Source: Branchiostoma floridae (Eukaryota > Chordata > Leptocardii > Amphioxiformes > Branchiostomatidae). From it: 64,000 nt of DNA. The notes below the pieces were generated by a model that was not told the DNA's origin, did not search any database, and worked only from the letters and a program-made list of their open reading frames with translations. The position numbers and the translations under genes were made by a program. The stretch is taken from contig NC_049979.1 of assembly GCF_000003815.2 (NCBI RefSeq), positions 17,220,493 to 17,284,492 on the forward strand. The letters run 5' to 3'. Positions 1 to 64,000 of the stretch are shown one piece after another; the first letter of the stretch is position 1; every line of letters starts with the position of its first letter.

Positions 1-1
1 G

Positions 2-1655
2 GAGGTTACAGACATGGAGAAAAAGGCCGAGGCGCCCGTGACGGCGGACGACATGGAGTGGAAAACCCGTCATGACATCCAGGCTGACGTCAACAAGATG
101 CTGAGCGGGCGGATGGCGGAGCTTCAGGAAAAGGTCGGCATTTGGCGCATTGTTATATCGCTCACTTTTCACTTGGAAATGCGACCGGCACATGCGGTGA
201 TACTTAAAAGTATCACCGCATGTGCCGGTCCAAGTGAAAAGTTTCATATGAAAATCATTGGGACTTTTAGGTCCTTCTGTTTCTAAAATAGAAAGATATT
301 TTCTAAATCAATCAGGAGACGCCAGATTTACATAGGTCCTCATAACATACACCAAACAGAACACAGATCAGTGATTTGTGTCCCATATAGTTGGATGGAA
401 TGAAACAGAGCATGAAGACCGGGCAGCTGCCACAGGTACTACGCGGGTATGACGACATGAATGAAGCCGCCATGAAGAAACTCATCCGGGATATTGAACG
501 TGAGATGACCAGTTTGACGTCAGAGCTCAATCATCTGGAGTTCAGATTGGACCAGGCAAGTGTTCCTCACACAGGCGGGCCTCATGAATAGGGTTACTTA
601 ACGTCGTATTTAGTGACAAGTAGTGAGGTACATCAATGAGGTTACATCGTCAAAGTACTAACTATAAATGTGGAGGTAGAGCTGCCAGGCAAGCACGACA
701 CCTACTGACATGGTGATGAATAGCAAGAGCAATTTGATTGCTTGCGTCCTCTGCCATGTCACACGGAATCACACCATCTGTTTTGGAACCAAAGTAAAAA
801 TGCCATTTTGAACCTCTTAATTACGTTCATTGGGTTTTACGTTCATTTTGTTATTCCCCTTTCCTAGGAATCACAGAAATACCACAAGGCGGACGAAGAA
901 CGCAAGAAAGTGCAGATGGCGATCGAACAGCTCAAGAGAGACATGGCCATGGTGACTAATTCACATAATATAGACCCTCTTGAACAGATAAAGTGCACAT
1001 CCAATAAAGATCCTATCCATGGAAATGCACACAGACATGAGAAAGAAGACTTTTGTTGCTTTTACTTCTGAATTAAGATTACACGACATTACAGATTAAG
1101 CTCTCGTTTTTCACACCAAACAGCTTCTAAGTGAATTAATATTGGACAACCAATAGCAAATGTAAAATAATTGCAAATGTTTGTGATGATGCGTTTTCCT
1201 CTTTCTATGCACGACAAGAGACACGAGTTAATCCGCAGTTGATCTGACAGATGTGCGATTTGTCTTTAGTCGGTATTGCAACCACGTGATTGCAACAGAG
1301 ATTCCGGCGTCGACACTATATGTAAAAGAGAAACAGGTGTTCACGAGCTGTCATGTATGTCAACAGAGAGATAACACAAATGTCTTTGTCATATTCTCCC
1401 TAGATGAAAAGACAGAACACTCTAGTGGTTACCCTGGGTGCCCTGGGTGCTGATTTGAACCGACCCATGGATGGTTTACCGCGGAACAAACGGATTCTCA
1501 ACCCCAGACTAGGGCCTGTCCGGAGCTCGGCTGTGGTCAACAGACTTCCCAGGCTACCCGCCAAGCCTCAGCCAAAGGCGAAGAAGGGGAAGTCAGTCAT
1601 GAAGAATCCAGACGGGAAGAAGGGGAAAAGAAGAGAAAGAAAGTATGATGGATAG
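2..1655 (+). CDS. 3' end of a coiled-coil protein gene (product not recognised)
   Basis: Four exons can be joined in one frame: up to 133, 391-555, 868-951 and 1404-1655 (stop TAG). The frame is open from base 2, so the 5' part lies outside the window; the ATG at 14 may be internal. The chain is rich in E, K, Q and M with heptad-like spacing (for example MAELQEK, RDIEREMTSLTSELNHLEFR, EERKKVQMAIEQLKRDM) and ends in a very basic Pro/Lys tail (PKAKKGKSVMKNPDGKKGK). All junctions are phase 0. The second intron appears to use a GC donor (CAG|GCAAGT at 556), because the nearby GT donor would break the frame into exon 3. The first donor (GTCGGC at 134) is weak. I do not recognise the family; coiled-coil cilia or centrosome proteins often look like this, but that is only a guess. 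Confidence 0.7.
164..242. repeat. Long hairpin (inverted repeat) in the first visible intron
   Basis: The left arm at 164-205 and right arm at about 208-242 are reverse complements over roughly 35 bases with a 2-nt loop. The left arm carries one 7-base insertion near position 177. The outer ends read ACTTTTCACTTGG and CCAAGTGAAAAGT. No target-site duplication is visible outside the arms. It lies 30 bases into an intron and looks like a fold-back element or collapsed MITE. Confidence 0.8.
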
Positions 1656-1715
1656 ACGGGATGGGAAGGGCACATACTTGTTTTTGGCGAAGGCTTCTAC
1701 CAGTACTGATGAAAC

Positions 1716-1721
1716 AATAAA
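1716..1721 (+). terminator. Poly(A) signal of the coiled-coil gene
   Basis: A canonical AATAAA lies about 60 bases after the stop codon at 1655. This fits a short 3' UTR and supports 1404-1655 being the terminal exon. Confidence 0.7.
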
Positions 1722-4700
1722 GAAGAACATTTAAAATGTGAAAGACGACGCAGCAGTGTAATGGTCATGCCTCCTTGCCTAGTGCTTACACAAGTGAAAT
1801 ATTAATTAAGTAAACTCCCTACATCCTCTCTAGAAATCATACACTTTTTACTTGGTTGGGTGGTACCAATCAAGCACCATCACTAGCTCGATGAGTCTTT
1901 TTTTGTGTTTAGATGCAACCATTGGTTACCAACCACCTGGCGCACAATTCAGTCGTGTTCAGGTAATGCTCTTACAGTAATCCCCCTAAGTCCATGTCAA
2001 AAACAATCCTTACAAGTGCCGATCGTCTTGCCCTCCCTTCTTCAGATGGCATGTGGTACTAGTAGCATCACGTTCGACGGAAAACTGTGCCATGTTAGCT
2101 GGGACGGGAATCACGGGATACAACATCTTGTCACCAAATGCAAAGCCAAAGTTTTATTGAAAATACATCCAGTAATTTGGAGCCAACTGTTGGAAAATTA
2201 GGCGTTGTTACTGAGCCAGCTACCATTTGCAGAATTCTTTGAAAGAATAACATAAAATTCTAAGCAAAACGCACAGACAAATCTACCACAAACTAACGTT
2301 AGTATATGGCCACGACTTAAGCTGGTCATGAGTACTACTTGTCGACCCATGCAGTAGCTGAATAAGCACATGTAAGGCGTCACAATCTGCCGTCACGCAT
2401 CTTACGACAAAAGTGCCTATACTTTACCAAAGGATGTAAAATGCACACTTTTCACTACCACAATTGCAACTGTCAGTTATAAAGACAAGCCTGTTCTCCT
2501 AACATGTTTACATGTCTGTGAAGACATAATATTCGTCGTCCCCATGACGACCCAACAATGTTTGCCTCATGTAATTATGGGTATGCTTGTCCAGGTCCAC
2601 TTTGTTGTTCCAGTGCATTTGTTCAGCGCAAGCAAAAACTTCAAAACACCTGTCTAATTGATTACTGCAAGAATTGAGTTTGTTTGCTTGCTTTCCAAAC
2701 AAGTTGTCCTTCCGTGGGACTGTTATCGTTTGTTTTATCTGTCGACTTCTGGCAATCAGAAACGCTCTTCAAGTGGTATACAATCAGAATATCTAGTCTT
2801 ATAGTGCCTCATTCCCCTGAATACCTTCCTACCTTACATTTCTCACATAACATCCTACATGTATTTTGGTTTATCTTACCCTGACCTATCTATGATTGAT
2901 TGTTTCCAAGAGAATGTGAAATGTAAGCGTCAGGCCATATGTAGCGTCAATTGCACACACGACTTATACTTCCCCGAATAGGCCAAAAAAACAACAACTA
3001 TGAATCAGACTGTATTACAGTTACTGGTGAATTCAGAAAATACCCACAAACATTTCCCCTATACGGTTTCCTTTAATCGTGCGTCTTTCCGCACACGTTC
3101 TACAACCAATCCTTTTCTCCAATTCCTTGTGTACCTCTCCCCTTGACTGTATACGTGTATATACCAGTAGTAAAGTCACCCTAACCCCATTCAGATGCAA
3201 AGTATACTCATGAAGCGATGACTTTCATGTAATGTTGACGGTGCTGCCGATTTCAAAGACGGGTTGACGGTGAGGTACGCTTTGACAGTGTGGTTGAACC
3301 GACATATTAACATACCGAGCTTCCGGTCTTATTTATGTACAGAATTGGCTTCCTTGATCCCGTGCATTAGAGAATGACGTCCGCATCACCAATTCTTTCT
3401 AATCAATGCCATAAAACGTCAGTGGACCGCTCAAGAGACTCTAACGGACGTAACTGTTGCGTCATACGCGTATACCTGACGGTACTTATCAACTTGCCAT
3501 GGCAACGTCAACACGCTGTCGGAAAATGTGAAATGTCACTCTTGAGAAGAATTTTCTCTCTGTGTGTCTGTGTGATTCACAAGATGACCAGCTGCCCAAT
3601 GGCAATTGGTCTCGAGCAAAACAGTGGTGCAATTTTTTTCCTTTCCATGTTTTTCTTATTGTATTTTGCCATCGACGGTTTGATTTGATTTACCTTGTAC
3701 CCGCAGCATTCTTTATTCAATTACACTATTGCAAGTAGCTTGCTTGAATAGTAGTTCCGCTGGTTTGACAGGAGATTACATGTAGGTATTTTTCCAATGC
3801 CACACACTCTGAGGTCTCGCCCAAAGCCAAAATATTCTTCCTTACGGTGTAAGACATGTCGGACCTACTTGGTCAGTTGTATATTAACTGCGAATTCACT
3901 TTTCAAACGTTAGTACATAATGACCAAGAACACAGCCTTTTGTCTTGGTGTCAGTGAAGGCCCTGTACTAGCCTATAATGGAACTGGTTAACATTGCTAA
4001 TGCCTTTCGACGCCAAAATAAATTTGTTCTTGATTATGGGAAAATTAGTTGCTTGGGAGTGGTTTTAACTCAGTTTACATGGCGTTGCTAATGACAACCA
4101 ATGCCTGGCAACGCGACGCGCTAACCGACGACATTCGCGAACTGTTGACACGGACACTTTAACATGAGAGTCACCGTCAAGTAGCGTCAACAGGAAAAAA
4201 AGTTGTCCGGAACAGAAAATCATGTAACAGATTACAAGGGTGACACATTCTTCTCTACCACAAGAGTCGGTGACAAGACGGTACATTTTTTCCCAAACTG
4301 ACTGTAGAAGTTGTCCGTGCCGGGGTCGAACTGCCTCCGCCTACCAACCATTGGGATTGCTGTTGCCCGGCGAGCTACCAAAATATACACGAGATTTCCA
4401 AACGCAAAGTTTCGTCTCTTGACATCCGCTCAACCGTGGCCACAACTACTGTACCACTCCAAGAGAGTTAGCACGAAGAATGGTGAGGGTCCAAAGAGTG
4501 GCGTTTTGTACAGGCCGTCCGCCAATGGCTGCGCTCCAGCTCCTGTGACTAATGCCCTGTGTCCTTTATATTCACGTATCGCTTGATCGGGATCGAAGAA
4601 AACACGGCAGACGTAAAGGACTAAAGACTGTCGCGCGTTTTTGGGTTGTAGAGAAGTTACTCGGCCAAACAAAAGAGTGTGTTTGCTACTATGACTTACG

Positions 4701-7700
4701 GGACCTAGTCACGCAGTGACTTGTTATTTGGATCGACGGTTGGGAGGGATTTTTACCGAGAACTGTTCGCAGTTTGCGTGGCTGGAGAACGTCTGAGTGA
4801 ACCTGGATGGTAGAGCTAGGGAGTACCTTGATGCAAGCTACCGGTCACCAAGTAGGGGGTAGCCTGCAAGCGAGGCGAGCGCGGGTTCGTGCAGTATCTG
4901 ACTTCGCCCTTGGAAACATACTACGATCTCATGGTGGGTATAATCTCTTACTATTACGACCCCTATAGCGTATATAACCCCAGCCATTGAAAGCAGTGCG
5001 TTTTCACAGTTGCCAAATCCCACCAAACAAGTGCTCATGTTGTTTGCCGAGCACACAAAACTTCGGCGGATTTGGAAGCCATTGCTAGCCCCACGTCTCC
5101 CTCTACACCGGCCTAGTTTACCTCAGTTTATCCACAAACAACCTCACAGGTAAGTTGGAACCCCCCACCGTGTACCAACCCTAAATATTGACCAGTATTA
5201 CTTTCACTGAAGTTGGTTACAACGCAGCAGCACCCCTTTATAACGTGAAGTTCGGCTATTAAGTGGTTTCCAGGGAAACGCAAGTGTTTTACGTTTTCCT
5301 AAGGAATTAATAACAGTCTTGTATAATGCACACTTTGACCCACTGAGGACCATTCTCGTCTGTTTCCTTGAAACGGTACTAGTGACATGGTAACATAACG
5401 CCGGTACACAATAATGAAGGAAAACAACAAGATGAAATGAGGTTAGCTACCAACTTGTTGGCGCACACCGATCTCTATGGTTGTGAGGGAACCGGCACAA
5501 TAGCGATGTGCGTAAGGCCATTGGAAAGGAATTAGTCAAAATTGAAGGACTCGGATTTGTAGCCCAGTTATAAGACTTGTCAGCATTAGCGAATTGGACT
5601 ATGCAAATCTTCACACTAGGCTGTTCAACGCACTCAAAATGGAAGCGTAGCGTCATGTCACATTGACTTACATTCTTTTCACTACTTTAGGTGCAAAATT
5701 CCATTCATTTCGGTATTTGACGGATACTGTAGGATTTGTCACAGCCAGGTGCACCTACAAGAAGTGCGTGTACCCCTCACTCATCCTATTCATTCAGCGG
5801 TCCTATAAAGCTCACTGCTCATGCAGGACTCTGTAGTCAGTCTTTGCAGGCACAAGTTAACGTGTGAAGTCACCTAATTGACACATTTCCTAAACCTTGA
5901 ATCCTTCCATCCACCAACAGCAGTGGGATAAGGCACTTGTTTACACACCGTTACAAAGAGTGAATTTAGAGCCATTTATAGATGTCCTGTTCAGGTTCAA
6001 ATGCCGTGATAACAGTTCAAAGACGCCATTTAGAAAAGCCAGTCAGTGAACGTCAATACTGCGCCACTCACACAGCCTTAAGGCGACCGGGGACGCCGTG
6101 TACACAGAATGTCATCGGTGACAATAGATAAACAGCGATTAGTTTAGTCTCAAATATCACATAAATAGACCTAGCTATTGAAGACTAATGACCGTTAGAC
6201 AGACAAGGCAGACAAGTTCCAAGTCATAAAATTCATTCATACATTATCACCAGGTTACAGGAAGACTAAATTGAAGTGAAGTACAAAAAATATTGACACA
6301 CTGTTGAAAATAAAATATGCTAATCCAAGTTGCAAATACAGATTCAAACTTCTATCATCTCAACGAGACTTTTTCAAAGCCGATGTTTGTCGTGAGCAAA
6401 TCTTTTTTAAAGGCCATCATAGAAGATGACCCATTTTCGGCCAGAAATCTTTTGTAGGCCAGCAAGAAGATGGCGGTAGATGGGGTAGAAAAAAGGAAAT
6501 CTTGTTTTGGGACCATGAGAACTATCGACAGCCAAAAGAACTTTGTATTAACTGGACTTTAGTTGGCAGTACAATGTTTAACAAAGGGAATTATTGCCTT
6601 GAGTAGGTGTTTGCTTAGCGTTGTTTTCAAACATAGATATCATAAATAATCGTGAAGGTGATGATAACCATACGTATCTTGGCAAGTTTATCACATGATT
6701 AGTAGCTAAACACTATAGTACAAGAACAGAAATGAGCTATGGCAAAAAAGCCAAGTACCTCGGACGATGCTATGGAGATTAATGACATACTAGTCCTCTC
6801 GTACATACACCTGGCAAGAGACAAGATTTATATCATGATCACACCTTTGTAATTACCTGCTATCAGTCAGTCTGACGGTTCACTGAGACATTGTTGACAT
6901 GAAACCATGGCAACCTGTTTGTTGAGGTGATCTTTATTATTTGGTGTATACTGAATCCATCTTAGGGGTGGACTTTGTTCAAACGCAATGATATGCTACA
7001 AGAGAGATTCTCCATGCGATTACAAGCTGAAACTTGGTGGGTAAGGGGCTCCTATACTTCAGTTGATGAACCATTTCACACCATTATCAGTCACGACAAT
7101 CCCACGTGTCGTGGTGGCTGTGACGTTTGCCTACATGCAAGAAAGAGGACGTGAACAGAATATGACTTTAGGGAAGTCTTCCCGAACATCGCTAGCATCA
7201 ACCGGTAACCATGCATACTTACAAGCGCAATTCTGACAGTGAGTAGGCTGCACCTTACGCAATGGCTACTACGTTATGTATCCATGCCAACGGCATACGT
7301 TATTTCCTCACCTTTCTGTTAGGTCAAGATTGCACATGTGATTATACTACCATCGATCAACATTTCACAAAGGACACGTTGACTGAAAGAAACGTAACCG
7401 AACAATGTGAACTTATTTACAGTTCCAATGTCAAGTGGGGACCATAAGTTTAAAAAAATTGGGCCCCTAAATTACCCTATACACTGTTGCCTATCACATT
7501 TAGGTTGTAACATATTTTACATTAATTGATCATTAATAGAGGCTTACTGCCACACGTTTGTGGACACAAAATCAAAGCTGAAGTGTAAATACTCAGTAGG
7601 CGCATAGTTTCTACCTACAAGAAGAAAGACTCAGTCGGGAATTCAAAACTACTCTAGTTCAAAATGATGGTAATATCCTTTACGAGCATGAACATGTAAC

Positions 7701-8799
7701 AGACTAACGTAATGTATACAAGGACGGAATTTCTCATAGAGCAGCCTCTCGTCATGCATTTCGTGTCAAAATCGCAGGGCGACGCTTTCATTTTTGCCGA
7801 CTGATACCTAATACCTACGACAGTACATGTATTGACGTATCCAGATCTCATGCAATGCCATGGTCTATGTATTCGTTCGACAGCAGCAAATTCTTGATCA
7901 AATTCTTGATGGATTGATATTAATTCCCCACATTTTAATGCTGTTATTTCAAAACAATCCACAGAGTGCAATACTTTGAATAAAGGAAGCGTGCGCACAG
8001 TTGCTTGGCATACACTAGCTCAATGTTGTATGTTGTTTTCGAAAACAACGCTACAACCAGAATATGGTGCGAGCACAAGATATTTCATCGACACACTTCA
8101 TCTGCATGAGGCCAATAAAAGCCTTCTTCCAGTGAATTTCATTTGAAAGCGGAGATGGGATAGTAAACGAAACATTTGAACCGCCAGTTAAATATTATCC
8201 TCCTTGCTTGTCTTATTGTTTTCTCCTCCTGTCGCAACCATAAGAGTACTCAAAATACTGTTCTGATCTTTGAAAGTCAGAGTCAAACACATATATTTAC
8301 GCAAGTCAGCATGTAGAAAGTACCACACATTGACCGGCATTGCACAACTTTCGCAGTTGTGAAAGGTTGTGTCAAAAATTCGGAAGTTATTGATTCGGCA
8401 TACCTTCATTGGCGTGATATATATCATGAGATAATGCGTTTCAGTCACCAATCTAACGTTGTTAATTGGTCAACAATACCAGGAATTCAGCCTCTACCCG
8501 AGTTCGGAGAAGTCAAGGGAAACGTTAACTTGCAGGTGTCACAAGTTACACCAAGGACTAGTGACAAGTCTTTAGTTACAAAGAAACTTAGGGACTTCCT
8601 AGGCCCTGTTGCCATGGTAGCAACACTCGTCACCCGGATAATCCTGCTCAGGCACGATTTGTTGATGGGGCGTGTGATTGACAATAATGACAGATGGAAT
8701 TACTGGCGATAGAGTGAAAAGAAACATTTCATTAACTCCAGCCGGGTAAATAACTACGTCCAGCCGGAGTGTAACACTTCCAAAAACAAGTGAGTGTAG
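1722..8799. other. Gene-poor interval between the coiled-coil gene and the tandem repeat
   Basis: No coding exon with family similarity or linked splice sites was found on either strand. The open frames here are short and lack codon structure. At 4850-5152 there is a locally CpG-rich stretch ending in a good splice donor (CACAG|GTAAGT at 5150), which could be a non-coding first exon, but nothing confirms it. ACATGTA-type words are frequent, as elsewhere in the window. Confidence 0.4.
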
Positions 8800-9060
8800 A
8801 AAAGTACTAAAGGACTCACTACCTTCCCATCACAAAGAGATAGAAGGGGTCTGTTTTCTGGGAAAACGTCGTGCATCTACCATAGAAAGTTCTGATGGAC
8901 TGACTACTTTCCCATCACAAAAAGCCAGAAGGGGTCTGTTTTCTGGGAAAACGTCGTGCAAGTACCATAGAAAGTACTGATGGACTGACTACTTTCCCAT
9001 CACAAAAAGCCAGAAGGGGTCTGTTTTCTGGGAAAACGTCGTGTAAGTACTATAGAAAGT
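8800..9060. repeat. 85-bp tandem repeat, three copies
   Basis: The segment CTGTTTTCTGGGAAAACGTC recurs at 8851, 8936 and 9021, an exact 85-base period. Copies 2 and 3 are almost identical and copy 1 is more diverged. Each unit also holds GAAAGTACTGATGGACTGAC and CCCATCACAAA. It lies about 0.8 kb upstream of the presumed MOK promoter. Confidence 0.92.
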
Positions 9061-9880
9061 CTCTGAAGGAAGCAATTGTAATACGCCTACGGGTTTGTAC
9101 AGCCTCCTCAGTTGCAAACGTCTAACAGCCCTGGCTTTTATTGTTGGAGGGAAGCCCTGATTAAATTTGCGATTTTCAACCGTTGGGTAAGGTCCTCTAA
9201 TGCCAGGAGAGTGAGTTTCCGCGCTGGCCCGGTGATCATTTTAAATAAAGTTAGCGCACAAACATAATTCATAAAGTACATTGTGGCACACAATACTGAA
9301 AAATAATCACTCAATATTGGGTGCACCCTCTGATCGTTTGGGGCACGTGTAAAAGATCCCTACTGACGCAAAAGCCTGCCTGATGTATACAGGTGTTACT
9401 AAGTCCCAAAACAATGGGCCCAACACGCTCCTCACAATTTCCATGGGCACAAATACCTCTGCATTGACCATGTAGTGGACTGTTTTGGCCCTCGTGTTGG
9501 ATAAACACGAATGAATGCAGCATCTTGTTACGGTCAGGGACAATGAAAAAAGCATCTCTCACCTAACAAGTAAATATCAATAAACGCTCCTTCATTGTCA
9601 GTTAAAGCGGGTGAGGTGATATCAATTCTCCAGCTCTTCTCAGATAGCAATCACTATGGCAACACCTATGTAATATCTAGAAGTTTGATTTTACTCTTTG
9701 TGCTATTTCTGCGCAAAACATGTGTAGTAAAGGCATTCCAAGCAGCTAGGCACAGCAATAGACTCCCCTTTGTGGCGTGCTCGTTAGCGTAAGACAAGTA
9801 GCCTGAGGGGTGTCAAATTTTGACCTGGTGGAGACACAGTGGTCGTCATGGAGACAGGTGTATAATTACATGGTGCCGCG

Positions 9881-9892
9881 AACATGGCGGCC
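9881..9892 (+). promoter_or_regulatory. YY1-like initiator motif, presumed MOK promoter, with a possible uORF
   Basis: AACATGGCGGCC matches the YY1-type element often found just downstream of metazoan TATA-less start sites. It sits about 410 bases before the MOK start codon. The ATG inside it opens a 33-codon frame (MAAADANFCLLPRKV..., stop TGA at 9983-9985) that does not join the MOK frame, so it would act as an upstream ORF if transcribed. Assigning it to MOK rests on position only. Confidence 0.4.
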
Positions 9893-10298
9893 GCAGACGC
9901 AAACTTTTGTCTCCTTCCACGCAAAGTAAACACCCCAGTTTGCCCAATATTTGTCCGAGTTACGAAGAAAACATTTACAGAGTGAACCAGCCAAACGTAA
10001 ATTATTGTCACGTGGAGTCATATCGCCTAGTAGGAAGGGGCTGGACTGGTCCCAATTCAGAGCTCAAGCAGATTAGGTCCGTGCGGAGGGATATTTGTTC
10101 GTAATTAAGGGTAGCCGGGAAGTTCCAAGATGTCGACGTAGGGGACGTCTGTTGTTACCGAGTCAGCTAGAAACGGGACTGTTTATGGCCTTACCTGTGA
10201 CACAGCATGCTACCGATGCGAACATTTCTGAAGGAGTTTTCACTAGACATCTAGTAGTAAGAGCATGAGGTGGAGATAGCCCTCTACTTGGAGAAAAT

Positions 10299-13200
10299 AT
10301 GCACAGTAAGTACAGTTCAAATCACGGAGCACCTCTCCTGCAACTTTCAACTGGCAAGTGTATGTTGACTGTTTGTACTGATGAGTGTTTTAAAAGACCC
10401 TGATGTATCCCTATACTTTTTTTCCTCAGAATACAGAATTTTGGGGAAGAAAGGCGAGGGCACGTTCTCCGAGGTGCTGAAATGTCAGAGCATCAAGGAT
10501 GGCCAGTACTACGCCTGCAAGAAGATGAAACAACACTACGACAGGTGAGAAACTCAATGGCACCTATCCTCACGTTTTCTCAAGTGGGCGCACTTGTGGT
10601 TGTGATTATTGCTAAACTGTGAAAACACAAAGAGGCGTTCTCTTTATTTTCTTTAGGATTGATTGTCTATGTGACACTGCTGGAAAAGCATGTATTCATG
10701 TGTATCAATGGCATTGTCTGCACTCATAAACATGGGAAACTTGTGAAAGTTTTGCTATGTAACGTTAAATTGTCAATATTACCTGTAATCGTAATCTACA
10801 ACAACATATTTACAACATATGAACAAGATTGTCTATAGATTGCACAATATTCCGCAGATTGCATTTTTTAAGAATCTGCATACAATATGTGCATCTAATT
10901 ACAATGCCCATCATGAAGAGGGAAGATCCTAAAAACGTTTCTCCGTAATAGGCAGAAATGATGTGAAATAACCAATTGGCTTCTCCATGGCTACCCCTGC
11001 TGCAAAGGGAGAAACAGCCTCCAGCGTACAATAAAGCTATTAACCACTGGTACAGGCATAATTCACTCAATGTCTCCACCCCCGTAATTTCTGCATCCAC
11101 GGCTCTCATGATATCATTGCCTTAGCTTCATCTTCATTGATACACTTCAGTTCTAATGGTGGGTATACAGCTCGGGAATTACAATCATGAAGCAGACTTT
11201 TCTGTTTCCATTGCTGGAAAGTGCATGGTCCTAAATAAATGTTAGCATGATGGGACAGTTTGTAGGCAGCAATAATGTCTGGTATACTGTCCAACAAAAA
11301 AGACAAAGACCTCATTTTGCTTGAGGAAATTGATTGGAAAATTGGCAAAGCTGGTGGTTAAATGAAATGTCATAAAATTGGATAAAGTTGATGGTTGTCA
11401 AATGATACAAGTGCATCCTCAGAACATCAATTGATAAAATGATTATTTTTTTCGTAAACATGTTTAATGTTTGGCATGTGGAACTGCTGATTGTTAATTG
11501 GACTCAAGGAGTGAGAATCTTGTCCCTTCAGATCGGTTATATATATTTGCATTGTTCCTTTTAGTTTCTATGGTTTCATGAGTTTTGTTCCAAACCACCT
11601 GCCGATATTAGAGAGGTTGACAAATCACAGAAGCAACCAGATGTAATCAGAGGCTTTGCGTGACTGTATCATTATCTTACAGTCTTGAGGGACAAGGAGT
11701 GGCAGATCTTTATCAAATTTGGTGTTTCAATAGCAGGGAAATAGAGCCCTGACCTCAATAACAAATGCTGCATAACAATTTAAGTTTTTGCATCCATGCT
11801 TCGTGCACTCACTGTTCATGGTGTGTTGTTGCTATGTACGTCAGAAATAAGCTGCTCTTTGTAGAGTTGATCACACAGATCTTAAGGTAAGATCCCAGTA
11901 AGAAAATGAGTCTAGAATGCACAAAATTGACCAATCACTGCATGTTTTACAGTGTGGAACAGATCAACAACCTGAGGGAGATTCAAGCCATGCGGAGGCT
12001 TCATCCTCATGCAAATGTCATAGAGTTGATAGAAGTCATATTGTAAGTATACGGTAACCTGCCCTAATGGACTATGACCGTGATTTGTTTTACCATAAAC
12101 AATACCTGACACGAATATCTATCATAGCCAGATACACTCAATCATAATCTGCAGTATGCTGTAAGGATGTAATCTGTAATTTGAATCCTTCAAATTTCGT
12201 TTGAAGCTTAGAAGCTTTAAATCATCTGGCTTTTCTTCTATTACAGTGACAAGAAAACAGGGACATTAGCTTTGGTATGTGAGCTCATGGACATGAACAT
12301 CTATGAACTCATCAGAGGTGAGTCTCCCTGATCTTTCTTCGTATGACTGCTAACGTTATATCATAAATCACAGTAGAAGGATCGACCTTTAAAACAACTG
12401 GTACTGCCGTCTGATCTTTGGTGATATTTTTGTTGGGCATATGATTGATCATGTTTTATATTGTGTTTTCAAACACAACCATGGTTTTGCTTTGTGACAG
12501 AGAAGATGTATGACCTAGTATCCTAGAAAACAGCATGGGTTGTTGGGTTGTGACTAGTTCTTTCATGTCATCGAAGGTAGACTTTTTATGTCAGCCAATG
12601 TTTTCTGATTGATAATTAAAGCATGAAGCAGTGCTACCTAATAATTATCTGTCTTTGTCACATTCAATACCAACAAAAAAGATGGTTAAATATATTAGTT
12701 CTCCAGTTAGAAGCTCTGAGGAAGATGTCTGACAGACATCAAAACGTCAGCAGGTGAGAAAAACTGGTTGTGTAAAAGAAAATTCTTATGTCCTATGATC
12801 TACCAACCTGATGAAATTATTTTCGGATAACTTAGTTCAATCACAGATACAAAGCTCTGTCAAATGATAGCCTTATTACTTTTTAGTTAACATTATTGTC
12901 TGAAATTACAATATTCAGAAAAAGTTGGACAAAGAAGGTAGAAAGGATGTTTGTCAAACACTGAGTCAAGCAATGGAGCTTATGAATATGGGGCCAAGGT
13001 CACAACAGGAAGGTTAATTATTTTTAATAATTCCATTTCTCCATTTAGGAATTCAATAAGGTAGCATTATGACTCAACTAGGATCATGTTACCAGACAAT
13101 TATCTCATAATGATGGCTATTGACTGTAAATGCTCATTACTAAAGTTACTTAAGTAGATGAATATGTTAATACAAATGCTATTGAAGTACAGAGGCTGAC

Positions 13201-16200
13201 CTTTGCAGGTAACATTTTAGCACAATGTTTCAGTATTATTTTTGTCTGAATTTTATGTTTAAGAATCTGTTCCTCTTGTTCTAAATGATCAGCAAAGACT
13301 GTAAGAGTCTGCCCCAGTTACATATCTATTGGGCTTCTGTAGATGCAGGCAGCTGGGATAGGTTGCTAGGGGAGAAGAACATTTATGTCCAGAAGCACTC
13401 TATGCTATAGATAGAAATCTGTTACTCTCAGATGTAAGTGGGAATGAGGTGTGCATATGGCACGTATGCTCTTGCCTATTGATGATGTTCAAGAAATACA
13501 CCTTATCTGCTCCTACAACTAGACTCCTAGACATAGTGGCCTGTTATTTTGGGTTTGGTTTCAAAACAGTAGCTTTAATATGAAACACAACCAAGTTGTA
13601 TAAATAACCTGATTGCCAGTACATCACTTGTAAAGGACAGTTATTAGTGTATGTCTGAAATGGAAAAGAGCTAACTGCTCGTAAGAATAACATTAAAACA
13701 TTTTAAGGGCAGCCATGCGTGATGGAAAGTCAAGTTGACTAATGTATTCAGGAGGGTAGATTTTCATTGTTGTTGCTCATGTGTCAAAATCCCAGGATGT
13801 GGTCCCTCATGACAGGTGTATTGGGAAAATGCCAAAGCTTGAGCTGAGAGGCCTAGCTTTGGCTACAGGGACCTTCACCTTTGACATATGTCAGGGTCCA
13901 TTTCATCTGCCATACAGTCCCTAGGCCTGTTCTTTCTTGTCCCTCTGTAAGTGTGTCTATGATGAGAATATTAGGCATACGTTACATTTATTACGAGTCA
14001 AGGGGGTTCACGGTTCTGATTGGAATTATAGTGTGGCTTTAAGAATGTTATACATGCCTTATATTGATATTTTTTACTTGCTTTGTCAATGTGACATGGC
14101 TGCATGTACTGTGACAAATCATTACACAGCATATGTGTTAAAAGGGTTCACAGTGCTGAAGGTAACATGGCATGCCTGATCATGTGAGCAAATTGATTAT
14201 TCTGCTTCCCCACATCAGCACCACCAGGGAACAGGAAACTGGTGATGTATTATACCCATTACAAAGTACACAGTAGCCGACTGGCTGTCCCTGGAGGCCT
14301 GGGCTAGGATATTGGTTCAAAGATTAACTCTTGACCCTCTGCTAAGGCAGTAATAGTAGTTTAATGCTGGACCAAAGCCATGTTTAGGCATCGGCACCAT
14401 CACTTATATCTTGTTGCTACATTTTTTTTCTGAAATTCTCCAACCTTTTGATATATGAGACCTATTACCAAAAACTTGTCAAGTTCAAAGGATATTTTTA
14501 TGTAACGTTATGTAATGTTACTGAATACATGGTATGCATATGTTCCATGCAGAATCACATTCAATTGTCTGTCTTACATTATTTTGGATTCAATCTGGAA
14601 TCAGCTTCCTTTAATATACATTTCAACATGATAGCCCTATCATGGTGTAGATACACATAAATAAAACTAAGTTGTTACAGAGTGGAAGCTTGTGAATGCT
14701 ACCAAAATTTTGGGATGCAAGATTGTTGCTGTCAAAAGATTTGTTGTGTAAACAAACTTGTTGTGTAAACAAACAAAACATGGGGTGAAAAATTATCTGT
14801 ACAACGTCTAACATTGTAACCTAATGCAAATTCAACCGTGCAGATTTATTTTTTATTGTATATACTTTTCATTATAGTTATGTGTCATACAATTCTCTAG
14901 TAACATTGGGTATGTTGTTGATACAGGACATTTTCGACATATAATTACCACGAACTTTGTGATAGCGCTAGCCTTGAGTATTATACCTTCTGTATGTCAC
15001 GGTCTGAGCCATTGTCCCTCCACAATGAGATCAAAGTAAAGGTTTATCCCTTACATGCTTATTTGACAGGCTGTCGTCTCTAGCAGACTGTAATGCCATT
15101 AAGACCTTTACTACTCCAGAGGGGCATGTTTGAGAGGCCAGGCTGCACTGCTGACATTTCCACTGCCCCTGGCAACATTTGTATGCCATCTCTGCAAGGG
15201 TCTGACCAAAGTTTGATAAAGCTTGACCAGGGTTTACCTTAAGGTGTTGGCATAGAAAACACTGTGTTTGAATGAGCCCTCTCTGTGTCAATTTTGAACT
15301 GTTAAAAATTGCCAGTGAAAGAAAATTAATTTGTTTTCTTTAATTAAAACTCAAACTTAATGTATGAGTAGTATAAGATTAGTGATCAGTATAAAATTAG
15401 CGATATTCATGTTAAGCAAAATTTCTGGAAAATATCAACAGTGCTCAAGTGTTGCATTCATTTTATAATTTGTATTTAGCACTGTTCTATGTCAATGTTA
15501 TGGCAATATTACAGCCTTCATGTTTACATTGCCTACAAAACACACAAATCAATCTGTTTTAAAGTTTTGCTTTTGTTGGCAAAATTATGGTATCTGATTT
15601 TTAGAAATGGCAATTTAGCTGCTGATACACAATACATGTTGACCACTTCAGATAATACAATAAATATTGATATTCCGAAGGTGTCCACTGGCAGTAAGCA
15701 AGTACATTTATCTACAAGCAGAGCACTTTTGATAGATGTTCAGGGGTACAGAGGAATGTGTGATAAAGCTACTGTTTTGATAAGTGTTCATGCCGAGGAT
15801 CAAAGTGTCAAAAGACATTACTATGCAGGCACAGGTATGCATTATTTACCCAGTCCGGTAGTTCTATGGATAGACATGTTTTTGTTGCCACTTGTATAAT
15901 ATGTAACGACCTGGATATGTGGTATTAGAGTGGAAATGATGGAAGTACTGAAGACTTTCAATGAAGAAAGATTTCCTTTTATTTCCATGGATGCACATGG
16001 GATTGCTAGTTTCTAAAAAAAGGATTAGACTCTTTTATTGTAAATGCCTGCACAGACAGTCAGCTACTGCCCCATTGTGCTATTTGTTCTGTTGTGCAGA
16101 TACTGGTATGTGAAACAAAGAAGGGCTAATACTGTCAGATAGTTCTACAATGACTGACTGGGAAAATAGCACAAAATGCTCCAACTTTTTTACTCGGCAT

Positions 16201-19200
16201 CAGTGTTGAAAATTTTGCTTTGCTTTGGTTGAAATCAAACCCTTTTGTGATTTGTTCTTGCTGGGATGCGTTCTGGTTATTCTTCTGTGCTATTTTGTTT
16301 AACAGTCAACAACCATGGGAAAAGGGTTGTTACCCTTATCCAGCAGTTTTGGTGTCACAAAATCAACCATGGTTTTCTGAACAGTCTTTTTCATAGCTTG
16401 ACTTAATACCATATGTACAGCATCCTTAATTAAAGGACAATTCTTTTTAGTACTGAGTGTTCAGAATCAGAAATCCTGTTAGTGCCAATTGTACACTCTT
16501 CCCTTCATGTTAATGCATTCAAACTACCCTTTCTTGTCACCCACAGAGGGTAGATCTAACATTACACTACAACCTAATGTTATTGTCACCTAACACTTGC
16601 ACTTTATTTTGCTTCCTGATTTCTGTTTTTACTACAAACCTTGTGAGACAAAGTCAGGTGGGAGATTAGGGTCATGGAAACAATATAGGCTTCTGTGATT
16701 GGTTACAGTCTGGCCTTTAAGGACCTCGGGGTGTCGTTGCAGAATGGCGTCTTCATCGCTATGGTGTTACAGCTAGGTGGGGTGGTGGCTTTTGTACTCC
16801 TGTGAAAGTTTATTTGCCAACTTGCCTCAAGCGTGCATAGATGCACTGTTGAGCCTTGTGTTTTGAAAATCTTGGCAGTTGTTGCTGTTGTACTCAGGCG
16901 GTTTCTCCTGAGTAAAAAAGTCTCCCTCTTCAAATTTCTCTAGCAAACAAGGCAAACTGCTTGGCTGCTACAGTAGCCATGACAGATGTAATGCCAGGGC
17001 CGTTTTTATTTTGTCACCTCAGCTTGGTTCCCATGGATACAGTAGTGAGGGCATCAGTATACAGTCATTTGTCATAGGCTTACCGTCAGCACAAGGGTGC
17101 ATATCTGCTTAGAACACCTTACAGATGCTGTAGGGTTCCACTTTATTGTCCAGTTCTTGTGTATCATACAGTTAGCAGAACATTTGATCCAAACAGATTC
17201 CTTACAAGATTTGCTGACTTCCATTTTCATTTGTTGTTTGTTATCTTTTAAGGGAATCACTTTCTACAGCATCTGATACCTTAAAGGTGTAGTCTACTTC
17301 GTACTAATACTAGAGGCCTCTGTTGTGTGGACAGACAGCTGTGCAAATGGAGCTTCTGTTGCTGGAGTTGAAGCACCTTGGTACATATCATTATTGTAAC
17401 ACTTCACTTCACAACACTTCAAATGTAGTGTTAGCTACTGATTAGCTTGTGGCTTATTCTCTGGGAGAAATGGACAAGATGAGGTCTCACAGGGGAGTGT
17501 AAATGAAAATAAAAACACAAACATTGTACCATAGGATAACAAAGAGATGAGGAATTAAAATGAACTTAAGAAATGTGTTGACTTTCATGTTTACCTCTAA
17601 ACAGAAGGCAACATCTTCACATGTAAATTATTTTTCCTGTTTGTCTTTGATTTTGACAGTAATGAAGACAAGTAATGTCATTTTCATATTTCTATCTATT
17701 CTGAGACCAAATATGTGTGTTTCTTTTTTGTTTTGCAGTCAAAGCACTTCTGGTATCATTTTGTTCTACCATCTGAAAAATTGAAAAAAAAAAAAACAAC
17801 AACACTAGACTGTAATAGCATGTCACGCTCCCTCTCAAGCAGTTCCTCTACCCAAAGCAAAACCTGGCATTACAGTATATGCAATATCCTGGTGATCTGT
17901 TAGCAACCAAGAGCAGCCTCACAATTGACTCCATTAACATCATTATTTCAACATCCTACCTCCTTCAATTGAGATTCATGTTGACCCACGTACAGCTAAT
18001 GGTGTTACTAATGCCCTACTGAAGTGGTAGGTCTACTGCTGTAATGGTTCGTGTTGTGTACTAGCTGACTTATGATGGGATATTGAAGAAACCTTCTTTC
18101 AACATGGAAATTCCAAATATTTCCTTTCCTTCTACAGTTTGGCAGGACATTTTCCACTGTCACAGGTTATAAGTTATATAAGTTATATATGAATATTAAA
18201 CAACCAAGGAACATGTGAAAATTAAGGGATCTTTGTTTCAATGTTTGGCATTATAAATTAGTCCTATATCTACAACCTAGTATTTGGTTTCTTGTTCAAT
18301 ATGTTTCTTCTATGTCATCTTCATTTGTATTCCAGTTTATTACTTTATCCTATGTTCCCATGTACAATAATTTGCTTACCCGGTATTTTCGCTATTTATA
18401 ACTGACATACTTGTTTTCAGCTTTAGATTATTCAGCACAGATTTCTGTGCTACATGTACAGAGGGTACATTCAGAAACCCCTCAAATCAATCATGCTACT
18501 CTGACCATAAATAGTACCAGCAGATTCTGACCCTGTGCCACTAATTGCTTGCATCCTGCTCTTCAAAACAACTCCTGTGGCTATTAAGTAGCCCCTCCTT
18601 CTCAATTTACCCCTGACTGTTCCATATTGTAAGAGGAGGAAGTAGGCTATTTTCTTGAGCTCTTACCTCACCCAAAGCCTTGGATTCTCCATGCACGAAA
18701 CAATATTTCACTCTAAGTCAGGAAGTAAGCACAGTATGGGATTTGCTATAAAACTTTGTTAGGTTTGCAAATCATTATTGTACAAAATTTACAGTACTCT
18801 ATCATGTGGAAAATTCAATGGAGCTTGTCTGTTCAAAAGTACCAAAGAATCAAGTGGTAAATACAATGACACTATAACAACTTTTGCTGGTAAATAGCTC
18901 ATACAGTATAGTATTGCGTAATGTTAACTGTACTACCAGTTTGAAAAAAAGTCCTTACAGTGCAAGGTTTCAATCAATTTGATCTCTTGCCTATCATTTC
19001 TCAAAGGTGTCAAGTCCGTGAAACAATAGACATAAAGGAGTCTATAAACACTTGCCATCACAGCAGGAAACAGACCATATCCCAGCCTATTTTTAATGGT
19101 TTATGGTATCCATTCATTTCCCCCTGCCACCTTGGGAATCCTTTCCTGAGGGAGAGAACAGTAAGGATCAAGGAAGGGGATCAAAATGAATCTTCTGTTT

Positions 19201-22200
19201 TCTCTTGTCCAATCTGAGTCCTTCCTAGTCAATCCTTTGGACCCACTGGGAAGAGTAAGTGTAGACTATTTCTTGCAACATCTTACAATGAAGATCATGA
19301 ACCATTTCATGGTACATGTAGAACAGAGCTGTGTTTCACAGGATTTGACATTTCATGAATATGGCTGCCTAGGGACACATAACTGTTTGCCATGTCTTGT
19401 CAATACTACTAGATATGCTGAGACAGGAATCACTTTTCTTAAATATCAAAACTGCATTCCATTACAATTCTGTATGAAAAAAAGATTTAGATGTTCACTG
19501 CCAGATTGTTATATTCATCCTATGAATATTTTATACCTCATAGCCAGACAGCATCATTGCCTTGAGCGTTCGTTTTACACAGACAAGGCAGTGATATGTG
19601 TGTGCTAATATGTTAACTTTGTTATGGACCACACCTTAAACCTTAAACAATCATATGTGATGTCTCCTGTCAAAAGACAAATGTGTCCCGACAATGACAA
19701 ATTCTGTATTGTAAGAAGTGTGGCATCTGTAGTTTAATGAGTCAATGTATACCCACAGGGCCATTTCTTCTCTTGTTCTATGTGTTGTCTCTTCATCAGG
19801 GCTTTGACTGTATTACAATAGCACAAGATGCAGTTCAGATATTAACAGAGACATGCTATTGTACCAAGATCAGTTATGACAGGAGTGAGTGAGTAACTAG
19901 CATTAGTTTTGACATTCTTTATCATACCCATCAGTTACGTGTACTTCTTTGGATTAACAAGGTTGATAACACTCTAACGGCAGTTTTTTTAAATGATGAT
20001 ATCAATGTGAAAAATAGTGACTAAGTGTAGCTACTAATCTGATTTGCAAGCATGAGTGTGGTTGAGCTGTCAGCATTAAAATGTACCTCATCATGGTCAC
20101 CTTATAAAAACAGTGTACATGATTGACATTATTGTAGTGTAGCAGTATATCCTGAATCACTTTGTTTTANNNNNNNNNNNNNNNNNNNNNNNNNNNNNNN
20201 NNNNNNNNNNNNNNNNNNNNNNNNNNNNNNNNNNNNNNNNNNNNNNNNNNNNNNNNNNNNNNNNNNNNNNNNNNNNNNNNNNNNNNNNNNNNNNNNNNNN
20301 NNNNNNNNNNNNNNNNNNNNNNGTCAAGAACTACATGTACCAATTGTGCAAATCACTAGACCATATGCATAGGTAAGTGTACATGTATTACTGATAATTC
20401 TCAAACCACATATGTCCTATCTAATTGAATCAGGCAAAGAAGAAAATTTGCATTGATATTTGAGGTGACACTGCTTATATTATACATCAATTCTTTCAAA
20501 TAACATTTCTTCTATCTGTTTCAGAAATGGCATTTCTCATAGAGATGTGAAGCCAGAAAATATTCTAGTTAGGGTAAGTATTGTATGTTGTTATATGTAG
20601 TATGTTTATAAGATTGATAAACACTTTCAGTTTTGAGAATTTCCCAGGTGTTGCTGTAAAATTGGATAATTACTGGTGTCATGTGGATCCAGATGAGGGA
20701 TCCTTAACTTGTGAATGCCAGCAATCAGATTTATCTTCTGAACTTGTGATAGAATGTGAAAAATCAGTATATTCTACCTGTCAGATAATGAAGCAAATGT
20801 TCATAAAATAGAGGTTCGAAGCTGTTCTGTTATCTAAAATATCCTTGCCAAGGTCTATGTATAGATGGCAATGACCAACTTATGAGGTATTACAAATGCA
20901 TGTAATTTGCTGCTGGTACAATTTACTATATACACAAGTATAGGCGCAATGGTCTTAACACCTATTTGATCTAGTTAAGGAAAATTAGTAAGGCATTTTA
21001 AAGTGCACTTAAGATTGCCATTATTCATCTCCTGACCAATATTCCTGAAAGAGACTTAAAATTTGCACTTTCACTTTTCCCTTGTGTGGCTCTTATGACA
21101 GAAGCTAGACCTTTTCCACAATGCACTGCTCATAAGTAATAACCATAAAATAAACCAGATAGCATGCAATCAAGCACACCACAAGAAGCATAATTGTCAC
21201 CAAGATATAAAGAAGACAATCTGACAGGGCTGCACTCCACTGCCATATGCATGACTAACACAGTGCATGCTTGCAGTACTTTCTGTTGTGCTTGTGATTA
21301 AGCCTACATTGTCAACTCATTCTCAGGCTTTCAGAAAGCTTGTAGACGTTGACTTTTGTCTTAACCTTGTCTTTCATGTGACAGCTGAGTCGCAGAAGGG
21401 ATGGGGTTCCTCAGGTATACACTCAACTCTCAGTTCCCTCTGCCTAACTCTACAAGTCATGGTGAAGCCATGTGGGCATCTAGTTAGGGAAGTCAAGAGC
21501 AGTAGATGAGTAGCACTAGATTAGATTAGTGGAATATAGAGTAGGCTAGATTAGTAGCGGAGTACTGTATATATACAGACTGCTTCTAACTGCATTAGCT
21601 ATATGCAGGAGAAGTAGGCCACATCAATTTAGTATGCCGCTTTTTGGATTTTTTACTAAAAATGCTGGAGTCATGTGAAGAGAAAATGAAAAGCTTACTA
21701 TGTAATAAAAAAACAAGGAGTCAAAAATGTTGGCAGTTCCATACTTATGATGGTAACCTGGAAAGTAAATGACTCCAAATGATTTTACAGAGTGAGACCA
21801 CTAGTAATTCCAAAAATGTTGCTGTATCAAGTATCAAACTTTTGACATACATGTACTTCAAGCAACCTACCTGCTGTATAACTGATCTAGCCCTAGAGGT
21901 CAAGGCAGTTATTATGTCAAAAGAATTTCATTTTCTAGTGAAAGTGTTTCAAAGGTAGTAAGGTGGTCAGCCAAGTAACAAACTAAATATGTGTGGCCTA
22001 TTTAAACAAAATATTAACTCAAGCTGTTAGATGCTAGCATGCAGAAATACTGACAAAAGTAGAATTAGGAAAATAGTGTCCTTGAAATGGTAAGTTGAAC
22101 ATTGCATTTCATCTTTAAGCTACTAGGAGGCATTGTTGTAATGCATGACAAACAAATGATATCACTGAAGCGACTGACAAATATTACTGCCATTTATGAA

Positions 22201-25200
22201 AAATGTAAGTCCTCAATAGCTGTCACTACGTTCCCTTTTTTCAAACACTCCTTTCACATGTGGTATTACATTGTACCTTGAAACACGACTAATCTCAGTA
22301 TAGTAGTGATACTGTCCCTGTTGACAAACTAACAAATCTTAAAAGGAAAATTATCATACCAAATGATCCCAAGAAAAATATGAATTCTAAAGCTTGCAGA
22401 TTTGCTGGTAGCTTGCAAGCTGTGCTGAATGTTCGTCATCTCAAAAGCTGTTGATGTGTGGGAGGAATTCTCCATTATCCTTTGACTTCCCAACCTGATG
22501 AAGCCATTCATGGTTGTCATGATTGGATTGTGTTTATAGATTCTTCAATTGAAGATGATTACCTATTTTCTGCTTGGTTGTGGTCCAGAATGAGAAATGC
22601 TGAAAATAAATTTCTCAGAGAGATTTTATTGCCCACATCACCAGTGCCATGTTACATAAAAAGACAGAATACTTCTACTGTACATTGTCTTTGCACATCT
22701 TCCCCTAAAGGATTACCTTGTGTCATATAACTTCCAGCGCTGCTAATCTGCATGCATTCTTTTTCTGTGACTTTCTCCACTTCATTCTCTCCTCTTGTGT
22801 TTATATCATCTTCCTCTATCTCCAGTCTTTTACTCCCTTCTCCATTTTTGATGTAATTTGTGAAGCATTGCCTCTAACACTGGGTTATGTTTCTTCCTCT
22901 CCTTCAGGATGATCTATTAAAATTAGCAGACTTTGGATCCTGTAGAAGTGTGTACTCCAAACAGCCATACACAGAATACATCTCAACTAGATGGTGAGTC
23001 ACACACACATACACTTACCTTGATATTGTCAAATAATGGCTGGTAAAAGAGCACTAAAGTGACTGAACAACAATTTCATGATCTGGTTTGAGATAAAAAA
23101 AAGGTCCTGAATGGCATTGGTAGAATATTTCTAGGCAATTTTGATTAGCATGCTACATTTACATGTACATGTGACAATAACACAGGATGTCCCCAAGCAA
23201 ACTAATCATATCTGGCATGCATATGTATGCTTGAAAAGAAAAAGAGGAGACCTTCGTGCCAAAAGACCTATGTGCTAACCACGGTTCTGTATCATTCAGG
23301 TTATTGAACTGCTGCATATTCCCATGACATGCATACTCCATGGAGACAACCAACTCCTTGTTTCATTGTGACATCTATAAATATATAATCATGGCTAATT
23401 GACAGCACTGAGACATGCTTGTGGTTCAATCAATATGTTCTTGTGGCTCTTTCAAAACATTGTATTGTCTATAATTTAGAGGCTTATTTAAATGTCAGCC
23501 AGACAGGCTGCTGCCTGATTTCTGGCACTTGTTTGGCTATCAAGTATATACTAGTTTCATTGACCATTTGGCTACAAAGCTGGGAGACATTTACATATTC
23601 ACATCAAAGATTAAGTCTATTGCTAACATTTATCAGCAGAGCACCAAGTTTCTTAACAATGACAAAAAGCATGATTCTGATGTTGTGCGCTATGAAAACG
23701 TATTATATTAGAATAGGCAGTTTAGTATGTGCCTTGCCAATTTGGAATTGATGTGGTATAAAATTATAATTCTGATGATAAAAGACATCTGAGAGACATA
23801 CATGTACATTGAAGTACTGAGTTGAAAAAGAAGGAGGGAAAGTTTTTATATCCAACCTTACATACATGGTGCTGAACTGCCATCCGTTGATCCATGTTCT
23901 TGTTTAAAATGAAGAAAGATGCAAATACGGAAAATTTCATCCCTATCTGGTAAACATTGTAAAATTTTAGAAGGTTAAAAACATAGTAATACATGTAAAT
24001 AAATTTATCCAGGATTCTAGATATTTGATGTGCACAGGACCAACAGATATGTACATCATGTTGTGTCATATGACCTTGTATAACACTGGGGCTCCTCACA
24101 TTGTCTGAATTGCGAGTGCTTATGAATGATATGACTGAAGGGCAGTATGGTGGTATGACTGCCATTCAGTGTTGACCCGGCTGACCTTAATGTACAATGA
24201 TTGCTGGAGGTATAGTCATATGGATAGTGAGGCACTTGTAGTCTCTGCTATTCTAGCTAAAAGCACATAAATCTAAATCTTTTGAGTGCCCCATTTTGAA
24301 CATATGAAGCTAAGGATATTTGATTTACCTTGGCCAGTGGTTGGAATGGAAATTCTGGGACCCCTCAGTACATAAACATCAAGTAGGATTTCTTTCCAGC
24401 GAAGTTAAGAGTGGCCATTTTTTGCAGGTACCGAGCTCCTGAATGCCTGTTGACAGACGGGTACTACAGCTATAAGATGGACCTGTGGAGCGCAGGCTGT
24501 GTCTTCTTTGAGATTATGAGGTACAAACAAATCATTAAATGTTCCAAACACAACTAAAACAGTAAATAAGAAATTTAATTTGAAATGTACTCCACTCTTC
24601 CATCAAGATAAAACCTTAGTTTCTGTGTACATGTATATTATTAAGCGCTTTGGCAAGTCTTATCCGACCTCCATATAATCAGTCTTAAACAGGCTGCCTT
24701 ACATGTAGTAATACCAAAGACAAGTTCAAATGATCTATTCAAGAACAGTTAACAAGAGCCCTACACATATGGTATCATGTCCCTCCATGAGTTCAAACTA
24801 AGATACCTGTTTTGTTGCAGCTTGCATCCCCTGTTTCCGGGCTCTAATGAGGTGGACCAGATAGCAAAAATCCATGATATCATGGGAACACCTGATCAGT
24901 CCGTGCTCAACAAGCTTAGGAAGTAAGTATGCTGTAAAAAACAACATTCTCATTTCAGGGATAATCTATTGATTTATTTGATAATGGTATAGTTTTTAGG
25001 TTCCTGTTATTGTGATTGAGAGAATATTAATTGTTTTCTCTCTATATTGTTGTGATGCACAAAACAGACTATATTTCCTTTGACACATATTTTCAACTTC
25101 TGTTGATGCAGCAAAACAAGAGGGATGAACTTCAATTTCCCCCCAAAGAAAGGCTCAGGGATAAACAAGCTGCTTCCACATGCCTCGCCCGAGTCTATAG

Positions 25201-28200
25201 ACTTGATATACCAGATGTGCACATACGATCCCGACGAGAGAATAACAGCCAAGCAGGCTCTCAGGCATCCATACTTCAAGGATATGAGGTATGCCTCTTT
25301 TAATTGGCTTATTGGTAGATTGTATCTGCTGCAGTACACATGTAGCACCCAGTACTTTATGGTGTTGAATAGCTTGGATCCAATGTAGATATATTATTTT
25401 AAATCCAAATACGTACTCTGAAAGAGGTCATTTCTGGGACATCTTTGCCATATAATATATTTATTCAGTTTTGCACAACATGGAATCTGCTTTCCTGTGT
25501 CCATGGGCAACGCTAGTTTCTTCTGTACCGGTAATCTCTTTATGGGTCTAACCAATATCAGCATTGACAAAGGATAGTTCCCTCAAGGCAGGGTAAAAAC
25601 ACCCCGGCTGGTGAAGTCTTTGATTTCTCGCCCAGCAAGATTTCAAACGTTAGTGATGCTTTCATGCAAAGACAGAACAGAACCTTGATCAGAGCAATTT
25701 ATCCCAGAAAGAAGAACAGCAGTGTCAGTTTGGCAGTCAGTTTGGGATTCCTTGTGTCAGTTGTCAGACATATCCCTTTCAACAAGAATACATATCCATC
25801 CACATTAGAGAGTGGGCTGGATTAATTTTACAGGTTCAGAAATGATCAAAAGTCTTCAAGACTTTGTTCTTTATTCATTTATTCGTTTGGCTGATATTAC
25901 AGTCAGCCAAGGCCGCCCAACTAGCCGTGGCTATTATGAAGGGCTGCCTTGGTGTGTTAACAAGGTTGTATATCTGGTCAAATACATGAGTTGTTAGTAT
26001 GACTATGACTTCAATACTTTCTCAGAATGCTAGGTTCTTGAAAGGCAAACATTGATTAACTTATGATGCACTACCTGCAGACTGTCTGTTCTATGCCACT
26101 GTAACTAGTGTAAGACATTCACATTACATGTCAGAACACTTCACATTTGTCCCATCCTTTATTCTGATGATCCAATGTCAACACACTAGATGACACAGTA
26201 GGGATGATACTTTACAACAAAGAGCCATTCTGAAGTGGAAGCAAAATGGAAAGTGGTCTTTACTTTGTCATTACCATAATTGTTATAATTGATGTCTGAT
26301 GCATCCATGGTCCTGCACATTTTGTAGATGTACATTTCTAGAATTTAGACCAGTCTTCCTAAAATTGATTAACTGGTAAAGTGCTCTATATGGAAAGCAC
26401 TTTCTAAAAGAGTTGATAATCATACTGTAGCATTACATTGCCTTGTATACAAGAGTTTCAAACAGGATAAAAAAATTAATATTTGATGCCCCCCAGTATC
26501 TGAATCTACAAAAATTTGAAGAGACTCAGACAGATAAAAGGTACATGTGTGTACGTGCTGGGCTTTTTGTCACAGTAAGGCTTAGTTTGTAGGTAATGTC
26601 ATCTGGAAGAGATGACTATTGAGTTAGTACCTTGGTGATACCTTTAAACCAGAAAAGATCTTACTGGCTTTTTTTATCCTTAGTGTATCCGGTATATGCT
26701 AAGATGATTAGGATACTAAAATACGTGAACAACACACTGGCAGGACGATCCTGTGTTAACAGCCTGCCAGCCTGGGGACAATACATATTAATTGCATGAA
26801 AGGAAGAAGAGTCATGCGCCACATCTAGGGACTGGGAAGCATTTCAAACAAGTCAGGCGTAATGCTGCTGAGACCTCCTCACTACCAATCAGAGGCATGA
26901 ATAGGCTGACAGCCAGTAATAAAGGCGGAGGCAGATGCAAGGGCAGACGTTACGGTGTGTTAGCTGGCTGGTGGGGACGCCTTGATAGGAGGAACATTCC
27001 AGGCTGCATGAGACAGAGAATCTGACGTAGATTTGTATGTGGGCACAGATATTAGCATTTCAGTTCGAGTCGCAAAGAAGATGGCCACACCGATTAACCT
27101 GGTCTTCTGTGTAGACAGACAAGAAATGTAAGTGGGAAGACATTTCAGATTTCTTTTCAGCTTTTGTCATTAATGTTCATTGTTTTTTTTTTTTATGTTA
27201 TCAATGTGTTTTTGTTTTTCATCTGGTAAATGATGTCAAATCTCAGGTTTTTGTAGCTTTGGAATCAGCTTTTATAACAAAAGATGTTACAGGTATTGCC
27301 AAGAACAGTAACCTGTCCATTTCAAGGCTAATTTGTACAGCAATCTTTTTGCATTCCACCTGTTGCATGCTTGACAGCAGCTACACACTATTCCAGTAAT
27401 AGTGTATTCAATCCAAGACAAATGATATGAGATTCTTAAATGGTATCATCCATCTTTATTCAGGTTAGTCGTCAATCCTCATGGACCCGTAAAAGTGAAA
27501 ATGATACATTAGAAGATATAGAAAAAGGAAGAAACGAGAACACAGAATTCATATCATAGTGCAGCTGTGTCCATACATGATTTATTCACATTCAGTTATA
27601 ATAAAAGTAACGTTACAGTATCATTGCCATTTGCTGACACTAAGTGAGGGGACCGTATTCAATTTTGTACTCAACATGGCCCACATAAATGAAATCATAA
27701 ATGAAAGCCAGCTACCGGTACATGTAAACAGAAATGCTTATGGGATTTTTTAAAATCATAAAACCACTGCAAACAAAATGACTGTGACATAGCTTCTATT
27801 CTGTTCCTAAACCTCCATATTCTGTTAAGAAGTTTGTTCATTATTGAGTTATGATTGGATCTTTTAAGATAGTCATCCTGGGCTTGATAGGCTTCAAGAT
27901 CAACCTTATTAACTCTGCATATCGTGGGGAAGCGCTAACGGAAACAGCCAATCTGGGCCGTGGAGTTAGTCTTGTTATTTCTCTCATGACCTTGTGAAAT
28001 AAGCGGTAAGTCACCCACTGTTTTCCCATAGTAACTAAATTTCCTATAGAGGTAGGAAGCTAGGTGTGAGAGGTACAAATGTACCCAGTGTACACATAAA
28101 AAGAGCTTCAGGCATCTGCCTTATAAGTGTAAGATTGACTGCTTTACTGCTTTACAGGTATATTTTGTACAATCCTGAACAGAATAGGTCTGAAGATTAT

Positions 28201-31200
28201 TGCCTCTGTGTATGAACGTTTTACATTGTGTCTGGATGTTTGTGTTGTTGTTCATAGTTTCTGGATACAATAGTAGCAGAGTGTAAGGAATTGAGTGGGA
28301 AGATGGTGTCACCCCAAAGGTCAGACTTGTGGGAATTACAGAAAGGAGAGTTCAGAGCCGGTGCAACTACTCATTTATCAGACATGGCAGACATTCCAAG
28401 TCATTGGGTCAGAGGAGCAGGCTACATATTCACAAGGAGGTGTTATTTTGATGTTTGATTACATGTTTTCACAGATACATATTTTCCATATGCTAGACAC
28501 ATTCACTAAAGAATGACAGGAAGGGATCAATGGACACATGTAATGTTAATCCAAAGGTTACAAAATGTATTTGTACACCATAATTAATAAAATACAATCA
28601 AATAACACTATAAACTTTAATATGTGATATCAAATATCACTATAAACTTTAATATGTGATATCAAATAACACTATAAACTTTAATATGTAATATCTTTGA
28701 ACTCTTGTTAAATGTTGCTTTTTGTGAGGCATATCCATTTTATTTATTTATTTGTTCTGCTGTATACATACAGCCAGCAGGGCTGCCCAACTAGCCATAC
28801 TGGCTATTGCCAAGGGCTAACCCAGGGAGAGAAGTTATACATGTTACATGTTACAAATACAATTTGCTGCAATAAACATTGTTAATATAAATCACTAGCA
28901 TTAACTTACATTGTATAAGCAAAACGGTTACAAATTCACATCATATACATTTATATCTGTACACATGGAATAATCACATTAGTTCACAGAGAATGGATCT
29001 CCGAGGGAGAGCCAGGCTTTGGTTTTGAATAGGGGTGGGTACCGGTACAGTGTACCGGTACAAAACCGGTTTTTCTTATTGGACCGGTCCAGAAAAACCG
29101 GACCTGAAAAAGTCAGCTGGACCGGATGTTGAACCTATTAGATAATGAACAGGTTACTTGATCAGGCATTCACCCTTTTTGGCGCTTACCAGTCGAAAAA
29201 CAAGAAATGCTTTTAAAAAAAGCTGTGCCTTGCCGCGTATTTTATGTTATTTTGGTAAGTTAGACTAGATTCTACGCTTAAAAAATCCCGAGTTCCACAT
29301 GTCGCCCCCCTCCCACCAAAGTTCCTACATACGGAAAGCTTTGGTGACTTCTCCAGGTGCCAATCCAGTCCCAAATCTTCTTTCAGACAATACAAGCTCT
29401 ATCAAGGACATTCATAGTCACAAATGTCTTTAAAAGGACTAAATGTACTTACCTGGCTACTAGCCCCCTAGTTGATATTGTTGCTATCTGCACCTGTTAC
29501 GAGGATGAACTGAACTGAACTGAACTGCTATGTGCAAAGAGCGACACCTAGCAACTTCAGTAGGAAATGCAGCAAAAATCCCCGAGTGTACTAGGGGGAT
29601 ATTGGAAATTTACCTCATTATCATAATGTATGTCAGATGAATTATTGGCACATTAAACAGGTTTTGTAAAACGTTTGGACCCACAATGAATATGCATTAT
29701 TTTTGAATACAAAATAAGTTCCTTCTGATGCAATTTGTGATCTTTATATAAACATGGTGAGTTAAAGCGTAGATTTATTACGCTGGACCACATACAGTAA
29801 CATGCGTCTATAAGAGAGTTTTAATACTCGCCTGGAATGTACCATTGTCTAACTAAGCCATGAAACTCGGCAAGGAAAGAATGGCCTTAGGAAGGGGCTT
29901 TGGAAGGGCTGGGTTAACAGGTCCATCCATTGAACCAAGGAGCTTTTATCTGATAAAAGCTCCTTGATTGAACCATGGAAGAAATCCAGCGGAAGGCCTT
30001 GCCGCTGCGCGGCAGGGCAAAAATAACAGGAGCGAAGTAGAGTAAAGTTTATAGTCATTTCTAAGAAAGTTTGCCGTCAATCGCACAGAGGCTATTAGCC
30101 TTGTAGGATTTTGGAACGCCAGTTTGAGTCGAATACTCCACAAAACAGATTTCTTTGTAGTGAAACAGACCACTGTTGTGAGTACAGTCGATTCACAAGT
30201 TTTCAAATACTAGATCAGGTCCAGGTTCAGGTCCGGACCTGGACCTCATCCTTTGGACCTGAACCGGACCTGGACCTGAATTTTCTGTACCGGTACCCAC
30301 CCCTAGTTTTGAAGGATGATAATGTGGTAGCTGTTTGGGTTTCGAGTGGAAGGTTGTTCCATAACTGAGTGGCTCTGACTGAGGAAGAAGGTTTTCTGGG
30401 TTCGTGCAGTTTTGGGAATTGTGAGGAACATCCATCAGGTATCATAACACAGAAAAGGCACTATGACAATCAGTAATCTTAATGTGTGATTATATCTTGT
30501 GCATTCTATGGTCTAATATAAGGAAGGAAATGTCATGCCACATTAGCTTCAGTGCTCCATGTGTCACGGATGTGTGTTCCATGGTATCCCCCATGGGCCA
30601 ATCATCTTTCCACATATATGCCGTGCTCATCTGTTAGCTTGTTATTCGTTTAACATGAGCTTTTTAAAACCCACAATATCTGATTCACAACTTCAGTGAA
30701 ACAACTGTATTTGTGATAGTCTCAACTAGCATGATACCAAATAAAATCTAATGGTTTAGAGTAAACATATCTTTTGAACAAACTTCACAAAAAAGGTCTA
30801 GGATAGATTTTTACTATAGGTTTTAATCAGTTATGATTTCACCAGTTGGTATAGCCTGACTATGATGTTGGTCTGACTATACATTTTACCAAATCAATTT
30901 TGATTGCTGTACATGTATGTGCATGTGATTTGGATATCCAACATAAATAACAAAACAGGGCGTACAAATACATACATTCAGACCAAGCTTACATACTGTA
31001 AATGCATTTCAGTTTGCTTTTGCAGGAATCTAATTTTGCGCCAAAGAGAAAATGGAGTGTTCACAGTGGTTTTGAATCCACAATAGTGCTAGTCATATAC
31101 AGTATATGACTGTACCATTGCCTTTACAGACCCCCAGTCAGAAACCACCTGCTAGCAACTGGGCAGAACAGTCGCTTTCAGTAGTACTGATATGTGATCA

Positions 31201-33313
31201 AATGTCACCAATCGAACGGTTTGTGTTAAATTTAAGCTTTGTTAGAAACAGACATCTCCAAAGCATGATAATATTAAACAAAATAAAGGGTATAGTACAT
31301 ACATGTAGGGCATGGACAGGGGAATAGGTGGACAGAACAGAGAACAAAAATTTTTGTGGAGGTTTTGAGTTTGGTGGTTTTGAGTTTGTGGTGAAGCAAC
31401 CACTGCGAAAACCACCGCAAACATTTCTGCATTTATGGTAATACCTAGTAGTGCCTAATGCTGCTTTCAAACTTGGAGATCAGCTGAGCTGCAGTCAGGT
31501 TATGTGGTGCCATGTTATTAGGTTTTACCCTTCTGACCCAACAGAAGCTTTCCCTTAAAGGCAGCCTATATACACATAGGAGAAGGTGATCAAGGTTATA
31601 ATCCCTGGTACAGCACTTATATCAGCAAGCCTGGTATTCAGGCCACACAGAGATTTAATGACCTAGGTGTAAAAGCCTATGGAGACTAATATCATCAGGA
31701 ACAAAATGGGGATCAGCTGTGGAAGGAGAAAATGTCATGATTATTACTAAGGGAAAGACACAATAGCCAAGGTGCCAAAGGGGCTTCCGAATAGCTACTA
31801 TTGTTACGCTTCGATTAATACTTGTAATTTCTTGTCCTGTAGGGAAGCTGAGAAGAGACAAGCAGCCCTGCAGAAGGTGGAAAACCGTGCTAAGAATGCT
31901 GACAAGGCAGGCGGCGACAGACCGGGGTCCGGTAGAACAGAAATCTCTAGAATTTCGGACACGACAACCAGAACGGAGCAGCTTGCTCAGCAGCGAAGAC
32001 GGGTCAGTTACCGTCATCTTCCAAACCTTATGGCAAGTTGTATACACCCCAGAGTAGGGCCTCATCAGTATTCACCACTAACATTGCAATTGCTTGCTAA
32101 GGCCAGAAATGGATTGTGAAGTACCTAACATTTTGATTCCCTAGGAGTGCCAAAATTGTCACTGACTAGAGGCTCTAACAAAACACATTTGGTTAAAAGC
32201 AGACCATCTGACAATTCTAAAAACCCAGCCATTTCAACCTACTTTAACTGATTATACTAGGAATACATAACTTTATATTTTTCGTCCTGCTTCAAATTTT
32301 GTACAATTAACATGAATTCCAACAATCTGATGTTGTTTTAAAATAACACAATCTTTTATCTCTTTTTCTTCCATTTTGAGATTTTGAAGTGAATTTTTTT
32401 TTTTAAACATCATTTATCTCATACATGCACCAAGATAACATTGGTCTTGTTAACCACTAACCAGATGATAATTTGACTTGTCTCTGCCTTACTGATTCCC
32501 CATCCCGTTTCCTTACAGAGGAGAAACAGGAGACTAGAAGCCCAGCAGGCCAACCACCAGACTGGCTTCATGTTGCCCAAAGTCCCCCAGAGTAACGCCC
32601 TGTCCATCCACAGCACAACCTTCCCTAACAGTTCCTTCCCCACCCACTCCATCGTGCCCAAACTGCCTGTCCCTGGTGCCACCTCCACATCAACGTCAAC
32701 AATGCTCCCTGCCATCATGAGCTCCCATCCACAGCAGAAGGCCAGGAAACCTAAGGTGAGCTTACATTCAGCATGCTGACAGCATGTTTCCTTTTCCTGC
32801 TTCTTTCTTAGCCACCGTTCAGCCTTTCAGACTGTTAACCACAGCAGATTGAGATGCAGAATGTAATTTCTTGAATGTACCAGAAATGCAGCATGAACCA
32901 GGTCACATCATGTTGTATCAGCAGTTAAAGAGTATTGAGACAAATTTGAGCTGAAAGGAAATGACATCAAAGATGATCTAATTGTGATCAAAGCTACTTT
33001 CGAATATCATAGCTGAGTATTTCGATAGTTGCAGAGACAAAAATAAACAGAGAAGGGACATCTAGCTAAATATACATGCGTATGGTAAGTAAATGCCATT
33101 CCTTTTTCAGGAACACAAGTAAGGATAAATGTATGAATAAAAGTCTGAATAAAACCTGCCATTTTGACCCACAAGCTTGTTAGTTTATCTACACAATCTC
33201 TGGTTTTCCTAAGACCCTTTTTTGTACCTCTGCAGAATCACCAGCTGCCTACCAAGAATGTGTTTGGCCACTATCAGCTGCCCTCCATTGACCGGCGGGG
33301 CGCAGGCTTCTAA
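10299..33313 (+). CDS. MOK: MOK protein kinase (MAPK/MAK/MRK overlapping kinase; RAGE-1), 13 coding exons
   Basis: Serine/threonine kinase of the MAK/RCK branch of the CMGC group, linked in vertebrates to cilia. Coding exons: 10299-10305, 10430-10544, 11953-12042, 12247-12317, gap-20372, 20525-20573, 22908-22993, 24428-24520, 24821-24922, 25112-25288, 31843-32002, 32519-32755, 33236-33313. All phases agree. The start is a 7-base coding exon (ATGCACA|GTAAGT); joined to exon 2 it gives [18 protein letters not shown], the same length as vertebrate MOK from Met to the glycine loop. Visible motifs: ATP-binding lysine in [22 protein letters not shown], catalytic [16 protein letters not shown], activation-loop TEY followed by [16 protein letters not shown], and [18 protein letters not shown] closing the kinase domain. 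The tail is basic, Gln/Ser/Pro-rich, and ends [25 protein letters not shown]. About ten codons at the start of exon 5 are lost in the assembly gap. The gene is otherwise intact. Confidence 0.95.
12318..20169 (+). other. Large MOK intron 4 (7.9 kb)
   Basis: This stretch lies between the exon ending at 12317 and exon 5, whose start is hidden in the gap. It is AT-rich. No nested exon, RNA gene or clean transposon terminus was recognised. Small features include an 18-base direct duplication (TTGTTGTGTAAACAAAC) near 14742-14775. Confidence 0.5.
20170..20322. other. Assembly gap (153 N) covering the start of MOK exon 5
   Basis: A run of 153 N. Exon 5 resumes directly at 20323 with [17 protein letters not shown]. 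Comparison with vertebrate MOK predicts about ten missing codons (the region just after IYELIRG) plus the splice acceptor inside the gap. Confidence 0.95.
25868..25950. repeat. Dispersed repeat, copy 1 (related to 28737-28820)
   Basis: A TTTATTCATTTATTCG tract is followed by a segment containing CAGCCAAGGCCGCCCAACTAG and GGCTATTATGAAGGGCT. The same architecture recurs at 28737-28820 (CAGCCAGCAGGGCTGCCCAA, then CTAGCCATACTGGCTATTG). The T/A-rich 5' edge suggests a retroposed element in minus orientation. The family was not identified. Confidence 0.6.
27081..27127 (+). CDS. MOK: Candidate alternative first exon for a short MOK isoform
   Basis: Within MOK intron 10, AAGAAGATGGCC (a YY1-like initiator context) opens a 15-codon frame, [15 protein letters not shown], ending at a strong donor (AAAT|GTAAGT at 27128). 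The donor phase (2) is exactly what MOK exon 11 at 31843 needs, so splicing would give a kinase-less protein made of this leader plus the MOK tail ([12 protein letters not shown]...). An acceptor-like ATTTCAG lies at 27057-27063, but use as an internal exon after exon 10 would meet a stop at once, so an alternative start is the better reading. Transcription is not shown. Confidence 0.35.
28599..28694. repeat. 32-bp tandem repeat, three copies
   Basis: Units start at 28599, 28631 and 28663. Each reads CAAATAACAC or CAAATATCAC followed by TATAAACTTTAATATGTGAT. It is an AT-rich minisatellite inside MOK intron 10. Confidence 0.9.
28737..28820. repeat. Dispersed repeat, copy 2
   Basis: It shares the T/A-rich leader and the GCTGCCCAACTAGCC core with 25868-25950, and ends in a GGCTATTGCCAAGGGCT segment. 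The better-preserved copy reads CAGCCAGCAGGGCTGCCCAA. Both copies lie in MOK intron 10 in the same orientation. Confidence 0.6.
29030..30305. mobile_element. Non-autonomous hAT-type DNA transposon (1276 bp) with 8-bp TSD
   Basis: The left end reads TAGGGGTGGGTACCGGTACA and the right end is its reverse complement, TGTACCGGTACCCACCCCTA. The direct repeat GTTTTGAA flanks it at 29022-29029 and 30306-30313, a perfect 8-bp target-site duplication as in hAT elements. Just inside the termini are short GGTCC/GGACC-rich inverted repeats at both ends. No transposase frame was found, so it would depend on another element. A 31-bp palindrome with its own TSD is nested at 29936-29966. The element sits in MOK intron 10. 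Confidence 0.93.
29936..29966. mobile_element. Ultra-short palindromic insertion (31 bp) nested in the hAT element
   Basis: A 15-base arm starting CAAGGAGCTTTTATC, a single T, then the exact reverse complement. It is flanked by the 7-base direct repeat ATTGAAC at 29929-29935 and 29967-29973. It shares CAAGGA...TCCTTG ends with the copies at 34891, 38195, 58560 and 59195. Confidence 0.8.
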
Positions 33314-36113
33314 GTTCATCACTAACAGTCCTAGGGTGGGAGGAGCAAGCAGTTGTACAGGCATGGTACCAAGATCATGACTGGACCACCGGGAACTTTC
33401 CCTGTAACAATCCTGATGTTAAGAGTTAATGTTGTCCTAGGATGTTCAAGGATGCCCCTGTTGTCACTTGAACTTAAGTATACTAGGATCATGTTGCTAT
33501 TGTTTTATAACAAGTTGTTGTGTTTTATTACTGAAATGTTTTAAGAGGCTTTTACTTGATATTTTTTAACCAAGTTTTAACATAGAAGTCCAGAATGTTA
33601 TCCGTTTGGCCATTTTAACCACTGGTTAGTTCTACCTCTGATTATGTAAAGACTTTTAATGTGTAATGTCATTTAACTTCAATTCTCATAATTCCACCGG
33701 ATGCCGTGACACCATCACATGAGAAAACATGAATTTAAGCTGATTTAAAGAGATGTACCAATATAGCACCAGTAATCCTGAAGTAGACACGTCAGATATG
33801 CAGGTGTTCAATCTTGAAAAGGCCTCTAAACATTTATTTTCTTATATGTGGCAGTATTAAGGAACCTGGTGGAATTATGAGAGTTGATATTATCTAATCT
33901 GAGACTGTCTTAGTTTCTGATTTTGAACTCAAAATTTTGTGGTTTCTGCTTACTTCCATCTTCACTTCTGAATTGGGGGAAAGATTTCTACTTAACTTCT
34001 ATGGTTTCTTGTTGGTCCAGAATATACCTTCTTGCAATGGTACCAAGCCTGCTTTTGGCATCCAAGTGTGAGAATGGTGATGAGTTATATGTCATCGAGT
34101 GTAAAAAGTAACATATCAAATAGCAGTTCATGTTTATGCTGCTTGATGTTGGTCAGGTAAATTGTACAGGATTTTGAACAAGAAGAAATTTTGACTGCTG
34201 CATTTTTTAATGTACAGAGATTGGAACACTTGAAGTCAGTAAATGGTCTGCAGGGGTGACCATAGTAAATGAAGCAAGGATGTATTGTATATATAGATAG
34301 CCTGTAAAATGTTAAAATCTTACAGATAATGTACCTACTGTCAGAGTATCCATATTTTAGATATAAAATATCATCTTTAAACAAAGTGCCATTGTGAGGA
34401 ATTTGCTGTGAGGTATTTTGAATTTTGTACATGGGCTATTCATTGATAAAATACTCAAGAGCATAAAATGTAAATATGCTGTGTTTTTTGGAGATGTATA
34501 TTTTGCATGTATTTTCATGGCTAGAAGATACTCAATTGCAAGTTCCTAGCCATCAAAGTTGGTAAAAGTTGAACCTTCATACAAGTGAAATGGTATATGA
34601 ATGCTTGTGTGCAAATTTTATAACTGCAGAGAGGCTTGCTCATAGCTTGTCTTAAGTCATAAAAAAATCTAAATGTATACACAGTGCCACCTAGCAGGTC
34701 TCAGAATCAGCACATGTACCTTTGCATATCAAGTCTTGTTTGGTGGTCAGGCACACGTTTCCGTCCAACATTAACATTTTCATAAGCCAATATTGATACC
34801 ATTGCTACAATCTATCTTCAGATGCACTGTTCTGTCTTCTGTGACATAAGCTCAAATAACGTGTTAATGCTTCGCTGTTCTAACAAGTACCAAGGAGGTT
34901 AAAGAATCACTTTCTTTAACCTCCTTGCAAGTACTGTACAATGTACTGTCAATACACGGAGGAAATCAATCCTCTTGCTGTTATGTATGCCAAAAAGGCG
35001 AAGGCAGTCTAGAAAGGAGGGTGACATATCAAATTCTATCTGAAATGCATCAATACATGTACTTTATTTTTTTATGCATCTTGTTATAGGCATGAAACGT
35101 AGTATTGTACTACGTGTTTAATTGCCATAATCATACAAAGCATACAAGTAAGCTAATGGCAACCATATTTTTCTGACATATGTCTGCAGTTCTCACAGTA
35201 TTTACAAGGTGGCCTCGATGGACAGTCACCACCTGTACTGCCACCTGTGCCTGATGTTCAAAGGGTGCTAGCTGCCAATTTTCCTGTGTTCACCTACAGT
35301 AGCACTGCTAGGATTTTGTTAATGATGCTGGATACAATCAAGACATCGGTTTTAAAATGTGCTATTATGTTTTTAACTGTGTGACAATTCCTTTTGTACA
35401 AATGGACAGTGAGTAAATGTTGTTGACGTTGTATGTCAACCTAACAGTGTGACATGTGGTCTCCTGTTTTCTAATTGAATCTCCTGACTACTTGTACCTT
35501 ACAACAACACACAACAATGGGCTGCAGTAAACAGTACAGAACATTTCTAGTTGCCCTACGTGAATCAGATCCTGTCTGTTTTACTTGATTGGTATGTCTT
35601 ATCTGACCAAATTGATACATTTTATCACCTACACCATTACAATTTATGATTTATAATATAACATCTGTTTGGATTACCAGGAGGTAAAAAATAGATCTGT
35701 GCAAAAATCTCACTTAAGATACATTTGACCAAATTTACAAAGTTGATCAAAGACTATAAATACCATTCATTAAAATGTGACAATAAGGGGAATGTATTAC
35801 TTGTAACATAGCTTCCACATTACACTCAAATTGCACAAATTACTTGATAAATTTAAGCCCTTAAAGTCATCTTGTATGTACCCTACAATCTTTTTGTTTA
35901 GAGTCAGTGAATTATAAATTCTTCATTATTGTTTAGCACATTGTAGTAGCAGTTTGGCTACCAATTCTCTATTGGTTATGGCGTTAGGAAGCGGGGCAGA
36001 CGGTAACATTCCTTATCACTCCTTCGCATGCAGTATCCTACAGCAATGTCATTTTATGTCCCTCTTCAGCATTAGGCAACAACAATCATAATCTGTCATA
36101 AATTTAGAATAAA
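33314..36113 (+). other. MOK 3' UTR and intergenic DNA up to a poly(A) signal
   Basis: No coding region is seen. The first canonical AATAAA after the MOK stop is at 36108-36113. An ATTAAA variant lies near 35769, so the true UTR end is uncertain. A 37-bp palindromic insertion lies at 34891-34927. Confidence 0.45.
34891..34927. mobile_element. Ultra-short palindromic insertion (37 bp)
   Basis: Arms of 16 bases (CAAGGAGGTTAAAGAA and its exact reverse complement) enclose a 5-base loop, TCACT. The 7-base direct repeat CAAGTAC flanks it at 34884-34890 and 34928-34934. It lies within the probable MOK 3' UTR, where it would form a hairpin in RNA. Confidence 0.85.
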
Positions 36114-36291
36114 GCAATCAATCATGGGTAGGGACCATTTAGAAAAAAAGCATTCGTCTTGTTAGCACAAGAATGTGTTCATCATTTGTATTATTTCTTT
36201 TGGTGGGGGAGAGGTACATCAGATGATTTCAGAAAATGGCACAAATCTTGTAGATATTAATAAGTCCAAATCCAACCAGTCATATTTGTTC

Positions 36292-36494
36292 TAACGCTAG
36301 TTCACCTTTATCCGCAGGGTAACCTATATTCGTTGTGTTTACCAACACGGTATTAAAGGATATCAACTGGACGGACGGTGGTTTAAAGTTGTAATAATGT
36401 TGTACATGTAGTTTGAAACTACCATCCGTCGACTGATATCCCTAAATACCCATTTCTGAAAGCAATGGATATGGATAAAGGTGAACTAGCGTTA
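36292..36494. mobile_element. MITE with 22-bp inverted ends just downstream of the DNPH1 stop
   Basis: The left end (36292-36313) begins TAACGCTAGTTCACCTTTAT. The right end (36473-36494) is the exact reverse complement, ending AGGTGAACTAGCGTTA. Inner segments also pair (GGATATCAACTGGACGG near 36358 with the region near 36425-36442). If the outer TA is the target duplication, the element fits a Tc1/mariner-type MITE. It lies 33 bases beyond the DNPH1 stop codon, so it probably forms part of that gene's 3' UTR. Confidence 0.85.
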
Positions 36495-36527
36495 CAGCTA
36501 ATTAACTGATATGACCTGCCAGTGTTT

Positions 36528-38153
36528 CTACGAGCTGCTAAGGAACTCCTTGAGGATGCCTGGCACCTCTGGTTCCTGGTAATCCTTGACAATGAAGTTC
36601 TTACCATCATGGGCACCTCGGACCATGGCTGACAAACCTGGAACATGATACAGAGAATGAGGGCTGAATGCAGATCTAGCCCATTTAGTGTACTTTCATT
36701 TGATGATGTAGGGCCGCTGTAACCCTTCATAAACAGTCAGGTGCTTGTTTTCTTCTCTGATGTATTTGTACAGATTTTATCAAATCTAAAATCTATAAAC
36801 TGGCAACTTTAAACAGAGTAGTGACATAAAAATGTAACCTCTTCTAACACCCTAGAAGGTTAACTCACTTTGGAGAGCTCAAGGCCCAACCTAATGTCTG
36901 GACTGTCATCAAACACAGCCCTACTCCTAGAGCTGCTAATTTTTCCATACTTCTTCATGGCTACTGTCTAACAACAGAGCCTTATATATCCCTTGCATAG
37001 ATGTGGAGAAAAAAAAGCTATGTAAGGGAACAGACTTACCTTTGCCATCATCAGGCCTGTACAGACACAGAATCCTTTTCTTCCATGCCACTGCTCTCCC
37101 AATCTCATATCCTACTCCAAGTGATGGCTGGGTCACCTCAGCAACCACAACTAAAATTATAACAGGGTACCACAGTGGTAACATTGAAACCTGTGGGCTA
37201 GCTTGTTTCAACAAAGCTATGACCAATGTGGTCTCCCTACCCTGTATAGCATCAGGTAGTAGTATTGTACAAGTCTGAACTTTCAGTTCCAACATGTAGA
37301 AAATAGATCTGAGAAAGATAACCCTCTTTTCTTCTTGAATGCCTAATAACTTTAAGACATCATCATATAGCTGATGATGCAATTTACAAATATCTACCTA
37401 ATATCAAGGAATCAGTTCTTACCATCTGACTCTTCCAGCCATGCCATGTCCTGTGTGTGTATAGCCACATCATCACCTGCAGAGTAGTGATAGAATATCA
37501 AGCCTTTGAAATGTATCATAAATGAGAGTTAACAATTACATATTGAGCAGGAACAAGCACATCACCAGCAGCATCACTTTGCATAATGATGGCGACAGCT
37601 GCTAGATTTTTTCTTATGGTTATTGGCATCCATCTGTCTCTTCAGACAATGGTAGGTAGGCAGTAACTTGCCGTCATGTGTTAAGCAACCTGTTTTTATA
37701 GCCGGCACATGGATTTTTCAGGTGAAGGAGGGGTGTGCACTTCCTTCTCCACCCTCTCATCTACTGACGCAAGAACTGCATGCCACATGTAAGACAGCCC
37801 ATGGCAGATGCAGCTTTGTTGTTCATAGTATCCGTCTTCTATGAGGACTTCCAACTAAGGATGTAAGGGGTTCCTCCTACCCCTGACTCATGTCTGAATG
37901 CTAGATGTTTAATGTTAATTACATGTACTTCAGTTAAAATAAATAAAAATGTTATATATATTTGCCAATACACAGTATATATATTTATTAATATATATTT
38001 GACAATACCTTCAATATGTTTGAGAATGGGCTCTTTAAACCCTACATGTTCAGTCAGGACAGTCCCATAGGCCTTCAGCTGTTCAATGATCCTGCTGTAC
38101 AGTTCTGCATCACCCCGGCCTCCACGGATACTGCCACAGAAGTAGATCTTCAT
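36528..38153 (-). CDS. DNPH1: 2'-deoxynucleoside 5'-phosphate N-hydrolase 1 (DNPH1/Rcl), four coding exons
   Basis: The enzyme cleaves the N-glycosidic bond of deoxynucleoside 5'-monophosphates, acting in nucleotide-pool clean-up. Coding exons on the minus strand: 38153-38009, 37476-37423, 37150-37040 and 36637-36528 (stop TAG at 36530-36528). All junctions are phase 1 with GT-AG sites. Translation gives about 139 residues: MKIYFCGSIRGGRGDAELYS (the phosphate-binding FCGSIRGG strand), TVLTEHVG, then HTQDMAWLEESDVVVAEVTQ with the catalytic Asp, PSLGVGYEIGRAVAWKKRIL with the catalytic Glu in GYEIG, and GLSAMVRGAHDGKNFIVKDY before a short C-terminus. It is slightly shorter than human DNPH1 at the N-terminus. 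The first coding exon is preceded by a good acceptor (CTGTTTTCAG, exon start 38164), so an upstream exon exists that I could not place; extra N-terminal codons there are possible. Confidence 0.94.
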
Positions 38154-38194
38154 GGTGATTGGTGCTGAAAACAGACTATTATTATTACCTGATG

Positions 38195-38214
38195 CAAGGA
38201 GGTTAACCTCCTTG
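38195..38214. mobile_element. Ultra-short palindromic insertion (20 bp, perfect palindrome)
   Basis: CAAGGAGGTTAACCTCCTTG is a perfect 20-base palindrome with no loop. The direct repeat CCTGATG flanks it at 38188-38194 and 38215-38221. It is the smallest member of the family and lies 31 bases upstream of the DNPH1 exon 1 acceptor boundary, near where the branch point would be expected. Confidence 0.85.
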
Positions 38215-38377
38215 CCTGATGATACCTGATGATTCATAGGTGAAGAACTTCAAGAAGGCACATCGCCTGTAAGGTCACCCTCCAAGTATTATTGGACCTG
38301 AGTCACCTGATACTCTTAGATTAGAACTTTTGAGTTTCTGGTTGAAGTGGTAGGGGCAGTAAAAGCACAATGTGGTA

Positions 38378-38752
38378 TAGCCCAGGCCTGGACGCTATGA
38401 TATATCATGTATCATTGAAACTCTGGACAGAAGCTGAAGAAACCGCAGTGCACGAATGAGCTGCTGAGGGTCACGTCGGGGTCAGGCGGAAGCCACGGAA
38501 CAGACAACAACAATAATCTGCAGAAGATGGCGGCTCTTGTAATAGAGCTTTGTTGTTTCAGGTCCTGCCGTGGATTACCTTTGGGCTTCTGGAGTTTTTT
38601 TTTTCGCCCGCCAAAGAAGGTACGGGAATTGGGAAGGTAGGGAAAGGACGAGTCCGGCCCGACTAGCAAGAATAAAGGCCGGAGGAACAAAAGTTGGATC
38701 CGGGGAACGGGGTGAACCTGGACGCTATATCATAGCGTCCAGGCCTGGGCTA
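38378..38752. mobile_element. 375-bp Mutator-like MITE with 25-bp TIRs and 9-bp TSD
   Basis: The terminal inverted repeats are 38378-38402 (TAGCCCAGGCCTGGACGCTA...) and its exact reverse complement at 38728-38752. A perfect 9-base duplication, AATGTGGTA, flanks the element at 38369-38377 and 38753-38761. A 9-bp TSD is typical of Mutator-like elements. The interior is unusually GC- and CpG-rich and includes AAGATGGCGGCT (a YY1-like initiator) followed by an open frame, MAALVIELCCFRSC..., and a possible donor, AAAGAAG|GTACGG. That could be captured promoter and exon sequence. It sits about 210 bases upstream of DNPH1 coding exon 1, in the presumed DNPH1 5' region. Confidence 0.9.
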
Positions 38753-39631
38753 AATGTGGTAATACTGTCCGTTACCGTACTACATTTTCGATCTCCAACT
38801 CTTTAAAAAGCTGCGCTGTGTTGGTTGGCAATCCCACTTCTGGGTCAAAAGGTCAGCTTTTGAATCCTGGCTGCCTGAAGGAGTTCCTGAACCACACTAA
38901 GTCACTGGTAGGAGCTACTAACGCTCAGGTAGGACGTTGTCTCGTCCAGTGTTTAAGGAAGGCAACGCCTTATCTATTAGTAAGAGCAAGTTATTTATTA
39001 ACAGGATCCCAATATCAGAGAAAGGTATCTTGAAATCTGCTGGCCCAAATCCACACCTTCCATGAAAGACTACTTGAGCAAATGCATGTAACGTTATAGG
39101 AAAATGTGTTACAGCACGTGGAATTAATTAGACTGCCCTAGCACTTTCAGTTTCATCCAAGGCTCCCGAAAAACACACGTAAACCCTAGGCCCCTGGCGC
39201 GCCACCTCGTGCTACTAGAAATTTATGTCTAGAATAAATGCGTATTTTACAGCACCTGACCTGCATTTCAACTAAGAAAGAGGGAATGACAGAGTACACT
39301 ATGACTTATCTAATACTAACGTTGTGTCAAAATCTGATTCTGATAGATCACACACCTTTTAATGCCCTGTGTCGCGTTGATATCTTCTGACTTGTCGGAC
39401 TTCTGGAGTTTCCCGCCAAGTGAATGACCTTTTCAACTTTGACCCTAGTACAATATGAACTGGCGCCCTCTCCCGACATGGCGCGGAACTACTAGATTTT
39501 CTGGTGACGTTCGTCGCGTCGGGATAGCAAGATTCGAAGTTACTATTAAATACTAGACGGCCAAGATAAAAGAACAACAGCGAAGAGAAGGAACTGTCAT
39601 ACATAAATACTTTCACTGGGAAGGTTATGTT

Positions 39632-39669
39632 CTTATCATATCATATCATATCATATCATATCATATCAT
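39632..39669. repeat. Pentanucleotide microsatellite (TCATA)n
   Basis: About seven uninterrupted TCATA units. It is a simple repeat in the DNPH1 upstream region. Confidence 0.95.
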
Positions 39670-39749
39670 CGGATAGGAGGAAGTTTGCCAATGAGATCCG
39701 CTTCTAACAATTAACAATTAAAAACTAGTTTCCATTCTATTTTATTTAT

Positions 39750-40160
39750 ATTTTTACGTTCTTGTGTCTGTGTGTGCGCATTCTGTCTGTCTGTTGTTGT
39801 TTTTTGTTTGTCCGTTTGTTTGTTCGTTCGTTTGTGAACAGCATAACATGTCATTAAAGTGGTCGCGGATGGATCTTATAATTGTATGTTAGCAAAATCA
39901 AAAAATGATATCATTTCGGCCCTATGGGATTTCTGTTCTAAGATACTGCATTGTAAATCAAGCAAATCAGGGCCTTATTTGCATAATTCATTACCAAACA
40001 TAGTGTTATTTGGCCATAGAAGATCATTATAAACCAATAATTTATGTAAATGAGGACATTATTTGCATTATCAGTGAGAAGCCTTCAGGATATGTAATTT
40101 GTATTACACGGTTAAAACAATTTGGCACAGGCATAAGGTGGCAGAACTCTAGTCCGACAC
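39750..40160. repeat. Diverged copy of the GT-rich/TTTGCATAAT dispersed element
   Basis: A GT/TTTG-rich start near 39765-39835 is followed by AT-rich DNA with AATTTATGTAAATGAGGACA and TTATTTGCATAATTCATTAC, ending near CAGAACTCTAG. The same order of motifs occurs in the element at 59956-61070 (TTTGCATAATTAATGAGG, AAATGAGGACTTAATTTGC, CCGAACTCTAG). They appear to be relatives of one repeat family, this copy shorter and decayed. Confidence 0.55.
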
Positions 40161-43100
40161 CGTATTGCCTATTGGCAAACTAACATAAAGACATCATTAA
40201 CTATAATCTCGAGTTCAAGGTTTCTTTGACGAGAAGGTTAAGTGTCCCTTTATGTAAACATTATGATAACGTTTACGAATATGAAACTTTCCTTTTCGAG
40301 CCGAACCAAGTAATCATTTGTTGATAATGTCATGTTCAAGTTTGTCTGGCATTATTCCATCATCCGGCAGTCCATTCTGCTTTGTCATGGGCCACACAGG
40401 ACCTTCTGTCTTTCGGCATTGTGCCTGCTTGGTCGCTGTAGCTAAGGCGTCTGACCCCTGAGCTGTTATGCTGTTTCCTTCGCTACATTAGAAGTTCAAA
40501 GCGTGTTCTCATCACATCAATGTGTGAGGCCTCAGACATCGTTAACAAACACTGTCCTCGTCAAATTCTGTATTCAAGTGATACACGTGTGCGATTCCGC
40601 AGAACGAATGAATTTATCCAGGATGACTAATTTGTTTTGCGGTTGCTACTGAGTTTGAATTTGGATTTTCTGCTGCGGAAAGAAGACAGTCACAGCATCA
40701 CTGCCAGCGGTGATTAGTGACGCCTTTGATTGCCAGCTATCAGATAATCTCGATCTGAGTCTGGATCTGTTTTTGTACCGTCACAAGCGGCACCCGTGCG
40801 GGGAGCCCCTCACACAGGACCTCCCAGTCATTCCAGGACAAGTGGAGATCTGTAGAGGTTTCCATCGGTCGTCTCGCCGAGCAATCCCTTTATACGGGGA
40901 CATCTTCACGATTCGTCAGACTTCGAATATCTTAAAGACCTCAAAGACCTTTTTACGAAGAAAGTGCTGGCGGGGGTCGTTAGTTGGCAGCGGTACAAGT
41001 TTGGAGACTTTCTACTGAACAGACTTGACAACCGAGCTGAAACGCCTATTCAGGAAGTCCCAGAAGTCATTACTGTTCATTGAGCTATCCCGTCCCAGGA
41101 CAGCGCTGCCCGTGACTTTGGATAGAGCCTGACGTCCGCCATGCCGGAACAGGAAGAGGAGCGTCTTTCATCGATCTGAGCCTTCTAGTGATTTACGGTA
41201 AGCACTTGACGTTCCCTGTTTGCCGCTTTACCTCTCATAGCATGCTAGCAGGCATGAACTGAGATAGCCGGGGAGTCATTGAACGAACGATATATTTAAA
41301 CCAGCTGGGTTGGTGGAGGAAATAACCGATAGTGTTGTATAGACGACTGTAATGCGTTTGTGCTGTCATTTCTTAAGCACCCGAGTGGCACTGTCACTGA
41401 CAGGTACGTCTGTTATCAGATTGTAGGCTTTTATCTTTGTGAATACTGTTACAATGGTTCATCTTTTTTGCAAGGACTGGCAAAGTACCTACAATCATTT
41501 GGCAACAATCCTGAAGCTATCGCTGCCCCAAAGATCCTAACCTGTTAATCATTGCAACCCTAGAAATTTCAAGGGAAATAAGCCATTTCTGGTGTCCAAC
41601 ATGTGCACAGCAGGTAGAGCCAACATTACAACTTGTTCAAGCCTGCCAGGAACCCGAAACATGCGAGAGGTCGTGTAGTTTTCCGGTGCTGATTGGCGAC
41701 CCGAGTCACATCAAGCGCGGTGGTGTATACCCTAGGGGTAAGGGCAGACCTAGGAGCGGTAGTTGTGTATTTGTACGCCCTTGACATCCCTGCTATTACA
41801 TCCATTTCTCATAACTGCCAAAACAGATGAACTTCGTGTGTAAATTACAGGTCTTATCCGATTGAAGTTGGGGCTTACGTACTATCTGACTGCAAGTCAG
41901 TTCAATAATATTTACATTTTCTACACTGACCGGAATGTTGCACTGATAACAGGGCACTTGTTATTCCGACTGCAGTATTTCAGGGCCACGTACTTGTAAT
42001 TGTCCTCTAGTCGTTTGCACTTTTGCGAAAACGATACTGCCTAGCTTTGTTTGTGATGATGTTCTGTTTCCCCTGTTCTTTAAAAGTCACAAGCTCTCAC
42101 TCGTCCGCCACTATAATCCAGTCCCACTAGCTTCAGTATTGCCATATATTCGAGCTGCATCAGCCTATTCACTTCTGTTTGTCAGTTCATTTGTTCGTGC
42201 ACACAATTATATACACCCACGATGCCAAAGTAGAAAATCGTAGTCTAACCATTGCCAGGTCTTTGGATTGTAGATCATTGACATTACTGCACATATCCCT
42301 CAGTTTTATTTCTTCACAGTTCAGGTTGCACGAATAGCTCTTCTTCCACGAGTAAAACAAGATTTCTACTTGTTAATGGGGTTGTTAAAAACTCGGCAGT
42401 GGTGATACTTAATGGGAAGTTAATCCACCCTGGCTAAAGCCGAACTCTGAAAATGGAGAAGGTGCGATTTCAGTATACGCTCGGAACTTGAAATGACACA
42501 AATAAATTTTATTACCATACAAGGAACAAGCGCTACAATAATTCATATAAAAGAACTTAGTTATCACTGTACGAAGTACCTCACCATATATGCTGTTCGT
42601 CCCATGGTAATTCACATGTCTCATAAAACTGGCGACAACTGAAGTTCTTTCATTTCCACTTCATACATGTGTAATGTGTTTTGGATAGACTCGTGTAAAG
42701 AACCTTTGTGCCCGACTTCTCTAACCCCATAGCAACAGTTCCTCTCTGAGCCAAAAGCAGTGACCCTCAAAGCTGATGGTTAATGACAACAAGAACGTCC
42801 TAATACACTGTCGTGCAGACAGCTGCCACCGGCGACATGTACAGTCAGGCAAGTTCAACTGCGTTTTCAATCTGCGGCGGTATCAGCGGAATTCTACTCT
42901 GTCAGAAGGGCAGGCGCACACACTACCAGTAACAATCCCTCATGCTGTGCGGTCCACACACACACGGTCATCAGTGTCTCCGCAGGGGACAGTAGGGTCC
43001 ACTGTGGTATTTACTTACTCGTTCATTTTAAAAGGTCATGGGAAGATGTGGACTTGACTATTTCAACATTGCTGCTTTCAATTTGGGGACTGGTTTGGGC

Positions 43101-43766
43101 AGAGATCCAAGAAGGGACAGTTCACACTATTTGTGTCTATTTGGCGCCATGGGAACCGCAGGACCAGGAAATCAGTAATAGTGCGTCTTGCTGCACTAAT
43201 CACCTAACTCACCTAACTATTCCCTTTACATTAATCAGTGTCAGATATTCAGAGGTCAAAGAAACAATGTTACAGCATCCAGATGATACATGGCGCAGTC
43301 GGAGGAGGTTTGGGGAGATTATAAGTCCTAGAATGGACCGGATAACACAAAAGTTTCATAAATCTAAAAGCGATGGCACCACTTAATAATGAATCAATTG
43401 TTGCAGGTATACGTAACTCCACTGTTGTTGTTCCAATCTACGTACAGTATCCAACGTTAGTGTGTAATCAGGGATGTAATTACCCACTATGCATCAGCGA
43501 ACAAGATGGTAAGGGTCACACCCCCTCTGAGTTCTGTTCAGATATCTGGGTACAATAGGACAAGGAGAGGATCTTCGGAAAGACTCTGGCCAAGTATTTC
43601 TGGGGGATGCTGGATGCTCCGTTTCAACGGTTATACACTAAGTATTGTGGCACATGTATTGTACCCTTGGCCAGAATGTATATCAATAGTAATGCAGTCA
43701 GTCATATCAGTCATCTGAGAACCTACAATAACGTTTACATTGAGCTATATTACCGTTCCTTTCAGG
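40161..43766. other. Upstream region of the LRR gene
   Basis: No protein family was recognised in the short frames here. A good splice donor (TTTACG|GTAAGCAC at 41200) ends a stretch that could be a 5' untranslated exon of the LRR gene, since the ATG exon at 43767 has its own acceptor (CCTTTCAG, 43759-43766). The link between the two is inference. Confidence 0.35.
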
Positions 43767-43782
43767 TGGGAACTAGAGAAAG

Positions 43783-46700
43783 ATGTACACAACGATGATG
43801 ACCTCACTACCTCCTGTATCCATGGGTGTCCTTGTGGTCTGCCTGCTACTGGTATTTCAAACAGCACAGTCCTGTCCTGGCCCGTGCAGATGTGAGGGGC
43901 ACAAAGTATACTGCAATTCCGTCGGACTCACTACTGTGCGCTCAGGAATTCCTCACGATACCAGGATTCTCGACTTAAGGAATAACGTAATTACCAGTCT
44001 TGGTGACGAATCCTTAGAGAACTTAACCTCACTTGTATCACTAGATCTCAGTCAAAACAAGTTAACCGAGTTCCCCAGAGAGGCACTGAAATGGATGTCC
44101 ACCCTTTCACGTCTCCACCTTGACGGTAATGCCATTGGAACCATTCCGCCCAATGCATTCTCCGCACAGCGCAACCTTCGAGAACTGACGCTGGGTTCAA
44201 ACCGGCTGACAGAGGTTCCTGTTGACGCACTGACGTCGCTGTCCAAGTTGAGGCGCCTAGCCCTGAACGAAAATGGCATTATGTCCATCCCAAACAACGC
44301 GTTTAGAACACTGTCCTACCTGAGACTCCTTGTCCTGTGGAATAACTGTCTGGGGGACATACGACCGCATGGTTTTCAGGGGCTTTCACGGGTTTCTACT
44401 ATTGATCTGTCTCGCGCATGTCTGACAAAGGTTCCGTCAGAAGCCTTGAAATACGTTCCACGTCTGACCAGCCTCCACTTAGCCCACAATGAGATCACGT
44501 CATTGTCAGACGACGCTTTCCCCAACGTCCCAAAGCTCAGAGGGCTGACATTGAACCACAACAGGATCGGCAGCATCAGCACGCACGCGTTTCGCGGGCT
44601 GGGTCGACTGGAGTTTCTGAATCTACAAGAGAACAACCTAACCAGAGTGCCCGACGCCTTCAAGCACCTACCCAGCCTAACCACTCTGATGTTGAACCGG
44701 AACGCTATCCGGACTCTTTATCCGTGGGACTTCAGGGCCCTGCAGAGGCTCACAAACCTGTATTTGGCCTTTAACGGTTTTACGACGGTCACGCCTGAAG
44801 TGTTTTCGGAGTTAGCGAGCCTGGAGACGCTGGACGTTAGTGGATTTTTTAACTGCGACTGTCGCCTACGGGGTTTCAAAGAATGGATTGAGACCACCAT
44901 GGTGAAAGTGGAGCAGGACCTTTCTTGCCTGTCCCCACCACCCCTGCAGGGACGACAACTGCGCTGGATTTCCAGGAGTTCATTGTCGTGTGGAGTACCA
45001 GACACTGGCCCTCCCCCGATGCCTCTGCACTGCCCGGTGTACTGTTTATGCGAAGACCGCCAAGTCTCCTGTAACAACGCGCAGCTTACAGGTGTGCCCA
45101 GTGATATCCCAGACGGAGCGATTAGTTTGCAACTGTCCAGAAACCTGATAACTACAGTCAACAGCGACATGCTACTCCGACTAACGGACCTGCAGGACCT
45201 TGAACTGAACAATAACCAGCTAGATGCTGTCCCGGTTAAATCCTTACACCACCTTAGTCAACTGTTATCCCTGGGCTTGTCAAGTAACCGATTGACAGAT
45301 GTACCCGAACGTTCGTTTCTGGGATGTCCCAACTTGTTACGGCTGGACCTGTCGCGCAACAACCTATCCTCCGTCCCGAGTGAGGCCCTTGTTCCTCTAT
45401 GGCAGCTGCACACTTTAGACATAAGCAACAACATCATCGAGACGCTCGGCAGGGAGGCCTTGTCAGGACTTGCTCGCTTGCAAGTTTTGGTACTTAACGG
45501 TAACTGCTTCCGAAACTTGGAGGAGGACGTTCTGTTACACGTGCCAAACCTTCGCCGCCTGCACCTGGAACGCACCTGTCTGCGGTCTGTGCCATCAGCC
45601 GGCTTGTCAGGTCTGAACCGTCTCCAGCAGCTAGATCTGTCCGGTAACCAGCTCACATCTGTCCCGCCGGGAGCGTTCAAAGGCATGCCCGAACTCAGAG
45701 GCCTCGATCTAAGCGAGAACGCAATTTCTTCCATCGACTCTGCAGCTTTTCATAACCTCCCCCGCCTGAACACGATAACATTGAATCAGAACAACCTCAG
45801 GTTCGTGCCTCGGGAGGCCTTGGCTACCCTGACGACATTAGCAGCCGTCGATCTCAGCAGGAATAAGCTGCGGGAGCTGGACAGCCGGGACTTCTCGGGC
45901 ATCAGGGGGGACCTGACCCTCGGGCTCAGCTACAACAGGATTGAGACAGTGGACGCAGAGGTGTTATCAAGTATTGCATCTTTGAGGTGAGCACATCTCT
46001 AGCAATTCAATTATTCATGAGAAATCCACATTTTCTTTGCTTCCGCCTGTTTTGTTTCAGCCTCCCCAGTATGACCAAATTTTGCAGCAAGGGATTCGAT
46101 GTCGCAAAATAACCTATTTGTTCGTAATCATTCTAGTTGTCCCGATGTCATGGTCTTATTAGAATTATGACTTTCAATTATTCACAATTTTTGCCTTATA
46201 TAACCACAGAATACTTGTTTCCATTTGCTCAGACAAGTCTACCTCCAGGGAAACCCGTGGGCGTGCAACTGCCAGTTACGTGGACTGAGAGAGTGGATGG
46301 ACGACAGCGACACTCTACCTAGTTCAATAGGTAAGACCACACTGGAGTACAGATGCACTTTGAAATGTAGGATACAGGAGGATGTTTTCGGAAGAGACGT
46401 CCTATATCTTATAAGTTGTGATGGACATTCCATCCTTATACTTAAACCTAAGCTTATACTTATGCCAAACGTCCGGAGACCAATTGTTTGTAACACTTAG
46501 AACTTCTTTTTTTCAAGGATCTGCTGTTGAGAGAGATGTGACATGCGACAGCCCTCCAAACCTATCAGGACAGGCAGTGATTGACGTCTCTGCAGACGAT
46601 CTGGTGTGCCCGGAAAATGGAAAGCCACCTCCTTTTGAGACCTACGATGACAGCAATGGCAAGGACCAAGAAGGTAACCCGGACGAGTGTCCTAAACAGT

Positions 46701-49672
46701 GCCACTGCAGACAGTCGGAAATCAGCTGCAGAAACAAGGCGATCACGGCGGTTCCTCACAACATCCCGAAGAGCACAACGTTTCTTGACCTTGGAGAAAA
46801 CAAAATCGACAACATTCAATTGCTCCATTTTTTCAAATTACAAAACCTGAGGACTCTGGTATTGAGAGATAACAGACTATCAGACTTCCCATTGGAGGCA
46901 CTGGAGTCTCTGCGATCTCTACAAAAGCTCAATATGGAGAATAACGACATTCATTCCATTCCGCCGGATGCCTTCACGTCCCTCCTCCAGCTACGCGAGT
47001 TGTCACTGGACGCGCACAACCCTGAGAGTTTCTCCTTAGGACAGCTCGAACCGCTCAAACAACTCCGAAAATTGGTCATCAATGGACAAGGTCTGCCAGA
47101 AATTCCCGCACGAGCTTTCTATGGACTGTCTCGCCTCCGCACACTGGTGCTGCGGTTATCTTGCGCCACGGTCATCGACGGTCGGGCGTTTGACGACCTC
47201 GACAACTTGAGGAAACTGGACATAAGCGGAACTTGCATTGCCGATGTCAGCGAGTTTGTAAAGACCCTAGCTCAGGCTACTGCCCTAGAATCACTCATCC
47301 TAGCTGAGAATGGAATTAAACGAATCCCTAGAGCGCCATTCCTACCCATGATCAACTTGCGTTTCTTGGATCTGAGCAGAAACGGTGTGGAAAAAATTGA
47401 CGCCGAAGCATTCCGCGGTATATCCCGACTGTTGTCCCTCACTATGGACGACAATCTTCTAAAATCTGTTCCGTCGGAAGCTTTTCACCATCTGCCTAGT
47501 CTTAGGGTACTGAGCTTGCGCAACAACTCTATCAAAGTGGTGAGGAACGAGGATTTGGTTCCCCTTATGAAGCTGTCAGAACTTCATCTTGACTCCAATC
47601 ATATCAGATCCCTGGGCAGGAAAGTCTTCAACGAACTGGAGGATCTAAGTTCTGTCTCCATATCCAACAACCCGTTTGAGTGCGACTGTGGACTGAAACA
47701 CGTGAGAGGATCGCTAGAGGAATACACGTTCGGTATAGGACTAGAGGTGGAAGATATGATCTGTGCTGGTCCAGACTTTCTAAGGGGCAAGAAGATCAGA
47801 ACCTTGTTAGAAGAAGACTTTGTTTGTGGAAGTGATGAACAAAACAAACGAGCACAAATTCTTCTTGAAGCAGAAAAGACTGGGAACATTTGTCCAGATA
47901 AATGTGAATGTAGGGAGACGGAAGTAAACTGCAGAGCACGCAGTCTCACAGAGTTCCCCGATAAACTTCCGCGAACCGTAACGGAACTTATCTTGTCAAC
48001 CAACCACATCACAGACATTCCCCAACACGCTGTCTCTGGACTGGATAGACTGCAGTACTTACGTCTGAACAACAACCGTCTAACGTCTGCCCCGTCAGAT
48101 GCCCTGAAGGGTCTACCTTCCTTGAAGCGTCTTGACCTCTCTGGAAACAACATCAACGGGTTCGCAGACGACGCCTTTAGAGATCTCGGTAATCTGACAT
48201 CACTGTTGCTGGCAGAGAACAACCTGACGGAAGTTCCTCATTCAGCACTCAAGCCGCTCTCTCGTCTCCAGGAGCTATTTCTGGGTACGAACAACATCAG
48301 GAAGCTCACAAAGTCACCATTCCCTTACCTGAAAAACCTCCGTTTCCTTTCCCTTTCTGGGAACTGCATGAAGATGGTGGAACACGACGCCTTCAACAGA
48401 CTACACAACCTCCTCTCCTTGGATCTATCAAGTACGTCTCTAAAACATGTGCCGTCCAACGCGCTGTCACACCTAGGGCAGCTTCGAACCCTGGACCTCT
48501 CCCAGAATGACATCCGGTACGTCCACGGTGGTGCCTTCCGCGGACTGGAGAGGCTGCGGGTGCTGTACATCGCCAAGAACCGCATAGGGGCCATCCACAA
48601 CAGGGCTTTTGAAGGTCTGGTCCATCTCACAGCCATCTCCCTGTTTGACAACAAGTTGAGGAGGATACCTGGGGCTCTGCAGTCACTTCCACTGTTGTCA
48701 CAGGTGAGCACTTCATATCTAGATATCTATGTGATTGGCCACCACTTCGTCCCTCAATAGCGAAAGCATTTTAACGCATTGCTCAACATTCCTCACACCA
48801 CCGCTCAATTTCGTTTCAGGTGACTATCTCAAGAAACAAGCTGCGTCAGATCCGGGGCATAGACGTCCCTCGCCTGGCCGGCATGGCGACCTTGAGCCTG
48901 AGGGAAAACCGCATCGACTCCATTGATCCGTCCGTGTTCTCAACGATTTCTTTCTTGAGGTACAGATATTTGTATTTTGTACGGGCTAAAAATATTGTTT
49001 TCTAGTTTTGAGCTCTTAAGTTATGAAAAAGTAAATCCATAGTTTACAATATTATGTGTGCTGCTGGAGATAAGCAAGGATGCCGCGTTATGAAATCACA
49101 AAAAGTCACGCACCCCGCTGACAGCAACGGGTACTGCTTTGTATGCACATGTATGTGGAAGTACACTTCAGCATCAAGGAAAGTGCCAAGTAGCATATGT
49201 GCTTAACAAAAGATAGGAAAGTCAATAACTTGCACTCCATGTTTAAATTCCCAGCCACATAGACCTGGACAGTAACCCATGGCGGTGTGACTGCCACCTG
49301 CGTGGCCTGCGGGAGTGGTTAGAGGATCACGTGGACACCATCAACCCGCGCCTCCAGCCAACATGTGCCGGCCCCACCAACCTACAGGACAAGCAGCTGA
49401 CCGACATCCTGCCTGAGGATTTCACATGCTCCAACCAAGACGGCTTCCTGTACTTTTACCGGTACCTGACGACCAGGGAGACGCAGGACGACCAGCCAGC
49501 AGCGCTGATGAGAGCGGCACCTGACGGTAAAAAGGAGAAGTACACGCGGGAAGATCTGTATGCCTTTCACCGGAGGATGCAGCGCATCATGGAGCGACTG
49601 GCAAACATTCGCAAGTACCTCAAGAAAAGGGGTAAGATGGCAAAATCAATAACCACCGGGACAATACGTTAG
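43783..49672 (+). CDS. Secreted protein with four LRRNT-LRR-LRRCT cassettes (about 1681 aa)
   Basis: Five coding exons: 43783-45986, 46233-46330, 46518-48703, 48820-48959 and 49255-49672 (stop TAG). They sum to 5046 bases, exactly 1682 codons. The start lies 16 bases after an acceptor; a hydrophobic stretch (MGVLVVCLLLVFQTAQS, residues 14-30) looks like a signal peptide. Four units follow, each with a cysteine-rich N-cap, about 11-13 leucine-rich repeats and a C-cap. N-caps: CPGPCRC (about 31), CPVYCLC (417), CPKQCHC (825), CPDKCEC (1226). C-caps: NCDCRLRGFKEW (357), NPWACNCQLRGLREW (about 744), NPFECDC (1152), NPWRCDCHLRGLREW (1550). A charged helical tail follows (DLYAFHRRMQRIMERLANIR). No membrane segment, EGF, Ig or laminin G domain was seen. 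Four cassettes recall Slit, but Slit's are shorter and carry EGF domains. An extracellular binding role is inferred; there is no clear orthologue name. Confidence 0.9.
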
Positions 49673-50093
49673 TTAAATTCGTCTGTATACAATGTACTAG
49701 TACGATAGTGTTCTTTTGTATATGAAGTAGACTTTGTTTGGAAGCTACATGACTGTATAATTGTAGCGTTGAGTCACACATTCCGTGTACTAAAACAAGA
49801 AAACCATTCATTGTTTAATGATGAATCAAGAGTTTTCATTTCCATCAGTTTTGCATCTTAATGCGATCGTATATGATTCGACTGTATCTATTATCAGGAA
49901 AACTTTATTTATATGTTTTGATAGGATTGAGTATACACTGAACTGCATATATTTAATGGTAGTGGATGTCTCTTTGTGAGCGTCTTGTATTTTACGCTCC
50001 TTATTAACCCCAAGGATATTGAAATGCTTATATATCAGACATGGTGGAAGGATAGATTTTTGTTGTTAACTCTTAGTCAAGTAGTATCATGAA

Positions 50094-50099
50094 AATAAA
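50094..50099 (+). terminator. Poly(A) signal of the LRR gene
   Basis: AATAAA about 420 bases after the LRR stop codon. The convergent transporter gene's presumed signal is about 220 bases further on, so the two 3' ends lie tail to tail without obvious overlap. Confidence 0.6.
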
Positions 50100-50317
50100 C
50101 ACGACGACGCTTTGATTCCAAGTATGTACTTCATGTTAATACGCAACAATACCCACAAGCAAGCCCTGACAATAACCCACAACAGCCGCAAAGCTTCGGT
50201 ACGTAAACTCCTGTAACACAAACACTTCAGGATGATCCTGAACAAGCTCCTGACTCACTCAGTGAGGCTCACAAATTATTAAATTAAAAAACAGATTATT
50301 AGATTTTTTCGTTGAAG

Positions 50318-50323
50318 TTTATT
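50318..50323 (-). terminator. Poly(A) signal of the SLC51A-like gene
   Basis: TTTATT on the plus strand (AATAAA on the minus strand) lies about 90 bases beyond the minus-strand stop at 50414. Confidence 0.5.
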
Positions 50324-50413
50324 TGCTAGTTATCGTTAGCATTTCAAGTACGTAGCCTGCAAAATTGGGAAGAATTTTCAGGGCGTTAAAAGGAACGCAG
50401 GAACTAATAAGTG

Positions 50414-53400
50414 TTATACTGTGGAACTGTTTCTTCTCTCTTGTCCTCTTTCACAGTTTGTCATGAGCCACACCCCTTCCTCCTCAGTACCCTGGTCAAC
50501 AGGAAGGTCACGGGTGGGCTGAGATACTCTTACGTCCTCAGAGCTATGTGCAGGTGACTCCTCAGTACTATCATGTCCTGTCTCCGGATTCTCCCCACCT
50601 GAACGATCGCAATTCTGAGTTGTTACGTCACCGTCCTGACGTGACGGTTTGTCTGCCTTGTGCTGTATAAGACCTGTATCGTTACGAAGTTTGACATAGC
50701 AGAGGTCGCCCTCGCTCCTGGCCGGTGCAGGACGATGTCGCTTCTTCCAGTGTGCGACACCGCCGGGCCCTCCGTTCGCCTCAGCCTTACACTTGATATC
50801 ACCGGACGACTTGGAGTGTTTGTTCCCGCCACAGGACAGACAATTAGACCTTCCCTCTTCCTTTGACTGAACTCTAAAAAGTGGATACAAAAAATAAATA
50901 ACTACAGACGGTCGAACGAATTCAGTATTGAAGCAATACGTGCTATTTTTCTTGTCCTGTATGATCCAAAGCAACAAAGTTATAACAAACTAATAACTAT
51001 GACTGTAAAGATATATGTAATGAGACAGAAAACTGACTTTTCGTGTTCTTTGTCCTCTGGTTGTGTTGGGTCCTCCACGTCTGAGTCCGTGGGTATCTGT
51101 AGCAGGACATCGTGATCATTCCTGGTGAACACCCACCGGGCCACCAGAGCCGCGACCATCATCTCAATGATGATCATGCAGTTATGAATATCTGTGGAAA
51201 CATTTATGATACTGGAATGACACCTTTGGTACACAATGACATTACTTCATCGCTATTATAAAACATAAATCACATGTAGACAGAAAGGAATTCAACTAAA
51301 TGTCCTGAAAAACAACAGAAGAACGCAGGTCTTGAGATTTAATCACATTTTACTCTATGAAATGAAGAAATGATACACACGGGGGAATTGTTTATAGGCA
51401 AAAATGCAGCCCTTCCCCCAAAACACACAGAACAAAAACATAATTCTGTAAAGTTACTTACAATCAGCTCGCGTCTTGGAAGAGAACTGGGGTCCACATG
51501 GGATGACGCGGAACGAGGCTAACAGACTCAGCACCATTTTCTGTATTCCCGCCAGAGCTGCTGCAACCTGTCATCCGAACGGAAAAACGACAAGTATTCA
51601 TATGGGTCATCCTTGAAGTCTCTTTAAGCTTTAGAACTCACGTGCAAGTTTAAGGTCAATCTTCAGCATTCAAATTTTGTTTCAAATTTTCTTGTGCTCT
51701 TCTTCAACTACAAAATACATACATATTCTTGTTCCCTGCATTAGTCTTTGCCATTTAATTTAAAGGCCTGAAGAACTACACAAATGTACATGACAATGTA
51801 AACATCTAATTTAAACGATGACATAGCTTTATTGTTAAGTGTTTGCTCTCCTCTACTTACTTACTAAGAAACTGGACGGAAAGCAGTATTGTGTTTTTAC
51901 AACCCACTTGACCTGCCAGTGAACACTACAGTAAGGTCGTCAATGGCTACATTTCACTGGTGTAACTATGTGCCTTAAAGGTCAAGGTAAACCTGTTTTT
52001 GTCACGTACAGATATATTGTTCTTAACGTCACAGATGTCAACGCCCACTTCTAGTTAAGGTTGTACGTTCGTGAACTCTGCGTGCATATACAGAGATTTT
52101 TGTTGTACATGGGATCATTGGCAGCAATTCTTTGTATTTTGCCATCATGATCTTGTGCGTTTCAAACAAAATACCATGTGCCAAATATCGTTTCCAACAA
52201 CATTTCAACTTGGGTCCAGTTTGCAATGTGCTGTGTCGTACCTGGACAAGCAGGTTCTTCAGTGAGATGCTCTTCCCTTTGAGAGGTTTGGTAACGCACG
52301 GCTGGAGCACCACGAACCCGTAGATTCCAAACAGGGTAGATATCGTTTCCAACCCCTCCACAAAGTTGTTCACGCTTGGTCCGGATTCCTGCACAACAAA
52401 GGTGTGCGTTAAGTAACGTAAGAGAAAAAAACGGAAAAAAATTGTGACAATATGTCGAATGCTAAATCACCATCAGTTACGGTCATTCATTAGTTATAGG
52501 ACCAAACAAGCTCTGTTCAAGGCTATTAGAGGGTTACCGTTTGAGATCGATTATGGTCACTGCTGAAAGTTTAAACTTACAGAATACATCGATAGGGAAT
52601 CTCCTTTCACAGAAATAGTCCAGTGTCCATTATAATCAAACAGGTTGTGTCGACATTGAAGTTCCTTCGTTTACAATATGATACATTGCATTGCATTAGC
52701 GATAGTAGAATAACTGTTTGTCACCGTCTGTCCTAGGCCATACTTCCCGTCGCTCCACGTGACCAGCGCGATGAAGTACAGGATGGGCCGCATGATGGCC
52801 ATCTGCATCACTGCCAGCTTCATCCAGCCCAGGGTGCCTCTGGATGTGGGAGATAAGAAGCAATTACATGAAGAATGGCACCAGTAACAGTGTCTGGGGT
52901 TATCTAAAGATTTAGTGCACATATAACTGCGGGAGCTACGTTCCTGGGCCATGGGAATCAACACCATTCAACAACTGAAAGATGAGCCAAAAGGACAAAA
53001 ATTTACGTCGTAATAAACAACTGAGATGACGGTTATTTGTCATCACAATTGCACTTGAAGACATACAAAATTAGTAAAGTCAGCACGATATGTGTTAATA
53101 TTTTCTGTTAGGCCTCGAAAAGTGTTCTTGTCTATATCATTTAAAGACATTAACAGAACAGACACAAATGAAAAAAAAAATTCTAGGATGTAAAAAAACA
53201 CGTGCGTACAGAGTCATGTCCACTTGCGGGAGGCAGCAACAACAGCAGCAACATGGCGGGCGTCGGAGGGATACCTTCATTCCAGACAACGTTGTGACCA
53301 GTTCTTCATCACCACCGAAGTAGTCCACCATCAGCATGAAGAACTGGTATACTGCGACCGCGAAGTAGCTAAAAGACAATGAAAGGTTGGCCACTTTTCA

Positions 53401-53978
53401 ATATATCATTTAGTTCACTGCCATTCATAAAAAAAGGTACTGCTGCTACCTACGTTAAATGGGATAAAAGCAATCACAGGAATATTTCTACAAATGCGTA
53501 TTGTTCCACAAAAATGCAGAAGCTCTAGTCTCTGTCCAGTCTGCTATCTAAACTACTAAGTATTGCCCGGCACTCACATGTTCGCTGCAAAGCCGCCAAT
53601 CAGGTTGGACCTCGGGATGTAGAGACTCATCAGCGATGTCGCTGAGAATACCTACAAAAAGATCATGAAGCAGAAACACTGGCATAATGGCATTGGTCAC
53701 CACATAAAGGGTTTACTGACATTGTAACATAGCTTTCATTTCCACAGATAAAACGTACGCATGATTGCAATAATGGGAATCTTAAACAGATATTTCAAGC
53801 CTGCCACTGCATGGGAATCTTACCGGGTATGTTCCGAGGATCCAGACGATTCTGTGCCGTGTGTTCCTCCCCGGGATGTGTCTGGTGGCGAAACACAGCT
53901 CCTCCATAAACAGGAACAGTGTGAAGAACGTCACAAACGTCAGAGAAACGACAATGGCTTCTTCTGCCTTTCCTAAAT
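50414..53978 (-). CDS. SLC51A: Organic solute transporter alpha (SLC51A-like, 7-TM), 5' end missing
   Basis: Eight exons on the minus strand: 53978-53824, 53651-53578, 53368-53202, 52837-52725, 52388-52242, 51567-51462, 51191-51038 and 50873-50414; reading phases agree throughout. About 457 residues are visible. Seven hydrophobic segments fit the Solute_trans_a (OSTalpha/TMEM184) fold, from EAIVVSLTFVTFFTLFLFM to YIHNCMIIIEMMVAALVARW. Diagnostic matches to vertebrate OSTalpha include LYIPRSNL, FFMLMVDYFGGDEELVTTL, a run of seven cysteines (PPCCCCCCCLP) where OSTalpha has its Cys cluster, VVLQP, and CGPQFSSKTRAD near the last helix. In vertebrates OSTalpha works with OSTbeta (SLC51B) in basolateral bile-acid and steroid export. 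The last exon adds a hydrophilic cytosolic tail of about 150 residues, rich in S, E, G and K, that human OSTalpha lacks. The N-terminal exon is not seen and may lie in the gap at 54006-54350. Confidence 0.87.
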
Positions 53979-54005
53979 CTGAAGAAAAAAAATGATGACA
54001 GGATA

Positions 54006-54350
54006 NNNNNNNNNNNNNNNNNNNNNNNNNNNNNNNNNNNNNNNNNNNNNNNNNNNNNNNNNNNNNNNNNNNNNNNNNNNNNNNNNNNNNNNNNNNNNNN
54101 NNNNNNNNNNNNNNNNNNNNNNNNNNNNNNNNNNNNNNNNNNNNNNNNNNNNNNNNNNNNNNNNNNNNNNNNNNNNNNNNNNNNNNNNNNNNNNNNNNNN
54201 NNNNNNNNNNNNNNNNNNNNNNNNNNNNNNNNNNNNNNNNNNNNNNNNNNNNNNNNNNNNNNNNNNNNNNNNNNNNNNNNNNNNNNNNNNNNNNNNNNNN
54301 NNNNNNNNNNNNNNNNNNNNNNNNNNNNNNNNNNNNNNNNNNNNNNNNNN
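54006..54350. other. Assembly gap (345 N)
   Basis: A run of 345 N just upstream (in gene orientation) of the first visible transporter exon. The missing N-terminal exon may be here. Confidence 0.95.
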
Positions 54351-55998
54351 GCTTAATTGCACGGCCTATTTGCCAGTGAATTTCGTGCAATTATCCGACT
54401 GGTGCAATAATGCGAAGTTATCTTGCTGGACCGCACTGTTTTGGGATTTTAGGATTCCGTGCAGTAAACAGTAGTGTGCGTTTATCCGGTGTGCAATTAA
54501 CTGGCTTCTACTGTACATGTACCAGGGGGTGAGTAACACGTTAACTTGCTTTCATATCTTGTCTTGTAAACATCAATTTCAAATTATAATTTTTTTTAGG
54601 AATTATCACCAATTAATTTACAAAACTGTATAGTCCTCATTTCACAGATTTCGAATCTCATTGACTAAGGTTGTCTTGACTAAGGTCCAAGTTACAAACC
54701 CTAGACCACATCAACATCTCATGGCGTCTATAGATCTGACACAAGTCACAGGTCAAGCCAACATATAACTAAAAGTTAACTTCTGGGCATTACTTGAGTC
54801 AGGAGTGTGTGTGAACGATTAAAGGCGATTTATTGTTGGTTATGCACTAGTTCCCGTCCAACAGGCCATTTGTAGCGCTTTATATAACACAGGTGCCCGT
54901 TGTTTGGGACTAGGCGATGTAGTAGTGTGAGAGAGCCATGGTAAAAAAATAAACACACGCTGTTGTTTATGGATACCCCGCTGTGGTCGGCATCTTCATG
55001 GACCCAGTGCCTCTGGTGACTGATCCCCCGCTGTTTTCTCCTTCTCTCTCGCCGCCAGCCCAAATTGTTCGGTACCGTCATTACATTGCGGTACCTGGGC
55101 ACTTCATCACCTGCCAGAAGTGCCCCCTGGGTGCACATGTCCGGTCAACACAGGTAATTCACCTGGTGGGCGGGGGCGTTGTTGCAGTATGACGTCTGCA
55201 AGGAAAATTCTCGCCAGACTATTTACTAGAGCGCACTGTAGGAATTGCGTCCGTAAGCAAATGGTACCGGAGTCACGGTCAAGCGCAATCACTGATTGGT
55301 AGTTGGTGTTTAAAGTAGAAACCATAAACTGTAAGTCCTTATCTTGAAGTGGCATTAAATCTGCCAAGCAATTAAGCCCCGAACTGTCAGAGAGCAGTCC
55401 ATAATTTACTGAAAAGTGCTCCAGATGAGTGATTTGCCGACACTTCGCCAGCAGTATGTGGTGCAATCTTGTTTGGGCTATAAACATTGAATGTAACGTG
55501 TGAGTAACATGAATTGCTTCAGGATTCGGCCTTCAATTCACCTTGTACATGTTCTACATGTTGCGTAGCTATAGTAGTTCGAAAAACATCGCATCGGGCA
55601 TCGCAGTTTGGTATGCTGCAATCGTCGTAAATACTCATTTAGAAATTTGATACAGCATCTGTTTACCCTTAAGGGGCAACCATCAAAATACCGAGCTGCC
55701 CACTGACACCACAGTAATGGGCTGACCAGATTTAGCAGATGGAGTTTGGAGTAGAAAGAAGCCTCATGCCATGCATGTGTTTCTACATTTCAATGTTATG
55801 ACCGTCTATTGCTTCTGAAAGTGAAGGTTGTATTGTTATGAAAGCATGAGAGCGAAAGACATCCTGATCTCATGCAACTGCAGTGAATGAGTGATAGCCT
55901 CACGGCAGTGTTCTCACCTTCCCTATCTAAAAGCTAGAGTCACCTATAATGAGTAGGGGGAAATGATACAACCACAAAAGAGAAACAAGTTTTGTAAC

Positions 55999-56091
55999 TG
56001 CCCCTTGTGGACTTTCTTCGCTACAGTTCAACATCTTGGCAGCATTTGCAGTACTAGTTACACAAACGTGGTCTTCCAAAATGGCGAAGTT
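55999..56091. repeat. Direct repeat copy 1 (partner at 57103-57195)
   Basis: It contains CTTGTGGACTTTCTTCGCTA, CATCTTGGCAGCATTTGCAG and TACTAGTTACACAAAC, and ends AAATGGCGAAGTT. The same string of motifs with scattered substitutions is found 1.1 kb downstream in the same orientation. Confidence 0.85.
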
Positions 56092-57102
56092 TTGGAACTA
56101 AAAAGATCTGAAATCCTGCCTCCAATAAAAGATTTCAAATGCTAGCATTAGTAGCATAACAATATCATTTTAACGAGACATACTGAGCTATTTTAAACAG
56201 CAGGGATGAAATGTCTATTACGCCATCAAACAAACATTTGTTGCCCTTTGTTGGATAGTCGTCAAACATCAGATCAATACGCCACAACACATCTTCCCAA
56301 CTTCACGATCGACAAGTATAATATCGTCTGCGGTCGGTCCTTTTCCATCAACCACTTGCACATAGCGGCTACTGGTGTTTGTAGTAAGCTTTCCGAAAGG
56401 CTTTCGCTAAATTTATCTCGGGTATCTAATCATTAACAAATAGTACAGTCCATGTAAATTAGTGTAAATTAATACAGTGTATCCATGCCATCTGCCAGAC
56501 TGGTTTCCCAAGCGTAGATTGGATGATAAATATGTGAAACATGTACATGTATGACCTCCATTAGAGAGAGAACCTAGAGAGGCTCCGAACAAGATTAGCT
56601 TCCATAGGAGAACCTCCTATATTGTCCATGTGGCCTAGGGTTATCATTTGTGAAGTGTACACGTACATACAATCACACCATATGTCAGTGACACGGTTGT
56701 AGTTTGCACGCTGTCGGCGGTCCAAAGGTCGAGCAAAGAACGTCTAACATATAACAGTGAAGTTAAATACCCGGCGAAAGTTTGTACACAGAGAAAACTG
56801 ACATGGCGACTGGCAAGAGAAAGCTTCTTGTCGTAATTTCAACAAGCTGTCGGTAAAACTCACTCTACACATATGGCTAGTATGTTGAAGAGATTAGGGA
56901 TGAAACCGACTAGCACTGCATAAAATGCTGGACGCCTGTGTCTTACTCTAAACACAGATCGTAAATTTTGAACAAATTCACCGATTAAACCATGTACAAC
57001 GTGCCAGGGGTTTCGTCACACAGGCTAGGTCGGAGAGAAGATAAAAACAAACAAACCCTAGGCTGAACGAAAACAAAGAGGCAACCTACGTTGCAAATAT
57101 TC

Positions 57103-57195
57103 TGCCGCTTGTGGAGTTTCTTCGCTGCAATTCGACATCTTGGCAGCATTTGCAGTACTAGTTACACCAACTTGGTCTATGAAATGGCGAAGTTG
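57103..57195. repeat. Direct repeat copy 2
   Basis: It contains CTTGTGGAGTTTCTTCGCTG, CATCTTGGCAGCATTTGCAG and TACTAGTTACACCAAC, and ends AAATGGCGAAGTT. It is the partner of 55999-56091. It could be a segmental duplication or two copies of one short dispersed element. Confidence 0.85.
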
Positions 57196-57791
57196 TTAGG
57201 AGTAGACCCACGGTAGACTCACGGTACACTGTGAAGGAATGAACCACAGACCAGTGGCACTTCGGCGCCGGAAATGTGCTGATGTGGGGTGATTGGGGGA
57301 TCCAGCTAACGCCGGCTGTGGGCGGAAATGGACTGTTCTTCGTCACAAGTCGTAAATTGTTCTCGCGCGCAGAGCTCCGTCCTGACGTTTACGACCTGAC
57401 TGACAAGGCACACATGGGGCTCCCCTGGCACGTGTGTTGTAGCAATGGTGAGATGGACTAGTCTCCAAGCAAACGTGTCAGCTTGGTGACGAAAGATATG
57501 AATTTGTCCAAATATAGGGATAAATAAGTTGCCATGAGAGTTCAGTCAGTCTTTTGCAGTCTATCCACCAGCTCACCCCTAAGCCAATGAGACATTTATT
57601 CCTATTACTTGGTCAAAGTACGCTATTACTTCTCGGACAGGTGGGAGTCTGATAAAGACCACTAAACTTACACTACTACAACTCTCGATTACTTCACTGT
57701 CGAACAACTGACAGGTAAATCATTGAGGCTCTTTTGTATTTCTTTTCCCATTTTGCCCTAGCCTGGTATCCAGCCGTAATATAGCTCCCGA

Positions 57792-57891
57792 NNNNNNNNN
57801 NNNNNNNNNNNNNNNNNNNNNNNNNNNNNNNNNNNNNNNNNNNNNNNNNNNNNNNNNNNNNNNNNNNNNNNNNNNNNNNNNNNNNNNNNNN
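57792..57891. other. Assembly gap (100 N, conventional size)
   Basis: Exactly 100 N, the usual placeholder for a gap of unknown length. It abuts the left arm of a long inverted repeat, a common cause of assembly breaks. Confidence 0.95.
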
Positions 57892-58467
57892 GCCACAAAA
57901 CATAGCCTGTTATCCAGCTGTATTATTAGAATAAGCCATCACGCCTCCATGGTGACCACCAGTTCAATACTTTCACGGTAGTTAGCAAGAGAAAGTTTTG
58001 ACACAGCGGTCACTACGAAGGATGGTACTCAGGCTACCGTATTATATCTCCGTAGTCTCTTCTCTCCCCTGCGGAGAAGAAACTCGGAAGATAAAGCGGC
58101 TGGATACCAGGCTAATTTTGCCCTCCTATCACTAGCCCCCTCTAGCCCTACGTGTAGACTTTGCAACTTACCCGTACACATGCATAGATCACCATTCAAC
58201 AGAGCAGATGTTTAGCTTGGTCCAGCTTGTTTTACGCGTGTTTTTAGCCTGGTACCCAGCCGCTTTATCTTCCGAGTTTCTTCTCCGCAGGGGAGAGAAG
58301 AGACTACGGAGATATAATACGGTAGCCTGAGTACCATCCTTCGTAGTGACCGCTGTGTCAAAACTTTCTCTTGCTAACTACCGTGAAAGTATTGAACTGG
58401 TGGTCACCATGGAGGCGTGATGGCTTATTCTAATAATACAGCTGGATAACAGGCTATGTTTTGTGGC
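57892..58467. repeat. Near-perfect 223-bp inverted repeat with 130-bp spacer
   Basis: The left arm at 57892-58114 and right arm at 58245-58467 are reverse complements with a single mismatch seen by eye (GGATACC against GGGTACC at the inner end). Each arm is bounded inside by TAGCCTGG.A.CCAGCCG and holds near its outer end the related TAGCCTGTTATCCAGCTG, so an arm looks like one MITE of about 210 bp plus shared flank (GCCACAAAACA). Because the identity runs past the MITE-like ends to the gap edge, duplication of one copy in inverted orientation is more likely than two independent insertions. Confidence 0.93.
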
Positions 58468-58559
58468 GAGTGTCTTCTAACTCCAATGAAATATCAATGT
58501 CCCACATTTCTGTCGAGAATTCATTTTGGTCAGTTTGACTGACCGTTTCTTTAACGCAC

Positions 58560-58589
58560 CAAGGAGGTTATTCCTATATAACCTCTTTG
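58560..58589. mobile_element. Decayed ultra-short palindrome (30 bp)
   Basis: CAAGGAGGTTAT... pairs with ...ATAACCTCTTTG, with one substitution in the right arm. The flanks ACGCAC and ACTGCAC are similar but not identical, as expected for an old target duplication. It is the least preserved of five family members in the window. Confidence 0.6.
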
Positions 58590-59011
58590 ACTGCACTAAA
58601 GATTGTACATGTACTGTATATGATATGTTATGTTGTTGTTTTCTTTCTTGCAGTCATGGTGTGCACGTTCATGTGTTTATGATAGGAGAATTCTAACTTA
58701 AATAGTAAACAGGAAAACACATTTATGGCACTAGAATTATAACTTAAAGATCAAACAGAAGACCATATAGCCATAATTCTTTCATTGAGGCAATAGGTAA
58801 CAATGCGATGCAGAATAGCTGTAGCTACCAGGGTAAGAAGCGTCCTTGAATTTCGACTGCATTATTTTTGGTTCCGCTTCGACAGCAGAGAACAGATGTG
58901 ACGTCATCATCTCTTACAAACTTTTCCTTCTCCCGTGACAGGCGCGATGAGGTGTGGTCGCGCGTGTGTACTTTGAAAACAAAGAGAGACGGAAAACAAG
59001 GCCGGGCTGCC

Positions 59012-62000
59012 ATGACTACCCCGAACATGGCGACTACTACGGGTGGAAAGAAGAAATCGGCAACGGTGTCCGTACGTATAGACTACAAGTAAGCGGACTA
59101 TACTGGTCTATACTGTCTTCTTGGTAATAACATACTGAGCTCTGAAAGGTCTTGCATGACCGGAGAGCCAAAGCAAACAGTAATTGATAACTATCAAGGA
59201 CGTTATATCAGATATAACGTCCTTGATAACTATTAAATGTCACCAAGGTCGTTATGTCAGTCCCAGCTCAGATGCCTTTGTCCTGAACTATTACGGCCTG
59301 AGGGACATGCGGTTCTTCATGAAGAGCAATTAATCATGTCTTTGTTGTATTGATACTTGAAAGCACTGTCCAACTACAACCTTACGCAAATAGTATTCTA
59401 AACCTGTACATGTGCGCCTGTCTTCTATTTGTACAGTATGGCATGAGGTTTCCCGGGACGCTTCCGGGACCTGGCCCGACAACTCCGCCAGGCCATCCCG
59501 GGAGCGGAGGTGGTGGGCAAGATCATCAGCAAGCCAGGTGAGCTGTCAGAATGATGAGGTTCACACCTGTAAAGCAGCTGTCTCACGGGACGAAGGTCGA
59601 TCGGAGGACATGTCTGCGAGCTTTTAATAGAGATCGACCAACTCCGCACGGTCTAATCAAGGGGGATATGACCTCCTTGGTCTAATGTGATGAGGGTACC
59701 TTTTCAGGTGGAAAAGACGCTCGAGTCTTCTGAGCGATTTTTTAGAATTCGGATACCCGAAGCTCATCGACTATGTGACAGTGACGTAGATACCATGCTC
59801 ATTTCTTTCCGTTACTCAACAGTACTCAAGTTTGGAATTTGCAAATTATCAGACTGAGTGGCCACTTCAAGACGCGCTAGCCTATGTTCTTTCACTTACG
59901 AAAGGTTTTCTAGTGCCGGTTGTCATGGGAACCTCGCCTCTTGCCGAGAAAGTTTCGCCGAGGTTATTACCTCCATGAAAAAATGGAGGTATAGTTTTGA
60001 GTGTGTCTGTGTGTGTGTTTGTGTGTGTGTTTGTGTGTGTGTTTGTGTGTGTGTCTGTGTGTCCGCATATTTGTGGTCATCATAAATTGAGAACCTCTTG
60101 ATGGACTACGATGATATTTGGTATGTAGGTAGGGGTTGGGAAGACGAAGGTCAAGGTCAATTTTGGGCCCCCTGGTGTGTGGCCTTGGTACTGCAGCGCA
60201 ACTTCCGGTTTTGCTATCTCGGTGTTCTGAACATGCTATGGTCAAGATTTTTAAGCATTAGATAGCTCTTGTGCTCAGGAAAAAATTACGTAAGTTTGGG
60301 CCCCCTAGCGTCTAGTTTGGTAATAGCAGGGGCATTTTTGTCAAAAACTTCTGACGAGGATAACTCAAGAAGGGAACAACGGATTTTCATCATTTTTGGT
60401 ATGTAGGTACCTTAGACAATTTTGTACAAGATTAAATACTAATTATGCAAAAGAGGAGTACATTTGCATAATTAATGAGGATATTATATCATGGCAGTTT
60501 TTTCAATGTATCTCTTGTCCTGGATGTGATATGGTCTTGACATTTGGCTGGTAGATAGCTTGCAGTGTCATGACAAAGTGGTGCAGGTTTCAGCCCCCTA
60601 ACATTTAATTGCGGAACTGCAGGGGCGTTTTTGTCAAGACATTCTAAAGAGGATAACTGCAGAAAGGATTGATGGATTGGCATCATACTAGGCATGCGGG
60701 TACCTTAGGCAAATATGTTCATAATGATATACATTTTATGCAAATGAGGACTTAATTTGCATGATTAATGAGGAAATTGTATAATTCCATTGTTTTCAAT
60801 AACTGGACTTCAATAAATGTAACACATGTTAACTATGATAGGTGGAATATTAGCAGATACCAAATATGGTAATGAGGAACTTATTTGCATAATTTATGTA
60901 AAAATTGCAAAAACGCTTTATGATTAATAATGGGAATTTTATAATTGTGACATGTGTACGTTAGTCAATGATGAACAATACCATGCATAAATTATGTTAA
61001 TGTGCTAGTCAATTGCATGAAATTTACGAAAGCTCTAAATTTTCATGGAGGTATGAGGTCGCCGAACTCTAGTATTATCCTTGGTTTCACATAGCAAAGG
61101 AGTTGGTTCAGATGTGAGATTCCCATAAGTGAGGATTTTGATTTTTTTTTTGCATGGACGTCGCTTTTCTCTTTCCTCACTCAGGTGCCTTCGAGGTGTA
61201 CGTGAACAAGAAGCTGTACTACTCCATGCTGGAGAAGAGGCAGTTTCCTCATATCAACCAGGTAAGGCCACAGCAAGTAAATTTTATGGATGACATCCTC
61301 TGCAGACTGCAAAAATAATGAGATAGGGCGAAAAAAAACAAGATGGGTAGAAAAAACAAGATGGCAAATTTTCAAAATGGACGTTGTAACAAGACTTGAA
61401 GAGACAAAATATGGCATCGCAGTCAACAAGGCATTCATTCCTGTACTTAAGAAGTGCACCAGTGTAGCTTAAGTGACACTAGTGTGGTAGACTGGTATCA
61501 TTGACCATGTTGGCAACTTCACTCATAGCTTCCATAGTTGTGCCACTTTTACAACCAGGTTTTACAACTAACTATCAAGTTGCACCTTTGCAACTACAGT
61601 CAATGCTACAGAGTCTCTAGTGTCAATTCTACATTCAATGATTAGGTTACAACACAACCTTTACCGTTTTCGTCTATCCGGCCTTCCCTGAAGAAGAAAA
61701 AAAATTCTTGTTTTTTTTTCTGAAATCAGGCGAAAATTAATGTCATCCATAAAATTTACTTGCTGTGGCCTAATGGGATATTACTAGTAATAGAGGCATT
61801 TGAAGGAGGTAAGGAGAGGACTGCGAAGGTGGAACCAAGTACCTTTAAGGGCCACGACAATGACTTATACTAGTGGGAGGTAGCACTAATCGCTGGCAGA
61901 CATAGATACAGTGCAATGTTATTTCAGTGGGTATGTCACGCTGTTGAACTGAAGATAAAGGTGCAGTTGTCATCTACTGTATTATCTGTGGGCAATTTGT

Positions 62001-62210
62001 TTTGACGCTCTGTTCGATCATACTGGCAATTCATTTATTTTTGCATAAAATTGGGACACTGCTAATGATCAGTCAGCAAACATGTTCTCTCCTTTTCAGC
62101 TTGTCCGTGCGATCAAGAAGCACCTGTCTGAAGCTCAGTCTCCCGCCGCGGACCTCAGTAGTTCCGAAGCCCTTCCTTCTGTGACTACCAAGCAGCTCTC
62201 TCCAGCTTAG
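59012..62210 (+). CDS. SELENOW: Rdx-family selenoprotein (SELENOW/MIEN1-like), four exons, Sec encoded by TGA
   Basis: Exons 59012-59088, 59437-59537, 61185-61261 and 62100-62210 (stop TAG) give 366 bases, 121 residues if TGA at 59444-59446 is read as selenocysteine. The fold is thioredoxin-like: SVRIDY (first strand), then N-M-A-U-G-F, RFRDLARQLRQAIPGAEVVG, the Rdx signature GAFEVYVNKKLYYSMLEKRQ, and LVRAIKKHLSEAQ. Sec falls exactly where SELENOW has U in YCGAUGY and MIEN1 has C in YCEPCGF, with no gap in alignment. The usual upstream cysteine of the CxxU pair reads as Asn, created across the exon 1/2 junction (AA|T). The start could be 59012 or the ATG at 59027 (AACATGGCG); the frame is open further upstream. 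A SECIS candidate lies 128 bases past the stop. Known Rdx proteins are small redox or glutathione-linked proteins; the exact subfamily (W or MIEN1/Rdx12) is uncertain. Confidence 0.86.
59195..59225. mobile_element. Ultra-short palindromic insertion (31 bp) in selenoprotein intron 1
   Basis: Arms of 15 bases (CAAGGACGTTATATC and its reverse complement) surround a single A. The 8-base direct repeat ATAACTAT flanks it at 59187-59194 and 59226-59233. It begins 107 bases after exon 1. Confidence 0.87.
59444..59446 (+). other. In-frame TGA read as selenocysteine
   Basis: The TGA occurs eight bases into exon 2, between GCA and GGT, at the family's redox-active position. The frame continues through two more splice junctions into conserved sequence, so it is not a true stop. 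Confidence 0.85.
59956..61070. mobile_element. Dispersed repeat element with GT-rich start and internal repeats
   Basis: The ends share an inverted ACCTCCATGAAAA / TTTTCATGGAGGT segment (59969-59981 and about 61040-61052), next to TTCGCCGAGG at the left and GAGGTCGCCGAA at the right. A (GTGTGTGTTT)n microsatellite lies at 60000-60062. Inside are two or three imperfect units of about 200 bp, each with a GGATT...ATCAT..GGTATGTAGGTACC-like block followed by TATGCAAAxGAGGAxx and TTTGCATxATTAATGAGGA. No coding frame. It fills selenoprotein intron 2. A diverged relative lies at 39750-40160. Confidence 0.7.
61266..61770. mobile_element. PIF/Harbinger-type MITE (505 bp) inserted in a splice donor
   Basis: Perfect 31-base terminal inverted repeats: 61266-61296 (GGCCACAGCAAGTAAATTTT...) and 61740-61770 (...AAAATTTACTTGCTGTGGCC). 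The 3-base duplication TAA flanks it at 61263-61265 and 61771-61773; a TWA target is the hallmark of PIF/Harbinger. The left TAA is the TAA of the exon 3 donor GTAAGG, so the element starts at intron position 5. The interior has no coding frame. Confidence 0.9.
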
Positions 62211-62324
62211 ACTTGGAGCAATGGTCAAACGCAAACGTAACCCACATACCACATAATATTGAATGAATGGAGACACAATCAAGAGGCAAAGGTTTAAATT
62301 GATGAGGCACTTGGGGAAAATGGT

Positions 62325-62398
62325 GTAAAGCCCTTCTATGACAGCATGGTCTGAAGGAGACGACTGTCTCAAGATCAAGCTCGATAAATATGGGCGAA
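62325..62398 (+). promoter_or_regulatory. Type II SECIS element in the selenoprotein 3' UTR
   Basis: The RNA element recruits SBP2 so that UGA is read as Sec. Parts visible: helix I GCCC (62330-62333) with GGGC (62392-62395); non-Watson-Crick quartet ATGA (62338-62341) with CGAT (62382-62385); helix II AGC/GCT plus TGGTCT (62347-62352) with AGATCA (62372-62377), one A-A mismatch; the conserved AA at 62354-62355, exactly 12 bases after ATGA; and a perfect 5-bp apical ministem GAGAC (62357-62361)/GTCTC (62366-62370) closing a GACT loop, which makes it type II. Folded by eye only; helix I is partly mismatched. Confidence 0.82.
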
Positions 62399-62733
62399 TA
62401 CAATATTCTTGCCTTCGACTGTTCTTCATCAATTTATGTAACATAACCAGATTGTTTTATCAAATGTAATTTGCTTTGGACTTATGTACATGTAGTATTT
62501 AGATATGCATCCTACATCTGTAATTAGTGTAAAGACAAGCTACTCACCAAGCAGGTACTCACCAGGTTGTTGTCACATGATACATATGCTGCGTTTTTAA
62601 AAAACGCCAAATTTGATAAAGGTCACAATTTTCCCACAACAGCCTCTGCTTGGAGAGTAAAGATAAGTAAGACTGAAGCATTCAGACCTCCTTGATATGC
62701 CGTATTAGAATCTCTGCAAGAAATTGCTGGCTC

Positions 62734-64000
62734 TAGGGGTGGGTACCGGTGTGACAGCGTTCTCGCCCCCCCGTGATCTCGCCCCCCCGGGGGCGAAATC
62801 ACTAGCGATCTCGCCCCCCCGGGGCGAAATCACTAGCGATCTCGCCCTCCCCGGCTAGTGATCTCGCCCCCCTACCTCGCCCCCCTTTAGCGATTTCGCC
62901 CCCCCCCCAAAAAAACGGGCTTACATGACATTTTAGAAGTTGATTGGTATAAATCACAAAATGTAGTTTCAGAATGATATAAGTACACGAGTTTGATACA
63001 TAACTCCATTCATAGTATCAATATTAACGTAATTACATGGTAATAAGATAGTTGAACTGTTTCAGACAAGGAGGGTTTGGTCCCTTGTATTCCCATTATT
63101 GCATATACCTGAGTCTTGACATAAGATGTATTTCATTGTATTCACCTGTCCTCAAGCAACCTATATATCTCCAATATGAAGTCTCTACAATGAAGTGACC
63201 ACAAAAGAACTATGTAATGTCTGTATTAATTATGCAAATATTAGGTATTAATTAGAATAACGCACATTTTGGTATATGCACACCTCCAACATGCATGACT
63301 GTCTTTTCTAGTATTTAGGAACTGATGCATTTACCCGTGTTTCTTAAGACAGGTACTTTACCAGTGTTTGTGTAGCATTTAGCAACAGCTATATCAACTT
63401 GCGCGTAGATAGTGTTTATAATGAGAAACTATTATTCACGTGTGTTTTTGTTAGTGCTTTGGAAATGTTTCCAGCACAAGAAAGAAAACACTGTGACAAA
63501 TTGAAAACATATAGCTGACGTATTCCGTACCATAGACGGTGTTGATTTATACGTTCGCAGTAGCACTGTTTTATGCCACCTCAGCTGCAAAAATTGTCTT
63601 TTTTCATTTCAATGTCATGTTTGCACCGAACAATATAATATCGACTTTCGAGGAATGACATCTTACGGTACGGTAATAAGGTGCCATATAGGTACCAGGT
63701 AACACACCATATACGTTACTCTCCAGGTGCAGTATAGTACCAGGTAGCGCACCTGTAATATGTAGTAGCCAGCTGCTCTGGGGGGGGGGGGCGAAAACGC
63801 TAAAGGGGGGCGAAAACGCTAGGGATCTCGCCCCCCGGGGGGGCGAGATCGCCGGGGGGGCGAGATCGCTGTCACACCGGTACAAAACCGTTTTTTTCTC
63901 GTTGGACTGGTCCAGAAAAAAACGGACCTGAAAAAATTAGTTGACCTGATGTTGGACCGATTCGAAATTGAACAGATTACAGATCCAAGAAAGAAAGGAA
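62734..64000. mobile_element. Second hAT-type element, interrupted and running off the window
   Basis: It starts TAGGGGTGGGTACCGGT as in the element at 29030. After a nested insertion (62751-63875) it resumes ACCGGTACAAAACCG, followed by GGTCCAGAAAAAAACGGACC and GACCTGATGTTGGACC, which parallel 29062-29130. The right end and its TSD lie beyond base 64000. Confidence 0.85.
62751..63875. mobile_element. GC-rich DNA element (1125 bp) nested in the hAT copy, 6-bp TSD
   Basis: Ends are GTGACAGCG and CGCTGTCAC. The first 23 terminal bases match their inverse with one difference and extend into multiple GCGATCTCGCCCCCC units at both ends. The direct repeat ACCGGT flanks it at 62745-62750 and 63876-63881; removing the element and one copy restores the TAGGGGTGGGTACCGGTACA hAT terminus. 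The interior is AT-rich with no coding frame. Runs of 6-12 C (left) and G (right) dominate the subterminal 150 bases. The superfamily is not clear from the termini. Confidence 0.85.

What the first reader, a model, noticed from the sequence alone, without database searches (positions are those of the whole stretch)
29929..59233. A family of 20-37 bp palindromes that behave like complete transposed units
Five palindromes share the ends CAAGGA and TCCTTG: 29936-29966 (31 bp), 34891-34927 (37 bp), 38195-38214 (20 bp), 58560-58589 (30 bp, decayed) and 59195-59225 (31 bp). Four are flanked by perfect direct repeats that differ at each site: ATTGAAC, CAAGTAC, CCTGATG and ATAACTAT. Loops are 1, 5, 0 and 1 base, so the clean units are little more than two terminal repeats joined head to head. 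Perfect 7-8 bp duplications imply insertion by a transposase rather than chance palindromes. A mobile unit as short as 20 bp would be far below usual MITE sizes. It might be the extreme deletion product of a longer element, or an insertion of a hairpin-joined end pair. One copy is nested inside a hAT element, showing insertion after that element arrived.
Basis: seen in the sequence. Interest (0 to 1): 0.85.

Follow-up and report, generated by a model that had tools for sequence, protein, structure and literature searches.

The report
Scars left by departed jumping genes
The short palindromes are most likely not tiny mobile elements but repair scars, left where a larger cut-and-paste transposon jumped out and the stubs of its two ends were rejoined.

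Summary
Four listed palindromes have exact 7-8 bp flanking repeats, a fifth is imperfect, and I found a sixth (59658-59679). An end-blind scan of the window returned 5 units, all CAAGG..CCTTG. The window's genome has 2508 matches to a strict pattern, 2 to the reversed pattern. Of 41 such units I could hold, 26 have an exact 7- or 8-bp repeat and 11 a 7-bp repeat with one mismatch; of 123 look-alikes from prokaryote and viral contigs, 0 and 1.

The reading as complete mobile units is not supported. The same ends cap a family of 1.16-kb elements; the one copy read through has a 7-bp duplication. The palindromes are what remains when such an element leaves: in 17 scars of this family each flank keeps at most 20 nt (twice 21) of the end, and the stubs are joined. 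Unit 34891 is 20 nt of one end plus 18 of the other. Unequal and one-sided scars exist. Drosophila P-element excision, with 17-nt tails, gives the same kind of product. A P-type transposase is likely, but none was tied to these ends, and the parents of the other five window units are inferred.

The parts
29929..29973 (.). Scar 1: ATTGAAC + 31-bp CAAGGAGCTTTTATCTGATAAAAGCTCCTTG (29936-29966) + ATTGAAC; arms 15 nt, one central base
   Evidence: the identical 31-mer is at two other places listed, and the one of these that I hold (L155) has an exact 7-bp repeat
34884..34934 (.). Scar 2: CAAGTAC + 37-bp unit (34891-34927) + CAAGTAC; equals 20 nt of the right end joined to 18 nt of the left end of the 1157-bp element, sharing one base
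38188..38221 (.). Scar 3: CCTGATG + 20-bp CAAGGAGGTTAACCTCCTTG (38195-38214) + CCTGATG; fits annealing of two stubs at self-complementary TTAA (inferred). Lies in a local ACCTGATGAT repeat
   Evidence: the same 20-mer with its own exact 7-bp repeat at L139
58553..58596 (.). Scar 4: imperfect 30-bp unit (58560-58589), flanks AACGCAC/ACTGCAC (5 of 7 match); reads as left stub 12, filler TCCT, right stub 14 with one substitution (inferred)
59187..59233 (.). Scar 5: ATAACTAT + 31-bp CAAGGACGTTATATCAGATATAACGTCCTTG (59195-59225) + ATAACTAT (8-bp duplication)
   Evidence: differs from scar 1 at three mirrored pairs of positions plus the centre
59651..59686 (.).
29030..30305 (.). Host element of scar 1: 1276-bp element (TAGGGGTGGGTACCGGTACAG ends, GTTTTGAA 8-bp repeats), hAT-like by form only; older than the insertion that left scar 1

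Best explanation
Each palindrome is the end-joining scar of an excised cut-and-paste DNA transposon. Shown: a family of 1.16-kb elements carries the ends CAAGGAGGTTAAAGAAAGAGAGGAGAG.. and CAAGGAGGTTAAAGAATCACAGGAGAG.. (7-bp duplication seen at the one copy read through), and scars consist of duplication + up to 20 nt of one end + up to 20 nt of the other + duplication. Inferred: the transposase cuts one strand at the element border and the other about 20 nt inside. The element leaves, both flanks keep a tail of about 20 nt of terminal inverted repeat, and the cell joins the tails after trimming, annealing at short complementary stretches (for example TTAA) or adding a few bases. The result looks palindromic because the two tails are inverted repeats of each other. 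Most likely the enzyme belongs to the P superfamily (about 0.65); that the palindromes are excision scars I hold at about 0.93.
For: 1) Full elements: one 1157-bp copy read through, GTTTGTG on both sides. Its left 200 bases have 40 scored matches of 57 candidates, 29 of them 97-100% identical over 198-200 bases and 4 more 98-99% identical over part. A degenerate 27-nt end pattern has 68 matches, from which I paired 28 copies of 1155-1170 bp (one 1233) by position. 2) Ceiling: in 17 scars assignable to this family the longest retained stub is 20 nt in 15 and 21 in 2, never more, although letters 21-27 (AGGAGAG) are the same at both ends of the element. Of the 41 units the longest is 40 bp (twice 20) apart from one composite of 43, while the pattern allowed 45. 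3) Unequal and one-sided scars with the duplication kept: 21+0 (L172), 20+4 (L170), 20+3 (L164, one mismatch in the duplication) among 19 fetched ends; about 0.12 exact repeats per 19 ends would be expected by chance at the rate. 4) Window unit 34891 equals 20 nt of the right end plus 18 nt of the left, sharing one base. 5) No CAAGG..CCTTG pair with an exact 7-bp repeat between 38 and 20,000 bp in the window. 6) Drosophila P-element junctions in PMC2895639 Table 1: 29 of 66 isolates are palindromes with loop up to 6 and both 8-bp duplications, including 14 copies of one perfect 30-bp palindrome and 2 of 37 bp with 16-nt arms and a 5-nt loop, the form of unit 34891. 7) Two shortened copies break off at a stub: L163's far end matches exactly 20 nt of the left end; C18:4619766 is 148 nt of the left end, 4 other bases and 21 nt of the right. 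8) 26 of 41 units with exact 7/8-bp repeats and 11 more with one mismatch, against 0 and 1 of 123 controls.
Against: Parents of scars 1, 3, 4, 5 and 6 were not identified; an end that shares 18 nt with scar 1 recurs at only 2 places. No allele with the element still present at a scar site was seen. No transposase was tied to these ends: PF12017 and PF21788 gave no match (their controls were silent too), and the 3 PF21787 matches could not be checked for CAAGG ends. 4 of 41 units lack the duplication. In one search, of 109 ends examined 47 lie in two-sided units with an exact 7-bp repeat, 53 have no exact repeat (some belong to units with one mismatch), and the lone one-sided case there (L159:3505, 19 nt) is within the 0.7 expected by chance. 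Five of the 17 scars join two left-type ends (L175, L177, L180, L181, L182), whose second parent end is not known, so their split is uncertain by a base or two. 13 of the 17 were chosen because 20 nt of the left end were present, so only the ceiling, not the typical length, is unbiased. L163 is only 88% like the 1157-bp copy and carries left-type tips at both ends, so it comes from a related subfamily. The value of 20 nt differs from 17 in Drosophila. Polarity of the tails is not visible in sequence.
Confidence: 0.93

Rival explanations
1. Ultra-short mobile units: the 20-37 bp palindromes themselves are moved as complete elements by a transposase that needs only the ends.
For: Perfect palindromes with duplications at many sites; some exact units recur (the 37-mer of 34891 also at C1:1060327, the 31-mer of 29936 at two more listed places).
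Against: Unequal and one-sided units with the same duplications; unit 34891 is explained by two different ends of a 1.16-kb element; many junction variants per end family; differences between the two window 31-mers are mirrored in both arms, not expected for copies drifting after insertion.
Confidence: 0.03
2. Insertion of released end pairs: two free ends of about 20 nt, cut from elements, are integrated together into a new site and then joined to each other.
For: Would also give duplication + stub + stub + duplication with a fixed stub length; static sequence cannot separate it from excision for two-sided cases.
Against: 21+0 and 20+3 scars are hard to make if both ends are needed for the duplication; shortened copies joined to an unextended stub fit excision with partial gap repair; P excision gives such scars at the donor site by experiment.
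Confidence: 0.03
3. In-place internal deletion of elements with long inverted repeats by hairpin cutting or replication slippage, without transposase.
For: Similarity of the two ends goes on past nt 20 (25 of the first 30 letters equal), and long inverted repeats are deletion-prone (recalled).
Against: Predicts a spread of arm lengths, including beyond 20 nt; none of 17 exceeds 21. Does not explain 20 nt against 0.
Confidence: 0.03
4. Excision scars, but of a transposase outside the P superfamily (hAT or another group) that also cuts far inside its ends. A sub-case of the best explanation, so the odds overlap.
For: No P transposase was tied to these ends; PF12017 and PF21788 gave no match; the stub is 20 nt, not 17.
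Against: The 17-nt extension of P is called unusual and atypically long among cut-and-paste elements (PMC7776569 passage); a mix of 7- and 8-bp duplications is reported for Galileo of the P superfamily; frames matching TNP-like_RNaseH_N exist in this genome (that this model stands for P-type transposases is recalled). That hAT enzymes keep no terminal repeat at the donor is recalled, not tested.
Confidence: 0.3

Closest known systems
End-joining products of Drosophila P-element excision (P{wa} assay, PMC2895639; passages and the section part with Table 1 read)
   Same: Duplication + terminal-repeat stub + terminal-repeat stub + duplication; the 37 of 66 isolates with at least 8 nt on both sides are 25-44 bp, mostly near palindromes; short complementarity, filler bases, unequal cases.
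   Different: 17-nt tails and 8-bp duplications there, in a Rad51-deficient (spn-A) background; about 20 nt and mostly 7 bp here; here a natural set across a genome.
P superfamily elements: Drosophila P, zebrafish Pdre2, Galileo (PMC7776569, PMC10983969, PMC2775673, PMC4168063; passages read)
   Same: Terminal repeats beginning CA (P, Pdre2), 8-bp (P, Pdre2) or 7-bp duplications (Galileo, with a few of 8), long cut inside the end (P).
   Different: End letters unrelated to CATGATG.. or CATACCTG..; no transposase seen in the one element copy read here.
hAT footprints (recalled)
   Same: Excision leaves both target duplications.
   Different: Terminal repeats are not retained and duplications are 8 bp (recalled); here up to 20 nt are retained and duplications are mostly 7 bp.
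Tiny dispersed palindromes of prokaryotes and organelles, such as cyanobacterial small dispersed repeats or yeast mitochondrial GC clusters (recalled; a look-up of the cyanobacterial paper by a recalled DOI was not held)
   Same: 20-40 bp palindromic inserts in many places.
   Different: Here a nuclear-type genome with a parent element and junction variants that explain them.

Membership tests
P-type excision scar | Both target duplications retained around joined terminal-repeat stubs | tested here: met
   26 of 41 exact, 11 more with one mismatch, 4 without; unequal and one-sided cases
P-type excision scar | Stub length capped by a fixed cut inside the terminal repeat | tested here: met
   Cap 20 nt in 15 of 17, 21 in 2 of 17, one end family only; the Drosophila value is 17
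P-type excision scar | Full elements with the same ends in the genome | tested here: met
   Met for the CAAGGAGGTTAAAGAA type; not shown for the other end types in the window
P superfamily of DNA transposons | 7- or 8-bp target duplications | tested here: met
   24 exact 7 bp and 2 exact 8 bp of 41; Galileo shows 7 and 8
P superfamily of DNA transposons | Encodes, or is mobilised by, a THAP/RNase H/GTP-binding transposase | tested here: inconclusive
   PF21787 3 matches with open frames of 767, 678 and 123 aa; PF21788 and PF12017 none (controls silent too); ends of these loci not readable
P superfamily of DNA transposons | GTP-dependent end pairing and cleavage | not testable with these tools
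   biochemical property
Ultra-short MITE moved as a unit | The whole short unit, both ends intact, is what transposes | tested here: not met
   Unequal and one-sided units; letters of unit 34891 and others derive from two ends of 1.16-kb elements
hAT element or footprint | 8-bp target duplications | tested here: not met
   24 exact 7 bp against 2 exact 8 bp of 41

The most novel reading that the evidence does not exclude
An unidentified transposase, P-like or outside P, cuts about 20 nt inside its ends, the longest donor stagger I can recall. Probably thousands of natural end-joining products of its excision (2508 strict-pattern matches) are kept in one animal-type genome, seem to outnumber the elements they came from, and form a natural archive of break-repair choices.
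Probability: 0.4. Interest if true: 0.62.

Novelty: new variant of a known kind. Interest (0 to 1): 0.5.

Why it matters
Scars record the cut geometry of a transposase without any biochemistry: the abrupt stop at 20-21 nt reads out the stagger. They also form a large natural set of double-strand-break junctions with a known starting sequence, so annealing, direct joining and filler addition can be counted in an animal-type genome. For annotation it is a warning: palindromes with target duplications can be what is left of an element, not an element, and counting them as MITEs would invent a mobile family.

Tried and rejected
Longer elements with the same ends in the window: none accepted. Searches (CAAGG..CCTTG, exact 7 bp, to 20 kb; relaxed ends, exact 7 bp, 80-9000 bp, window plus L128-L162) gave none; one search gave one 4.8-kb pair (1117-5939) with 3 mismatches in each end and one in the repeat, taken as chance. 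A target-site motif like that of P or Galileo: not significant with 4-5 sites (P = 0.11 for palindromy, 0.07 for GTANTAC). Transposase frames in the window: no transposase domain in the 15 open frames that I tested; shorter frames were not tested. Description in print: the searches listed no paper that by title or abstract describes these palindromes; where more papers matched than were shown only the first 20 were seen. Passages of seven papers were read (PMC5802833, PMC7776569, PMC10983969, PMC2775673, PMC2895639, PMC10027918, PMC4168063). An end sharing 18 nt with scar 1 was tested as a parent: only 2 places, so that parent stays unknown. Species: the gene content and a 513-Mb genome suggest amphioxus to me; this is a guess, no call names the genome.

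Rows dropped or ambiguous in the stub count: L137 (two readings), L162 (composite) and second-strand duplicates, including the L180 minus-strand row; L163 (a shortened copy), the five element copies and the unresolved L165 are outside the 17. The four units without a duplication (L128, L147, L157, L162) are counted in the 41. Of the 9 rows that labels one-sided, five are two-sided units with an 8-bp repeat read one base off, two are matches inside two-sided units, one (L161) is part of a compound unit, and one is L159.
Full report
Observation. The five palindromes are present with the letters given, four with exact flanking repeats. A scan that ignored the end letters found 5 near-palindromes abutted by exact 7-8 bp repeats, all CAAGG..CCTTG, one of them new (59658-59679); 20 block-shuffled windows gave 2 hits in all. 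No CAAGG..CCTTG pair with an exact 7-bp repeat was found between 38 and 20,000 bp in the window.

Genome-wide. The window lies in an unnamed 513-Mb assembly. The strict pattern CAAGGASSTT-N(0-25)-AASSTCCTTG has 2508 matches; the same pattern read backwards has 2. In the sequence I could hold (the window plus L128-L162, 35 loci around the first listed matches, all on contig C1) 41 distinct units gave 24 exact 7-bp repeats, 2 exact 8-bp repeats, 11 seven-bp repeats with one mismatch, and 4 without. Their lengths run from 20 to 40 bp, with one composite of 43, although the pattern allowed 45. Among 123 look-alike palindromes from 127 prokaryote and viral stretches none had an exact 7- or 8-bp repeat and one had a 7-bp repeat with one mismatch. 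The duplication is therefore a property of this family in this genome, not of palindromes with these letters. That all 2508 are scars is an extrapolation.

The parent element. One 20-nt end, CAAGGAGGTTAAAGAAAGAG, has 103 matches, 100 of which were listed. I fetched 20 of the 100: plus-strand ones on C1 to C4 (two on C1 already seen were left out), and three on C7, C11 and C13 picked because two hits lay close together there. Five start a common internal sequence, one is a 314-bp shortened copy with ATTTGAT on both sides (L163), 13 are scars (one with one mismatch in the repeat), and one is unresolved (L165). One of the five was read to its other end: 1157 bp with GTTTGTG on both sides. Its two ends are CAAGGAGGTTAAAGAAAGAGAGGAGAG and CAAGGAGGTTAAAGAATCACAGGAGAG, 25 of the first 30 letters equal. 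A degenerate 27-nt pattern built on these ends has 68 matches (letters shown for the first 20, one of which looks unrelated); by position I paired 28 copies, 27 of 1155-1170 bp and one of 1233. Duplications were checked on the 1157-bp copy and L163 only. The left 200 bases have 40 scored matches, 29 of them 97-100% identical over 198-200 bases, so the family was probably active recently. Comparing the listings by eye, 30 of the 100 listed 20-nt ends belong to element copies. The one copy read has no frame longer than 153 aa, so it depends on an enzyme made elsewhere.

How the scars are built. Fitted to the two ends, 17 scars keep at most 20 nt of an end (15 cases) or 21 (2 cases), although letters 21-27 are the same at both ends of the element. 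Combinations include 20+20 joined directly (L175, L181), 20+20 sharing one base (L171, L176, L179), 20+19, 20+18 sharing one base (window unit 34891; L130 is the same in reverse), 20+16, 20+13, 20+4, 20+3 and 21+0. In five of the 17 (L175, L177, L180, L181, L182) both stubs are of the left type; the second parent end is then not known and the split is uncertain by a base or two. The most unequal kinds are not palindromes at all yet sit between the same duplications, which a mobile-palindrome model does not predict; at the chance rate about 0.12 exact repeats per 19 ends would be expected. Two shortened copies show another outcome expected after excision, partial copying from one side and joining to the untouched stub on the other. 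L163's interior of about 290 bp matches the right part of the element at 88%, and its far end matches exactly 20 nt of the left end; its near tip is also of the left type, so it stems from a related subfamily. C18:4619766 is 148 nt of the left end, four other bases and 21 nt of the right end; its duplication was not checked.

Window units. 34891 is fully assigned. 38195 fits two CAAGGAGGTTAA stubs annealed at TTAA. The 31-mers at 29936 and 59195 differ at seven positions: three mirrored pairs and the centre; matched differences in both arms are expected if each unit is made from the two ends of one element. 59658 and 58560 read as unequal stubs with a few filler bases. These assignments, other than 34891, are inferred because the parents were not found (for one attempt).

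Comparison with what is known. In Drosophila, P transposase leaves 17-nt 3' tails on the donor, and Table 1 of PMC2895639 (Rad51-deficient flies) lists the joins: of 66 isolates, 37 keep at least 8 nt on both sides and 29 are palindromes with a loop of 6 or less, including 14 copies of one perfect 30-bp palindrome, 5 of a 32-bp one, and 2 of 37 bp with 16-nt arms and a 5-nt loop; the other isolates keep less of one or both stubs or have longer inserts. The form agrees closely; the number, 20 against 17, differs. P-superfamily elements make 8-bp (P, Pdre2) or 7-bp (Galileo) duplications, and Galileo in one species makes both. I saw passages of those papers, not whole texts. Membership in the P superfamily is likely but open: TNP-like_RNaseH_N (PF21787, which I recall as the RNase H part of P-type transposases) has 3 matches in this genome, two in long frames without stops, while PF21788 and PF12017 gave none (with silent controls).

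Verdict. That is a new variant of a known kind, useful for reading transposase cut geometry and break repair from a genome alone.

Noticed in passing
G000:C19:10311853-10312299(+), C11:17076605-17077051(-), C6:14994104-14994325(-): Three matches to TNP-like_RNaseH_N (PF21787), in open frames of 767, 678 and 123 aa; candidates for the enzyme, ends unread.
   Followed up: partly
L155:4153-4225: Two CAAGGACGTTACATC.. palindromes side by side sharing a GTTGAG-type repeat, as if one insertion and excision hit the edge of an older scar.
   Followed up: no
57892-58115 and 58244-58467: Perfect 224-nt inverted repeat with a 128-nt spacer, just beside a run of N; element or assembly artefact.
   Followed up: no
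183-230: 48-bp palindrome (23-nt perfect arms, 2-nt loop) without flanking repeat.
   Followed up: no
38377-38753: 377-bp element with 27-nt perfect inverted arms (TAGCCCAGGCCTGGACGCTATGATATA) and an ATGTGGT repeat.
   Followed up: no
60436-60477, 60729-60770, 60857-60898, 39951-39992, 40035-40076: Dispersed 42-nt palindrome-like repeat with ATTTGCAT and a GAGGA-like centre.
   Followed up: no
62741-62908 and 63782-63883: C-rich repeats GATCTCGCCCCCC in both orientations; sequence at 63893-63943 matches part of the element at 29030, perhaps a second copy cut off by the window end.
   Followed up: no
36936-37397 and 37839-38249 (-): Fragments weakly like a nucleoside 2-deoxyribosyltransferase (PF05014, E 0.0011 and 0.077, both below cut-off); by eye, scar 38195 would lie about 40 bp upstream of a possible start.
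   Followed up: partly
43777-45990 and 46415-48760 (+): Two long leucine-rich-repeat frames with LRRNT domains.
   Followed up: no
59015-59539 (+): Possible exons of a selenoprotein W-like gene with an in-frame TGA at 59444-59446; read by eye and recalled, Pfam found nothing in the 31-aa piece.
   Followed up: partly
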